Assembly: GCA_009760855.2 (NCBI GenBank)
Contig: WPIO01000035.1
Location: forward strand, 2,100,001 to 2,164,000
DNA from: Cristatella mucedo
Lineage: Eukaryota > Bryozoa > Phylactolaemata > Cristatellidae
Length of the DNA stretch: 64,000 nucleotides
Reading direction: 5' to 3'
This document shows, in pieces, positions 1 to 64,000 of the stretch. Both the position numbers and the translations under genes were made by a program. Numbering within the stretch: the stretch's first letter is position 1; every line of letters begins with the position of its first letter. The notes beneath the pieces are model-generated. The model was not told the origin of the DNA, did no database searches, and worked only from the letters and a program-made list of their open reading frames with translations.

Positions 1-52
1 GAGCTAAAGCTTCTGACGCCAACTGTCTTCAGCCGAGGAATGGATCAGCTAG
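1..52 (-). mobile_element. LINE-B 3' coding fragment, cut by window edge
   Basis: The first ~50 bases match the copy at 32480-32530 closely (shared words AAAGCTTCTG and CAACNGTCTT, same order and spacing). On the minus strand of the longer copies this stretch lies just before the conserved GPRLWNSL-type C-terminal motif of a non-LTR retrotransposon ORF. Only the edge is visible, so length and integrity are unknown. Confidence 0.45.
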
Positions 53-1185
53 TTAATTGTCCATACTCTGATTCATGAATCAACTTAGAATTAATCTAAA
101 CACGGCTTTTATAACTTGATATGCTAAATAGCTCTATAGTAATTATACTTTGTTTGTATATCTTAATGACGTTTTGAATCTAAGTACTAACAACATTGAC
201 ACGCTTCCTTTACAGCACATTTAACGTACCTAACAATGAATTAGGTTCTTTGATGAGCAAAACAGTTGTGTTTTTACTTTTTTATATTTCTACTTGTTAA
301 GAGTACATTGTATAATCATAGGATACCTATCACTTAGGTCATAACCCGATAATAGGGGACTCGATTGACTGACTAATTACCTCTTAGCTACGAACTAAAC
401 CAAACTGACATCCATCTCTACCCGAAAACCTTTTAAGCCTACCAGACATATTCGTCTGGTCTTCTAATACCTAGCCAACAAATATTTTTGGTGTTTAGGC
501 TGTTAATCACTTAACCGTCAGTTATGATTTAATATATATGCCCTCAAATTCATTAATAAAATCTCGGGAGAGATTCCACAAACAGACAAATGTCAGTATT
601 GCTAATAATCTATTTTTTCGTGGACATAGAAATTAAATATTTATTAATATTGGAGGTAATTTTATTCAATTTCCACGTTCTGAAAAGTTGCTTCGCTTTT
701 GGGGGTTATTTGCAGAACGTTTAATGTTATATTGACTATGCAATAGATGCAGGAATAAAAATGCTAAAGTTACTTCTACACTGAGTTATGGCATTCTATT
801 CTGTTTGCAGTCGTCTATATAATCTTTGAAAAAACCGCAAAAGCCAGAGTCCATAGTAGAGAACTAATATTGCATAGAAAACGTGCAAAGACAATGGTTT
901 CTCGCTTGAAAATGCCAAGAACTAAAAGTACCTGACTTTAGCTACAGTCTGTAAGGGCCCGTCATTAAATGAGCTAAATGATGTGCCAGTTAGCACCTGA
1001 TGCTTACAAAAAGCAACAAAGCTGGAGAGTGCCACGGAAAAATGAGGTGAGGCAGGCGCTTTTATTTGGGACTTTAAATATGCACACACAATGTAATTCG
1101 CTACATTATTAATACAGGCATGTGAGTTACAGACTTTCTATGGGTTTGAACTTCAGTCCGATGAAAAATAAAATTTCGCTAAACA
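53..1185. other. AT-rich stretch, no feature seen
   Basis: No ORF of note, no repeat-family match and no RNA gene recognised. Composition is AT-rich with short homopolymer runs. Confidence 0.5.
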
Positions 1186-1443
1186 ATGTGGTACAGACTC
1201 GGGGCAAAGATAACGGTCAAGCCGACCCACACTAGTTCAACCACAATGTCAGATTGGTCAGCTTGTGCAAGCAACTGGAGTTCTTTTCATTTCGGGAAGA
1301 GAGGCTGTTTGAATCAAAATGACCTTAAATATGCCGCTATAAGGCTTAGAGAGAGGTGTTGTCCTTTAGCACTTTTGCCGTTGACGATTGCAGGAATAGA
1401 TCTGAAAAAGACCGAAAACAAACCAAAAATCTATGAAAATTGA
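1186..1443 (+). CDS. small Cys/Arg-containing ORF with SDWSAC motif (possible exon)
   Basis: This 85-codon frame reads SDWSACASNW, then GKRGC, then RLRERCC. The order of a Trp-x-x-Cys motif, a Gly-Lys-Arg-Gly-Cys segment and an Arg-rich stretch before Cys recalls a thrombospondin type-1 repeat, a disulphide-bonded extracellular module usually carried on phase-compatible exons. The canonical CGxG and most later cysteines are missing and the spacing is not typical, so the similarity may be chance. A possible 3' splice site (GTACAG) lies at 1191-1196; no convincing donor is seen at the end. It lies ~2.1 kb upstream of a terminal transmembrane exon on the same strand, which is the main reason to list it. 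Confidence 0.15.
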   Translation: MWYRLGAKITVKPTHTSSTTMSDWSACASNWSSFHFGKRGCLNQNDLKYAAIRLRERCCPLALLPLTIAGIDLKKTENKPKIYEN

Positions 1444-1599
1444 ACTCAAGATTAGCATAATTATTGCATGCGTTGTCCTTACAAAGATGTTGAGCGAAGA
1501 GAATGATTATTAGAATCTTAATCTAACCATTCATACTAAACGCTCTGTAAAGACTAAATACCTTTACATTTATCTTTGGAATCTCTTTTAATTGTATTT

Positions 1600-1637
<38 letters not shown>

Positions 1638-1662
1638 TTGTTTATTTATTTATTTATTTATA
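1600..1662. repeat. compound microsatellite (CA)n(TA)n(TTTA)n
   Basis: (CA)10 runs directly into (TA)8 and then TTTG/TTTA tetranucleotides. It sits at the low-coordinate end of the decayed minus-strand coding block at 1675-2611, where on the minus strand it would read as an A-rich (AAAT)n tail. Confidence 0.9.
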
Positions 1663-1674
1663 ATATTTTTTAAT

Positions 1675-2611
1675 ATATTAGCCGTCGGTCCCCTGTCCAG
1701 CTAGGGGTGCAGGTGCTTCCCGGGTCTGCGGGTTCAGGAACGGGACCACGTGGCTTCCGAGCCGGTAAAGGTGTTAACGGTGTGAAGCAGTGCCGCCTGA
1801 ATTCCTTCCTCTTCGGGCATAGGATTCTAATGTCAGCCTGGCCAACATCACTGTTTGGCCACCAGCTGCCGAAAACATCCACCACTCTGCGCCTCACCAT
1901 TGCCGACCCGCAGCTAGCGGTCAGGAAAGACCGGGCAACGGGCTTCGTATTTTACCAGTCTTGCTCCAGGCGGCCATGATCAGTGCATCATCCATGCTGT
2001 CGAACGGCAACGTCATAGCCAAGAATGCCATATCGGTGCCATCGTATATAGCTGGGTTCCGATTGAGAGTAAAACCAAAAGAAACAGGAAGATAAGGCTT
2101 GGCGACATGCAGTTGAGTCCAGTGGCCGGAAGAGCTTCGATTAGGTGGCTCAGAACCAAGTCGTGTCAGGCCGTAATTGCTTGCAGCATCGGCTGATAGC
2201 GGCTCAGCACGCGGAAATGGTTCTGGCTAAATAGCTCAAATAGCAAATAAAGATTACCTGCTGCCTCTAGATACACAAGTTGCAGCAGATAATCGTAACT
2301 GGGTATCACCGACTCCAAGTCCAGTTGGTACATGAACGAGCTGGCCCGTAACGACCGGCTAAGATCCGTGGTCAGGAGGTGACTGTGGGTGGCAAATCTG
2401 TCCATGGCCAGGCAGCAGCTGTCCCTTCCCAATACAGGCTGGGCCTCCCAGCACGGCCTTCGACGAGCCTGGCGAGCCTCCACAGCTTCAAAAACCACTC
2501 GCCACACGATGCAATGTTCAATGTTGGAACGGTTGAAGCACACACCCACACTTCAGGACTGGCCAGTGAGTCGCCGGAAGCCGCTTGAGTAACCTGTGCA
2601 CGGCCAACCAT
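1675..2611 (-). pseudogene. decayed coding block of unknown family with A-rich 3' tail
   Basis: The minus strand carries overlapping open stretches in all three frames, and the block is richer in GC than its surroundings. Frame one is open at 2549-2166 (127 codons; motifs SRSLRASSF, VIPSYDYLL and ELFSQNHFRVL). A second frame is open from about 2190 to 1930 (contains GHWTQLHVAKPYLPV and FDSMDDALIM). A third is open from about 1940 to 1670 (contains DVFGSWWPNSD, ending GDRRLIY). Shifting from frame to frame while staying protein-like suggests one ancestral ORF broken by indels. The block ends on the minus strand in an AT-only (AAAT)n tract, as expected of a retroposed copy. I do not recognise the family; it could be a retrotransposon 3' part or a processed pseudogene. 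Confidence 0.4.
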
Positions 2612-2619
2612 AGTGAGTA

Positions 2620-3588
2620 TGTATATACTAAGCTGCTTTAACTATTTGCGTTCTGGTAGGTCGTTAGCAAAAAGATGTATGTTAAAAAAATCATTTACTA
2701 ATAAGCAAAACTTCCAAGACTACATATAATTTACAGGGACTCTCAGGAGGCAACCCTGGGAAATCAAGTAAAGCAGCCAAAAGCTGATTTTTTGAGAAAA
2801 ATAATACATAGCTTGTCTTCATTCTGTTTTATGAATACCTACTTCATACTAGCTTCCTTAAAATGCAAGAATAGCCACTACCTCTAAAAGCCCTATCGAA
2901 CGCTACTCCAGTACTCACATTCGCTTAGGCATCGCGTGATACTTAATCTCTCAAAAGCTTATCAAAATAAAACTTCAATTATGTTTTCTAAACTGTAACT
3001 TATTTTGGGACTTTCTGCTCTAACATTGAGCCTCATGGTTTACCTCAAATGGTATGATCTAACTGTAGGCTATCCCACCTATCAAATTCCCATTAGAAAC
3101 CGAGCCCTTCAACTACTATTGCCATGTTCCGAACCAATGAAATCTTGTTTAGCCATTTGCCATATGGTTTAACCTTACAGCTGGTTCATAAGTCTCCAGC
3201 CTTGGTGTGTGATTTATTACCATGAATTGGGAGACGAATTAATGGATCATGATTTAAAAGATTAAATAGCATGGACCTGTCAATGATACCTTCAGCAGCA
3301 CGTATACCTAACACTACGATGATATGCCACACCAACCCAAATGGTTGCCAGATACCTTTTCTTGCAGTTGAATATTATGAAAAATAAGGACATTGATAAG
3401 TCTAAACTGCTTAGTGGATATATTTCCTAAATTCTTTTATTAAAGGTTAGTCACACTGTGACATCCGTGTGTTTTTGTGATCACTCGTTCGGTCTAAGGA
3501 ACTCTGACAAAGAAAATACCAACTAGAATTGATCTCTGGTCATAGAGAGCATAATGTGTAAAACTGCATTGTCCTATCTATCGTTTTA
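2620..3588. other. AT-rich stretch, probable intron 5' of terminal exon
   Basis: No ORF or repeat match seen. It ends in the polypyrimidine-AG of the acceptor at 3588-3589, so it is probably intronic sequence of the gene ending at 4023. Confidence 0.4.
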
Positions 3589-3589
3589 G

Positions 3590-4023
3590 ATGTTACATAT
3601 GTCGGGGTCTATTATGGTGTGCCCATAGCCTGTTCAGCTATTCTGATTGGTTACATTGCAATCTACAGCTTTTATAGGAAGTCAACGAGAGCTGCTGAGA
3701 CCACAAAATTTATGGGTTTACATAATCAGGAGAGTAGTGTGCCTTCTTTTTCAGCCAACAACTATTCCTACGCGAATCAAAGGGGTAATCCAATAGTCAC
3801 TAGCAATAGCTCAAGTCTTCATTCACTGAACTTAAGTTTACACCCATCCAGTTTTGTCAATAACTCCCATCACACTATGTCTAGCAATTATAGCAAGTCA
3901 CATCAACCATCTCAAATATCAACCAACCAATCTGGTGCGACAAAGTTATCTATCAGGTCTAGCAATAACAGCAGAAGGGCATCCAGTGTTTCGTTCTCTG
4001 ATCGTATCATGTATAGCACCTAG
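3590..4023 (+). CDS. 3'-terminal exon of a single-pass membrane protein (exon A)
   Basis: The exon begins after a consensus acceptor (pyrimidine-rich tract ending TTTTAG at 3588-3589) in phase 1 and reads 143 codons to TAG at 4021-4023. Its first ~35 residues contain YYGVPIACSAILIG and a further hydrophobic stretch, forming one ~22-residue transmembrane helix ended by the stop-transfer RKS. The rest is a cytoplasmic-type tail very rich in Ser and Asn, with RRASS near the C-terminus, a match to the PKA-type R-R-x-S phosphorylation consensus. AATAAA follows 84 bases after the stop. Phase-1 boundaries before the membrane exon are usual in type I receptors built from extracellular modules. The ectodomain is not identified, so the family is unknown. 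A paralogous exon lies at 57879-58072. Confidence 0.6.
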
Positions 4024-4106
4024 CGAATAGACAGTTTGTCAAGTCTATGTTCCATGAATGTTTTCGTGTAAGGAAGCATTATTTTTTCTTTCTTCAATAG
4101 ATAGCT

Positions 4107-4112
4107 AATAAA
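4107..4112 (+). terminator. polyadenylation signal AATAAA for exon A
   Basis: Canonical hexamer 84 bases downstream of the stop codon of exon A. T-rich sequence lies just before it; no other coding feature is nearby. Confidence 0.5.
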
Positions 4113-4129
4113 GATTTACATTCGTACTA

Positions 4130-5135
4130 GTACTTGATTCAAATATATCCTAAGTTACGATCACTCTAATTGTAGCCCAATAATTGTGATACACCACAAA
4201 GATGACGATGTGTGATCTATAGAGTTCGCGTATTTCGCCTGTTATTTTCCGCTCTGGCTGCTTGAGATAAAGTCGGGTGTACACAGCATGTATATGCAAA
4301 TGGGGGATGCTGCTTAGGCTGCCAGTGGGCTATACAAACTCTTCTATGTAACACCCACCTATTTTTGTAGCTTTGCAGAGTTACAGTCGTACATGTGTTT
4401 TACAACATAGCCCTCGAAGAATGTTCATCGACGTCAAGAGTTGGCGTACTAATTATGTTTCTGTCATATTTTCAGCAAGCTGGCTGTTACCATTAACTGC
4501 ACGGGCTTGCGATCAAGATTTCCTTTTCTTTCATGCACATTTAATATGTAATTCCTATTTTTAAACATACCTAGCTTTGCAGCCAGGAGAGATTCGCCTG
4601 ATAAGAACTAGCTACATTTAAGTAAATTAGTAAATCAGTTGTGCAATGAATCTACTTTACGGACGACTAACTTGGGATCTATCCTGAAGCAGGTCAGCTT
4701 GAATTGACTCACTACTATTTGGTCTTTTTTTGGCTTTTACATCTCAAAACTGGATGCTTATAACATATTTACGCTTTCTTTGACTGTAAAAACAAAACTG
4801 TTTCGTTTGGCTACGCTTAGACTGGAGAGTCCCTTGATATTACTACTCAGCTAGTGCTTACAAACTTAGCCCTGTTCTTTACATAATTTATTGATGCCCG
4901 AGCTCTGATTGGGATACGAACTTCAGTACGAGGTCACTCGTGACCTCCTTAAATGTAGACATTGAGGTGGTCCATGGAATGGAGAGACGGGATTAAAGTG
5001 GGAAAGATGCAATCTTTGGGATGGATTATTTGTTCTTGTCAAGCTTGTTTACAAAGAAGCTATGAAGCGATCAGCTAGATATGAGCAGTTTTAGAACTAA
5101 GTAGCTAAGATTATTTGTCTTAACCATTGCAATAT
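4130..5135. other. intergenic stretch, no feature seen
   Basis: A 63-codon frame at 4373-4564 has no recognisable motif and is likely chance. Nothing else was found. Confidence 0.4.
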
Positions 5136-5139
5136 TAAG

Positions 5140-5420
5140 ATTACAACACTTCTCAGCTGTCTGCACTGGCTCCCAATAAAGTAGAGTACGACTTAATAGC
5201 TCTGCAGCAAACTTGGAACGGTCTTTTTCTCATAGTCCAGCAACTCTGACTCATCTGATGCTAAATATGGCATCTCTATTATCGCCCTGCTGGCATAATT
5301 TATTTACCTTTCACTCGAACTGACTTCAGACACCTTCGTATACTCTGACAATATTTCTTAATCTTAGAAGACTTGTGATTCGCAACAGCAACCCTTTTCA
5401 TGATGCCCTTACCTGTATTG
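5140..5420 (+). mobile_element. possible degenerate LINE C-terminal fragment
   Basis: Conceptual translation gives LSALAPNK- or LHWLPIK-like words in different frames, the latter matching the conserved LHWLPVKQRI segment of LINE-A at 12390. About 200 bases downstream is a weak R-rich segment where a LINE C-terminus would be. Frames are badly broken and the assignment is tentative. Confidence 0.2.
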
Positions 5421-5965
5421 TGAATCAAGAAACTATCCGGTTACTTGTAACATTTGATGTAAATTGTTCTGCTCTGGAATGCAAACTTAGGATTGGTGTG
5501 CATTATTTCTGCCTCTAGCACCTCTTTTGGGCACCCAATTTCTAATCCCAGAATCCCTAGCACTAAGTTTTTTATTAAATGAACTCAACTGCACATGTTT
5601 CCAGTAACGTCAATTGCTCATTTCATGCTTCGTCTAGATATTTTAAAGACAAATCGGAAATCCGAGCAATCAATCAACCAATCTAGAATGACCCAGTTAT
5701 TTGGAAAGTTCCTCTATAACGGCAGAGAGGCATCCAGTGTATGGTCTTTATGCATATAAAAGGCATCAGCTAGCTAACATTGAGTTCTTAGAGTACATCC
5801 TACTTAAGGATATTGGTCTGAGGAAACATGTTTCCCATTCTTTACAAATACCAAAATTGTTTCTGAAGTTACCCATTATTTCATTCAAATACACCATCAA
5901 TTTCATGACTCCAAAATGTGTTTGAAATTACTAAAGTAAACTGAAACTAAGATAACTTATCGTTT

Positions 5966-6155
5966 AATAATAATAATAATAATGTACTTCATAAAGTGCC
6001 CTCAGAGAACTTGATCTCTTTCTAGGCCCTTTACATTTGCTGCAAACGTAAATGCAATTAAATGGTAAGTAAAATCATGCTTGAAAAACAAACAAAATGA
6101 ATAACATAGTTAGGGGTGACATGCCCAGGGTCAGCATGCAAATTTTTTGAATTAC
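5966..6155 (-). mobile_element. LINE-A 3' end, 5'-truncated
   Basis: Starts with (TAA)n, then the inverted form of the LINE-A terminal hairpin (AAGTGCCCTCAGAGAAC ... GGCCCTTTACATTTGCTGC). It continues through the 3' UTR words AAATCATGCTTGAAAAAC and AGGGTCAGCATGC, which also occur at 34800-34880. This is only the last ~190 bases of the element, a typical 5'-truncated insertion. Confidence 0.8.
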
Positions 6156-6274
6156 TTTTGGTCGATCGTTTTTACTTGTCCAGATTTTTAAGATAAAGTC
6201 AGTTTACTAACGTCTTAAAAAACCACTTAAAATCAGTATCCCTAAAATCCTGTATTTTTATTTGAAAGTAGTGT

Positions 6275-6660
6275 AAAATAATGCAATGTAATGTATCTCT
6301 GTGTGTTAACTCAGCAGTAGTTTCCATATCCAACTTGAAGCCTAAGTACTGTATCTCCTTCTCTAAGTCCACGAAGACGATGTGAGTTTTACTCAGAGGA
6401 TTTGTGTACAGCTCACTACCAGCCTGGAAGGATTTTCTTGTGATTTCATTAGCCGAAAGACTTTATCTCACGCAACTATGAGAAACTTAGAAGGATAGCT
6501 GAGTCGGGATGTCTGTAGAGGTAGTGAGTAGTATGAAAGTGGCAACTCAGAAAGGTGGGAAATGGTGTTCGATAGTCGGCAGCCGGAGATTATTTATTAG
6601 TTATTAGTTATTAGTTTATGTGGCATAGGAATTGTGGAAGTTAGTTTGGCTATCTAAAAC
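6275..6660 (-). mobile_element. LINE-B 3' end fragment
   Basis: Aligns in order with the copy at 32165-32530: the terminal TGCAATGTAATGTATCTC, then the GGTGGGAAATGGTGT / CGATAGTCGGCA region, then CATAGGAATTGTGG. On the minus strand this is the LINE ORF C-terminus followed by the 3' UTR, ending in repeated ATTACATT. A short TTAGTTA triplication at ~6597-6616 interrupts it. Confidence 0.6.
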
Positions 6661-7016
6661 CTCCAAAGAATAAGCTTCCTTTGCCAATGATGTTCAGGCG
6701 GAGTAATTAAAAAGCTGGTTTTTCGTCTATACAGGAGCTGAGGGCACGAGGTGGGTTAAACTGTTATTGTTGATCAGCTAGATATAAAAAAGCCAAGCCA
6801 TGTTGGGCCGTGTGAGTCATTGCAGGAACTTAGCTCCGTATTCCTTTATCAACATGCAGCCATACAAGTTATTTTACCAAAGAAGACACGAGATCAAGCC
6901 TCTGGAAATTGGTAAACTAGCCATGCAGTTATTAATGATCAGTTTCAGTTGTCTAGTGAATTTTTTTCCACAGCTCAGCTAAAAATAATTACTATACTCT
7001 GGTCGTCTAGACCCTA

Positions 7017-7770
7017 TTCCAGCTGTCCTGCTTCAACGATGCATTGATCGGCTGCAGTCATGCATAAATAAAATCACGCATGTTTAATTAGCCTCACATT
7101 GTGTTCCAGCAGGTTTCAAAAAGCCGCAGTTAGGCCACTACTTAAGGAAACAATACTAGACCAAGAGAACTTGAGCAACTTCCACCCAATCTTCCTCCTA
7201 TTGTTCCTATCAAAGATGCTATAAAGACTAGTGGCAAACCAGCTAAACTCACGTGTTTAAACTTTAAACATTACCATAAAGTTTTAGTTCATTTTTTAAG
7301 CTCATTGCATCACAGAGTCAGTATTGCTTCGGACGCAAAATGACCCACTTAGGAATATTTATTTAGGTAGAGTATGTCTACTTTTTTTCGCAACTTTTTA
7401 GCAACTTTTGATAAACTTGATCATCAAGTCCTTCTTGACCGCCTCTGATCTCGCTGGGGCATCCCTGGCACTGCATTATAATGGTTAAGGGCCTACCTTA
7501 GTGTGAACCTCCGGAATATTGATATGAATGAACGAATATAATCAAATAAATCTCTGAAATATGGGGTACTTCAGGGATCTGTGCATGGCTTCTCCCTCTT
7601 GCCGGTGTGATGGCCAGGCAAAATTTAGGCTTTCACTTCTCTGAAGATTACACTAAGCTGTACTTTTTCTTAGATGCCTACTAGAATTCAAGAAGACCGA
7701 GATCTCTCAACTGCATAGCCGCATGTAATGATGATATCGGCAATGTGGATGGCAGCAAACTTCCGACTGT
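7017..7770 (+). mobile_element. LINE-A reverse-transcriptase remnant
   Basis: A diverged copy of 11220-11990. In order, one can follow the LLQRCIDRL segment, the AGFKK / VRPLLKETIL segment, NFHPIFLL (ancestral NYRPVSLL), then a degenerate FDKLDHQVLLDRL (RT palm), KYGVLQGSVHG (ancestral YGVPQGSVLG), and FHFSEDYTKLY where the catalytic YADD should be. The aspartate motif is mutated to SEDY, and stops and frameshifts are frequent. It stops just after the palm motifs where a minus-strand LINE-B remnant begins. Confidence 0.75.
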
Positions 7771-7779
7771 TTAAATGGC

Positions 7780-8345
7780 AAATACAGCTAGAATCGTCAG
7801 CATTGAAGTGATAGCCTATGCATAGCAATGAATAACATTCTCAGAGGTTGAGTAGAAATAAAGAACTGCAAAGCACAATTAACGGACTCTTGAGGGACTC
7901 CACAAATGACGTGTCTGATGGATGAGACCTGACACCTACCCAATACGAATTGAATAGTTACGGTCAAGTGTGATGTCAACCATGCCAATGCGTCGTGCGT
8001 CGACCGAGGTTTGCTCTCAATTTTATAAGTAAGATATCGCGATCGAATGGGATGAATCTTGCTGATAGATCTGATAGATTGAATCCCGCTGATAGATCTA
8101 GATAGCATTGTTAGAGCAGCGAAATTCTAGCTATCCAGATAAATGCATTGGGTGTCATTAGTTACAATGACCAGAGTAGTTTATTAGAATGCTGCCACTT
8201 GATTACTGATGGAAACTTTTCTGACATTTAATTGTATTCAATGTGCACTACCAGCTGCTTAGCGACAATGTCTTCAAGAATCTTCGGCACACAAAAAAGA
8301 AGTGAAACTGGGCCATAGTTTGCAAGGACCTCCGTTTTTTATCCA
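7780..8345 (-). mobile_element. LINE-B reverse-transcriptase remnant
   Basis: On the minus strand, near 8333-8240, the translation reads LANYGPVSLLFCVPKILEDI, the classic NYRPVSLL-KILE motif of non-LTR RTs. Further on come DLSARFIPFDRDILL (ancestral DLSAAFDTIDH), then HVICGVPQESV (ancestral VxxGVPQGSV) at about 7900, and YHFNADD (ancestral YADD) near the end. Motifs fall in more than one frame with several stops, so it is dead. A 103-codon open piece (7797-8108) holds the GVPQ part. Sequence divergence from LINE-A indicates a separate family. Confidence 0.65.
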
Positions 8346-8399
8346 GGCTTTTAAGTAGCTGTCGAAGATTGCCGTAGATCCTGACATACATTCGCTAGC

Positions 8400-8645
8400 A
8401 AGCGGACTTAATCTCACTCATCAAACGAAAATTGAGAAGTATAGCAGAGTCAATAGGGCTGATAGGTTATAAAATATTACTAAAGTATCGGTTCAGGAAA
8501 TCTAATAAGGATTTGGTGTGCACCCGGTAGCTTGCTTGAGAATCGCTTCGTTGCATAGGAATCGTGAGAGTGCGCTCCACAGACTACGACCAGCTCAGCG
8601 AAAGCTGATCAAACATTCGTCCCCAATCGTCTTCGAGCGAAGAAA
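8400..8645 (-). mobile_element. LINE-B 3' end fragment (second copy)
   Basis: Matches the minus-strand C-terminal segment of the 32165-32530 copy (ATAGGAATCGTGAGAGTGCGCTCCACAG-like stretch, then AGCGAAAGC and GTCTTCGAGCGAAGAAA). It lies upstream (on the minus strand) of RT sequence, so it cannot be the end of the neighbouring RT remnant and must be a separate insertion or a rearranged piece. Confidence 0.5.
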
Positions 8646-10232
8646 CTTAATGGCTAATTTATGGACCCAAGATATTATAGTGCCACGAGAAGGCTAAAAC
8701 TGGTGCAGTATTGTATATAGTTACGAAGCATCCAAGCTGCGGCTGGCCTACAGTTTCCACATAAGAAACCTTTATGTCAACCTATTGACCATAATATGAA
8801 TCAGCTAATCCATGTTTTTTGTTACTGGCTCAACAGCTAGATGCTTGGCAGTTGTAGAGAAGCACTGCAACCTAAAATAGTAAGAGATCTGAGCTGATAA
8901 CAGATTGGTCTGCTATTAAAATGCTGAACAGTGCCATCTGTTGAACAGCTTCGAGAAGGCTTTATCGTGTGAGTTCTATCGCAGCAACTTATGTAATGCC
9001 ATCATGGAGAGCGGACCAACATTGTGCCGGCGGAATCAGCGACGAATCTATCTTTAACCAAAAACGGCGAATCAATCTCTCCGAGAAATATAAGTCCGTT
9101 TATGGAGCCTTGTCGAGGCGTGACGAGAAATAATCGTCAGGCAATCCCTTTTATTTGGGAATAATTTACTGTTCAGCTCCAAGCTGATACTCGTACAGGT
9201 CCTGCTACAATGAGCCAAGCCTGGCTATATGACAACATCAAGCTCCAACACAGCAAATCCACTACATACTTTCCTAAAAACAGTAAATGTTGGTGAAAGC
9301 AGCCTGCCTTGCCCATTGCATAGTAAGTTCATTTTCAAGAGGGCCATTTCATCGGGTGTATTTGGTAGCAGTAGCACCAGAACGAACGTGCTCTCAACCT
9401 TGCTAGTATGTTCTCGCTTATATGGTACTATCACCACTCATTCTTTCGGTTAAAGCCCTTATGTTTTACCAAAGAAAAACTGAAAACCCGCCGTAAAGAT
9501 ACGAGCATTGTATTTCTCACACAGGCATGATTCGGGAACTCTGAGCATTCAGATATTTAGTATACTTTACATTTAAGCATAAGGTGGACAGAAAATCCAG
9601 AGTTTATTCGCAATCGAGATTGCTAAGCTCTCTACTTTTCAAGGACTATTATCCTACAGCCTTTTGAAAATTTTAGTTACGAAACATCTCAATGATTGGC
9701 AGTGTGCCCAGCTGATTCTATAATCTTGAAAGAGTGACTCCGGCAAGCAGAATTAACTGCTGGGCTGTAGTGGTAGCTAGCTTTAACAAACCCTCAGCTG
9801 GCTACAGTTGGAATGATCTTACTCTGTTTAGCATTACCTTGTAGCTAGACGCTACATATCGAGGTCACTCAGTAACTTTTTATCTTATATAACTATTAGA
9901 TTGAGCATATCTTATTTTAGGACAAAGAATCTCGATCAGCCAGGCTGTTGTTAAGTATTAGGACTAGTTGCAAGCTATGCAAAAGCTCAACCTCACAGTG
10001 ACCATGGTCAACCCTATAATGGCCCTACCCCAATGCTTAGCCTATCTGCCCTACACTGTTCAAACTCTCTAAGCTCTAATTCGACCAGTATAATTTATGT
10101 GTAACGGTTATAGTCTGCTGTGTAGACGGTCCTTGGCCTTAACCATGCTCGTCTGCTATCGAAGCTGGATTTGTGGTAAAGACTTGAATACACTACATAC
10201 AACTCCAAGTTCATCGATAGGATATAATTTCG
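8646..10232. other. intergenic stretch, no feature seen
   Basis: Overlapping short frames occur on both strands at 9225-9453 without recognisable motifs. No repeat-family match. Confidence 0.4.
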
Positions 10233-10253
10233 CTCTCTCTCTCTCTCTCTCTC

Positions 10254-10298
<45 letters not shown>
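10233..10298. repeat. (CT)n microsatellite
   Basis: A 66-base CT tract interrupted once by CCCC. It explains the RERERE and LSLSLS frames on the two strands. Confidence 0.95.
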
Positions 10299-10303
<5 letters not shown>

Positions 10304-10789
10304 GCACTGCTGCGATAACAAGACAATTATAAATTTGGAATGACTAAAAATTGAAGTGTGCAGCTGAGCTTATTAAGCTAAGACCATATTTTAATAACAC
10401 CTGTCACAAAGATTGGCTCTAGGAAAAAATATTTTGAGGATGAATTTGAAAGAGTAGAATCAACTACATCAAAGACTGGTGAGAACAAATGCTAAAGTAA
10501 CATAAGATCCTCTTCTAAGCATTAGTCTTTATAAAGACCACCACAGCTGTCGCTTATGCATGCATTTATTGATAGGATAATCTATACAAATGCAAAATGT
10601 TCCAGTAGACTGGTCTTTTTCCAATGTTTCAGGACAGGAATGCTGTGAAAGCCTTCGACAATGTCAACGTCGATTCTCAACTTGCAAAATGGTTTATGCT
10701 AAGGAGGTAAGAGCTATTTCCTTAATAAAATACTGCACTTTGAATATTCTCACAGAATTGACGACAGGGTCATATGAACATCAACTGAA
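10299..10789. other. stretch before the main LINE, no feature seen
   Basis: No clear LINE-A homology is visible before about 10790, so this is taken as flank; the true 5' limit of the element may lie inside it. Confidence 0.3.
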
Positions 10790-11459
10790 CTAACTGTCCA
10801 TCGACAGGCATATGAAGACTACTGTAGGTCGTACCAATCGATCCTAACAAAGACCAAGTCTAGCTTCTATAGAAACATTGTTGAATCACAGATGCACAAT
10901 CCAAAAATACTTATGTCGACAATAAACAATCTCCCCAACCGTTCCCAGATTAGCTCCTTACCTGATGATCCTTGTGATGATCTAGCCGATTGCTTCTCTC
11001 GATTGTTTGTGCAGAAGATAGACAAGATCAGGGAATCCAACCCTGCGATGACCGCCTCCCCACTAGAATGCTGCTCCTCGGTTCCAGGCTGCCCCTCAAT
11101 ATCTGCATTTAAGCAGGTCACTAGTGATCTAGTCCATAAGTTCAAAGTAAACCTAAATTTCTCAACCAAAGATGACAGCAAGTCCTCTGGACCCAATTCC
11201 CACTGCCCTGCTCATACGTTGCATTGATCTGCTGCTGCCGTGCATAACTAACATCATTAATATGTCATAAGCTTCAGGTCATGTCCCAGCACCTTTCAAA
11301 AGAGGTGTAGTCAGGCCACTTCTCAAGAAAGCGACATTAGAGCATGATAACTTAAGCAACTACCGCCCAGTCTCCCTTCTACCATTCCTATCAAAGGTAC
11401 TGGAACGGGTCGAGGCAGACCAGCTGAACTCATACATCGAAACCTGACACCTTGCTAGT

Positions 11460-12020
11460 AAGTTCCAGTCTGGCTGTAGAGCTAATCACTCCACAGAGTC
11501 ATCATTGCTTAGGGTATACAACGAACTACTTAGGAAGGCAGACATGGGTAGAGTGTCTCTGCTTGTTTTGCTCGATCCTTCGGCAGCTTTTGACACCATC
11601 GATCACAACGTTCTTCTAGAGCGCCTCTCATCTCGCCTGGGCATCACTGGCACTGCTCTGCAGTGGTTCAGGTCCTATCTCAGTGCGAGACTCCAGAATA
11701 TTAACGTGAATGGACAAAGATCATCTGAAGTACCTCTGAAATATGGAGTACCTCAGGGCTCCGTGCTAGGTCTGGTTCTTTTCACGGTTTATACTCTCCC
11801 TCTTGCTGATGTTATTGCCAAGCACAATATAGGCTTTCACTTCTATGCGGATGACACTCAGTTGTACCTTTGCCTTGATCCCTCCCAGCCTTCGAGCACC
11901 TCAAATTCTCTAAACTCACTTGCTGCATGCATTGATGACATCCGCACATGGATGGCAGCAATTGTTTTACAACTAAACAATGATAAAACTAACTTACTAG
12001 TTATGGTAAACGCAGTGTGA
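11460..12020 (+). pseudogene. reverse transcriptase core of LINE-A
   Basis: Open from ~11463 to the TGA ending at 12020 (171 codons from the first ATG at 11505). Visible RT motifs in order are KFQSGCRANHSTESSLL, LLVLLDPSAAFDTIDHNVL (palm A aspartate), WFRSYLSARLQNI, YGVPQGSVLG and FHFYADDTQLYL with the catalytic Asp pair. It then continues through MAAIVLQLNNDKTNLLV and stops prematurely. The enzyme would prime cDNA on nicked chromosomal DNA in the nucleus. The catalytic residues are intact, but neither the endonuclease nor a continuous frame remains. Confidence 0.85.
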
Positions 12021-12049
12021 TTCGGAGATTGGAAAGGCTGACTCTCAAA

Positions 12050-12643
12050 ACTGGCTCTGCCAACATATCTCCTGTTGAATCAACTTGAAATCTAGATGTC
12101 ATACTCCAAGGCGACCTCTCGTTAGACGACCACATCAGCTCCACAGTCAAATCTGCCTATTTTCAGCTTCATAACATCGCTAAAATTCGGGCTTGTTTAG
12201 ATAAGGATACCACATTTAGGTTGGCCCATGCATTCGTGACATCCTGTCTCGACTTCGGCAACTCACTGCTTACTGGCGTACCAGCATGTGAGATCAGGCG
12301 ATTGCAGCTGGTGCAAAACTCTGTAGCTAGGCTTGTCCGTCGTGAGCGTCACAGTTGCCACATTACTCCACTTCTCGCCGACCTCCACTGGCTACCAGTA
12401 AAGCAACGGATTGACTTCAAGGATTTGTCGCTCACTTTTTGGTCCCTTCCTTCTATGGCTCCGGCCAATCTCTCAGATATACTACCCCGTCAGGCCAAGC
12501 ATGGTACCACCCGCTTTTCGGAATCCAACAGTCTAGAAATACCTTGTATGAACCTTAAATTCTTTGGAGACCATGAATTTAGTTCGAATGCTCCCAAAGC
12601 CTGGAACTTCCTCCCGACTGCGTCAGAACATCCCCTGACCTGA
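12050..12643 (+). pseudogene. C-terminal domain of the LINE-A ORF
   Basis: Continues the RT ORF in another frame after the break at ~12020, with one internal stop. Motifs are KSAYFQLHNIAKIRACL, AFVTSCLDFGNSLLTG, RRLQLVQNSVARLV, LADLHWLPVKQRIDFK and APKAWNFLPT. These are conserved in the other copies at 19690, 32575, 36720 and 52750, which helps define the family. Translation ends at TGA near 12643. Confidence 0.8.
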
Positions 12644-12939
12644 CCACATTTAAAAGCAACTTAAAAACACTCCTATTTAGGACAGCATTTAATGGGTCCC
12701 TGTGATTCGTCCTTGATTTGCTTATGCGTGCTGACCATGTGCATGCTGCTGCAAAATACATTTGCATGCTGACCCTGTGCATGTCAGCCCAAACCATATC
12801 ATTCATTTTGTTTGTTTTTCAAGCATAATTTTACTTCCCTCCAATTGCATTTCCCTTTGCAGCAAATAAAAAGCGCCTAGAAAGAGATTAAGCTCTCTGA
12901 GGGTGCTTTATCAAGTGCATTATTATAATTATTATTATA

Positions 12940-15900
12940 ACATTCATATTCAAACATGCAAGGCTCATGAAGATGCTGTTCAGCTTGAATTTTGGGTAAT
13001 ATCTAGAGTTTTTGTAGAGGTTTGAAGCCCAAATTATTACTAGTGAATAGGCTGTGCCTCTCTTTTGAATAAATTAGTACAAAGCAGGGTCTATCTTTAA
13101 TAAGTTGATGAGTGCAGTCAGTTCTCGTGTTTCCTCCCTTCAGTATATTTCATTGAACTTACTGATATTACCAAGCCAATGGTTTCATTTGTAAGCATCA
13201 ACTTCTGAACACAAACTTTAAGAATATCAACTCCATAACATATAAATACCTAAATTAGAATTTCACTGTATAGCCTAATTACAAGTGCAAATTTAGTTTA
13301 GGGTAAAACCATGGACATCAACTTCGCCCGCTTATGCACACTTGCTGCTGCCAAGGGCAGTGTCTTTCCAGCAAAGAATAAAATACTAGATTACAACGAG
13401 CGTAGTATAGATAGTTTAGTATACAAGTAAGCCCTGTACTGTTTTCCTAAATCTAGGTTGATAATAAAACGTACATTAGAAATCTGCTATCAAAGATGCT
13501 TGTCTTTTCCAAAGCACTTAGCTTATGCTGTAGAGGACGCATCATCGTATGACTAGTTTTAGCATGCTCAATGCCAACACGTGTAACATGATTAGAGGCC
13601 ACATGCACGTTCAGCTTACACGTGTGGTTTACCGCAGCACGCAAAGCCTCAGCAGGATAAACCACACTAAGGACGAATCACGTGAACCGGCTAAATTCTG
13701 AAGTAAATGCATTCCTTTTAGCTTTTTTAATTTTTATCTTTGAACCGCAAACCGAACTTGCCATAGTGAATTAAAACAAGCCACAGATCACTATTTGTTA
13801 TGTATAATTGGATAATAACAACACATTACAGACAACTGATTTGATGCAAACTAGTAGTATTAGTTAAAGAGAGCATGCAGATTTATCGACCATGATCTTA
13901 AAGGTGGAAGTACTAATTTAGTTAACATGCTTTAATTTATTTCTAAAGCTGAAAAATATGCACTATTGTCCATTATCATGTTAATTCCTAATAGAGTTCT
14001 AGTTGAATGCTGCCTAAGTAAAGCTATCGATGATACTTACACAAAAGAATTCATATTTCAACCACTCGTTAGCCTTTAATAAACTTGTTTGGTAAATTAA
14101 AGGTGTAATTGCATAAGTAAAAAATTGAAGTACACTATTTTAAACATAAACGTTAGAAAAATATATGCAAATTTGTTTTAAGATTATCCAGTGATAACCT
14201 TAAGAAAAATCCTCTATGATGACAACTAGTTGCTGTTTTAATGCATATTACTACGTTTATCCTTTCAAGATTCAATCACAATATCGTGGCACTTAAGTAA
14301 ACAATGAAACCACCTTGAGAAGTTGCACTCAGTAGAACTTTCTGACCAAAACAATCTAACCGTTCTTGCTGGGAAATTAAAATTCAGTCTTCCTATGGGT
14401 AATCACCAATAATATCGAAAAGCAACTAAAAATATGAAATCAGCATCAACTGTTGGATCTAATAACATAAGTGTCTGTTGATGGAGCATGCAAAAAGGTC
14501 AGTTGAAAGCAACTCGATCACTTGCAACTTAATCAGGCGATCATCTCTTGGATTCATTTTGTGATACATACATAATGATTTGCCTCATAATGCTTTATTT
14601 GTATCTAGGCAGTCATTAATACGGAATTTAAGATTACGAAAAGAATTATTATTTCTGTGGTGCTCCTATACTACCGTAACTATAGCTGTTATTCAATTTA
14701 GGTTTATGGTCGGCTATTTAAAAGCAAATTATATTCCAAATGTACTGTAAGGGTCATTTCCTCGTTATTTCAAATTTTTAAGTAACATTGTAACACATGT
14801 AAAAAATGTTTTGGGACTTTATTTTAAGCAACATTGCGAGTTAGTTGCAGCATTTAAGAAGCTATTCAAGTCCAGTGAAATCTTCTTTGGTTTTTTAAAC
14901 TCGCTGAGCGTGTTACCTCGGTGTTACTTTTGCTACTAAGTAATACAGATTGTATGTTTATTTTGAATTTCATTAGAAACCTCTCAGCCTAGTATGGAGT
15001 TGCCTTCTATTTTGTTATTTTTTTACATTACTACTTATATGGGTATCTTGTAAGAACCGTGTACAATTACTTGGAAGACAAACTCTTTGCTATCACCACA
15101 AGAAATATCAAGAACAGCTTTGCTGCAGTGATGTGTCAGCACTATAGATGGGAGCTTTCAGCACGAAAGCATTTTTGAAAGAACTAATTTTGCAGCATAT
15201 ATTTCCTCACTTTTTCTAAAATAGCTGGTCACATTTGCCCAATGGTAAACACCATTCAAAATAGACAGTTGCATCTTTGACCTATTGCATTTACCCAGCA
15301 AATTATGTGGCTGTCTGGCAGTCAAGGATGCTTTTCTTCTTTTGAATATTACAGCCCTTTAGTCTCTCTTCGAAGGCGGATATTGACGGTCTAAATATTA
15401 TTTAGCAGTTATAGCATATCGTTTACACGTGAGCTAGAATAGTTTCTCTCAACTAGGTTCTTCTGATCGTCTTTAACGATTCTTGTACAGCTTTCTGTGT
15501 TATTAGAACCAACTTTAATTCAGCTTATTAAAGTTATTTGTGTACCTACTTCAAAATATAGCACAGACGTTTACCGATTCCATCATGATTTCTCTCAAAT
15601 TTAAATGCAAAAATCTGACAAGGCCTTTCCAATTTGATAGCTTACCATTGCTGAATTCGCTCCAAGTCTTGCTGTAATAACTCTTCTGACTCAAGAAAGT
15701 GAGTTGGCTCAAATCTTGATGAATGAAAGCTTCTGTAATTCACTGAAAATGTAAACTGTATTACATGAAATATTCCGCTTTAAGTGTATTGGTGTAAAAT
15801 TTCTTCTCAGGTGCTGGGAATTTATGTGCAAGAGAAGCAATCAAGAAAAGTAGATTGGATAGGTAGGCTGCAGTGAGCGAGTGTATCGACCTAAAATTCA

Positions 15901-16220
15901 GAAAGAATCGTAAAAGTCAGTTTTATGTTTAATGGAGATTTTATGAAGGTTTAGGCTAAGGAATCATTTACTAGTTCCAGGCTATCACGGTGGCACACAC
16001 ATACTCTAATTATGTCTCTAGTTAGTTCGCTAGCCTAAAAGTTCAACGTTCGCAATCATGATACATTTTATTGTTCACAATGGTGAATTTCAGTGAATTT
16101 ATTTGCCATGTATCAAAGTTTACGATCAGAGGTGCATCACCATCGCCCGCAGTTATATTTATAGTGCTGTAATTGGGCGATAATGAAGACCGGGGCCCCC
16201 TTTAAGTATATCGTCTATAC
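12940..16220. other. AT-rich stretch of ~3.3 kb, no feature seen
   Basis: No repeat-family match, RNA gene or protein-like frame was found on either strand. The only frame above 60 codons (13453-13665, minus) has no recognisable motif. Confidence 0.45.
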
Positions 16221-16221
16221 A

Positions 16222-16318
16222 ATTGCATTTCCCTTTGCAGCAAATGTAAAGCGCCTAGAGAGAGAGATTGAGTTCCCTGAAGGCGCTCTATCAAGTGCAT
16301 TATTATTATTATTATTAT
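16222..16318 (+). mobile_element. LINE-A 3' end only (~97 bases)
   Basis: Contains TTTCCCTTTGCAGCAAATG, the hairpin arms AGCGCC (16250-16255) and GGCGCT (16282-16287), TCAAGTGCATT and (ATT)5. Extreme 5' truncation. Confidence 0.85.
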
Positions 16319-16880
16319 CCCTGGCAAATTTAAGTATATTTGACAGTGCCATCTGGCTAAATTTGGCTTCACTAGACAAGGTGTACCACTATCCTACTTT
16401 TTTCAAACCTGCTACTAAATTGCTCCTAACAAAGCCTAGGATAAAACATCTGCCTGGCTAGAATGTTATGGCACAGCAGACTACCTTTTAATTTCTTCGA
16501 TGTGCATGCTACCAATTAATGTACTATGACAAAACCAAATTTTAAGTATTTTATTTAAATTTGTGAGGTTTAATTATAATTTTGCTTTCTCATAAAAAAT
16601 TGACGGAGCCTCCACCGGTTCATTAGCAGCGGTTCGGTCATGCCCTTTAACAAGAGCTATACCTATACTTGCTAACCGTATAAGGCTTGGAAGTCAGTAA
16701 CGAAAAATCTTGCAGCACTATCTAGTACTGGGGACATTATTGATGATCTAAACACTGCTTTTAATATTAGATGCCTTTACTAGATCAGAACAAATTTTAC
16801 TTGTAATTTTACTTTATATGTGCTGAAGCTGAGCATGTTATTTTAGCGCGTTTGAGGCTAACTGGAGTTACAGATGAGAT

Positions 16881-16990
16881 ACATACATACATACATACAT
16901 ACATACATACATACATACATACATACATACATACATACATACATACATACATACATACATACATACATACATACATACATACATACATAC
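16881..16990. repeat. (ACAT)n tetranucleotide microsatellite
   Basis: 110 bases of uninterrupted ACAT units (about 27 copies). No interruption suggests recent expansion. It explains the YVCMYVCM frame on the minus strand. Confidence 0.97.
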
Positions 16991-18715
16991 TAATCACATC
17001 GACATTCTTCCTTTAAAGCATATGTGGTTGAAAATAAGTTAGTTATTTGAGGTGACAAACATATGTGTTGTAACTATATTTTATATTACTCCTGGGTAAC
17101 TATCCATTGTCTTATTGTAAGATACCAATCACTTATGTCATCAAAGCAGGATAATAGGGCACTCAGTTTTTTACCAGCTAGCGATGACCAAGACTGGACT
17201 GACACCTATCTTAAAGTAAAGATCATTTAACCGTACCAGCCATTGCAGTCTTTTCTTCCTACATCGTTTTGACAAAATAATGGAAAAGTGTCAGTTGTAA
17301 ATCACTTAACGTTCCTTTATATTGCATTAGATGTGCCCTCAAACCCTCAATCAGCTCTGAGGAAACAACTTGATTAGCTATAAAGATCACTTTATAATGC
17401 TGTTCTAGATGTGGTAGCTGAATTTAAAACGGGAAGGCTTAGTCAGATTCAATCACACAGCACATTTTTTGGGTTCCATGAAGATATCTTCAAGATTGTA
17501 CATACCTACACAAGATATCCTTATGGATTGAAAGTCTCTAGAGTAGTCTACTAGTCATGGAGACAGAAAAAAGATGGATAAGAACTGTGGGATGAGTTGC
17601 GAGTCTTCGCCAGGAAGCTTACTGAGACTGTGAATTCCCAAGAGGCATTGCAATTTTTTCCCATCAGAAACTGATAAAATATGTCCTAAACTTTCAGTTG
17701 CACTTCGATTGTATAGCCGGTGCCAATTTCAGTTATCAGTGGACAGAAAATTTTTTCAAAAATAAAACTGATAAAAAATATCCTCGTTCAGCAATATGCC
17801 GATAAAGACTTCTCGCCTTGGCATAGTTTCTCGAGCGTCAGCTGTAGAATCTTCTCTCGACATTATAAAAATGGCCTGCAAGTTTTCCAAGAACAAATCG
17901 ATAGAAGCTAAATTTTGAATATAGATTTTTGATCTTTTTATAGATTACTGCATTCACACATGTTATTTATGTTTGCTTGTGAGTCTTTATGATTATATTT
18001 TTTGCACTTTGTTAATTGGGTTTTATTTCAGATTGCAGTGTGGGGAATGACATGACTAGGAATAAGGCTTCAGATATCTGATCTCATTTAGCCCGCAAAA
18101 ATGAATTGCAGTAAACCTGGTGATTTTAACATTAATTTTGACTTTCATCATTTGCTAAGCACCTCAATTTCTCCACAGGATGACTATTTTTCTCTTGAGG
18201 CTCCTGTACATCACCTTACTCACATCAAGGTCCAAACACTCGACCAAATTATTTTCTACAACCGCATGTTATCATACCTATTAAAGCGAGAAAGTCAGTC
18301 GATCGGCAAGATAGCAGCCACTCAACGCTTGCTGACGAATCAGAATGCAGTGTTCCTGCTGCCGAGATAAGACCATAGCCAATCTGAGCATTGGGCTCCT
18401 GACCAGCAGACGCCAGGAATTATATTGCATCAAGCGTACAAGCATCGCATGCATCAAGTGTATTTATATTGTTATCCTCCTCTATGCGGTTTACGTGTTC
18501 ACGTTCTCACAACTAATCCCAGATAAAAATTACTAATTTTTCTTACAGTCACCCGAATCGCATAGGTGGTAGAACCGTTGACCTTCGGCCAGTAATTACA
18601 GTGGCACACATGCCTTTTGGCTAAGTCTCAACTTATATCCTTATTCTGCAATCTGAGTGCTCCACTGCTGCATGTCTATCTATCCAATCTACTTCCCAAT
18701 AATGGCAGACGCTGC
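16991..18715. other. AT-rich stretch with weak open frames
   Basis: A + frame at about 17800-17910 reads KTSRLGIVSRASAVESSL without known homology. No repeat-family match elsewhere. Confidence 0.3.
18101..18370 (+). CDS. unrecognised ORF, possible exon
   Basis: 89 codons from ATG, with HHLTHIKVQTLDQIIF and LLKRESQSIGKIAATQRLL. It has a more protein-like composition than its surroundings but no known motif and no clear splice sites. It may be chance. Confidence 0.12.
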   Translation: MNCSKPGDFNINFDFHHLLSTSISPQDDYFSLEAPVHHLTHIKVQTLDQIIFYNRMLSYLLKRESQSIGKIAATQRLLTNQNAVFLLPR

Positions 18716-18862
18716 CGAGCTGGTTTGGTCCAGCGGTTAAGGTGTTTGCCCCTACCAAGGTCTGGCTGAGGTTATGGGCTCGAGCTCCGAGTCATATGTG
18801 AAGAACCTGAATGGAGATTTAGTTCTCTGGGGCGCTATACAAATTAATTGCATTTATTTATA
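18716..18862 (+). mobile_element. tRNA-derived SINE with LINE-A-like tail
   Basis: The 5' part has an A-box-like GGTCCAGCGGTTAAGG and, ~45 bases on, a B-box-like GGGCTCGAGCTCC, the internal Pol III promoter layout of a tRNA-derived SINE. The 3' part reads GAGATTTAGTTCTCTGGGGC, then GCTATACAAATTAATTGCATT, resembling the LINE-A end (GAGATTAAGCTCTCTGAGGG, then ATCAAGTGCATT). Such tail sharing indicates mobilisation by the LINE machinery. A homologous copy lies at 36350-36505. Confidence 0.7.
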
Positions 18863-18869
18863 TTTCAAG

Positions 18870-19375
18870 GTTCGCTCAGCTCACCAACTTCATATGTTTG
18901 TGCCTGAAACTGACTTCAGAAAGTTCTGGAGAACCTGCCATTAGATAAGCTCTCTTGGCCGGAAAGTCATCAATAAGAAGCCTTCAAAACATCCCTTTAG
19001 GCGACGGCATGTAAAACGACTATATAAATGCACCCTTTGGTTGCAGTATGAGTTGCAACCCTATGAGTTTTCCTGTGTGTTATGCATGTCATCGCATAGT
19101 TATGTGCATACTAATGTTGATCTCTTTAGCATATGATAAGAGCGCAAAAGTATTAGAATTAGAAAACTCATACAGGTTAAATGACAAGCAAAAATGGCTA
19201 TTTGTCCAGCGTACTAGAGGCGCAGCATAGACTGCTTTCAGCTAACCAAGCTCGTTTGATTGGAAACCATACTAGCTGAAAGTTGGGTATACTCCTTAAG
19301 ATTTATAAAGATCAAAAGGAGAATCGGCGAGTAATAAATCAGAAGGAAAAAAGTTAAAAGTAAAATTGTGACCAG
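18870..19375. other. stretch between SINE and LINE-A copy, no feature seen
   Basis: A 60-codon frame at 19048-19230 has no recognisable motif. Confidence 0.3.
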
Positions 19376-19379
19376 ATAG

Positions 19380-20537
19380 TAAGGTTTATACTCTTCCTCT
19401 TGCTGATATGATTCTCAATCGCATTCTCGGCTTTCACTTCTATGCAGACGACACTCAGTTGTACCTATCTTTGAGCTTTCCCAGCCTTCGAGCATCTCGA
19501 ATTCTATTAACTCCCTGGCTGCATGTATTGATGACATCGGCATATGGATGGCAGCAAATGTTCTTCAATTGAATAATGATAAAGCTAACTTACTAGTTAT
19601 GGGCAAACCAAGTCTGATAACGAAATTTTAAAGCATGAAGCTCAAAATCAGCTCTACCAGCATATCTCCAGTTCAATCTGCACGAAATCTAGGTGTCGTG
19701 CTTCAATGTGACCTTTTGTTAGGGGACTACATCAACTCCCGAATTATGTCTGCCTATTTTCCCATAATATTGCTAAAACTAAGACCTGTTTAGACAGGGT
19801 TATCACATCCATGTTTGTCCATGCATGTGTGTATCACGTCTTAAATTCTTCAACAGTGCCTGCTGGTCTACTGGCAGGTGCAATCAGGTGCTTAAACCTG
19901 GTGCAAAACTCTGCAGCTAGGCTTGTCTGTCGTGAGTGTCGCAGTTCCCAAATCAATCCACTTTTTTCCGACCTGCACGGGCTCCCAGTCAAGCAATGCA
20001 TCGACTTTAAGGTTTTGTCACTCACTGTTAGGTCCCTTCATTATTTGGCTCCAACCTACCAATTAGATTTACTACTCCACCAGCCAAAGCATCATACCAG
20101 TTGCTTTTCAGGACTCTAATTATTTACCTATACCTCGTATAGAATTCAAATCCTTTGGAGACCGTGCCTTTACTTCGCATGCTCCCAATGCCTAGTACTC
20201 ATTCCAGACTTTCGTCACGACCTATCCTGACTTGGTCACATTTCAAAAAGAAACTAAAAACGCACCTATTCATAATAGCATTTAGTGGGTCCCTGTGATT
20301 CGTTCTTTATGTGCTTATGGGTGCTGACACCGTACCTTGCTGCCACTAACCAAGCCTCCATGCTGACCGTGTACATGTCACCCATAAACATGTCATTCAT
20401 ATTTGTTATTGAGTGTGCTCCATCCGACCATTCGATCATTCTTCCTCCCCAGCCAAAATAAAGCATCTGGAAATTTGAGATGAGATGATTGATGTCTCCG
20501 AGGATGCAGTATCAAGTAATAATAATAATGATAATAC
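19380..20537 (+). mobile_element. LINE-A copy, 5'-truncated at the YADD region
   Basis: Begins inside the RT palm (FTLPLADMI, FHFYADDTQLYL-like) and follows the 10790 copy to the end. It keeps NNDKANLLVMG, the SARNLGVVLQ segment, LNLVQNSAARLVCRE (102-codon open piece at 19811-20119), LLLHQPKHH, then a diverged hairpin and (AAT)n at ~20517-20535. Frameshifts and stops are present. It shows the catalytic DD but lacks everything 5' of it. Confidence 0.85.
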
Positions 20538-20551
20538 ACTTAATACAAGTA

Positions 20552-20577
20552 TATTATTATTATTATTATTATTATTG
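20552..20577. repeat. (ATT)n microsatellite
   Basis: Uninterrupted ATT tract 15 bases after the LINE-A tail, which ends in AAT repeats, giving a small AAT...ATT inverted pair. Confidence 0.9.
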
Positions 20578-20579
20578 TG

Positions 20580-23500
20580 GTTGTAGCAGACGGTGGATTT
20601 CCCAGGAACAGTCGATTGGAGAACACCTAGCACAGCTTACACGGAACAATCTTAAGAAGAGAAGCCTACTATGATGCAAAGTGAATGTATGACAGAGGTG
20701 AATACCAAATTGTTATTATGACCTCCAGACTGAGATGGCTTTCTAGGGACCACCTTGACCAGCTATTGGAATTGAAGGCTGAGAATTGCCTAGTTAAATG
20801 TGCTTTCAGGGGCGCTGTTTGGGAGCTTCGTTTTTCTTAACCGTTTAAAGTGCTAGTTGGAGTATTGTGTAAGCTGAGGAAATGCTGGGTGTTAAATGGA
20901 GACTGTCCCTCTCAGCTACCTGACAATCTTGGAACCCAGCACTAGTTCACCACTAGTTCACTAGTTCTTAAGGTGGAGACCAGATGAGCGAATGAGCTCC
21001 AGAGTGGCTAGCTATTGATCAGTTTGCACTCACTGGCTGCCACGTCCAATCATTGTTGACTGTTGGTAAGGGTGGTACAAAATAGACAAATAGACACTAG
21101 TAAGCTGATCCAGGAGTTTGAAAAACTTCCCAGTCACATTTGGTTTGCCCACAACTAGTAAGTTTATTTTATCATCTTTCTATTGACTATTCTAGACTAT
21201 TTTTATTATTCGACCACTTTCCGTAGAGGACTTTTTAATCTGTTAAGCACCTATCAGGATATGCACCTAGAAAGAATTATGGCTAACAGCAGCAGGATGA
21301 ATTAAATACAGCAACAGTAACAAAGTTACAGATCTGAGCAAGCACAGTGAGCCATTTGCTTACTTAAATGACTCATTATGGAAATGGACCTAGGCTGCAT
21401 GTCCAAACCTACTCAGGCTAGATGAGAACTCGAGAAAACAATCCTGTGGAATGCCCACTTAGTCTTTGTTATTCATGGTATTATGAGACTGGGCAGGTGC
21501 CCCAGGCAGGTTGTACTCGTGTCACAGCACTACATGCCTTTGCATATGACATGCATGGCTTCGCTCAAGCTGCATCAAGCGGATGAAATAATCTTTGACT
21601 GACATTCACATCCCGGAAATTAATAAAATAGCCAACCTATTTAGCGGTAACAAATGTTTATAGTAAACGGAATTTAGCAAAGCACGTCAAATGATGCAGC
21701 TGTCACTTAACCTCCCAAGCTCTTTTTTATTTCAGATGGAGCTCTTTCTTGCTTTATACATTTTTCCACTATGTCAGAAGGCTTTATTTACATGCTACAT
21801 CAGCAACCTACTGAGGTCTTTCATCGATGCTTTCTACTGCTGCCTGTCATCATTAGCCCTTCTGTTTGAGCATCCATCCGGATTTCATTGCGATGTGAAT
21901 ACCCATGAAGCTATGACAAGCAGGACACTATATTAGCGTTCACCAATAAATAAGCAACTTAACAACTGAAATTACAACGCTTGGTTTGCAGTAGACATAA
22001 GAAAATGAGTGCTAAGGGCAGGAGTTTGTTTCGCTTCGACTGTTGGGCTTTTTTCCTTCGACTGTGGAAACAGTTCTGATAGTGCTTAGAAGTGACCCAG
22101 CAGGGTCTGCTGCTACTGCTCAGATTCAACCACGAGGAAGCAGCAGACCAGAAATCTTACACCTGCCTACTAGGCCTGGTGGCTGGGCACAGATGGGGCC
22201 ATATAATCTGTTCAGTGTCGCTAACCAAATTAGAACTAATTCAGGCATGCACTACCAGCAACCTGGGGTAATTATGTGTACCCATGGCACAACACCAGCT
22301 TATTCACACAGATTTGGCTATGCTATTTGACAACCACTGTTTCCCAATAACACTAGAAGCATTCTCAAAGTAACCCAAAATTTAGTGCATGACTAAGGCT
22401 ACTTCTTCAATCAGAACCCTGATTTGCCGACACTCTTTGATGGATTGAGTCTATGCCCTGTAATTTTGTAGACAATGGGCTGCAGCTCATCTCTAATGAT
22501 TGTGCTAGCACTCTGAAGGCTGACGGCATCTGGCACTTCCTTAGGGCAATGTATCACCTCACAGCTATAGACTAGCTTAGAGCTTTGTGCAAACCTTCGA
22601 GCTGGCATATGCAACTGGTGCAGGCGATCCACAGTGGCAGGCGAACCAGTCCCTGCTAAATTACAGCTCTTCTGAGAATGCAATGACTGGGTTCACATCA
22701 TTGCAATTACTACTATTCCGAAACTGGCATGCAAGCCTGAACCTGCTTTGCTGTGCCACTGAAGGTACTGTCATCACTCATCTCTAACTATGCCTCTCAG
22801 ATGTGAAAATGGAGACGTCGTTTGGTACATGGATCATCATAACATGACAACAATGTTATCTCTATGAACAAATTAAGATAACCAAGCACTGTCTGATGCA
22901 CACGGTCGAGCAAAAGATGTTGTTGACAGCATAATTCGTCATCAAAACCACCTTGACGGCAGGATATAACGCCATGCACTGACCAAGCAAAAGAATGAAG
23001 GTGTGAGCAGGGATTTAGAGAAGAAACCCCACTACCAGTTTTGGCAGTGCTGCTAGTGTGAATAATAATGGTGCAGCTGTGGCAAAAGCTACTCACTAAT
23101 TAGCCATGGCCCAGTTCTTGCAGCAGGGAGTACCGTGGTGCATACTAATTAACCTTGTTACTTGTGATGCTCATGGTTTTGTTGCAGGCCCATCCACGAG
23201 AGCCCTTGTGACACATTTGATAGTAAATACCTTGAAGGTCGGAGATAAATTCATCTAAAATAGCCGTGCCATCAACTCAAACTTATATGCACAGTACACC
23301 TACCTACCCATGGGACTATTACCGTGTAACCGGTGCTTTATCGGCCACTGGTGGAAACAGAATGCATTGGGCCCTCCAGATTTGCTCAGCAACCGCCCCC
23401 TTCTGGCCGATAACAGCAAACCTATATTTGGCATGCTTAGTGGTTCTTCAGCTAGTAGGGTTGCCTCTGCAGCAGTTTTCTGGTTCTGAAATAAATGCTT

Positions 23501-24849
23501 GTATTTTTCTGTGCACGACTGCTCCCACACAAACATAATACAGTTTATGATGCAAAGGCAATGGTCAGCAAAACCGCCTGACTGGACCCCAAAGCATGAC
23601 AGTGAAGCAATAGCCACAGTTGGCCTAAACATGGAGTTTGGCCTAAATCAGTAGCCGATCATGTTATTTTGATTCGGTATCAGTGAATCTAGCCAAAGCA
23701 GAGAAGACAACCCAGAAGCTTTTAGCCACTATGCCTGGCCAGATAAGAGAGTTCATGGAGAATCATAGTATGACAAGGTCTCATTGAAGGCTACATTCAA
23801 AGCACCATACTGGCTTCTTTGGGTTGTCAGTACATATTTTCGCGAGGTTCGTGCAAGTTCAGAGGGCGTGACATCATTAACAATCCTATTATTACCCAAA
23901 AAGAGTAATAGCCACAACACCTGCAGCTGAACTGTATTATTTTAAGACGGTGTATCCATGTGCATTACAGTGAACCAGCACTGTTCTGAAGTGCCTTTGC
24001 AGGCTCCTGCGAGCATAATATGTACATACCTACCGCCAAGGCAAAGGCAAATTTAGTGACCTTGACACAATTTTAGTATATGCATGCTTAGCCTGGTCTA
24101 GGCATGGCTATCCGCGTGGGCATGATAATGAGGTAGAGGCTTTATAATGACCATGGTGCTCGACTGTGGTCGACATAGATGGGTTCACATTGCAGCTTCT
24201 CAGTATCATAATCCGTCTTTCGAGGCAACGGCATTCACCATACCTTCTAAACCAGCAGCCTAAAATTATTAGAGCCCTCCTACTGGTGTGGCATCTGACT
24301 TACTTTCAGGAGGGAAATGGCCCCTTATGTTAATGTTATACTTAAGCCATTCAACCAACTCTAAATTGTATATCTGTCTGCACATCTCTGTACTTTATGC
24401 AGTCATTTGTAATGCAGTCTCGGGAGTAGTCGGTTAGTAGTGCTCTTTTCTACTGTGGATGCAAGCCTTCTTCCTATTTAACTAAGCCAGTGTGTTTGGC
24501 ACAATAAAGCCAACCACCAATTTTTGCCAAGAAGCGTTAATCCAAATGGTTATGACATTTATACTTCTGTGTTTAGCCGTTCCTTAGGATGGTCCTAGGT
24601 CACGCTTAGGCATCTTTGCATTACTGTGATGACAGCACTGAACAGTTTTTTTACTTTATAAAATTCCTGACATTACTTGACTTTAGTTAAATTTTATTTT
24701 AAAAGTACCATTTCCTTTTAAACTGCAAAAGAATATTTCACATCAATGTGAACAGATGCACACAAATCCTTCTTACTCACTATGCAACAATATCAGCTTC
24801 AGCAATTCCATTTTTAAGGCTCCAGAGAGATAACGCAGCGTCATCAACA
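20580..24849. other. ~4.3 kb without identifiable gene; broken frames at 22.0-24.5 kb
   Basis: From about 22030 to 24500 the sequence is less AT-rich and holds overlapping short frames (22043-22330 with GPYNLFSVANQI, 22411-22683, 23266-23538 and 23300-23632). None gives a family motif I recognise. AATAAA at about 24504 follows a T-rich stretch. It may be an old, heavily decayed mobile element, but this rests only on composition and scattered open frames. Confidence 0.25.
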
Positions 24850-24919
24850 ATGGCATCTATTTGGATTTTCACTTCGGCATTTGTAGAACTTAGCCTTTGC
24901 TTGCTTCCGAACCTACAAG
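24850..24919 (+). CDS. candidate first coding exon with signal peptide, phase-1 donor
   Basis: ATG at 24850 sits in a favourable context (A at -3, G at +4). The 23 codons read MASIWIFTSAFV, then ELSLCLLPNLQ, hydrophobic enough for a signal peptide, though a Glu in the middle and no basic n-region weaken it. It is followed by CAAG|GTAATC, a good 5' splice site cutting after the first base of a codon (phase 1). Signal-peptide exons ending in phase 1 are common in secreted and membrane proteins, and the terminal exon at 57879 also has a phase-1 acceptor. The link is inference, and a chance match is possible. Confidence 0.25.
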
Positions 24920-24920
24920 G

Positions 24921-27189
24921 TAATCGCTCATAGTAATGCATAAGGAGAAAGGCCTGTGCTTTAAATGTGTACTTAAGTTTAGGCAATAGCCATTGCATGC
25001 CCCTTGGAACTAACTTCGTTAAATATTTCAAATTATGTTTCGCCTCATTGTGTAGGGACGCCATAATTGGAGGAAAAACGGTGCCTACTTTTCTGCATCA
25101 AGTAAGCTCAGTTTGAATATACAAATATAATAAGATCGTTGAAACTCCCCTGGCTAATAAAGCTCGTACTCAATAGTAAAAAACAAGTCATCTACATGGT
25201 TTTCATTTTATTTATCGAAATAAACTAACTGATTTTGGCTCAAGTCCTAAACTGCGGGTTGTTGCATTTGTTTGGTTTGGGAACAGCAAGTGCAGACAAG
25301 AGCTTAATTTTTTTTGCCTTATATTAAATTAAAAAATATGTTTAAGAAACTGTTTAAATGGGCATGTATTTTCAGAATTTAATCAGCACCTTTCTTAAAT
25401 ATAATTGTTTAGTGCTGGCTTTGTGACATTTATGACAACTCGATTGCCAGATAACCTCTTATTTCGTAGATACTCAAATGGTTGTAAGCTTAAGGTTCAT
25501 CTATACGAGCTAGAGCCTGTCAACTAGATGCTGAAATTTTACGAATACTTTTTCGGCCGCTATAGATAACTAACAACAATTAGATGCAATTGACTATCCC
25601 ATGATTTTTGAAGAAGGTGTAGCCCAGTTGCTCACCCTAAAATCCGGATTCAGCAGAACCAGCTTCTGTAGGTTGATGAGCCAGCCAGAGAGTAGCAGCA
25701 GACTCGGTGACCGAGAGCTTGCCTGTCAGCTGGATTTATATTGGCGCTTAGTTGACGAAATACAGTCGGCACATACTACAACCGGCTGGCATTCGGGCTT
25801 TCCCCTTGTTAATATGGAGCTGGGCAACTTTGAATAAGTGCCTACTTGCATCGTGTAGCAGTACTTTCGCTAGCTAACAGCAGGGGATTGCTCAGCTGAC
25901 TTTTTTGAACTGATAGGCTTGCACTGGATAAATTTGTGGATTGAGTCTGGGTTGAAACAACCTATGACTCTGCTGACTGATGCTAGGGTTATTGGTGGTG
26001 CTAGGCGTGTGGATCTGCAGTGTGCTTGGTGACATCTGAGTCCCGATATAAAGGAGGATGGTGAACTCAAAGCTCTTTACCCACAGCCTTCACTTTGGCT
26101 TCAAACATCTGACCAATTTGTGTTGCATTTTTAAATGAAAAGTTTGGTAATTATTGGAATAGATCATTGCTTACGAAGACTAAAAGAACCAGGGCCGTTA
26201 AAGCCTTGCAGTAACTTCTGGGAGAGAAAGCCTTTCAGCCCACCGAGAAGGAGTCCCGCTTTGCAAGAGTGAGTAATAGAAAGTCAGTTAAAAACCTGGC
26301 TTTTTAGCATATGTAATAAATGAAGATTTAATCCTCTTATTAGTCCATTTAGTTCCACTGAGCAAGTTTTTTGTTCATATTGTTATCAGTATTACTTCGG
26401 CAATTTTCATGTTGACATTTTATTTGTTCAAGTTAAGGGCTTGCTTAGTTATGGGAACAAGACGTGAGTCAGACTGACTATTGCAGGGTTCCAGTAGTGA
26501 CATCCCGGGCTCAGGGTATGATCAGGGTCTGGGTAGGGAGCTGAGGTCGGAATAGAGTTTATTGGCTAAGTTTCCTGAGAAGGGCAGCGGATAGTGTCAA
26601 CAATAATAGGAATACGGCAGTTATAAAATAAATGTGCGAAAAATTCCTTCACACAAGCTGCAGAAGTACAGTGTCAACTGATATTGAGAAGTAGGCTTCA
26701 GCAGGTTAGTTTTCGATGCAAATGAAGCAGAACTGAGAATGCTGCAACGACACAAGTGAATCGTGCAACACATATTACTTCTCTTAGCTAGTTTTACTTG
26801 GCAAACACACAAAGTACATTCTTAGATAGCGGAATCAACAGGATCCAGGAAACTACCTTTTCTATTTCCATGCCCAATTTTTGCAGTCTTCCAGCACTGC
26901 TCCTTAAGTTAGCTTATGGTGGTCATACCATACTAGACCTTAATGGAAATGTAATGCTATATAGTTCAGCAGTGTTACACTTTTATGGCAGATATAATCG
27001 ATTTCAGAGAGCAGCCATTTAGTATGGTTAGTCTAAGCATCCAGAAAATTGTTTTTTTCTAGTGTTGTTTTACTTTGACAATGCTAGTAATTTCTGTACA
27101 CCGTCTGGGAGTTGATGTCCTTAGTACTAGAACAATCAGTACTAACATCAGCAACGATGTTCGTTCAAGCATGATAGTACTCACCATTC
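24921..27189. other. stretch without supported feature
   Basis: A + frame at 25601-25837 and a minus frame at 25870-26070 are somewhat richer in GC but show no family motif. No LINE or SINE match is visible. Confidence 0.3.
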
Positions 27190-27283
27190 ATTTTCGTTTC
27201 CCTTTTCAGCAAATGTAAAGCGCCTTGAAAGAGATTGCGTTCTCTGAGGGCGCTTTATTAAGTGCATTATTTATATTATTATC
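27190..27283 (+). mobile_element. LINE-A 3' end only (~94 bases)
   Basis: Shows the terminal hairpin with a perfect 8-base stem, AAAGCGCC (27217-27224) with GGCGCTTT (27249-27256), then TTAAGTGCATT and an ATT-rich tail. Confidence 0.88.
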
Positions 27284-28129
27284 TGTCAGTAATGTCAATA
27301 ATTCATCTCTTGTCTTTATTATTTGTGGTGCAACAGCTGCTTATTTAGGCTTATAACTGCTACTTTTTCACATTCCCAATAGCTGCAGTATTTGTTCTAA
27401 GAAATTTCGTATATATTCTTTGGCGAGTATCTGCAACTGATTGCCACTATTGCTGTGTGAAGGCTTGATGTATTATCTGTTTGCTATTAAATGCTATTCT
27501 AACAAAGATCCTTGTTTTACCAAGAAACCCAATCACATAAAGCGCACCGAACCAGAGGGGTGGCTAAAACAGAGACTGTCTTAAAAGGGTGTGGAATGAA
27601 TCTCAGCATGACTCCAGAAGTGGGGCTGATCCTAGACGCAGCAGGCTCACTCACTTGTGACTATTCAAACATAATAATCTTGTCTAAAATTGTTAGGACT
27701 AAAATTTGATATTTTCTTTGGAAAATTATATCCCTTACTCTTTGAACATTGTTTAAGGAAGCTGCTTTACTACTAATGGTTTTAGGATACACTTTAATTC
27801 AGCATACTCAGTTGCCATAATTATCGTTACCTGATGTGGCAGGCATGGAATGCATGAAAGATGCGTGACTCCCTGTTTCCCACATCTATCAGTATCTCTG
27901 CAATCGTAGAGAGTTGTTTTTGGGCCCGAAAAAAATTTCCGAGACCTTTTCTTACTCATGAAGCATGTTAGTTAATGTACATCTGTCTGTAGCTGAACAA
28001 AGCTATACGTATAAGTTGGTGTTACACAGAAGAATCTTCTTTAGCATACTCAAAGCTTGCCTGGCTTTCGGTAAGCTTACCCTAGCCAACAGAATTCGTC
28101 TCACGAAAAGAAGAGAAATTTAAAGCGTA
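27284..28129. other. stretch without supported feature
   Basis: Short frames on both strands (27512-27709, 27753-27959) show no recognisable motif. Confidence 0.35.
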
Positions 28130-29900
28130 GAAAAGTCAGGAAGATGGGAGAGGAAGTGAATAAGATTAAAGTATTAGGTCATGATAGCTACAAGGTATGA
28201 GCCACATTTGGCAGTAAGAGAATGGATGTCGATGCCCAATATCGTTATAGTGAGTTCCACAGTCAAGGACCTGCAAGTCATAGCCTACTAGTGCTAACGG
28301 TCTTTCAGCACATGAATGGAGCACGTAATTTATGTGGTGCAAAGAGGATCTGAGGGCAAGAGGATAGGGATACGGGTGTAGAAGTACAGATAGTTGTTAA
28401 GGAGCCAAAAAACGGCAGGCCTAGTGATTCAGAGCAATAACTTGGCTCATTATCCAATCATCAGCCAGGTGCTGTCTCATCTCCTTCACCAAAGGCTAGA
28501 TAGAACGAGATGCATAGGCTTAGTAACATTTTTTGGTAGCCCTGACATTAGAACATTGCATTAGTTCAGCGGAAACAGAAATAGCAGGTTGTTAAATTAG
28601 CAAAAATCCTCCATCATAGATAGTAGCTAATATTACACAGGCATCAAACATGGTGGCTTGCTGTTGAATCAGTTTTCCTAATGAAGTGTTCAAAATTTTG
28701 ACTGATATCAAAGAATACACCTAAATTCCAATTACACTTAATCCAAACGACACACTACAACCTCACAATAAGGAATGAGAAGTTTGCCAGTCAAGCCGCG
28801 AGCATGGGATTTCCAATCAGTAGAAGCTAGCTTTATTCTGCTAAAGTAGTGGAAATATGCCGACATCCAGCATCGAATGCCTGCAAGCCAACGATTCGGT
28901 ACTCCAGCCACTGCAGTGGATTATGAGGGTTTGAAATGACAAATACGGATGAGTATGTGACGTAGACATGGTAGCTCATCACGTGGCTTGAATATCACAT
29001 TTCTCTAAGGTGTCGAATAAATAGAATAGAAATAAAATAGCAGCTAAGGACCAAGAATAAACTTTTGCTAAACTTAACAGGTGATTGGTCTGCTCGATAA
29101 AACTTTGACCGTATCGAGACACAGATTCAACGGAGTGAGATAACTAAGACTTGAGCAGTGCCAATGCCACCTCTCCCAGACTGGCATTTCTTCTCACATT
29201 TTCTAATTAGATAGCGTGTTCTTTAGTGTTTATTGACCGGATTGATCCAGCAGAGCAGGCTCAGGAACATATCTTTAATTACTGCCACTTAGAATGCTAT
29301 TGTTCAAGTGGATGAGATCAGCTTCAACAGAGTTGAGTCACTTTTTTAGTATTGTTGTATCTGACAGTTTAATGTACTAAGAAATGTCTACGAGCAGTTC
29401 ATTAGATTAGATTAGCGATTATCTTGGAGAGAAAAGGAAAAGTGAAACTGAGTGGTAATTTTCTGCGAACTCTGAATCAAATCCAGGCTTTTAAATTTTG
29501 ATCTAATAATATTCAGTTTGAAAGACTTTTGAAAAACGCATTACCTAGAGAAACATTAAGAACCTTGGGTGTGGCTGTGATATGTCTGCCACCGAAGATC
29601 GGGAGGAGGGGAAGTATTGAGTCTTCAGGAAGCACGCTATTCTTGCTATACTCTCTTTAGGTAACTAATCCTCTCACTTGAAGCTTAGAAAATCTCTTGA
29701 GGAAGATGCAAGTTAGTATCTCAATACATGCTTTAGTTTCAGGTGGCTTCACGACGGCACGAAAGTGTGCCGGTCTTTCAATGAAAACATAGGGTAACTT
29801 ACAGGCAGAATCCTTACTATCCATGGATTGAGACCTCACGGGATTGCCAAGCAAAGAATTCAGTGTCTCGCAATATCTTTGAGATCTGACTGGCAGAATT
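28130..29900 (-). mobile_element. LINE-B copy, decayed
   Basis: Read on the minus strand from 29900 to 28130. An inter-domain region comes first (65-codon open piece 29854-29657 with LLGNPVRSQSMDS-like text). Near 29470 is ENYHSVSLF, a decayed NYRPVSLL. The C-terminal segment at 28340-28240 matches other LINE-B copies (AGTGAGTTCCACAGTC on the plus strand). The order is what one retrotransposon would have, but the centre is badly decayed and homology there is weak. Confidence 0.5.
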
Positions 29901-30154
29901 TTGGTCTTCTTGTGAAAAGATAACGCTATTTTTTATAGATATTTTGAGCGTAGTTTCGGAGGAAGTCTTTAAAAATCGGCTAAATTAGAGTCGCATTCAA
30001 GACTTCTTCGAGATGCATTCAAGCCTTAATTTTACATATCACATCTTCATTGTATATAGAAAGAAATATCCACCACTTTGTACATGGACTGAATTTTTGG
30101 GAGTGCGCTAGTCGATGAAATTTCTTTCAGTTCTCTTTTTATTGCATTTGGCAA

Positions 30155-30240
30155 TACAGAATTGCCCATTGTAGGATTTGAACCCGGGACCTCATTTAGA
30201 GCACTTTACCTCCGTGACTATCACGACTCACCAGTTGCGG
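30155..30240 (-). mobile_element. tRNA-like sequence (SINE head or tRNA pseudogene)
   Basis: The minus strand reads TGGTGAGTCGTGATAGTCAC, then GGAGGTAAAGTGC, then CCCGGGTTCAAATCCTAC. The last part is a perfect B box (GGTTCAAATCC) at tRNA-like spacing from an A-box-like TAGTCACGGAGG. There is no clean acceptor stem closing the cloverleaf, and A-rich sequence follows, so a SINE head is more likely than a working tRNA gene. It lies just upstream (minus strand) of the LINE-B copy at 28130-29900. Confidence 0.55.
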
Positions 30241-30539
30241 ATCGTTAAGAAGACTACCTCAACTGCAAGCAAAATTGTTCGGTATTGTTCTCAGACCAGG
30301 GGCTTTTTTACAGCAGTGGCTTGCTAAAAATTAAACTAGCTCTCTGCTAATGCATCGGCTAGATGATTGCAATTATATTTTGGATGAGCTGTGGAAATAA
30401 GCCCCGTGGCCCTACTCTGCTAGTGAAGAATGCGGTTTCAAGGCTATTTAATGAACTTTAGAGGTTCGACTATATACGTTATTTCCTGAAAGGTCTTCTG
30501 TGGCTTCCTTTTGATCAACGGATACAGATTTGAATTTGT

Positions 30540-31015
30540 ACACTGACCCAAAACTCAAACCGCGGATCGGCAGACCCATGCCTTGCTGAACTGATGCACC
30601 AGGCTCCTTACTCGCGTGCCCTCAGCTCTCCTATGGACAATTAATTAGCTTCTCTAATTCGCCACTTAAAGACCGCTGGTAACAGGTTTTGCTTTGAAGG
30701 TTCTAGGCTGCGGTACTCACGTCCAAAACTCTTAAGCAACGACATCTCCCCTCCTGCTACCGACTAATGGGCACATCACTTCCAGCCGTCCTGAGCTGCT
30801 CCTTTCCTGCTAATCACTACTTCAACTGCTCTCCTGATGCAGCTCTGCGGTTCTCACCTTCTCTGTTTTGTGGGAGTTGGCAACCGACTGCACACCGAAA
30901 GATAACTGGGCTTCCAGTGAGCTCTAAAGAAACTCGTCTGAGTAACAACGTATTAGTCTTTGTCTCTTTATTGAGTTACAGAATGAGATATAATACACGT
31001 TACATTACATAAGGA
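30540..31015 (+). mobile_element. LINE-B 3' end fragment
   Basis: Contains the C-terminal segment (GTTCTAGGCTGCGGTACTC, then AACTCTTAAGCAACGACATC, a decayed GxRLWNSL...LRN), then a 3' UTR shared with 55085-55515. It ends in GTTACATTACATAA at ~31003-31013. The 81-codon frame at 30767-31012 is a UTR shadow. Confidence 0.65.
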
Positions 31016-32160
31016 GACCTGCATAGCAAGCAGACGAAAAACATGACGGTAACAATTTATTTTAAGTTTCGACACTGGAATAATCAAATGGTGCACTGAT
31101 CCTAAAACTAAACATGAACTGTAAACAAAATGGTCAACTGGCATAAAATGTCATTGGTGCAGACATTCCTTTTGATCACGAGATCCTGAACACGATGACT
31201 GATACTAGTGGTATGAGTAACGCTGGGCCAAGCCACATTTTTCCATACATTCCAGAAAGGAGTATAGTTTAAGGCTACTATTGTCGTCAACGAGAATTCT
31301 GTAGTATCACGCAATCAGTAAAGGCATGCCACAATTTACTCGGGAATTCTTGAAACTCCTCCATAAACTATGTTAGACAGCCAAAAAGAGATCGTTAATT
31401 AAATCCCAGCTGTGAGAGACGTGGCTTTCGATTGGGAAACTGACAGCAACTAATTGAAGGGCCGTGCAAAAAACTGCGGAATTTGAATGCAAGCGCTTAC
31501 CGAACAATGAAATAATTCGATACCAGCAATGTCAGGCAGTATGGACTAAAAAAATGAGAACCTGGAAGTGGTGGTTTCAGATACCTCGCCACCAGATGGT
31601 CGTTCGTCATCCTGGTTCTGATCAGCCAAAATTCATCGGGCTTGGCTTGAACTATCAAGTCACTCAATTTAGTAGTATTTAGTGACTATTACTTATTTAT
31701 TCATTATTTGTTTGCCGTTTTTTTGTTATTAATAATAATTATTTTTTTAATCCATAAAAATTAGCAATCCAGCTTTGAGAAAGCGGGATTTAACAGGTGC
31801 AATACAATTAGCTGTCTAGCACCTCAGGGCTGCTGATTAGTAGAATTGAGGCTTCGGTGAACATGTATAGCAGCTGCTGGCACGGACTTCAGGTCCTGTG
31901 ACCTGTCTACTCTATGGCTATTGTACCTGAATGCAATCGCTCTTCTGAAGCAGCGGCCTGGCCGTCAGTGAGTCTAGTGCTGAGCATGAGCTCTTGTAAG
32001 TGTGTTCCCATGTCTGCGGGAAGTCACCTGCTATTGTAGGCCGCAAAATACAGGCTAGTGTCGTGCTTTTACTACTACAGTTTTTCTACTAGCACAGAGC
32101 ACAGAATGTCAAGCACTGTGGTTTTATTCGTAGGCGGCCAGTTAGTTTCAGGTCTCTGCC
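31016..32160. other. stretch without supported feature
   Basis: Two short frames (31108-31314 minus, 31464-31682 plus) lack motifs. A T/A-only patch lies at about 31690-31760. Confidence 0.35.
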
Positions 32161-32164
32161 AATT

Positions 32165-32530
32165 TGTATGTAATATAATGTATCTCAGTCCGTAACTCCG
32201 TGAAAACACGATGACTCAGTGGGTTTTACGAAGGAGAGTTTGGTTTAGTCCACTCACAACCTAAGAGGCTTTCGGTGTGCATTCAGCATTCAACAGATTT
32301 CATTTCACCCAACAAAGAAAAAGTGGGAAGCATAGCAGAGCTGGGCAAGCAGTTGAGATAATCATTTGCATGTGAAGCAGCAGCTGAGGACCGCTTGAAA
32401 TGGTGTGCTATAAGTCGGCATTGGGAGATTGCTTTTCATTGCGTAAGAATCGTGTAAGTGAGCTCCACAGTCTAGGGCCTGCAGAGCGAAAGCTTCTGTA
32501 GCCAACCGTCTTTAAGCGGAGAAATGGAAC
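32165..32530 (-). mobile_element. LINE-B 3' end fragment (reference copy)
   Basis: The minus strand reads SFRSAGPRLWSSLTRFLRN near 32500-32440, the C-terminal signature of many non-LTR ORFs. Then follow ~280 bases of 3' UTR, ending in a GAGATACATTATATTACATAC terminus. It anchors the LINE-B 3' end used to recognise the other fragments. A + strand LINE-A fragment begins ~45 bases further on, facing away from it. Confidence 0.7.
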
Positions 32531-32574
32531 ACTTGTGTTGCAAACCAAACCAGTGATGGTTTGATGGTTGAGGC

Positions 32575-32885
32575 AACAGGACCAGCCTAACTATAAGATC
32601 GACTCTCCCACCATGCTAAGCAGTGTACCACCCACTTTTCTAAATCTAATCGTATACCTTTTATTCATACGAACTTAAATCTTATAGAGACCGCATTTTT
32701 TGTTTGCCTGCTCCAAAAGCGTGGAAATTAATTCAGATAGATTATATTATGTCTAGACGATATTTAAACACAAGTTAAAAAGCATCTATATATCCCCGCA
32801 TTTAGTGGGTCTATGAAATCCGTCATTAGTATGCTTATGGGTGCTGAAACTGTGCTTGCTGTTATCAACCATATTTTGTATGCAA
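32575..32885 (+). mobile_element. LINE-A C-terminal and 3' UTR fragment
   Basis: Follows 12480-12800: the AKQCTTHFS-like segment, a decayed NLKSYRDRIF and PKAWKLI, the TTTAGTGGGTC 3' UTR word, and GCTTATGGGTGCTGA. It stops before the terminal hairpin. Confidence 0.7.
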
Positions 32886-33123
32886 CTGTCTGAGAGCACA
32901 AATGAATCACATGAAAGAAAAAGCAAAGCTGGCAGTCTCCTTTACTGCGTTTTGAACTTCAACTTGTTTGGCTCTTTTGCCATTTTGGTACGGCACCTTA
33001 AGAAATATTGACTGCGTTCAGTAACGACTGCAGGATTCAAAGATAACACTTAAAGAGACCTCTTGTGACATCCACTCTCTTCAGATTGAGCTTTTGAAAC
33101 TGTGAGAAGATCTCTGCCAATAA

Positions 33124-33300
33124 TCGCTAATAGATCCTAAAAGGGAATGTAAACTGTGGATAGTTGCAGTTGAACAAAGAATCCGGCGATGGACACAGAT
33201 GATTGGAGAATTGTCTCAAGATGTTGGTCTCACAGCTGATGATATTGCCAGGCTAATGAAGGACAGCATAGATTATCTACAAAGAGAAATTTCAAGTTAA
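33124..33300 (+). CDS. protein-like open stretch, unrecognised (exon or hAT part)
   Basis: 59 codons are open to TAA at 33298-33300. The central part reads RECKLWIVAVEQRIRRWTQM, then ELSQDVGLTADDIARLMKDS, then IDYLQREISS. The amphipathic, charge-rich pattern looks like real protein rather than chance. A possible acceptor (GTTGCAG, ending at 33168) lies inside. It is ~170 bases upstream of hAT-like coding in another frame, so it may be an earlier part of the same element or an unrelated exon. I do not recognise the domain. Confidence 0.25.
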   Translation, partial: SLIDPKRECKLWIVAVEQRIRRWTQMIGELSQDVGLTADDIARLMKDSIDYLQREISS

Positions 33301-33470
33301 TTTTTCTCGGGTCATATATTCTTATGCTAAATTTGGTTTCTTATTGGAGATTTAGAAGCTTTTAAGGACAATTGACCATATCAGACTCCACCAGAGTTTC
33401 TAAATCTTGGAGATCACAAATGTTCAGACGTTGACGAAACAGCTTTAAAACCAATTATGTGACTTTACAG

Positions 33471-33785
33471 TTCTTCTTACCACGCATCACGACTAAGCTG
33501 CTGAAGACACCGCAAGAACTCACATCTTTCATCTTCAGCTATGGTGAAGGAGTTTTCTCCAATTTTAGAGTGGCTTTGAAGGTTCTTCCCACCGTAAAAA
33601 GTAGCCAAATTGTGACCATTCTTTTAGCAAGATAAACATATGCCTACCTTTCCTGAGAACGCCGAAGGTTTATGATCGACTCTAATTTGGCCTTTTTGAG
33701 CATAGACTAACGACCATCGGAAAACATTCACTTTCGAACTGCGATAGACCAGTTTGCCACGTTCAAGGCCACAACAAGTCCTTAA
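33471..33785 (+). pseudogene. hAT-family transposase C-terminal remnant
   Basis: One frame runs 105 codons to TAA at 33783-33785, with only three in-frame stops before that. It reads ELTSFIFSYGEGVFSNFRVA, then LKVLPTV, corresponding to the (F)PNLxIALRILLTIPV segment of hAT transposases. Further on come ERRRFMIDSNLAFLSID and TAIDQFATFKATTS, corresponding to the ERLNxLALLSIE...IDEFAxxKAR end of the hAT dimerisation domain. The element would have moved by cut and paste in the nucleus. The conserved SAERSFSKLK is lost and no terminal inverted repeats were found, so it is inactive. The call rests on motif order recalled from the family. Confidence 0.55.
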
Positions 33786-33789
33786 GTTA

Positions 33790-34705
33790 AAGCTGCAATA
33801 GTTACTTTATATATGCACTATAGTTGTGTATGTATTGATTTACAGACCAACCTATATCAGCGTACATTACCATATCTATTGATAAAAGTCTTGAAGGTGC
33901 TTGTGAGCGGTGTAGGTTTCTAAGCGGTGATCTTCCTGGAAGTTGTTCTGCCGCTATATAAATGAAGACGTTAAATCAGCTTAGAATTATATATACCATT
34001 AATTAATTAACTTCGTGTAAGATAAAAATATAATAGAATTAATACAAATCTTGAATTGCAGCTGCATTAGACTCCTTTGGCATGCGACACCATAGAAGCC
34101 AAACCAATTTTTCAGCCGTTAAAAAAAGGACTGTTAAATACTCGAAGCTTCATATATTAGTAGTCATATTTCTACCCATTATTTTTACCAACTGGTGATA
34201 TGATGATCTTTCAATAACTTTGACCAACAAACATTTACTGCAGTGATTTTCAATAACGTTGTATGTGATAATATAGCGAGACCTTGTTATCTTTTGCGTG
34301 TTCATTCAATGGTTATGCTAGAGCCCAAATTATTTTGTTTAACGAACTTGAATTATGCCCCCAATAAAACTGAGCATTCGTTAACAACCTCCAACTGTTA
34401 AGATTTCTTTAGAGCTACGCAGACAGATTTGAAATATTAGGTTTGCAATTAAAAATAGATGGATGCAATATTTACTGGTCGGTCCAAGCTCAAAGAAATT
34501 AAATGACTCTTGACGACGTAAGAAGCAGCCTCCAAGAAAATTAAAAAGAGACTCACTTTTAATGAACTGAAGTTGGATACGAACGTGAACACTTATCCTA
34601 CTGAGTAACAAAATTGAGTATTGCTAAAATATTAGGTTGGTTTCACACTTTCTTTATGGATTCCACACATTGTTATAGGAGCCCACAAATGAGCCTTTTA
34701 GAAGA
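33790..34705. other. AT-rich stretch, no feature seen
   Basis: A 76-codon minus frame at 34381-34611 shows no recognisable motif. No repeat-family match. Confidence 0.4.
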
Positions 34706-34706
34706 T

Positions 34707-35105
34707 AATAATAATAATAATATTGCACTTGATAAAGCGCCCTCAGAGAACTTAATCTCTTTCTAGGCGCTTTACATTTGCTGCAAAGTGATACGCAATA
34801 GAATAGTAAGTAAAATCATGCTTGAAAAACAAACAAAATGAATAACATGGTTAGGGGTTACATGCACTGGGTCAGCATGCAAATGTGGTTAGTGGCAGCA
34901 TGAACAGTGTCAGCACGCAAAAGCACATCGAGGACGAATCACAAGGACCCACTAAATGCTGTCCTAAATAGGTATGTTTTTAAGTTTCTTTTAAATGTGG
35001 TCAGGTCAGGGGATGTTCTGATGCAGGTCGGGAGGGGAGTTTCAGGCTGTGGGAGCATACGAGCTAAATGCACGGTCTCCAAAGGATTTAAGGTTGATGA
35101 TGAAA
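34707..35105 (-). mobile_element. LINE-A 3' end and C-terminal tail
   Basis: Begins with (AAT)n. The terminal hairpin follows with a perfect stem, AAAGCGCC (34734-34741) with GGCGCTTT (34766-34773), then the whole 3' UTR and the last part of the ORF (inverted KAWN/LPT region at ~35040). It is about 400 bases long and one of the cleanest 3' ends in the window. Confidence 0.88.
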
Positions 35106-35109
35106 TTTA

Positions 35110-35625
35110 AGATGAAAATCTTAATTTTTAATAATAATTTTTAATAATAATTTAGGATGAAAAGCTTAATTTATTCTCCGCTTTTTCATGTTAATATCAG
35201 TTGCGGACTTGGACAAGGTTGCCACATCTTAAACAATAAAGTTCAACGCATTGAATACAAATACCATATATTATCAAAAATGATGACCCCCAAGTACAGT
35301 TCTTCTGAGCCTTAAAGTCTTAGTCTTACAAATATGTATGAGAATTGATGTAATGTGGAAATTTGTATTTAAAAATTGGTCTGGTTTTAGCTTCCCAGGA
35401 AAACTAGATCCTAATAGAAGCACTTAAAAGCTTACAATAGGAGAACCAAAAGCCAAGGTTTATTGATGATAGCTGAATGACAAAAGTAATATAGTTAAGT
35501 ACAGAGAACAGTGCGATTTGATGATGTTTGTAAGCTTTTGTACAGTCCATGTATATTTTTGACTCACTCTTAACTAACTAGATCTCCTCACTTCCACGCC
35601 TCACCTCTCCGTCTATATTAGAGGA
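35110..35625. other. stretch without supported feature
   Basis: AT-rich; a short direct repeat of TTTTTAATAATAA occurs at ~35127-35152. Confidence 0.35.
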
Positions 35626-36349
35626 GGCCACGAGTGGCATTAGCCTGAAATCTCCCAATTAAAGACGGCTAATCATCTGGACCCAATGCATTTTTATACT
35701 TCCATGGTGCCTAGATCTGCTTCTACCGTGCATAAATAATATAATGAGAATATGCTTAGCCTCAGGTTATGTCTGAGGAATTTTCAAAAAGCCTTTGGTC
35801 AGGCCGCTAATTATGAAAGCAATACTAGGTCAAGAGAACTTAAAGGAAATTCCTCCGAGTCTCGATTCTACCATTTCTATGGAAAAAACTTAAACGATTT
35901 TTTGCAGACCATCTAAAAACAAATGTTAAAATTGTAAAACTAGAATATAGGCTTCACTCTAAATTTCAGAGCTATTCATTTCACTGTCAGCTTTGCTTTG
36001 GATGCGTAATGACCTTCTTAGGAAAGCTGGCTTAGTAAAGTTTCTCTGGTTGCTTTGCTAATCTTTCAGCAGTGTATAATACTATTTATGACCAAGTCCC
36101 ACCGGATCACATCCCATATTGCCTGGGCATAAAATGCCCTAAAATGTTACAAATCCAATTTCAGTAGGATATTCCACAATATTGAGGTAAATAGACATCC
36201 GAGGAGCCACAGACGTACAATGCTTACCTTAGTCGTGCTCCGCATCTCTTCACGCTTATACACTCCTATTTGCCAATACGATCGCCAAGATCAATCTAGT
36301 TTTTCACTTCTATGCAGATTACACTTAGTTGTACTTTTGCATTGTATTC

Positions 36350-36505
36350 CTTCTAGTGAGTTCGGCCCAGTAATTAAATGGCTAGCCCCGACCAAGGCCA
36401 GGCCGAGGTCTTGCACAAAAGCCCCGTGGCATATGAGGAGCGCCCGAATATAGATCAAGTTCTCTTAGGGAGCTATACAAATGAATTATATACATTTTTG
36501 GGAAT
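36350..36505 (+). mobile_element. tRNA-derived SINE nested in LINE-A
   Basis: Homologous to the SINE at 18716-18862: CCCAGTAATTAAATGGCTAGC, then CCGACCAAGG/AGGCCGAGGT, then ATATGAGGAGCGCCCGAATA, then GATCAAGTTCTCTTAGGGAG with CTATACAAATGAATTA. It is inserted within the RT coding region of a LINE-A copy, whose sequence continues on both sides. Confidence 0.65.
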
Positions 36506-37194
36506 AGAGCTAGTTGAGTAATCTCAAGTCCCTTGCTGCATGTTGTGCTGATTGTTTCATATGATACAAACTTTCTAAATTGAATGAAAATTAAACCAAC
36601 TGACCAGTTATCGTCAAACCAAGTGTGACTTAGGCTTTTTAAAATTCATCTTTCAAAGTTAGCTTTACAAGAATATCTCATGTCCCATCAGCGAAAAATC
36701 TAGACTTCCCGTTCCAAAGTGACTTTTTTTATTTGACGACCACACCAGCTCCACAGTAAAGTCTGCCTACTTTCAGCTATATCATGTCAAAATTCGGGCT
36801 TGCTTAGTCAAGGATACTGCATCATCATTGGTGTTGTGTGGCGTACAGTCATGAACTATAACTCACCTCTTGCTAGTCTTCCGGCATTGGCAATTAGGCG
36901 GTTACAATTGGTACCAAACTGTGCAGTTAGGCTTGTACGTCGTGAGCGGCACGGTTGCCCTATTAAACCTGTTGTTACCCTCCTGAACTTTCTTCCAATC
37001 AAGCAGCGCATCGACTCTACTGTCACTCGCTTTGACGTCCCTTCGTTCTCTGGCCACAGACCTGCCTATGAGAATCTGTTCTCTACGAGGCTAGGCGTCG
37101 CACACCCTGCTTTCCTGAACTAATCTGTTTAGGCGAACTTTGTAGGAACCTTAAATCCTGTGAAGACCTTGCCTTTAGTTGCTTTGCTTACAAA

Positions 37195-37372
37195 GCTTGG
37201 AGCCAGAGGCGGAGCAGGAAGACCCTGGGCACAGAGGGAAGGTAATTGCCTCACCCCGTGGACAGAGAGAAGCACCTACATCCCGGGCAAACTTTCCAAA
37301 GCCTGCAGAAGCAAATGACTCTCGAACCCTAGCCTGAATCATTACCCCTAACATGAAAATGCTGGCTCAGCC
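37195..37372. mobile_element. insertion of unknown family inside LINE-A
   Basis: About 175 bases, richer in GC, separate two halves of the conserved LINE-A KAWN motif. The segment matches no other copy here clearly. On the minus strand it contains a B-box-like GGGTTCGAGAG but no convincing A box, so a SINE is possible but not shown. Confidence 0.4.
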
Positions 37373-37479
37373 ACTACCTGGAACATACTCCTGACTGCAC
37401 GAGACTAATACCCTAACTTGACGTTAGAAAAGAAGAGATAAACAATTCCAGTTTATTAGAGCATTTAGTTGTTTTTTTT

Positions 37480-38126
37480 ATTTATACTGTGTGTGTTTAT
37501 GCTTTTTGACACTGTGCAAGAATCCACCAACCGTATTTTACACGTTAAAGCACTATCTTTCTAACCCAAATAATTGTATCATTGCTGACATTGTGCATTT
37601 TAACACTAAACATTTGATAATACTGTGGTTAAAGCATATATTTGAAGTGCTTATAATTGCATTAAGTTTCTTTTTATTAATTGTATTAGCAGCATTGATA
37701 TCAATATTGTATTATTACTAATAATATGAATAATATTATTAAGAATAGGTTGTTTAGTTTAGGTCTTTCAGCCAGCAATTCGTAATTACACGCACACTCA
37801 CAGTCATTATTCTAGATTTGACTTGTAGGACATTTATCAGTCTATATATTTTTTAGACATATTTTCGCAACATGATCAAATTGCTAACCGTTTAGATACG
37901 TGTACATTATTCGCATACTTAGCCATCCAATTTCATGCGATCTACGTAATCCATTAAATATCAATGGCAGTGATTAAGTCACTATTAGGATTAAGGTGCA
38001 CATAAATGTCTACCAGGCCATTTGCTTTTTAAAAAGCACACTTTACTATAAAAATGCTCTAAGACTAACCCTCCAAGATAGAAGTGTAAAAATGCATTGA
38101 TTGGTTTAGCCACACACACAAGCCAC

Positions 38127-38162
<36 letters not shown>

Positions 38163-40370
38163 CATATAATATATATATATATATGGTAAATTGAAGTATT
38201 TTGATAAGCCTTTTTTAGCTGATGCTGATGTGGAATAAATTTGGAGTCATAATATAATAATTTTCTTCGTCGTCATCATCAGAATGCTTAAATCAACCGC
38301 GACCGTGAGTCCTGTTTTATAAATAAGTTAGCGATCATTAATTTTAAAAATGTGCATTCTTGACCGTACTCAGCAATCAGATAGCCACACAACTTCTAAA
38401 TTTCAGTTGTGGCCATATCTATCGAATCTGTATTCATGCAGTGTGTGGACAGGGCATCGCCATCAACATCCTCCTGACTTGTGGATCTTCTTGACTTGAA
38501 TGAATCTCTGCCTAGCTACTTTACATTGAAAACTCTACTGTTCAAACACCTCCGAATGTTCGCCAAAGTAATAAAGGAGAATCAGCTCTCCAGAATCATG
38601 TTGGTTTTTGCTCTGGATTTTTCCTCTACAATCTGCATCTCAACGAACCCCCACCCGACACAACACCCCCCCCAACGCTTGCCGCCCACGCCACCCCGAG
38701 CTCTCACAGACTCCCACCCCCCTAGGTTCAGTGCTGTGCACCGCAGCCCAGGTCTCTGGCCAGCATGGTCCACCGTGTACCAGAGACAGAGCAACAAGCG
38801 CCAATTGGTGATACATCAAGCGTGTGCCGGGAGCGGTCGGTCGGCACTAAGTGGTTGAGCATTAACTCAAAGAAACGACAGTAAAAGAAATGTTGACATT
38901 CTGTGGTAAGTTTTTGATGCCCTGTGGCTTGAAGAGGAAATGGACATTACGATAGTTACTTTGTAGGGCCCTTAATTTATTCACATATTTATTTACGTTG
39001 GACGAAGCTAGAAGAGGTGAAACTTGAGCATCTTAAAGTTAGGTAGAGATTTTTAAGACCAAAGATAATGCTGTTAGTTGTTGACTACCATCACTTACAC
39101 ATGGAAGGATATCTTAGTCGTAATAGCCAAACATAAACTACATCAAAAAGCCAAATGATGCAATCAATCCTTATAGCCAGGCCATACCTCATTCTCGATA
39201 TGATTGACTCACCTTGAAGGGCCAATGCGAATCACCCGCCGCCAGTGGAAAAAACAAAATGACAGACCAGCTATGTGGGTAGTTTTTGGTTGGTCACCGC
39301 CGAAATTATGTCACTCTGAACCCACTCTCTGAATGCATTACGTTTACCCTCGGGCTCAGGCAGAAGTGAGGTGTCCAATTTTCACGACCTGGGTATTGGA
39401 TCAAATTCGGGAGGCGGTCGAAACTTTATTGACAAATGCTGGTGTGGTGATGCCGTGACGGCCTTCTCTGTGTATCATAAATGGGGCTGTGGAGGCAGCC
39501 AACAAAAAATCATGGACATTGAGTCAATGTAAGACTACGATGTATGCATATCTTCCAAAAATTTTAGCGTAAACACGAACTTCTCATTCGTCAAACAAGA
39601 GCTTTCATTTATAATTGTGTTGTCTTTAAAAGACCAAACTTTTGAAAAATCAGATGTAGACAATTTTTAATTTTTGTCTTAAAACAAGGTTGGGAGATAG
39701 CTACTAATTCTCCCACAAATATCCCGTGAAATAACTAGGTGAATTTGCTAAGAGATTGTTGTCGCCTGACTATATAATTTGAAAATAAACCCATTAGATT
39801 TTTTTGGGGCTAACTTTTTAGATATGCAATTGTACTTTTAATAGCAAAAGCAATATCAAGTATTATATCTACAGGAAAAGGTATACTGAGATTGTGGGAC
39901 AAGTGCTCTTCTAAGGTGCTGAGATTCCAAACAGATAGGTGCAGGTGTCAGTCTATGCCAAATTTGCAGTATATCTAGAAATTAGTCAGTCCTCCTTCAG
40001 CCAAGGCAACAAAAGCAGTGCGTGTTTATAGCTTGCTCGCGAAGGCCCACGAAATCTACTTGATCTATTAAATATTTCGACAATCCCTCAGACTGTCTTC
40101 ATTTTAGTACAAAACCCTAACTAAATTGATCCCAATTACAAAGTCTAATTACAAAAGGATCTGCCAATGAACCAAAGCGCGATATGCAAAAGTGCGTTAG
40201 CCAGCACCACGCGCTGGCGAGTTATCCAGCGCTAGCGTATTTGATAGATGAAGTAACCTAACGTACAGAGCTCGAATTGTGTCCCTTCTCCGCTCTGATT
40301 TCTCTGCCAGATCGCACACGGCTGACAATGCGTTTTACGAGCATTTGACTTCACCTGAACACGGCACGAT
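37480..40370. other. stretch without supported gene; C-rich patch at 38.64-38.73 kb
   Basis: Contains the compound microsatellite at 38111-38184 and a strongly C-rich strand at about 38641-38730. The 125-codon frame at 38481-38858 is Pro/His-rich only because of that patch, although SLPSYFTLKTLLFKHLRMF before it faintly recalls a LINE C-terminus. The 76-codon frame at 37491-37721 is hydrophobic and AT-driven. A 7-base perfect inverted repeat (GCGCTGG/CCAGCGC) lies at 40211-40232. Confidence 0.35.
38111..38184. repeat. (CA)n(TA)n compound microsatellite
   Basis: CA tract interrupted once near 38121, passing directly into TA repeats; same layout as at 1600. Confidence 0.95.
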
Positions 40371-40377
40371 TCGGGTC

Positions 40378-40469
40378 CACTATAAACAAAAAAAAAGTCG
40401 AAATCCTAACTGGATTAATTATCTGTGCACTATAAACAAAAAAAATTAAAAGATCTAGCTGATTAATTA
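40378..40469. repeat. ~50-base tandem duplication, two units
   Basis: CACTATAAACAAAAAAA starts at 40378 and again at 40428, and CTGGATTAATTA (about 40410) recurs as CTGATTAATTA (about 40459). The middle parts have diverged, so the duplication is not recent. Confidence 0.7.
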
Positions 40470-41120
40470 GCCTATGGCCAATTATAGGGACAGAAGGAGC
40501 CTTTATGGCTATGCCACCTTACAGTGGCCATAGAGGATCATATTACACAGAATCAGCGACTGAATAGGGTCAGCTAAATCAACCACACAATTGATACCAT
40601 CTACAAATCATACTCATTTATGTTGACAAGGTGAATGATAAATTTTAAGAACAATTTTACAAGCGAAATGACACTGATAAGTCGACTTGTGAAAAATAAG
40701 ACGGTCAATATTACAACCTCTTCATAGATCTTGGGACAATACAACCATCAGAAAGTGCCAAGATGACTGTCTCGGGCGTAGTTCAATGCCGATCTTCCAC
40801 CACTCTTCTTTGTTCTCTGGAAGGGTGGTACCACAGCCTTTACGTTTGATAAATGACACAACAAATCATTCTCTACTCTTTCACACTGAACTGCATAATT
40901 CAGGTATTGATTGGCTACCAATCAGTGTAGTGCGGTTAATATACCGGTGGTAAACTGTGTTGTATGTTTTGCATGAACCCAATGATCACAAGAAGCCAGC
41001 ATTACAAATATTGCTGAAACCAAACCATGAGTGTGACATCGATGTTTTTCTGATTATTAGTCGCCAGAATTTGCCAGTCAGCGCCAGAACGCAATCTCTT
41101 CTAGCGCTTTGTTACAAGCA
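40470..41120. other. stretch without supported feature
   Basis: No family motif seen; the frame at 40957-41145 runs into the LINE-A fragment that follows. Confidence 0.3.
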
Positions 41121-41124
41121 ATGG

Positions 41125-41610
41125 AAATTACATTGTTTCAGGTAATATCATGCTTGATAAACAAACAACAAGAATATATGGTTGGGGTGGCATGCCAGAG
41201 GTCAGCTAATACAATGTGAATGATGGCAGCTTGCACAGTGTCAGCACATCAAGCACAAAGAACAATCACGGGGTTCCCACTAAATGCAAATCAATGGGTG
41301 TGTTTCTTTTAAATGTGGTCAGGATGTTCTGATGCAACCAGACAGGGGTTCCGGCAGGAATTATCTGAACTTAATTTAAGATCCCCAAAGGATTTGAGGT
41401 TCAATGGTAAACAGTTACATTCATGGGTGATGATAGTAGCCTGGTCGAGGCTCAGATCGATGGTAGGCGAGACGTAAAATAGAAGTCACCTAAAAGTGAG
41501 CGACACAACCTTGAGTCAATCGTTATGACTGGGAACCAGTGCTGGGTCAGTGGTGCGATGTGGACTATTGCCAATTGATTTTTAGCATTACGTTGCTTAT
41601 CTCATAGATA
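41125..41610 (-). mobile_element. LINE-A 3' UTR and C-terminal domain
   Basis: Inverted LINE-A from a hairpin-less 3' UTR (CATGCTTGATAAACAAACAA, GGTCAGC) up into coding. On the minus strand it reads SFGDLKLSSDN and, nearer 41560, a decayed LHWFPVITID. Much of the terminal hairpin is gone. Confidence 0.7.
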
Positions 41611-43245
41611 AAGTACCGTTTTTTGTCACGACGGGGCAGCTCGGTTTCGTGCCCTGGTAAATGCGGGATACTACCGTTATGTTACTTCTACATATGCGGG
41701 CAAACCACAGTTGCACGCTAAAAAGGGTGTGTCGAATGTCTTGTATTTCTCCAAACCTACTCTACTATGCAGGCAGAATAATTTTAAACATTAAATACCG
41801 TGTTTTGCGTGCTGCTGGTGACCCTCCTGATTGAATATCAGCAACTTGTGTTTTATTTTAGGGCTGATCGCCTCAAGTAATATGGGTTTGTTTGTCAACG
41901 ATTGATCGCGTGGTTCATTAAGTCAGTATATTTAATATAGGTCAACAACACTATGTGAATAATTGTCACACTATAATGTCTGAGAACATTTCATTCCTGA
42001 ATTCAATACTTGCTAATTGCAGCATTTAGCGATGGCCCAACTGGTAATTTCCCTGCGGTTTATTGTTATATGGAAGATACCTATAAGTCGGTATTTTGAA
42101 TGTGTGTACTTTCTTCGGTTTTGTAAGGGTTTACAGATAAGTGGTTTCTTGGGGGATTATTATATAGCTGTTATCTAAGCCATATAGAGCTAAATTTTGA
42201 GTTTAATAGACATAACTAGAGATATTTCATAGCCTGAACACAAGACTGAATGTCAGTTGCTTACAAGTGATACATGATGGTAGTTCGTGAAAAGATTCAA
42301 TGCTGTTTGCCCACCCGCAGGTACTAAAGCAGCATTACGATTGGCTGAGACCAACGGCCCCAAACCAAAATCAAAACGATGACCTTATGGTTAAACCCAC
42401 GTCTCCATCTTGAATGTAAACCTAGACTGGTGTTAGTATAATAGCAGCCCTCAGATCAGGCTAAGGATGGAAAGCAATGAAAATCTGAGGATATGCTAAA
42501 TTCTTTCACCCTATGTGCTGAGTGCATTTTAAAAGTCAGACGATGTGTCTCTGTGTCAATTTAAGCAGCATGGCAACTTCCTGAGGTTTCAATAATGTTG
42601 TGCTACAGTAATTATCCATTTATTTGATATTGATTAAGCGATGTATGCATTATTGAGCAGTGCCTTGTGGCGAGAAAGGTATGTCATGCACTCGGCAACA
42701 TGCCACCGTGTCGAGTCCTCTCCACTGTAAAACACTTTTCTACATATCAGTACTCAGTTTAATTGTTCATCTATGCTAGTCAAGCGATCGCAGCAATTCA
42801 GATAAGACACATCTTTTATTTCACCATTCAGAATTCAACACAGTTCATCAATTCATTTTGGTGCTCCACAGTCAGGCTTTTCATTAAACCGCCGGATATT
42901 TTTAACTCAACATGTAACTATTTCACCAGCCAAACTCAGATCTGTGAAGAGTCCTTCAGTTTAATTATCCTTGTTTTCACCAAATCTTTGCAGACTAATT
43001 CATAATCCCACTGAATGAGAATATGGATTTTCCAAAACTCCCCTGCTCATCACAAGTAGACTATCAATTGAACTTAGTCTTCAGTAGGTTTATACATGCA
43101 CGATACACGCGCATCTTAATTAACCGATTGACAGCACTTCTTTCCATTCTAAATGGGTTGGGAAAGATATTTTATTTTCTATAACACTAAGAACCTTGAC
43201 GTGTGTGTATTATAAATCAAATTAAACATCATTCTCGTACATTGG
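41611..43245. other. stretch without supported feature
   Basis: An 80-codon frame at 42763-43005 has no recognisable motif; no repeat match. Confidence 0.35.
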
Positions 43246-43249
43246 TATA

Positions 43250-43625
43250 TGCTTGATTGCTTTCATAGGCAAACTCTTTGCCAAGAAACAAGTATGACAA
43301 AAGCTTTGTCTGCAGCATGTCCTAGACTTTTGCAACTCTTGAAACTCAGTGCTGCACATAACGGCATCTCTCTTCTACACTCCGACTGTGGCTCCAATCT
43401 TACCTCTGGTGGTCCTGGGCTGCTGTGCTCACTGGCTCAGCTCTCTCTGACTCTGCTATGGCACCACTTTCTCTTTGTTGTTGAGGCAAGAGTCGCCTTA
43501 TTCTGTGTGTAAAAACACTTGGGCTGAGTATACAAAACTCTCTGCATGTGACATAATCTTATGACTTTATTGAAGGATTCCTGAACAGGAAGTACGTTAC
43601 AGTAAATTTCTAGTAAAGTAATGCA
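43250..43625 (+). mobile_element. LINE-B 3' end fragment, diverged
   Basis: The order of C-terminal segment (CCTAGACTTTTGCAACTCTTG), CACTTTCTCTTTGTTGTTG and a terminal ACGTTACAGTAAA matches 55230-55510. Divergence is high. The 87-codon frame inside is not a separate gene. Confidence 0.45.
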
Positions 43626-43793
43626 CCATCCTCTATAAAGTTGCAGGACTTATACAATACGATATCATCTCTCATGATATCAAAAGGCGTAACTCACTTT
43701 ACAAGGTCATCTAACCAGCCTTCATGGTGGGAGGAGGTATTTTTCTTTAGCATTCAATTGTTTGCACATCATAAATAATAATGCTCCTGTGCT

Positions 43794-43816
43794 CTATATA
43801 TATATATATATATATA
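43794..43816. repeat. (TA)n microsatellite
   Basis: Uninterrupted TA tract of ~23 bases. Confidence 0.95.
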
Positions 43817-43819
43817 ACT

Positions 43820-45095
43820 ATTCAATGGCAACATTCCATGTGAGCTCTTACCATTCAATGAACTCAACTGACAATAAAACAGACTCACTCCAGTTTGTCT
43901 GTATAAAATTACCTGGATGAAAGTTTGGATTTTAATGGCCCCATAAATCTTTTTAAGGCAATTGCTCAGTTTTTAGCTTTGGGATACTGTATTCGGAATC
44001 CCGGTAGCATTGCGAACTGTTTGTATCAGGAGTAAATTTCTCAAAACCACCAAAGCCCATTCAACTGTCTTGATGACTCTTGTCCCAGTCACTGCTATTT
44101 CAAGCGAAGCATTATTGTGTACAGAGGCCACAGAGTTCCCGATGTTATACTTTAACCATAAACTATGCACGCAATATACAAATGTAATACATTTTTCAAC
44201 TTAGAGGAACTTTGCATCGTCTCGGGCATGGTGTATGGCATGCATTGATTGTTGTAATTCAACCTACTTCTTTTTTTTTAGCCAAATACATCAAACGGAC
44301 GAATAACACAGTCACAAATAAAAATAGGTTATTGCTTATGGCAGAGTGCTCTATCAATTATGTTAATGACAGCAATAGATGTGCAATATACAAATGACGC
44401 TTTATTAAAGCAAGCCTCCACAAATATTTCAGTCAGTACTATATTAAAAAGGTTCATTAGTTAGATTACTCAGATGGCCATTAGCAGATGTTCAGAAGCC
44501 ATTGGGTTGCTCAACCTGAGTCCATGTTTTTATGAGTATTGATGACTTCTATCAACTGTACATTTCACAGTCATTTTTAGCTTTGAAAACTTTAGTGTTG
44601 AGAATCCTTCAAGCATTACCCTAGATATACCGCATATTCAGAAAGGAGCCTGTAATATCATTGATATAACTTTGGTAGGGATTTGGGTTCACTGAACATC
44701 CTCTTCCTTTGATCTTTCAGTAAACAACCTATTCCCATATCCAGGAGTCCCGATGATATCACTATTTCATTCAAGCAAATCAGTACTCGAAATGCTTGAA
44801 TCTTGCCAAAATTAACTAAGCGGCGAAACAGACGTTGTTATCCTTTGAAATCGACCAGATCGGATCAATACCTATTTATCTCAGGTGGATAATATCGGAA
44901 TTCAACTTATAGAACTTTAATGCTCCTCCAAGGATAGTACTATGTGTGGAGACAAAATTGCAAGCTCCATTGGTGTTTTAGTTCTCATCTAAAACAAGCT
45001 GTCCTGTGACTTGTAAAACAGCCAAGATTGTAGACAAAAGATTTCAGCTAGGGCATATGAAGCAAACTAGGCTGTGGAAATCAACACTAAAATGA
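43820..45095. other. stretch without supported feature
   Basis: Short opposing frames at 43973-44204 lack motifs. Confidence 0.35.
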
Positions 45096-45099
45096 TAAT

Positions 45100-45175
45100 T
45101 TTCCAATAAGCGCTCTGTAGAGAACTCAATCTCTTTCCAGACAGTTCACACATTCTGCAAACGAAGCGCTTAGTG
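45100..45175 (-). mobile_element. LINE-A 3' terminal hairpin fragment
   Basis: AAGCGCTCTGTAGAGAACTC, then AATCTCTTTCCAGACAGTTC, then TTCTGCAAACG is the inverted, diverged LINE-A end. It lies ~60 bases from a + strand LINE-A piece. Confidence 0.6.
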
Positions 45176-45229
45176 AATGGTTATCTTTTACGATCATCTT
45201 CAACAAAAATAGTGACGTCCGCGGATCCA

Positions 45230-45640
45230 CCACACAACCACCCTTCTCTGAAACACCTTTAACCAGTCAAGCAGCATCGATTTCAAAGTCATCTACTCAC
45301 TTTAGGTCGCCCTTCATTCTTTTTGCCTTGGCTATCTATCAGATTCCCCATGATAAGCTTCATCGGTGCCTTTCAGAATCCATCATTGTCCTCTAACTCA
45401 ACTGAAATCTCAATCCCTATGGAGACCATGCGTATAGTTCATCTGCTTCAAAAAACCTGAAACTCCCCCTAACATCTGCAAACATGCACATCTACTAAGA
45501 AACTAAAGTACTTTCATTAATTACAGCATTAAAAGTGGGACAATACATTTGTCCTTATTTACTTATGCTTGCTGACAATGTGCATGCACTAACATCATGA
45601 AAGCTGATACAGGCATGCTAATAAATTATTCTTTTGTTTA
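45230..45640 (+). mobile_element. LINE-A C-terminal and 3' UTR fragment
   Basis: Follows 12360-12800: the ISKSSTHFRSPFILF-like LSLTFRSL segment, LNSYGDHAYSSSA- and PKTWN-like decayed text, then CAGCATTAAAAGTGGGACAA, CTTGCTGACAATGTGCATGC and the start of the 3' UTR. No terminal hairpin. Many frameshifts. Confidence 0.65.
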
Positions 45641-45644
45641 AATG

Positions 45645-47635
45645 AGCCTTTTCTAATTCGCCCATCGTTCGATACTTCTTTGATCTATCTTTAGCGGAGA
45701 CACAATAGTTGAGCTCTTAGGGTTCGCATCTGTTTCCATCCCCATTTAGCTCATACATCTTGGTATGAGCGAATGAGATAGGCTAATCCAATAAAAAATG
45801 TGTATTTTAGAAAAAGCAAGAAGTAGGAGAAAAAATTGTGTAAAAGGCGATGAGTATGTTGTTAAGATGCTAGTAACACAAGAAGCTCTGAGTTAATACA
45901 AGAACATACTAAACCTCTAGTCCAACAAAAATTTTGAGCTTACATGCCTAGGACCTTTCAAAAATACCAAACATGAAAATGGAATCGGTGCTGACGATTT
46001 CCACCATGAATAAAAGGTTGCTACCGTCATGTACTTACAAGGTTAACCGGAAAACACAGTTACAAATTAGCAACCACTTTTTATAACTGGTGGCTTTGAT
46101 GCTGTTACTATAGTGGTCTTAGGAGCCCCTGAAATGACTTAGCCCCAGCCAACCTGCCTGTAACTGAATCTCTTGAACGCCCGTCCTGAGATCCATTTCT
46201 GGATCAGCTTAAGGAGTATTTCTGCTATATAAGCAATGTGCCCTCAAGGTTGCTCAGATTTTCTGCAAAGTATAGCTCACCTGGGCATCGCAATAACCCT
46301 CTCCTTTTAGTCCATTAGAGTTGATACAACCACTGCAGATCTTTGCTGTGCTGTTCCTATCGAAAGCAATCCAATTAGTCTTGGGATTCAGCTATATATA
46401 TACGATATGTGGTTTGCGCGTGTGCGCGCTCGCGTGCACGTGCGTGTGTGTGTGTGCGTGTGTGTGTGTGTGTGTTGTGTGTGTGTGTGTATTGTGTGGA
46501 AGCCGACTTCGCCTTCTGATTATTCATCCAATTCAACTTATATTCTTGATTTTAAATTGCAATTGCTTTCATTAAATATGATCAACCCATTTACTGCAAA
46601 AATATCAGAGGCAATTTTAAAAGCAGAATGTGAGAACATTGATGTCGTTACCAATGCTTAATGAGTCACAAATGCATCATAACATCGATATTCTCAGGAG
46701 CACCTACCTGCTCTCTCTGTTGAATAGTAGCTAGTTTGATTTCGCACTCAGATTCATTCAACAAATTGCTAGCGAAGAACCTGTAGATGTAAATGATTTT
46801 GAAATTAATCTCTCTCTAACAGTAAGGCAACACATAAAGCTCTACATGTCTTGATCCCTACCTCAATGGTAAACGACAGTTTTTGAAATGTCAAATCAGA
46901 ACGCTGTACCTACAACAATTATTTATAACCCCCTCAAATAGTTTCTTGCATATTTTATGTCGATTAATCGAGATGTTTGCAAGTTAGTAGTTGTAATATT
47001 CATATTGTTTAATTGGATTGTTAACTTTGGCTGCTTGATAAACTTGGCTGAACAGTGAAATTTAGTGAAACATGTTATATATAATTCTGTTTTATTTAAA
47101 AATGTTAACAAATAAGGATATTTCTGAATAATCTAGACATGTAATATGGACTTCAGGTCTGGCGCGTGCTGCGACAGCGGCTCTCTGAGGTTACGAGGTA
47201 GCTGAGTATGGGTGCTACAGGACCTGTTTCTATGAGGTTTGAACGATCAGAGCTCGTGCGAAGAAGCAGCCATGGAATGTTCGCTAGTAAAAAATGCGGA
47301 AGCAGTTCTACAATCAATACAGCATCATCCCATAACAGCGCCCAGGCGCCATCATAGTTCAATGTGCTGCTACAATATTGAACAACTTGGCTGGCCATTT
47401 AACCTGTATTCGGCTCAACTTTACAAAAGAAATCCAGCATCGAAGGTAACCAGTATTATATTAAAAGTAAATCGTATCTCGTTGTATCTCATATTCATTA
47501 AATGCAAGTAGTGCTTTATAGTTTTCTAGACCCCAGGTTCAGAAATGTGAGGTGCTTAGTCTAAGATGTGGTACTCGGTAGCCTGCCAGCCAAGGCTGCA
47601 TTATCGCTTCTGGCTTTACAATGGTAATATACTTC
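45645..47635. other. stretch without supported gene
   Basis: Includes the GT microsatellite at 46416-46495. Overlapping open frames on both strands at 47153-47511 (81 and 90 codons) are somewhat GC-rich but show no family motif. Confidence 0.3.
46416..46495. repeat. (GT)n microsatellite with GC interruptions
   Basis: GT-rich tract with GCGCGCTCGC near its start and one TTG interruption; preceded by a short TATATA. Confidence 0.95.
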
Positions 47636-47639
47636 CCGT

Positions 47640-47810
47640 ATTGCACCCTCAGAGAACGTTTTCTCTTTCTGGGCATAATAACTGCAGCATAGAAACCCCA
47701 CGGCCGAACGATTAGTGGTGGCATGCTCAACGAAAACAGAAACGCTTGTTAGGGGTAACTGCACAGGGTCAGCAGGCATATACAGCCTGACTATTAAAGT
47801 CATGTGTGAA
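47640..47810 (-). mobile_element. LINE-A 3' end, diverged
   Basis: CCCTCAGAGAACG, TCTCTTTCTGGGC, GTTAGGGGTAACTGCACAGG and GTCAGCAGGCAT follow the inverted LINE-A 3' UTR of 34740-34880. The hairpin arm pairing is lost. Confidence 0.7.
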
Positions 47811-47848
47811 TGATATGTGTGATGTTGTTTTTGCAAACAAATACCAAT

Positions 47849-47874
47849 GTGTGTGTGTGTGTGTGTGTGTGTGT
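47849..47874. repeat. (GT)n microsatellite
   Basis: Uninterrupted GT tract of 26 bases beside the LINE-A fragment. Confidence 0.95.
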
Positions 47875-47879
47875 CTACT

Positions 47880-50755
47880 GTACTTTAGATCATATTTCAG
47901 GAAAACCTTTGTTTTTCCATAAAATAGTTGTCGTGCAGCCTTGGTCATGCTTAAAAGCCTAAAAACCCATAGCCTAGACTTTGGTTGCCAAAGTGATTCA
48001 GTTCAGTTAACCAAAACTAAATTGAACACTCTCATTTCTACGATAAATTGTCTTTTTACCATAGGAGGCAAATATTCTGCTTCTTCCACTAACTACAGGC
48101 TTCTTCCTTTAATATTTACTTGAAGAAGTATTTCTTACAACTGCAACTTAGTCTCATTGTAACAACAGAAGTTTAGCCACAACATTTGCCAAACGAGTAC
48201 TTTCTTCCAGCCAACTCCACGTTCCTTAAACACGTTTCGATTGTATTGCATTAGCTCCATGGCGGCCTATTTTCAGTAACCTAACACATTGAAAAGAGTT
48301 TGTCGTGAATAAACAAAGAAGACTCTCAAATTATTCCTTTCATGAGGTAGCGTCGATAATTATGCTTCTCTTCTCTCTGTTTATTTTTATACTCGAAGTT
48401 ACAGTCACTGATCATGCAAAAGGGCTAATAAACCCTTAAGTTTGAACAGCGAATGCAGAGTAAACTTTTAACACTGGCTAAAGGAGTGTCGCGGTTTGGC
48501 TTCTTCTTACCTAGCTTGTTCGTTACGCAGTGCAAGCCAGCGGCCTTTGGGTCCGTGAACTGCAGTGCCATAACGAAGGGTTGGGCATACGTCTGATGCT
48601 TGGTCAGGAGAGATCACCAACATGGGCGTCTAATACTGGAAAACATTTGCATCTAAACTAGCGAAGATGTTGTAGGCAGCAGGGTGCTCAAGGAGAAGCA
48701 ATATGATGGAAGACCTCGAGTGTAGCTGCAGCACCTTCTGCAGGCTTTTGCTGGCTGTCGGTGTCACTCCCGCTGTGGCCTTGTGTAAATCATTAGGGCA
48801 ACCTAAGGAAGGTATTAAAGCAGGTTAGGAATGGAGGCAGTGAAAAACCTGCAGGACATGGCTACTCGGAAGCTCATAATGCCTTCTCTGTGAGGCCCAC
48901 TTTGCTGTTCATTTTACCACAATCACACTCACTCTCTGACAGAGCCTTTCAGTGTTAACTCACACAAAGGCTATCAGATCAGACCTACCACCTTTACTGT
49001 GGTTTCCAATGTTCGGCAGTGTAACAAACCAATGCAGCCTTTAGGTTTGTTGGCTAAAATCTTTCACTATTTGTTGTGTGTGCATGTGTTGCTTCTCGGC
49101 CACTGGTGTGCTGTGCCCCGCTCGATGGTGGGGGCGATTGGCTCGTTTCAGCGCTTTGATGGGCAAGTGTTTTGTGGTTGGCCAGGGTGCAGCCTTCAAT
49201 ACAGGCAGGTGTTTTGGCAGTTGGCTCAGTGATGGGCTTGTGGCCCTGGCAGTGGCTCACCACGGATGCACTCCCTTATGGTGAGTCCAGTCCCTAACTA
49301 TATATGTACCAACTGAAATAAAAGATGATCTCGTTCACCACTCACGTTCGCCGCTCGTGTCTTCGTGTCCATGGACTCCACTAGCGCTGCTGCAACCAGA
49401 GAAACAGTAACCCAGCATATTTACCATCGTCTGTGCCTGGTATATTGAGCTATCGTTCAGATGCTCATATATGTGGTTTTTGCTAAAGGAGGACGTTAGT
49501 TTGTAATCAGCAAGCGACGACCGACCCAAGTTGCCGGGCGGCCGAACCCTCGCTCTGCTTGGGTCCCTGCACGGGTATTCCCGGCATTTGAATCACCGCC
49601 CTACAGGAAATCTCCCCTTAAGCACTGCTGGTAATCGCTCTAGCTTAGTAGTTGCCAAACATACCATAACCTAGGCCGGCAATTCTTGTGATTCTCGTTC
49701 AATGTTACATAGCCTTAAAATCTGACGTGATAACAGAAGGACATTGACCTGATCCACTTGCTCTAAGATCTGGCTAATCTCTTACCCGCCCGACTACAAC
49801 CAACACCGCTTTCATTATATCATACTGTGCACCTAGGGAATCAAAACCGGTGATGGTGTACCATCGTGCCATTTCTCCCTAGCAAACCGTTTGCAGTCCC
49901 CTGAATCAGTCCGTTGATCTGAGTCATCTGTCAGCAACTACCAATATTCTGTTTTGAAATCTCTTTACAAATTCCCCTAGGAAAAAAGTCCTCGCCATCT
50001 GCAGATTTCTCTACTATTCTTGTTTAGGAAACCGAATTTTTCTTGATAGTGTTTCGCCGTTTAGTCAGCTAGCTTAGCTGACACCTAAGCATCAAAAGTT
50101 CAAGCACTATTTGGCTCATTTTCTCTTGTGTGCCCCATGCTCATGACCCTACTTATGTCAAAGTCAGAAGCTCTCAAAACAACTGCGATGTTATTCTTGA
50201 AGCTGCTCTGTATGGTGCTTACCATATAATTGTGCTCACTTTACAGCAATTTAGGTTCTTTGAAAGTGACATAGACTATGAAGTCGCTCTTGATTATATT
50301 AATATTATTATTAACCTGAATTTATTCATATATTTTTTATAGAACGTATCGTCTAAAATTTTACTCAACCTGTCTGAACTAATGGTTACATTGTCAGTAG
50401 TCTCATCTGTTTGTTGATTGATTGTAGCTAGTAGGATATTACATTGCCTATTTCATCTAAACACTTGCTGCTTAGGTTGTGTCAATTCACGCCCGACAAT
50501 GGCTTTGTCAGATTGTCCATTATGCTGATAATCTTCGCATTACATATGATCGTGCCTTATCGTATTTTAATTGCATTGCTAGATGTAATTGTTGTTGCTA
50601 AGGTCCGTAAATTATGCAACAGCAAACGTTCCCAAAGCCCAGGCTGAGGCTGGGGGCAGAGGAACCCATTCTTTGATATTCATCTTCTGGAACCGCTCAT
50701 CACGTTCTCCTCCAGCCTGCCCGTGAGTCTGCATACCATAGTGGTCGGGTCCTGC
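47880..50755. other. stretch without identified gene; higher-GC part at 48.5-49.6 kb
   Basis: From ~48480 to 49620 base composition is less AT-rich, with several overlapping short frames on both strands (for example 48999-49284) and AATAAA at about 49318, but no family motif. An old element or gene remnant is possible but unproven. 49700-50755 is AT-rich and featureless. Confidence 0.25.
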
Positions 50756-50756
50756 T

Positions 50757-50840
50757 ACCAATAAAAATAACGCACTTTATAAAAGCGCCCTCGGAGAATC
50801 TCTTTCTGGGCGCTTTACATTTCTAAGGGAAACGAGGTGA
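50757..50840 (-). mobile_element. LINE-A 3' end only (~84 bases)
   Basis: Terminal hairpin with perfect stem AAAGCGCC (50782-50789) and GGCGCTTT (50809-50816), loop TCGGAGAATCTCTTTCTG. One of the shortest insertions; the tail has decayed to AATAAAAATAA. Confidence 0.82.
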
Positions 50841-50844
50841 ATGG

Positions 50845-52635
50845 TGGTAATATCGCGGAGTAACATATTCTGCTGGCGGCTTAGCTCTTGTCTTTGCTCA
50901 AGGGTGCTCTACGTGCAGCAAACCCTTCTTCATTAGGACCATTCTATTAAAAAGGCTTTGACCACTGAGTCACCTCGATCGATACACAACCTGTCAGCGC
51001 CCCAACCATTAACCATTCCGAGCCCACAGGCCTCGATGTTTTTTTACCTTCATCTATAGAAAAACTATGAAGGATTGTCAATAGCACACAAACTTCAAAC
51101 CGATTGCAGTGCTCTCACAGAGATCTTTCGAATATATTGTTTTAAAACAACAGCGCTAGATAATGGCAATGATATATTCTTACCCCTGCAATTAGAGTCT
51201 ACCTTTAACTCAGATTTTCTCGATCGATTCAATGGGAGAGGAAATTGATCTTTCCTCGTGGCAGATCAGCGTTGAGCGTTGTTTTTAACTCTAACGTCTC
51301 TCCAGCACTCAAATTTGTGCCTGACGCTGATTCATCGTCTATCACTTTTGGCCTATGGCTGCATGGTCCTCATTATATAATGTATAAAGAGATTGACAAA
51401 AGTGTACAGCTGCTTGGCTCAATGAAGATCAATCAATGAATTCTGAGCGCTAAAGCCATGCGGCCTCGGTTGGCACACATATTAGGCTCAAATTGTATAG
51501 TTTAATTGGTATTCACCTAAACAATTTTCTCAGCAAACAAATCAAGGTTCCCAGGATCTAAATAAAGAATTTAGAGAAGCAGTGGCTGACCTTGAATCCT
51601 TGAAGCAATAGCTTATCAAAACTTTAAGATTTTAGTGAAAATATTAGGAAAATGTCCAAAAAATAAATACTTGCAGCTTAAGAATTGACAAAAGAGAGAA
51701 AAGAATAGAGACGCTCAAGGACGTCCATAGAGCACATAGTTGAGGTTGAACTTAAAGCCGGGAACAAATTATTTATGCCTGTCTTGCTCGACCATCATCT
51801 TTCACCAAGAGAAATTGGCGTGATTTTTTATAATAAGACCTGAAATAAAATAATGTAGTTCTAAATAATGAAACCACTTTCTAAAGCGAATAACAATACC
51901 TTTGATGCACAATTTCAGGTTGTGACGACACCAAAGTAAATAGCGAAGATAATGTAGAAATTGGAAAAGAATGCAAAAAACTGCTGCGCGAACACCAGTC
52001 AATTAATAAATAAAATAAACAATAGTTAAAGTTATTTTCAACATTCTATTGTCATAAATGGAGATAGATTTATGGCCAAATTCAAGCATTTTCTCTGAAG
52101 ATAATTCTTTAGACGGTTTTTGAAGTATCAATGACTAGCTTTGTGAAATGCAAATTTATACGCTTTCATTTTATATTACTGTGTGCAAAGGCAAGACCGT
52201 TTTGAGTTTGAGCTTCTCGGCATTAAAAGCCGACATTTTTAGAATGTTAAGTTAACCTCAAAACCAAATTTGGCAGGGTGAAGTAAAAAAGAATAACATC
52301 TATAGCTTTCGAAACTCTAATAGACACTCTTATTTTCTCATGAAATATCTCAATGACAATGTCACTCTATTAAATATTAGCATAAAATTAATTGCCATAC
52401 TTACACCCTATTAAAGTTTTACTTAGAATTTGTAAATATAAAAATGAAAATGGGTAATAAAACTTAATATATCTGAAAATTATGGATTCAAAAGGGTTAA
52501 CAGTACTTAGCTGCAAGGCTCCAAATATCCTAGGCTTATACAGTGGACAATCTCTAACTGTTCTATTTCCTACACTTCAATTGTGTGTTGCTTTCATCCT
52601 CCCAGGCTTCCGACTCCAATTATGTCAACTTCCCT
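50845..52635. other. AT-rich stretch, no feature seen
   Basis: Frames at 51245-51439 and 51802-52002 show no family motif. Confidence 0.4.
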
Positions 52636-52639
52636 GCCC

Positions 52640-53345
52640 AGTATGTATTGATGACATCCACATGGATATTAGCAAGTACAATTAAGCCAATGATAAAACC
52701 AACTTACCTGTTGTAAAAATCCGTGTGATTCAGAAGTGGAAAGAGCTAACCCTCAAAATTGACTCTGCCAGCATATCTCCTGTTGAATCTGCACGAAATC
52801 TAGGTGTCTTTTGATCTTTTGAAGTGATCTTTTGTTAGACGACCGCATCAGCTCCTCCAAGTCTGGCAGCTGCATAACATTGCTAGAGTGTTGGGCTGGG
52901 ATTGTAGACAAGGATGCCACGTGTCGATAGGTCCATCCATTTGTGACATCCACTGACTGTATCCTGCTAGCCTACCGGCTTGTGCAATCAGGTGCTTACA
53001 GCTGGTGCAAAACTCTGCAGCTAGGCTTGTCTGTCGAGCATCGCAGGTTGCCACATCACCACTTTTCGACAACCTAAGGCTACCAATCAGCAAGATCGCT
53101 TCAATTTTTATTACTCACTTTTGGGTCACTTCATTATTTCACACTCAACCTATCTCAGATCTTCTCCCCCACCAGACAAGCATTATACCATCACCGGATC
53201 CAACAGTTTTACTAATATTACAAAAACCACTTAGTGCGTTGATCCCAAAGCCTGGAGACTATATCCTGGCGTTCAAAGCCCATGACTGACAAACATTTAA
53301 AAGAACTTAAAACCCTGTTTGAACAGCATTTAGTGGATCTGTTGT
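52640..53345 (+). mobile_element. LINE-A copy, RT end to C-terminus
   Basis: Starts at the CIDDIHMDI segment just after the palm motif. It then follows SASISPVESARNLGVF, the LDDRISS segment, LQLVQNSAARLVCRA (open piece 53005-53289) and the decayed PKPGDYILA. It ends in TTTAGTGGATCTG of the 3' UTR without the hairpin. Confidence 0.75.
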
Positions 53346-53349
53346 GTTG

Positions 53350-54980
53350 TGACTTGAGCTTCTTAACCACTTCTTCTTTGTGGCTTTATTGATTTTCAGA
53401 TGGAGATACATTTATTTGAGGCAGAGTCGTCATTGTGTGGCACATTGGGTATGTGTCTTAGTTGCCACAGGATCTAATTAAATGCTGCATTGAATTATGG
53501 TTTCTAAGATTCACTCATTGGTCAATTCATTCTCTTTCTCTCTCCTTCCTTATTTCTCTTACTACGTAATCCTCTGTTTTTAGTTTATGCAAATGAACAA
53601 TCATAGCTCGAAATAGTTTAACTGTGTTTTAATAACCGGGAAATATGTGTGGTGTGGTCTTGGCTCACCAAACGCCTTTGACTATGTAACTTACCTTATT
53701 ATTCTCTACTGTGATGTGACATCTAAGGTTTGAAGGAATCTAAATGTTGCTTAAGTACTATTTTTCCCATTCGGATTGAGCAGTCGTTGTTCTGCAAGCT
53801 AATCTATAAATCTGTTATTGCTGGCTTTTCATTTACTTTTCTTGATTATTTGTAAGGCGTAAAATGGTCAGTTCTTTAGTGTAGTAACATTGAAAATATT
53901 TTTACTTAATTCAAATTGGACTTTTTTACGTGTGATACGTCTAAACTTTATTAATTAATTTTATGTTCATGAAATCTGCAAAAGCAGCAGTTTCTTCGAA
54001 CTCGGATACAAACTTGAAAATTAGTCATTACTTTGATAAGTAATGAAACTAGTTTTAATTGATAGAAGAGTTCTTGCAGCAAACAGTAATATCTTGGGAG
54101 AAGTTGAAAAACACAAGACATATGAACCCAAAAACTAGTCAACTGAAATCTTTGGGTCATTTGAAATAGCGTTCTATTTTTATTCGTTTGGTAAACAATA
54201 CAATAAGTGCAGAACTAACTGAAACTGATTTAACTCTTAAGCATTCTGCCGTATAAATTGTTTTAATTTGTTTCTATTGCAGGCATTCCGAAGGTCAAGA
54301 TTTTAAATCGCCAAACATCAGACAGTAAACATTCTTTAATATTAATGTGCATCATCTGATTTCTTTAAAGACTTAATAACCGTCATTTGGTACGTGAATG
54401 GTAATGAATCCTCATATTAATAACCACGTGAATTTCAAGTTCAAGAGCTTGATATCGGACTGTGCTCGCAAGTGAATAACTGTATTCTTCAAGCCGTTGA
54501 TTATGAGATTGCGGACGGAAGAGTGGATCTGGATTCCTTTATGACGCTAAGTCAGATGTTCTTAAGCTTTATGGAGGCATTTTACTAAAGAAGGTAGCTT
54601 AGAGCTGAGGCGTTTGATTCTCGTTAGAGCTTACGAAGCCTTTAAGCCGTGCTAACATTTCTCTGTAATTGAATTGACAGCTGCAGTGTTCATTTGAAAT
54701 TATTTCCAGCTCTACAAAAATATCTATATTTTATTTAAAATAAATACTAAAACTATGATTTGGAGCATCTTTCTCTGTCGTTTGCAAATTTCAGGTTATT
54801 TTTTACTTTTGCGACCGCATTTCCATCTCTTCAAGAGGTCCGATCCCTATCCAAGATTGAAGCTGTCTCCCTACAGGGCTTATGCTTAACTAGCTCTTTA
54901 GTTCTCGGCCGGTGTGTAATTCTCGGGCTACCAAGAAAGCTATAATGCCACTACAGCGGACTATGAATATGGCTGAGGCT
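53350..54980. other. AT-rich stretch, no feature seen
   Basis: Frames at 53951-54160 (minus) and 54760-54945 (plus) lack motifs; a CAGG acceptor-like site near 54286 leads to no long frame. Confidence 0.35.
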
Positions 54981-54984
54981 GGTC

Positions 54985-55065
54985 TTCAAGTCCAGCGGTT
55001 TAAGCACGTGTCACCTTTGCTGAGAGCTAGGATGGTTGCCGGTTGAGCAAGGATACGGAGCAAAG
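54985..55065 (+). mobile_element. degenerate SINE head
   Basis: CAAGTCCAGCGGTTTAAGCAC matches the A-box region of the SINE at 18730, followed by GCTGAGAGCTAGG and GGTTGCCGGTTGAGCAAGG as a weak B box. No tail is seen; LINE-B sequence begins ~20 bases on. Confidence 0.4.
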
Positions 55066-55084
55066 TTCTTACGCTAAGGCCGCC

Positions 55085-55515
55085 ACGGCTTGGCTCCTTC
55101 ACCTAGCGAACTGCCGTGGTTCAGCCTGTTCCACGCACCCTCGGTCCTGTGTGGACAAATTAGCTGTCCCATTCCTCTTCTAGAACAGTTGGCGACAGAA
55201 GCGCTCTGCAGGTCCTAGGCTGTGGAACTCTTCCACAATTCTTACGCAACTACATCTATCTCAACTGCCGACTATGGCACATCTTTCAGCGATTCTGTAC
55301 TGCTACTTCTGTGCTATTAACTACCTCAAATGCTCTCCTAACTTGTGCTACGATTCCACTTTCTCTTTGTTGTGTGGGGTAAGTCTGTTGGTACCGAATG
55401 CGTTGCCAGTACGCTTAGGCTGTGGAGGTGGGCTTTGAATTCTCCTGCGTACACCACATGGTCTTTTATGACTTTGTGGGTTACTGACAGAATCATTACA
55501 TTACATTAGGTCTGG
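55085..55515 (+). mobile_element. LINE-B 3' end fragment
   Basis: The C-terminus translates as RSAGPRLWNSSTILTQLHL (a decayed GPRLWNSLP...LRN). The 3' UTR is shared with 30640-31015 and ends GAATCATTACATTACATTAG at ~55494-55512, the clearest LINE-B terminus in the window. No open frame remains. Confidence 0.7.
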
Positions 55516-55904
55516 TCTTTTTATATCCGCTACTTGCAAGTTAGCAATCATCTGACAAAGCCTAAGAAATTCAAGAATTTTCGAACATCAAAGACAAATT
55601 GTCTTTGAAAAGTTACAGCGTCGATTAGAGTGTGATCGTCAATAGCTCTTGAGGTCTTGGATCTCAAACATGTGCTCACATAGCGCACCAGAACCAGAGT
55701 AAGTGATTGCGGTCCTGTAGCAGGTCGGAAAGTGGTTCCTAAAGCATTGTAAGGGAGCAGACTTCTAGCCTCCTCCGCTTTGGCCGTTGTGCAAAACGGA
55801 GCTTTGGCGACTTGGTTGACACTATTTGTCTTTGGTCATACTTGCGTTACCTCCAGCAGCGCAGAACGATGTAGTCTGGGCAGACCGCACTTCCACCATG
55901 TACC

Positions 55905-55995
55905 GCCATTAATAATAATACGTTAATTAATTTTGAGGCTACGCCCTGAGAGGAGCTCCAGCGATTTCTCAGGGCACTTTAAGTTTGCCTGTCCA
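55905..55995 (-). mobile_element. LINE-A-like 3' hairpin, divergent subfamily
   Basis: TAATAATAATA, then a perfect 9-base stem GCCCTGAGA (55943-55951) with TCTCAGGGC (55967-55975), then ACTTTAAGTTTGC. The layout is that of an inverted LINE-A end, but stem and loop sequences differ from the other copies. Confidence 0.5.
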
Positions 55996-55999
55996 AGAA

Positions 56000-57540
56000 A
56001 TCACATGATCGAATGCATTGTCGAGCTGCTCCCAGATGCGCAAGTATAGTATGGTTTACTGGTGACAGGCAGAGGGGTTACGCATATACAGTGAGCGTCA
56101 CCCGCATGCAGTTGCTACGGCACTAATTCAAGTCCTTTGTGTTTCGAAAATAAAATATGTTTAATAAATCGTGCATAAGCGCTGAACTCAGGCGTGCGAG
56201 ATGCCTTTGGTTTAGGATAATTGTTTTGCACATTCTTGGTATATGAACAAGCTCACCAGCCTGGTACTACTTCATTTGTGAATGCTATCAGGCAACCTGA
56301 GCTCAGCCTAATGATATGCATCTATGTACTGCTTAGTGGAGTTCTCTGGTCTGTTAGTACATTGACATTGATAGCTAGAGAGATGATGCTGCGACACACA
56401 TTGCAGCATGAATGCTTCTGTGTTTTATTAATCTGTCTTCTGTAGATTAATTAATGTAGGATTATATGGCTTGATTTTGTATTTAGTTCGAGTCATAATG
56501 TACTTTTTTGCGTTGAATCACTGTAAGATGACGCGGGCAGCCTAATACAGCTGACTAAGTATTCTCATTCAGGTGTGTCAGCAGTGTTGCAACATGCTTA
56601 GTTAACAAAGGAATTACTGGACTCTTAAGAACTTGGATTAACTATAGCAGTGTGTTACTCTTTCAGATCGGAGCTGGTGTAGTGATTTCTACAGCATTCC
56701 CGTTAAGTTAAATTATCGGCTAGCTCTACTTGGTTGACTCTTGCTTCTGATCCTGTAGTTCTTCACGGATTGAACTACGCCATCTTGCTGATCGACGGTT
56801 CATCTTGCCATGATTCAGTTTCCTGTCTTGTGGCGTGACGGTTTTTATCTTTGTGTGAGATATTTAAATGCGAAAAATGTTTGTTTCAAAATATGATTTT
56901 GCTTTTATATTCTAGCCCTTGGTTGAAACGAAAAATGGGAATATGACTAACTGGAGAAATATCGTAAAATTCAGGAGTTAATCACTCCTTGTGCCGAAAG
57001 AAAAATTCTCGGCTCTCATTCCAACCTAATTTGGCCTCCGGTTCTTCAGCATTTTCAAAAAATAATATTAAGCCATCATAATATCTCTAGCAGAACTTAT
57101 TCGCTTCTGCTAATAAATATTACACAACAAATAATTCATCTTGGCCGTTAATCGGTGCTTTGTACTGAAAAAATTACATTTAATATTTACAAACCACATG
57201 CAGGCAGTTAGCCACATTATCATCAAAAGCATGAAAACGGGAAGTTAATTTGAGCAATATCCTGCTGCGTACATCGGCAGAATCCTGCAAGCAAAATATG
57301 TTTCGAAGTCAGTACGTACTACACTTAAGACTTACAAGATTAAATACAAATATATTAAGAAATCAAAATAAAATTAGCAACTGTCAGACTAAGAGAATTA
57401 TAAAAATAGCAATAACGAAACAAACTGAATGTTATCGGTTGTTAGCACGTATTTTCAACATCTAATCTAGCAGTCGAATTATTTGCTCGAAATTATGATT
57501 GTTTCAGCGCCCAAAAGTGAAATCTCTATTCGGAATCCTG
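56000..57540. other. AT-rich stretch, no feature seen
   Basis: Frames at 56221-56445 and 57250-57465 have no recognised motif. Confidence 0.35.
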
Positions 57541-57544
57541 CTTG

Positions 57545-57625
57545 TATTCAGGGCTCGAAGGACCACGACCTTAGCCCGTTCTGTGGAAGCACTTTAACCA
57601 TTAGGCTTGGAAGGCAACCTTTAAA
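57545..57625 (-). mobile_element. tRNA-derived SINE head
   Basis: The minus strand reads AAGCCTAATGGTTAAAGTGC, then GTGGTCCTTCGAGCCCTGAA, an A-box-like and a B-box-like block ~35 bases apart. The tail is not visible at lower coordinates, so it is truncated. Confidence 0.5.
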
Positions 57626-57878
57626 CAATGTTGCGATTGCCTACTCTTTTTTCTAGTATATATGTTGGTGCATTAATGGCAGCATAAACCAGGTGAGCGT
57701 AAAGACAAATAACTTATATATTGTTTTGGTTGATCATCGAAGGTAAAACATGATTTTTTCAAAGTTCTAATTGCTCATCTGCAAGGTCTTCAACGGTACT
57801 AGACTATTGAGACCCTTCTCGTTATAGACTCACAAGATAGCTATTGACATAAAGACTATTCTGTTTGTATATTTTTAG

Positions 57879-58072
57879 AAATCATTCGCATGGGGTCATT
57901 TTATGGAGTTCCGATTGGATTTTTGCTTCTCATTGCCTGTGTAATCCTATGTAGAAGTGCCAGAAAGACGCCTCTGGGTGAACAATCAAGATATCAGAAG
58001 TTCGAAGTAGCACTTCCCGGAAAGATCTCTGTAACCACATCAGCCAATCTCTGGCTCACTAGGACCACATAG
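57879..58072 (+). CDS. 3'-terminal exon of a single-pass membrane protein (exon B)
   Basis: Begins after a pyrimidine-rich acceptor (GTATATTTTTAG, AG at 57877-57878) in phase 1 and encodes 63 residues to TAG at 58070-58072. The start contains IIRMGSFYGVPIGFLLLIAC, giving a ~20-residue transmembrane helix ended by CRSARK. A short tail with two basic patches follows. YGVPI falls eight residues after the split codon, exactly as in exon A (3590-4023), and phase, acceptor and layout agree. The two are probably paralogous last exons, although the tails differ in length and composition. No canonical AATAAA is seen close downstream. Upstream exons were not identified in the window. Confidence 0.5.
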
Positions 58073-58074
58073 GC

Positions 58075-58740
58075 TGAAGTTATCTGTTCTGGTCAGCCAC
58101 TCCGTTGTTCAATCTCGACACTCAGCAGTGCTGTCATAGCTATAGCAGTTGCACCACGACCTTCTGTGGCGTGAGATCCTGACGAGCCAAAGCCGTCAAG
58201 CAAAGCTTATCAATAAGTACTTCAGTCTCAATCAGGCCAAAAAGTGGTGCCAGCAGCGTGAAATCTGAGATCTACATCCGAGTGTACGTCCGGAAGCGCT
58301 CAGATGGAATTTCTCACAACTGCAAAATCGCAGAACTTCTCAGTACGGTTTGCTGATATGACGTCTTGGGACCACTGAGGTCATTTTTATTATGGGACAA
58401 ATTTAGATGTTCATCAATTTACAGCGTTGTAGTTACATTTCCATGTCGGGCTGGTGTCAAACTAAAGAGTGTATAGTTTTAATTTTCTACTTATGCCTTC
58501 ACTTGCACAATTGTAGTTGACGTGTCAATATTTGTGTTGAACAGACGGTATTATAGAAAGTGTAGGCCTATTTTCCTGAAACTTGAGTCGTAGGCTATTT
58601 GAAAGCTCTAATCTGTTGGTGTGTGTGCGTTGATTTAAAGAATTTCACTGACTACTTGAATTGTTCACAAACCTGTCACAAAATGTATTCGTAATAAGTA
58701 ACATAATTAGTGCTCACTATCAAGTGATATCAATTATTCA
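58075..58740. other. probable 3' UTR/flank of exon B, no feature seen
   Basis: No repeat match or frame of note. Confidence 0.35.
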
Positions 58741-58849
58741 GGGGTACGGATATTGCCCCGGACGTTCCAACCTGACATCCCCAGGACATGCCCCCAGACA
58801 TTTTCCCCACTGGGGGTAGGACGTTCCCCCAGTGGTTTGCAGGTTGAGT

Positions 58850-59340
58850 TTTAGGGATTAGTCTTTGGAGGTTTTAAGGTTTATGGTTTTGGTTTGTAGG
58901 GTTTGGGTTTATAGTTTGGTTAAGGGTTTTAATTTTAGGGTTTATTGTTAAGGATTTGCTTTTTAAGGTTTGGTTTTGGGTTTTATGAACATGGTTTTTA
59001 GGGTTTGGCGTTTAGGGTTTATAATTAAGGCTTTTTACGGTTTAGGGTTTATAATTTAGTTTTTTTAGGGTTTAGGGTTTAGCTTTTAGGGGTTAGCGAT
59101 TGGGGTTTATGGTTTAGGGTTTAGAGTATAGGGTTTTTAGGGTTTAGTGTTTAGGGTTTGGGGTTTAGGTTTTAGAGTTTAGGGTTTCTAGGTTGAGGAT
59201 TTTTTTGGTTAGGTTTGAAGATTTGTAGTTTTTAGAGCTTAGGTTTTAGCGTTTAGGGCTTATGGTTTTATAGTTTTAGGAGTTTAGGGTTTTTAGGGTT
59301 TAGGTTTAGTGTTCAGGTTTATTGTTCAGGTTTAGGTTTA
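58850..59340 (+). repeat. degenerate (TTTAGGG)n telomere-like array
   Basis: About 490 bases made almost wholly of G and T on the + strand, with about 15 exact TTTAGGG words and many near variants (GGTTTAG, TTTATGG, TTTAGTG). Units are not in perfect register, so this is an old or diverged array rather than a chromosome end. Confidence 0.85.
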
Positions 59341-59464
59341 TGGTGGGCACACCTCCCACTTCTTAAATCACTATTCAGTGCTTTGTCCATTTGCGTATTA
59401 GGCGAACTAGATCTCTTCAGCTCGAGTTATACTCAGTAGACCTCATGTTTAGCGCTCATTTATA

Positions 59465-59595
59465 GGAACGTGCAGCACGCCGTAGCACCCGCTGACGGTA
59501 CGAACAGGTACCTGGCAGCGTCGACCGGGACCGAACGGGACAGCTTGCCGCTGCGCAGCCGCTGCAACCCTCCTTGCCGCCGCTTGGTTCATAAG
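59465..59595. other. short GC- and CpG-rich patch
   Basis: Local GC and CpG are far above the surroundings (words such as GCAGCGTCGACCGGGACCG). No ORF or RNA structure recognised. Confidence 0.4.
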
Positions 59596-59679
59596 TAAAC
59601 CACCAATCCATCCATTATTTTAATTATACTGAGTAGATTTTATTTTAATAGCATGAACTGATTTGATCATGTAAATATA

Positions 59680-59680
59680 C

Positions 59681-59779
<99 letters not shown>

Positions 59780-59811
59780 TGCATTGCATGTGCGTGTGTG
59801 TGTGTGTGTGT
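59680..59811. repeat. (AT)n(GT)n microsatellite
   Basis: AT tract passing into ~115 bases of GT with a few interruptions (GAG, TTT, GCATTGCATG). Explains the HTHTHT frame on the minus strand. Confidence 0.97.
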
Positions 59812-59939
59812 ATTCTTAGTTATATAAATCAACATGAAAATCATCCTACCCCAGGGTAATGTCCTAGGGTCCAACAGGAGGGAGAAAATGTCTTGAAACG
59901 TCGCAGGGTAAATGTCCTACAACCTTAATGGTTCAAATG

Positions 59940-60435
59940 GTCCAAACCAGACGCTTGACAGTCTGCTTTTAAGAAACAACATCAAGTCAAAACTCACTCA
60001 TGCTTCAGTTGACCCACACCATAAGAGCTTCGTTTTAGTGCGGTTTAATTTGTTTTTGTTTATCACACAAGTATTTCAATGAGATTTTAATTGCATTGCA
60101 TAAGAGTGCTGTATTTGAGTAAGATAAATCTGGTGTAAAATTCTGGCCTTAACTATAAATTCAATTGGAAAGTCACATCAACCACACCTATTTGCTCTCA
60201 GTTTCTAACTTATTGACAAAAAAATAAATGTACACCATCAGATGGCGTTTTCGCAAAATACTTTACAAATTACACAAATAATGCCAGCCGGAGGTTGACC
60301 CGACAACTTGACTCCAAGAATCGCTCAAGGACTACATAGTAGGAAGAAGATTTCACATGACTCTCACGGGGGCGCCCCTATTCAGAACTGTAGCTGTCCT
60401 GTTAGGTTTCTAAAATCTCAAATGGTTTTAATCGT
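59940..60435. other. stretch without supported feature
   Basis: No motif or repeat-family match. Confidence 0.35.
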
Positions 60436-60438
60436 TCC

Positions 60439-60465
60439 ATATATATATATATATATATATGTGTT

Positions 60466-60543
<78 letters not shown>
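60439..60543. repeat. (AT)n(GT)n microsatellite
   Basis: AT tract, GTGTTAA break, then ~76 bases of uninterrupted GT. Same layout as the array 750 bases upstream. Confidence 0.97.
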
Positions 60544-60544
<1 letters not shown>

Positions 60545-61015
60545 GACTGTTAACTGGTGACTGTTGACATGTTGACTCATTAACTATTCTTGGTTATAAG
60601 AAAAAGCTCGCATACAGATGGCAGATCGAAACCAAACTTTCCTCACCTCTCAGAGTACATATGCACGCTCGATATTCTTTTGAATGTAAAGACATTACAA
60701 TGATGGATTGTACAAAAAAATGTGCTCACCCACATGAAAATAAATGACGAAACTTTCATATTTACAAATGAATTATTGTTGAATATTTATAGTCTATTTT
60801 GTTTAATGAGGTTCCTACAAAATAGTTACCCCATTGCAATTTCTGAGAACATTGCCCTTAGAGGAGGTGAGGCTAGACAGAAGCAAATGTATAAGCCTAT
60901 TATCTGTTTCATTCTACATAAACATTGAATAGCACCAGGTGCTAACTACAAGTAGTGCCAAACAATGAATTTTATTACTTTCAGGCTGTAAAGGCTGGCA
61001 CAGAACTTGATTCAG
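60545..61015. other. AT-rich stretch, no feature seen
   Basis: A 68-codon frame at 60722-60928 shows no motif. Confidence 0.35.
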
Positions 61016-61019
61016 TGTT

Positions 61020-62900
61020 AGTCCGTCATTGCAGATCTATCCAAAATCCTGCCCAGTCTCGGTCCCTACGGCTCGTGGCAGCGTTACTGTAGTGTCGCGT
61101 TGGCCTTGGCTTGATTTAGAGACGTTACCCAACTGTTTTGGAGGGCAACTTCCTTTGTCCTGGAGCGTGGAAGCCAGAGATGAAACGCTAATTGGCGGTT
61201 GTAGACCAAGAGCTTGAGAGCGAGCCACAGGAGAGCTCTGAGACCAATGGTGATTCATTATAGAATTGGTCTGCCACCACGCGAAGAGAGATCGATGTTG
61301 GCTGGCCGTCAACCCTCGGCCGCTAACTCTGATAAAAAAAGAATCGTCAGTACCTTTTCGGCAATCAAGCTGGACGCTGGGTTACCCATGCGGCGAACAG
61401 AGCGACGGAATTATTCTTACAAGTAATCGGCTCGGGTACTGGCCCAATACCGTAGTATCCAGGCTACGTTCGGTTGGCTGGGACGGGGCTACTATAATAG
61501 GGTAAGGGTCAGCTGAAAGCCGGGGTCGGACCTACGGTACGTGTGGTGACGTGAGGTCACCGGGCTCTCAGGTAGGAGGATTGGCCTGGTAAGTCGTGGT
61601 GTTAGGCTCCCGGTATCATGATTATGCACCTGGATGGTTGCAGGCGTGCTCCGGCGATGCGGCCGCACGCAAGAACAGTACCCAAAGGCCCGAAGCAGGC
61701 TGGTTGCTTTATCGTTGTTGAGTATCTTATATTCCGCGTTCCCGTGTGGCGTGTACGTGACCCCGCCCCCTCACTGTGTTGGCGATATAATGACTAATGT
61801 TGTGGATGTCTGCTCCATGATCCAGAATACTCAGCTAGCCGGGTCTTGGCGTACGGCAGCGTGCACAAGACAGAGGCCGGCGACGGTGTGACGCTGAAAC
61901 CGACTGACCAACTAACACGTTTGTTCGCTTGCTTCGTCGTCTCTTGCGACTCCTATGGTAGTGCTTTGTTGGACGCTCCCTGTTAATTCCCCGCGCTAAT
62001 TGTTGGCGCGCCTTATTATAGAGGTTTAACCTGACAGCCGCTCGTCTTACCCTGCGCTCACCGGCATGGCGAAGGCGGCGGCGTGGTCAGGTGTAGTGGT
62101 TTGGCGGGAACTAGTCTTTGACCCTGGAACTCGCTACAACCCTTTTGCTCTTTCCCTATTCTCTCCGTTGGCATTATTTAACAGTCAGAGCGACGCTCGG
62201 TCTTTTGTTCAGCTCCTGCTCTCTCTTTCTCTTTCTCTCTCTTCGGCTTCACTTTGACGCCGTTGGACTCGTTTCTCTGAAAGCGAGGAGGAGGCGTGTC
62301 TTTCATCGGCGATGAGAAGGACGAGACAGAGGAAGCTGGAGGATTCGGTGAACGCTACTGAATACGGTCGGCCTTGCGCCCGAGCTCGCATTTACGTTTC
62401 TCTTGTGTTTTGTGTGTGTGAGCCTTCGCATGGTATCAGCATAAGTTGCCGGTGCAGACTAGACATAGTTGGTGTGGTGAAATGTTCCGTCGGTTTGGGC
62501 TTCTCCGTCGAATTTGGTCGTTTCCGATGGCAGCCCTAGTGCGGGGACATATTTCCTCTAAGATTGCTTTGTGTAGTGTGGTATTCCTGATTTCACGGCG
62601 GAAAGCCGACCTAGCTCTCAGTCACGATGTGAGCTCCGGTTTATGCTACAGCGGGAAACTCAAAACAGCCTGTTGGGTCGTTCATAAGTGAAAAGGCCGT
62701 GCAGCGTTAAAGTGGCGGGACGGTGTTGCCTCCACGAGAATGGCTCGGGCGGTTGAGAGACGTCTAGTGAGGACTGCGGAGATGGACACTGAGCGTAGAC
62801 TAGCGCAAGCGACATTATTGCTCTTGCGAGATAAAGACTCAGTAAAACTCAAAATTCTGAGGTGTCTCCGTTTCTAATTGACGTCGTGGACTCCCACGCT
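61020..62900. other. CpG-rich segment, possible promoter/5' region or LTR-like element
   Basis: Sharply higher GC and CpG than the rest of the window, peaking near 61990-62090 (GCGCTAAT, GGCGCGCC, GGCGAAGGCGGCGGCG). A pyrimidine tract (CT/TTTCT) lies at 62219-62247. AGATAAAGACTCAG at about 62829 recalls the end of a transcript unit or LTR. Many overlapping frames of 60-91 codons on both strands are by-products of the GC content, and none shows a known domain. A CpG-island promoter of a gene continuing past the window, or a young GC-rich element, would both fit. Confidence 0.3.
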
Positions 62901-62904
62901 GCCT

Positions 62905-64000
62905 AGTAAACAAAGTAAGTAGGTCAGACAGTCAGGGAACATTCCATTCCGTGGCGCGTCCTTCTTGTGTGCCCTAAATGAGCATCGAACCGTATTCGGG
63001 CAATGAGGTTTTTGCCCTGAAAAAGTTATGGCAAGCGAGGTTACTTCGGCCCGGACTTTGGCTTTACATTACTCCATAATTAACTAATGATACTGTTTTC
63101 TGGATTTAAATCTTATCAGAATTAACTACGGATATAGAAATGATAGCAGGGAAGCAGAGCCTATTTGAAGTTGTAATTTCGAATGCGTGAAAGGTCATAG
63201 AATTAGAATTGTCACTAATATACACGAAGTTTATTAAATGAAATAATAGGAAGACTACCCGGCGTGGTTCTTCCATGGGCACACAATATCCAAGAATGCC
63301 ACAGCACCACAAGGGTGTAATATGTGTAATAACACACAGTGATACAAATGCGCCCTCCAGAGGAACTGCAGAAATAAACTGTCTAGTCGCTTTACATATA
63401 TGCTGTCAAAGGACACACCGTCGAGAGTTTCGACGCTCCTCAGATCAATCGTGCCACTCTCCCATTTCATATTCTAACACTGGGAGAACGAGTGATTCGG
63501 GCCCGTAGAATGTAGGCGCTGTCAACAAGAGCTGAAGATGGCTCATGTCTGTATGACTTGTCACTCACCATAGAGAACTCGGTAGCTATCAGCGAATGTG
63601 TAAACTTATGGCTTGCCCTTACAAACAATCGATCGCTGGATCTCGGCTGATTTACCACCAAACTACGTGACGATAAAACAGAATTTATCTCTTGAAAGCA
63701 GCAGGTGGCTGTTTCTCTAATAAGTGTCTTCCGTCCAACCACCTCAACATCCTCAGAATTCAGGTGTCACATTCTACAGCTGCCTAAATTTTGGAAGCTT
63801 TGTTAATAAGACTGCTTCCACATCCAGCCATCACATGATCCCGACCTAAATTAGGAACTGTCACCACGACCGGCTTGCAAGAAAAAGTCGACTATCCTCT
63901 ATGGTTCGGGTCTCGATTGGATCATTGGAGCTTCCATTTTGAGAGGATACCAGCCATTCTACTACGGCCGTCAATGAAGGTAGCTGCAAGACTAATTTAC
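62905..64000. other. stretch to window end, no feature supported
   Basis: Opposing frames at 63106-63508 and 63467-63742 have no recognised motif. A B-box-like GGTTCGATGCTC (minus strand, ~62980) has no A box. Confidence 0.3.

Follow-up and report, generated by a model that had tools for sequence, protein, structure and literature searches.

Some invertebrates house self or parasite recognition in clustered, fast-changing membrane receptors. Among the described cases, the Alr region of Hydractinia contains clustered genes for single-pass membrane proteins of the immunoglobulin (Ig) superfamily together with likely pseudogenes, according to PMC11067881. Two Biomphalaria glabrata complexes are described in PMC4361660 and PMC7494358: GRC, a cluster of single-pass genes whose large outer parts contain many beta strands, and PTC2, whose clustered single-pass genes are presented there as lacking known domains. 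Here, we analyse a 64,000-nucleotide stretch of Cristatella mucedo DNA (the window; C288:2100001-2164000, C288 being its contig) against 572 Mb of genome sequence. An earlier note had picked out two distant exons in it, A and B, as relatives. We conclude that A and B are very probably the last exons of neighbouring genes in a single tandem family, which encodes membrane proteins of the single-pass type, and that exon B owes its short tail in the window to an artefact.

Terminal exons and outer modules

Exon A has every feature previously described for it. Behind its best-scoring AG acceptor, in phase 1, YGVPI begins at residue 8 past the split codon, and then come a hydrophobic helix (peak hydropathy over 19 residues 1.87), a basic stop-transfer and a Ser/Asn-rich tail that contains RRASSVSFS and is closed by a stop codon. 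As a genome query, exon A gave seven matches among 12 candidates, itself included, all on the plus strand of C288 and spread over 0.56 Mb (1542443 to 2103592). The six homologues all have open frames and are 43–54% identical to exon A (E 9.8e-36 to 1.6e-22). A phase-1 AG lies upstream of all seven terminal exons (one, L007, has a second AG in a different phase), and RRASS followed by VSFS or ISFS is present in four. The search for further phase-1 YGVPI exons that the earlier note had proposed thus returned six phase-1 homologues, with the strict motif confined to exon A; the rest carry YGVPA, VGIPI or VGIPS. The dN/dS between exon A and the other six is 0.42–0.59, and it exceeds 1 in one of the 21 terminal-exon pairs (two near-identical copies). 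These comparisons identify exon A as coding and as a member of the family, with a resemblance beyond chance.

When the open frames that lie from 2043.4 kb up to exon A were compared with frames upstream of the terminal exon at 2042960, two upstream exon types emerged, which we denote T1 (roughly 123 residues) and T2 (roughly 104 residues), each exon encoding one domain. The order in gene A, T1-T2-T1-T2-T1, matches the exons of this neighbouring gene pairwise, to which the neighbour adds one T1 and a T2 in last position (Table 1); for the five module pairs, dN/dS is 0.20–0.83. All exons of gene A other than exon A lie upstream of the window. In six genes, the start of the last T2 and the terminal exon are 2.5–3.7 kb apart; the last T2 of gene A was not seen, its expected place being partly N (2095001-2100000).

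Genome searches gave 31 matches for T1 (26 on C288, all on the plus strand, and 1, 1, 2 and 1 on C254, C111, C299 and C376) and 29 for T2 (22 on C288, all plus, and 1, 1, 3 and 2 on the same four contigs), so that further T1 and T2 exons occur on three contigs besides C288 and C254. These counts are lower bounds because the T1 exons at 2002617 and 2068040, found by profile, are absent from the T1 list. Since most matches of both types fall on C288, which also carries the seven terminal exons, the suggestion that paralogous single-pass membrane proteins are clustered here was right. The arrangement is that of clustered single-pass receptors, with one of the seven genes, ending at 1590185, lacking T1 or T2 nearby; because the genome searches gave no T1 or T2 match from 1542443 to 1590185, this gene may be short or diverged.

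The splice model that we chose begins and ends T1 and T2 exons in phase 1, the usual phase for extracellular modules. Both chosen sites are top-scoring in three of seven T1 exons (2002617, 2019347 and 2023989) and two of five T2 exons (2070519 and 2081207); each of the remaining exons has one or both sites picked by alignment to relatives rather than by top score. T2 donors are top-scoring in all five, and the chosen donor of the T1 exon at 2089097 lies outside the three best listed donor candidates. The earlier note had argued from identical phase and register to common descent. The descent holds (see below), but shared phase 1 says little on its own because the module boundaries have it too.

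T2 is predicted to be an Ig C1-like domain. Residues C22, W37 and C80, the two cysteines and the tryptophan of the Ig superfamily, are invariant in all four members compared, and three of the four match the Pfam C1-set (best E 0.0018), one member's score of 14.8 bits lying under the curated cut-off of 21 bits. A search of the PDB returned 247 sequences at E up to 1 (best E 0.0013); among the best 60 of these, 58 are named as Ig or antibody chains, many of them the same IgG Fc. The likeness to the C1-set concerns T2. T1 adopts a beta-sandwich in a structure model, and a Pfam search gave it no convincing family. In Pfam, a V-like exon at 1998755 matches DUF7498 at E 0.011 and ig at E 0.14, under the cut-off in each case, and in the PDB it has no match below E 0.44; a second V-like exon (1954344) lacks a good phase-1 acceptor.

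Table 1 Features of the locus and repeat-based error ratios. Positions refer to the window unless a contig is named; ratios are gap openings per mismatch against repeat copies.
Feature	Position	Strand	Remarks
Exon A, terminal exon of gene A	3590..4023	+	acceptor, frame, six homologues in genome search
AATAAA, polyadenylation-like signal of gene A	4107..4112	+	
Decayed T2 (Ig-like) pseudo-exon	14218..14478	+	in-frame stops; E 2.4e-15; clean part of window
Junction	37802..37803		99.7% identity to C254 on left, error-rich on right; ~260 C254 bases skipped
Error-rich stretch	37803..64000		continues beyond window; end ~2173-2183 kb of C288 by repeat ratios
T1 exon place of gene B	47059..47508	+	indel-broken; 20 gap openings; open at C254:37126-37605
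T2 exon place of gene B	54267..54634	+	indel-broken; 12 gap openings; open at C254:44690-45079
Terminal exon of gene B	about 57879..58366	+	aligned to C254:48442-48951; 28 gap openings; extent without stop codon
T1 exons of gene A	C288: 2068040, 2077872, 2089097		
T2 exons of gene A	C288: 2070519, 2081207		
T1 exons of neighbour gene (ends 2042960)	C288: 2002617, 2019347, 2023989, 2036472		
T2 exons of neighbour gene (ends 2042960)	C288: 2009930, 2032151, 2039921		
Repeat ratio, left part of window	1-37800		0.062; 234 pairs
Repeat ratio, right part of window	37803-64000		0.246; 54 pairs
Repeat ratio, C254 version of window 37803-64000 locus			0.062; 151 pairs
Repeat ratio	C254:21501-27076		0.063; 73 pairs
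Repeat ratio	C288:2164001-2168900		0.153; 3 pairs only
Repeat ratio	C288:2168901-2176000		0.238; 40 pairs
Repeat ratio	C288:2176001-2204000		0.071; 193 pairs; 0.117 with best pair per place only

Gene B and the error-rich stretch

In the window letters, exon B (57879-58072) has the acceptor, phase and register that had been reported: the best-scoring AG, phase 1 and YGVPI at residue 8 past the split codon, as in exon A, followed by a helix with a best 19-residue hydropathy of 2.37. Judged from these letters, its resemblance to exon A is marginal. Shuffling by composition attains the local score of 38 in 6 of 2000 trials and shuffling by segment in 37 of 2000, and the family-model check that had been proposed gives nothing, the terminal-exon profile scoring below zero bits. 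Such values would fit two unrelated exons in which YGVPI precedes a helix by chance or convergence. Used as a genome query, however, the window's exon B finds one other place, C254:48442 (66% identity, E 1e-14, 186-aa open frame), on a contig of 83,898 bases that is collinear with the window. From the acceptor onwards, this copy of the terminal exon (48442-48951) reads through 170 residues without a stop. It has neither the stop codon that the window shows at 58070 nor a short basic tail; its tail is long and Ser-rich and ends in NRRTSRVRFADMTS (RRTSRVRF, compare RRASSVSF in exon A). We take RRASS and RRTSR to be putative sites of the basophilic-kinase type. Exon B as first delimited corresponds to the initial 194 bases of the gene B terminal exon.

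With the C254 version, the comparison to exon A scores 97 (shuffles 38.3 ± 6.5), a value reached by none of 300 shuffles. The same holds against L005 and L007, and against L002, L003, L004 and L006 the score is reached by 15, 81, 5 and 10 of 300 shuffles. Searched against this single sequence, and with a strong composition bias, the terminal-exon profile now reaches only E 0.0011. As a genome query, the C254 version yields nine matches among 40 candidates; the only strong ones are those at C254 and in the window itself, and exon A is a weak one (E 2.1). Last-exon homology to gene B is therefore clear for exon A and weak for some other members, and it is the T1 and T2 exons that carry the case: profiles made with exons from gene A and the neighbouring gene find a T1 exon (frame 37126-37605, E 8.9e-29) and a T2 exon (frame 44690-45079, E 1.5e-27) ahead of the terminal exon on C254. 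An independent origin of A and B is thus contradicted by both the score and the family-matching modules, and we regard it as extremely improbable; their common descent, proposed earlier, is upheld.

The difference between the two versions of gene B begins abruptly. Window positions 32222-37802 are 99.7% identical to C254:21501-27076 (5586 columns with a single mismatch and 11 gap openings), and to the right of 37802 identity drops to 78–83% with 0.55–0.79 gap openings per mismatch (a first aligned block of 7680 columns has 786 mismatches and 436 gap openings; the next, whose 25882 columns reach 68904 in window numbering, has 1682 and 1335). A true second haplotype or duplicate in decay, with the working copy on C254, would account for several observations: C254 and the window record one locus, the broken T1, T2 and terminal exons fit a pseudogene, and mismatches, unlike gaps, are lower in two of the exons, as if these had once been under selection. 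They amount to 0.034 in the T2 exon (flanks 0.038–0.050) and 0.031 in the terminal exon (flanks 0.047–0.069), with no reduction in the T1 exon (0.068; flanks 0.046–0.073). A decayed copy does not account for a switch in identity that is sharp at one base, nor for the gap ratio, since 17 of the 19 other repeat pairs listed have 0.01–0.09 gap openings per mismatch (the remaining pairs, at 0.20 and 0.37, have their C288 side at 72.4–73.3 kb). Moreover, gaps are as frequent in the gene B exons (0.052, 0.037 and 0.054 per column) as elsewhere in the block (0.051).

The side on which the noise lies was examined against repeat copies in C288:1940001-2100000, by gap openings per mismatch. The ratio is raised against these unrelated copies for the window stretch and not for C254 (Table 1), and hence the noise sits in C288, from 37802 to somewhere around 2173–2183 kb. 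We consider decay of a real second copy very unlikely as an explanation of the broken gene; some true allelic divergence of a second haplotype is possible beneath the noise, because mismatches are lower in the T2 and terminal exons than in their flanks. The stretch looks like raw long reads left unpolished. Exon B seems short only because of frameshifts in it, and the short basic tail is a base-level assembly artefact. The sharp contrast in tails from which diverged signalling had been suggested rests on the same frameshifts and falls with them.

The expectation that the 54 kb between A and B would hold the other exons of gene B proved partly right: a T1 (about 47.1–47.5 kb) and a T2 (about 54.3–54.6 kb) are there, only in the last 11 kb. 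In the remainder of the interval, four profiles, each for its own kind of exon only, detected a single decayed T2 exon. As this one lies in clean sequence, the cluster has undergone real decay too.

As a separate observation, a cox1 piece is stop-free only with AGA and AGG read as sense; three of the five such codons stand at Ser positions, and seven of the eight ATA codons at Met positions. This codon use fits mitochondrial code 5, which protostomes and also lancelets use, better than codes 2, 4, 9 and 13 (small sample), and it does not match cnidarians such as Hydractinia.

Proposed mode of action and comparison with known clusters

Sequence and profiles together show tandem genes with outer modules, one helix and a tail. 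The outer part would be built from repeated one-domain exons T1 and T2, some members perhaps having a V-like domain before these, and the last exon would supply a single membrane helix followed by the Ser-rich tail in which the putative kinase site lies. We propose that the proteins bind, through their outer domains, a ligand carried by another cell, whether self or foreign, that the tail is phosphorylated and passes the signal on, and that gene number grows by tandem duplication. By analogy with the clusters above, the role might be in immunity or self-recognition. Adhesion between cells, in development or the nervous system, is a common role of invertebrate Ig-domain membrane proteins, and nothing at the locus points to immunity; recent tandem duplication, decayed copies and a last-exon dN/dS near 0.5 would be more typical of recognition families. 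We hold an adhesion role to be quite possible, if on the whole somewhat improbable.

The locus bears on two wider points. An error-rich assembly stretch can fake a diverged short tail and conceal a gene. In addition, another clustered receptor locus, with a T1 domain that lacks a convincing Pfam family, offers a place to test the recognition idea.

To our knowledge, Hydractinia Alr and the snail GRC and PTC2 have the layouts closest to this one. Alr1, Alr2 and their relatives resemble the C288 locus in cluster layout as described in PMC11067881. By PMC4361660 and PMC7494358, GRC and PTC2 are likewise similar in layout as described; PTC2 genes have no known domains, which recalls T1 here, whereas GRC genes are reported mostly to carry fibronectin III domains and T2 is Ig-like. 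We tentatively suggest, while holding it somewhat short of probable, that the bryozoan genes form an undescribed recognition complex of at least eight tandem genes with alternating T1 and T2 exons, subject to quick duplication and decay, and would parallel Hydractinia Alr and snail GRC/PTC as a third, independent case.

Terminal exons and their upstream domains

Homologues of exon A, the terminal exon of gene A, fall into two kinds that are interspersed along the array on C288, the contig holding the window (C288:1542443-2043385), and members of the same kind are closely similar (pN 0.04-0.09 within each). A genome search returned additional matches to T1 (the beta-sandwich-model domain exon) together with T2 (the immunoglobulin C1-like domain exon) on three other contigs, on none of which a terminal exon was found with exon A as query.

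Features by location
Feature	Location	Remark
Terminal exons, one kind	C288 1542443, 1804193, 2042960	
Terminal exons, other kind	C288 1590185, 1702027, 1924338	
T1 and T2	C111:1411358-1415241	genome search
T1 and T2	C299:1856024-1944695	genome search
T1 and T2	C376:438597-550399	genome search
Perfect ATAC array	window 16879-16990	28 copies
Degenerate TTTAGGG-like array	window 58997-59344	indel-rich stretch

Repeats and assembly quality

Window 11448-12020 matches Pfam RVT_1 (E 2e-19); 12089-12643 and 19712-20119 resemble one another and had no match in the Pfam family search. All three look like fragments of a single LINE-type element.

An indel-rich stretch of the assembly covers window 37803-64000 and continues past it on C288, ending somewhere in the interval from about 2173 kb to about 2183 kb. 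ORF, repeat or motif calls throughout it are unsafe, the reading of the TTTAGGG-like array among them.

Dispersed cox1 matches

Besides the mitochondrial contig (C688), partial cox1 matches lie on C83, C166, C549, C299, C442 and C155, several of them with TAA or TAG stops; these pieces are possibly nuclear copies.
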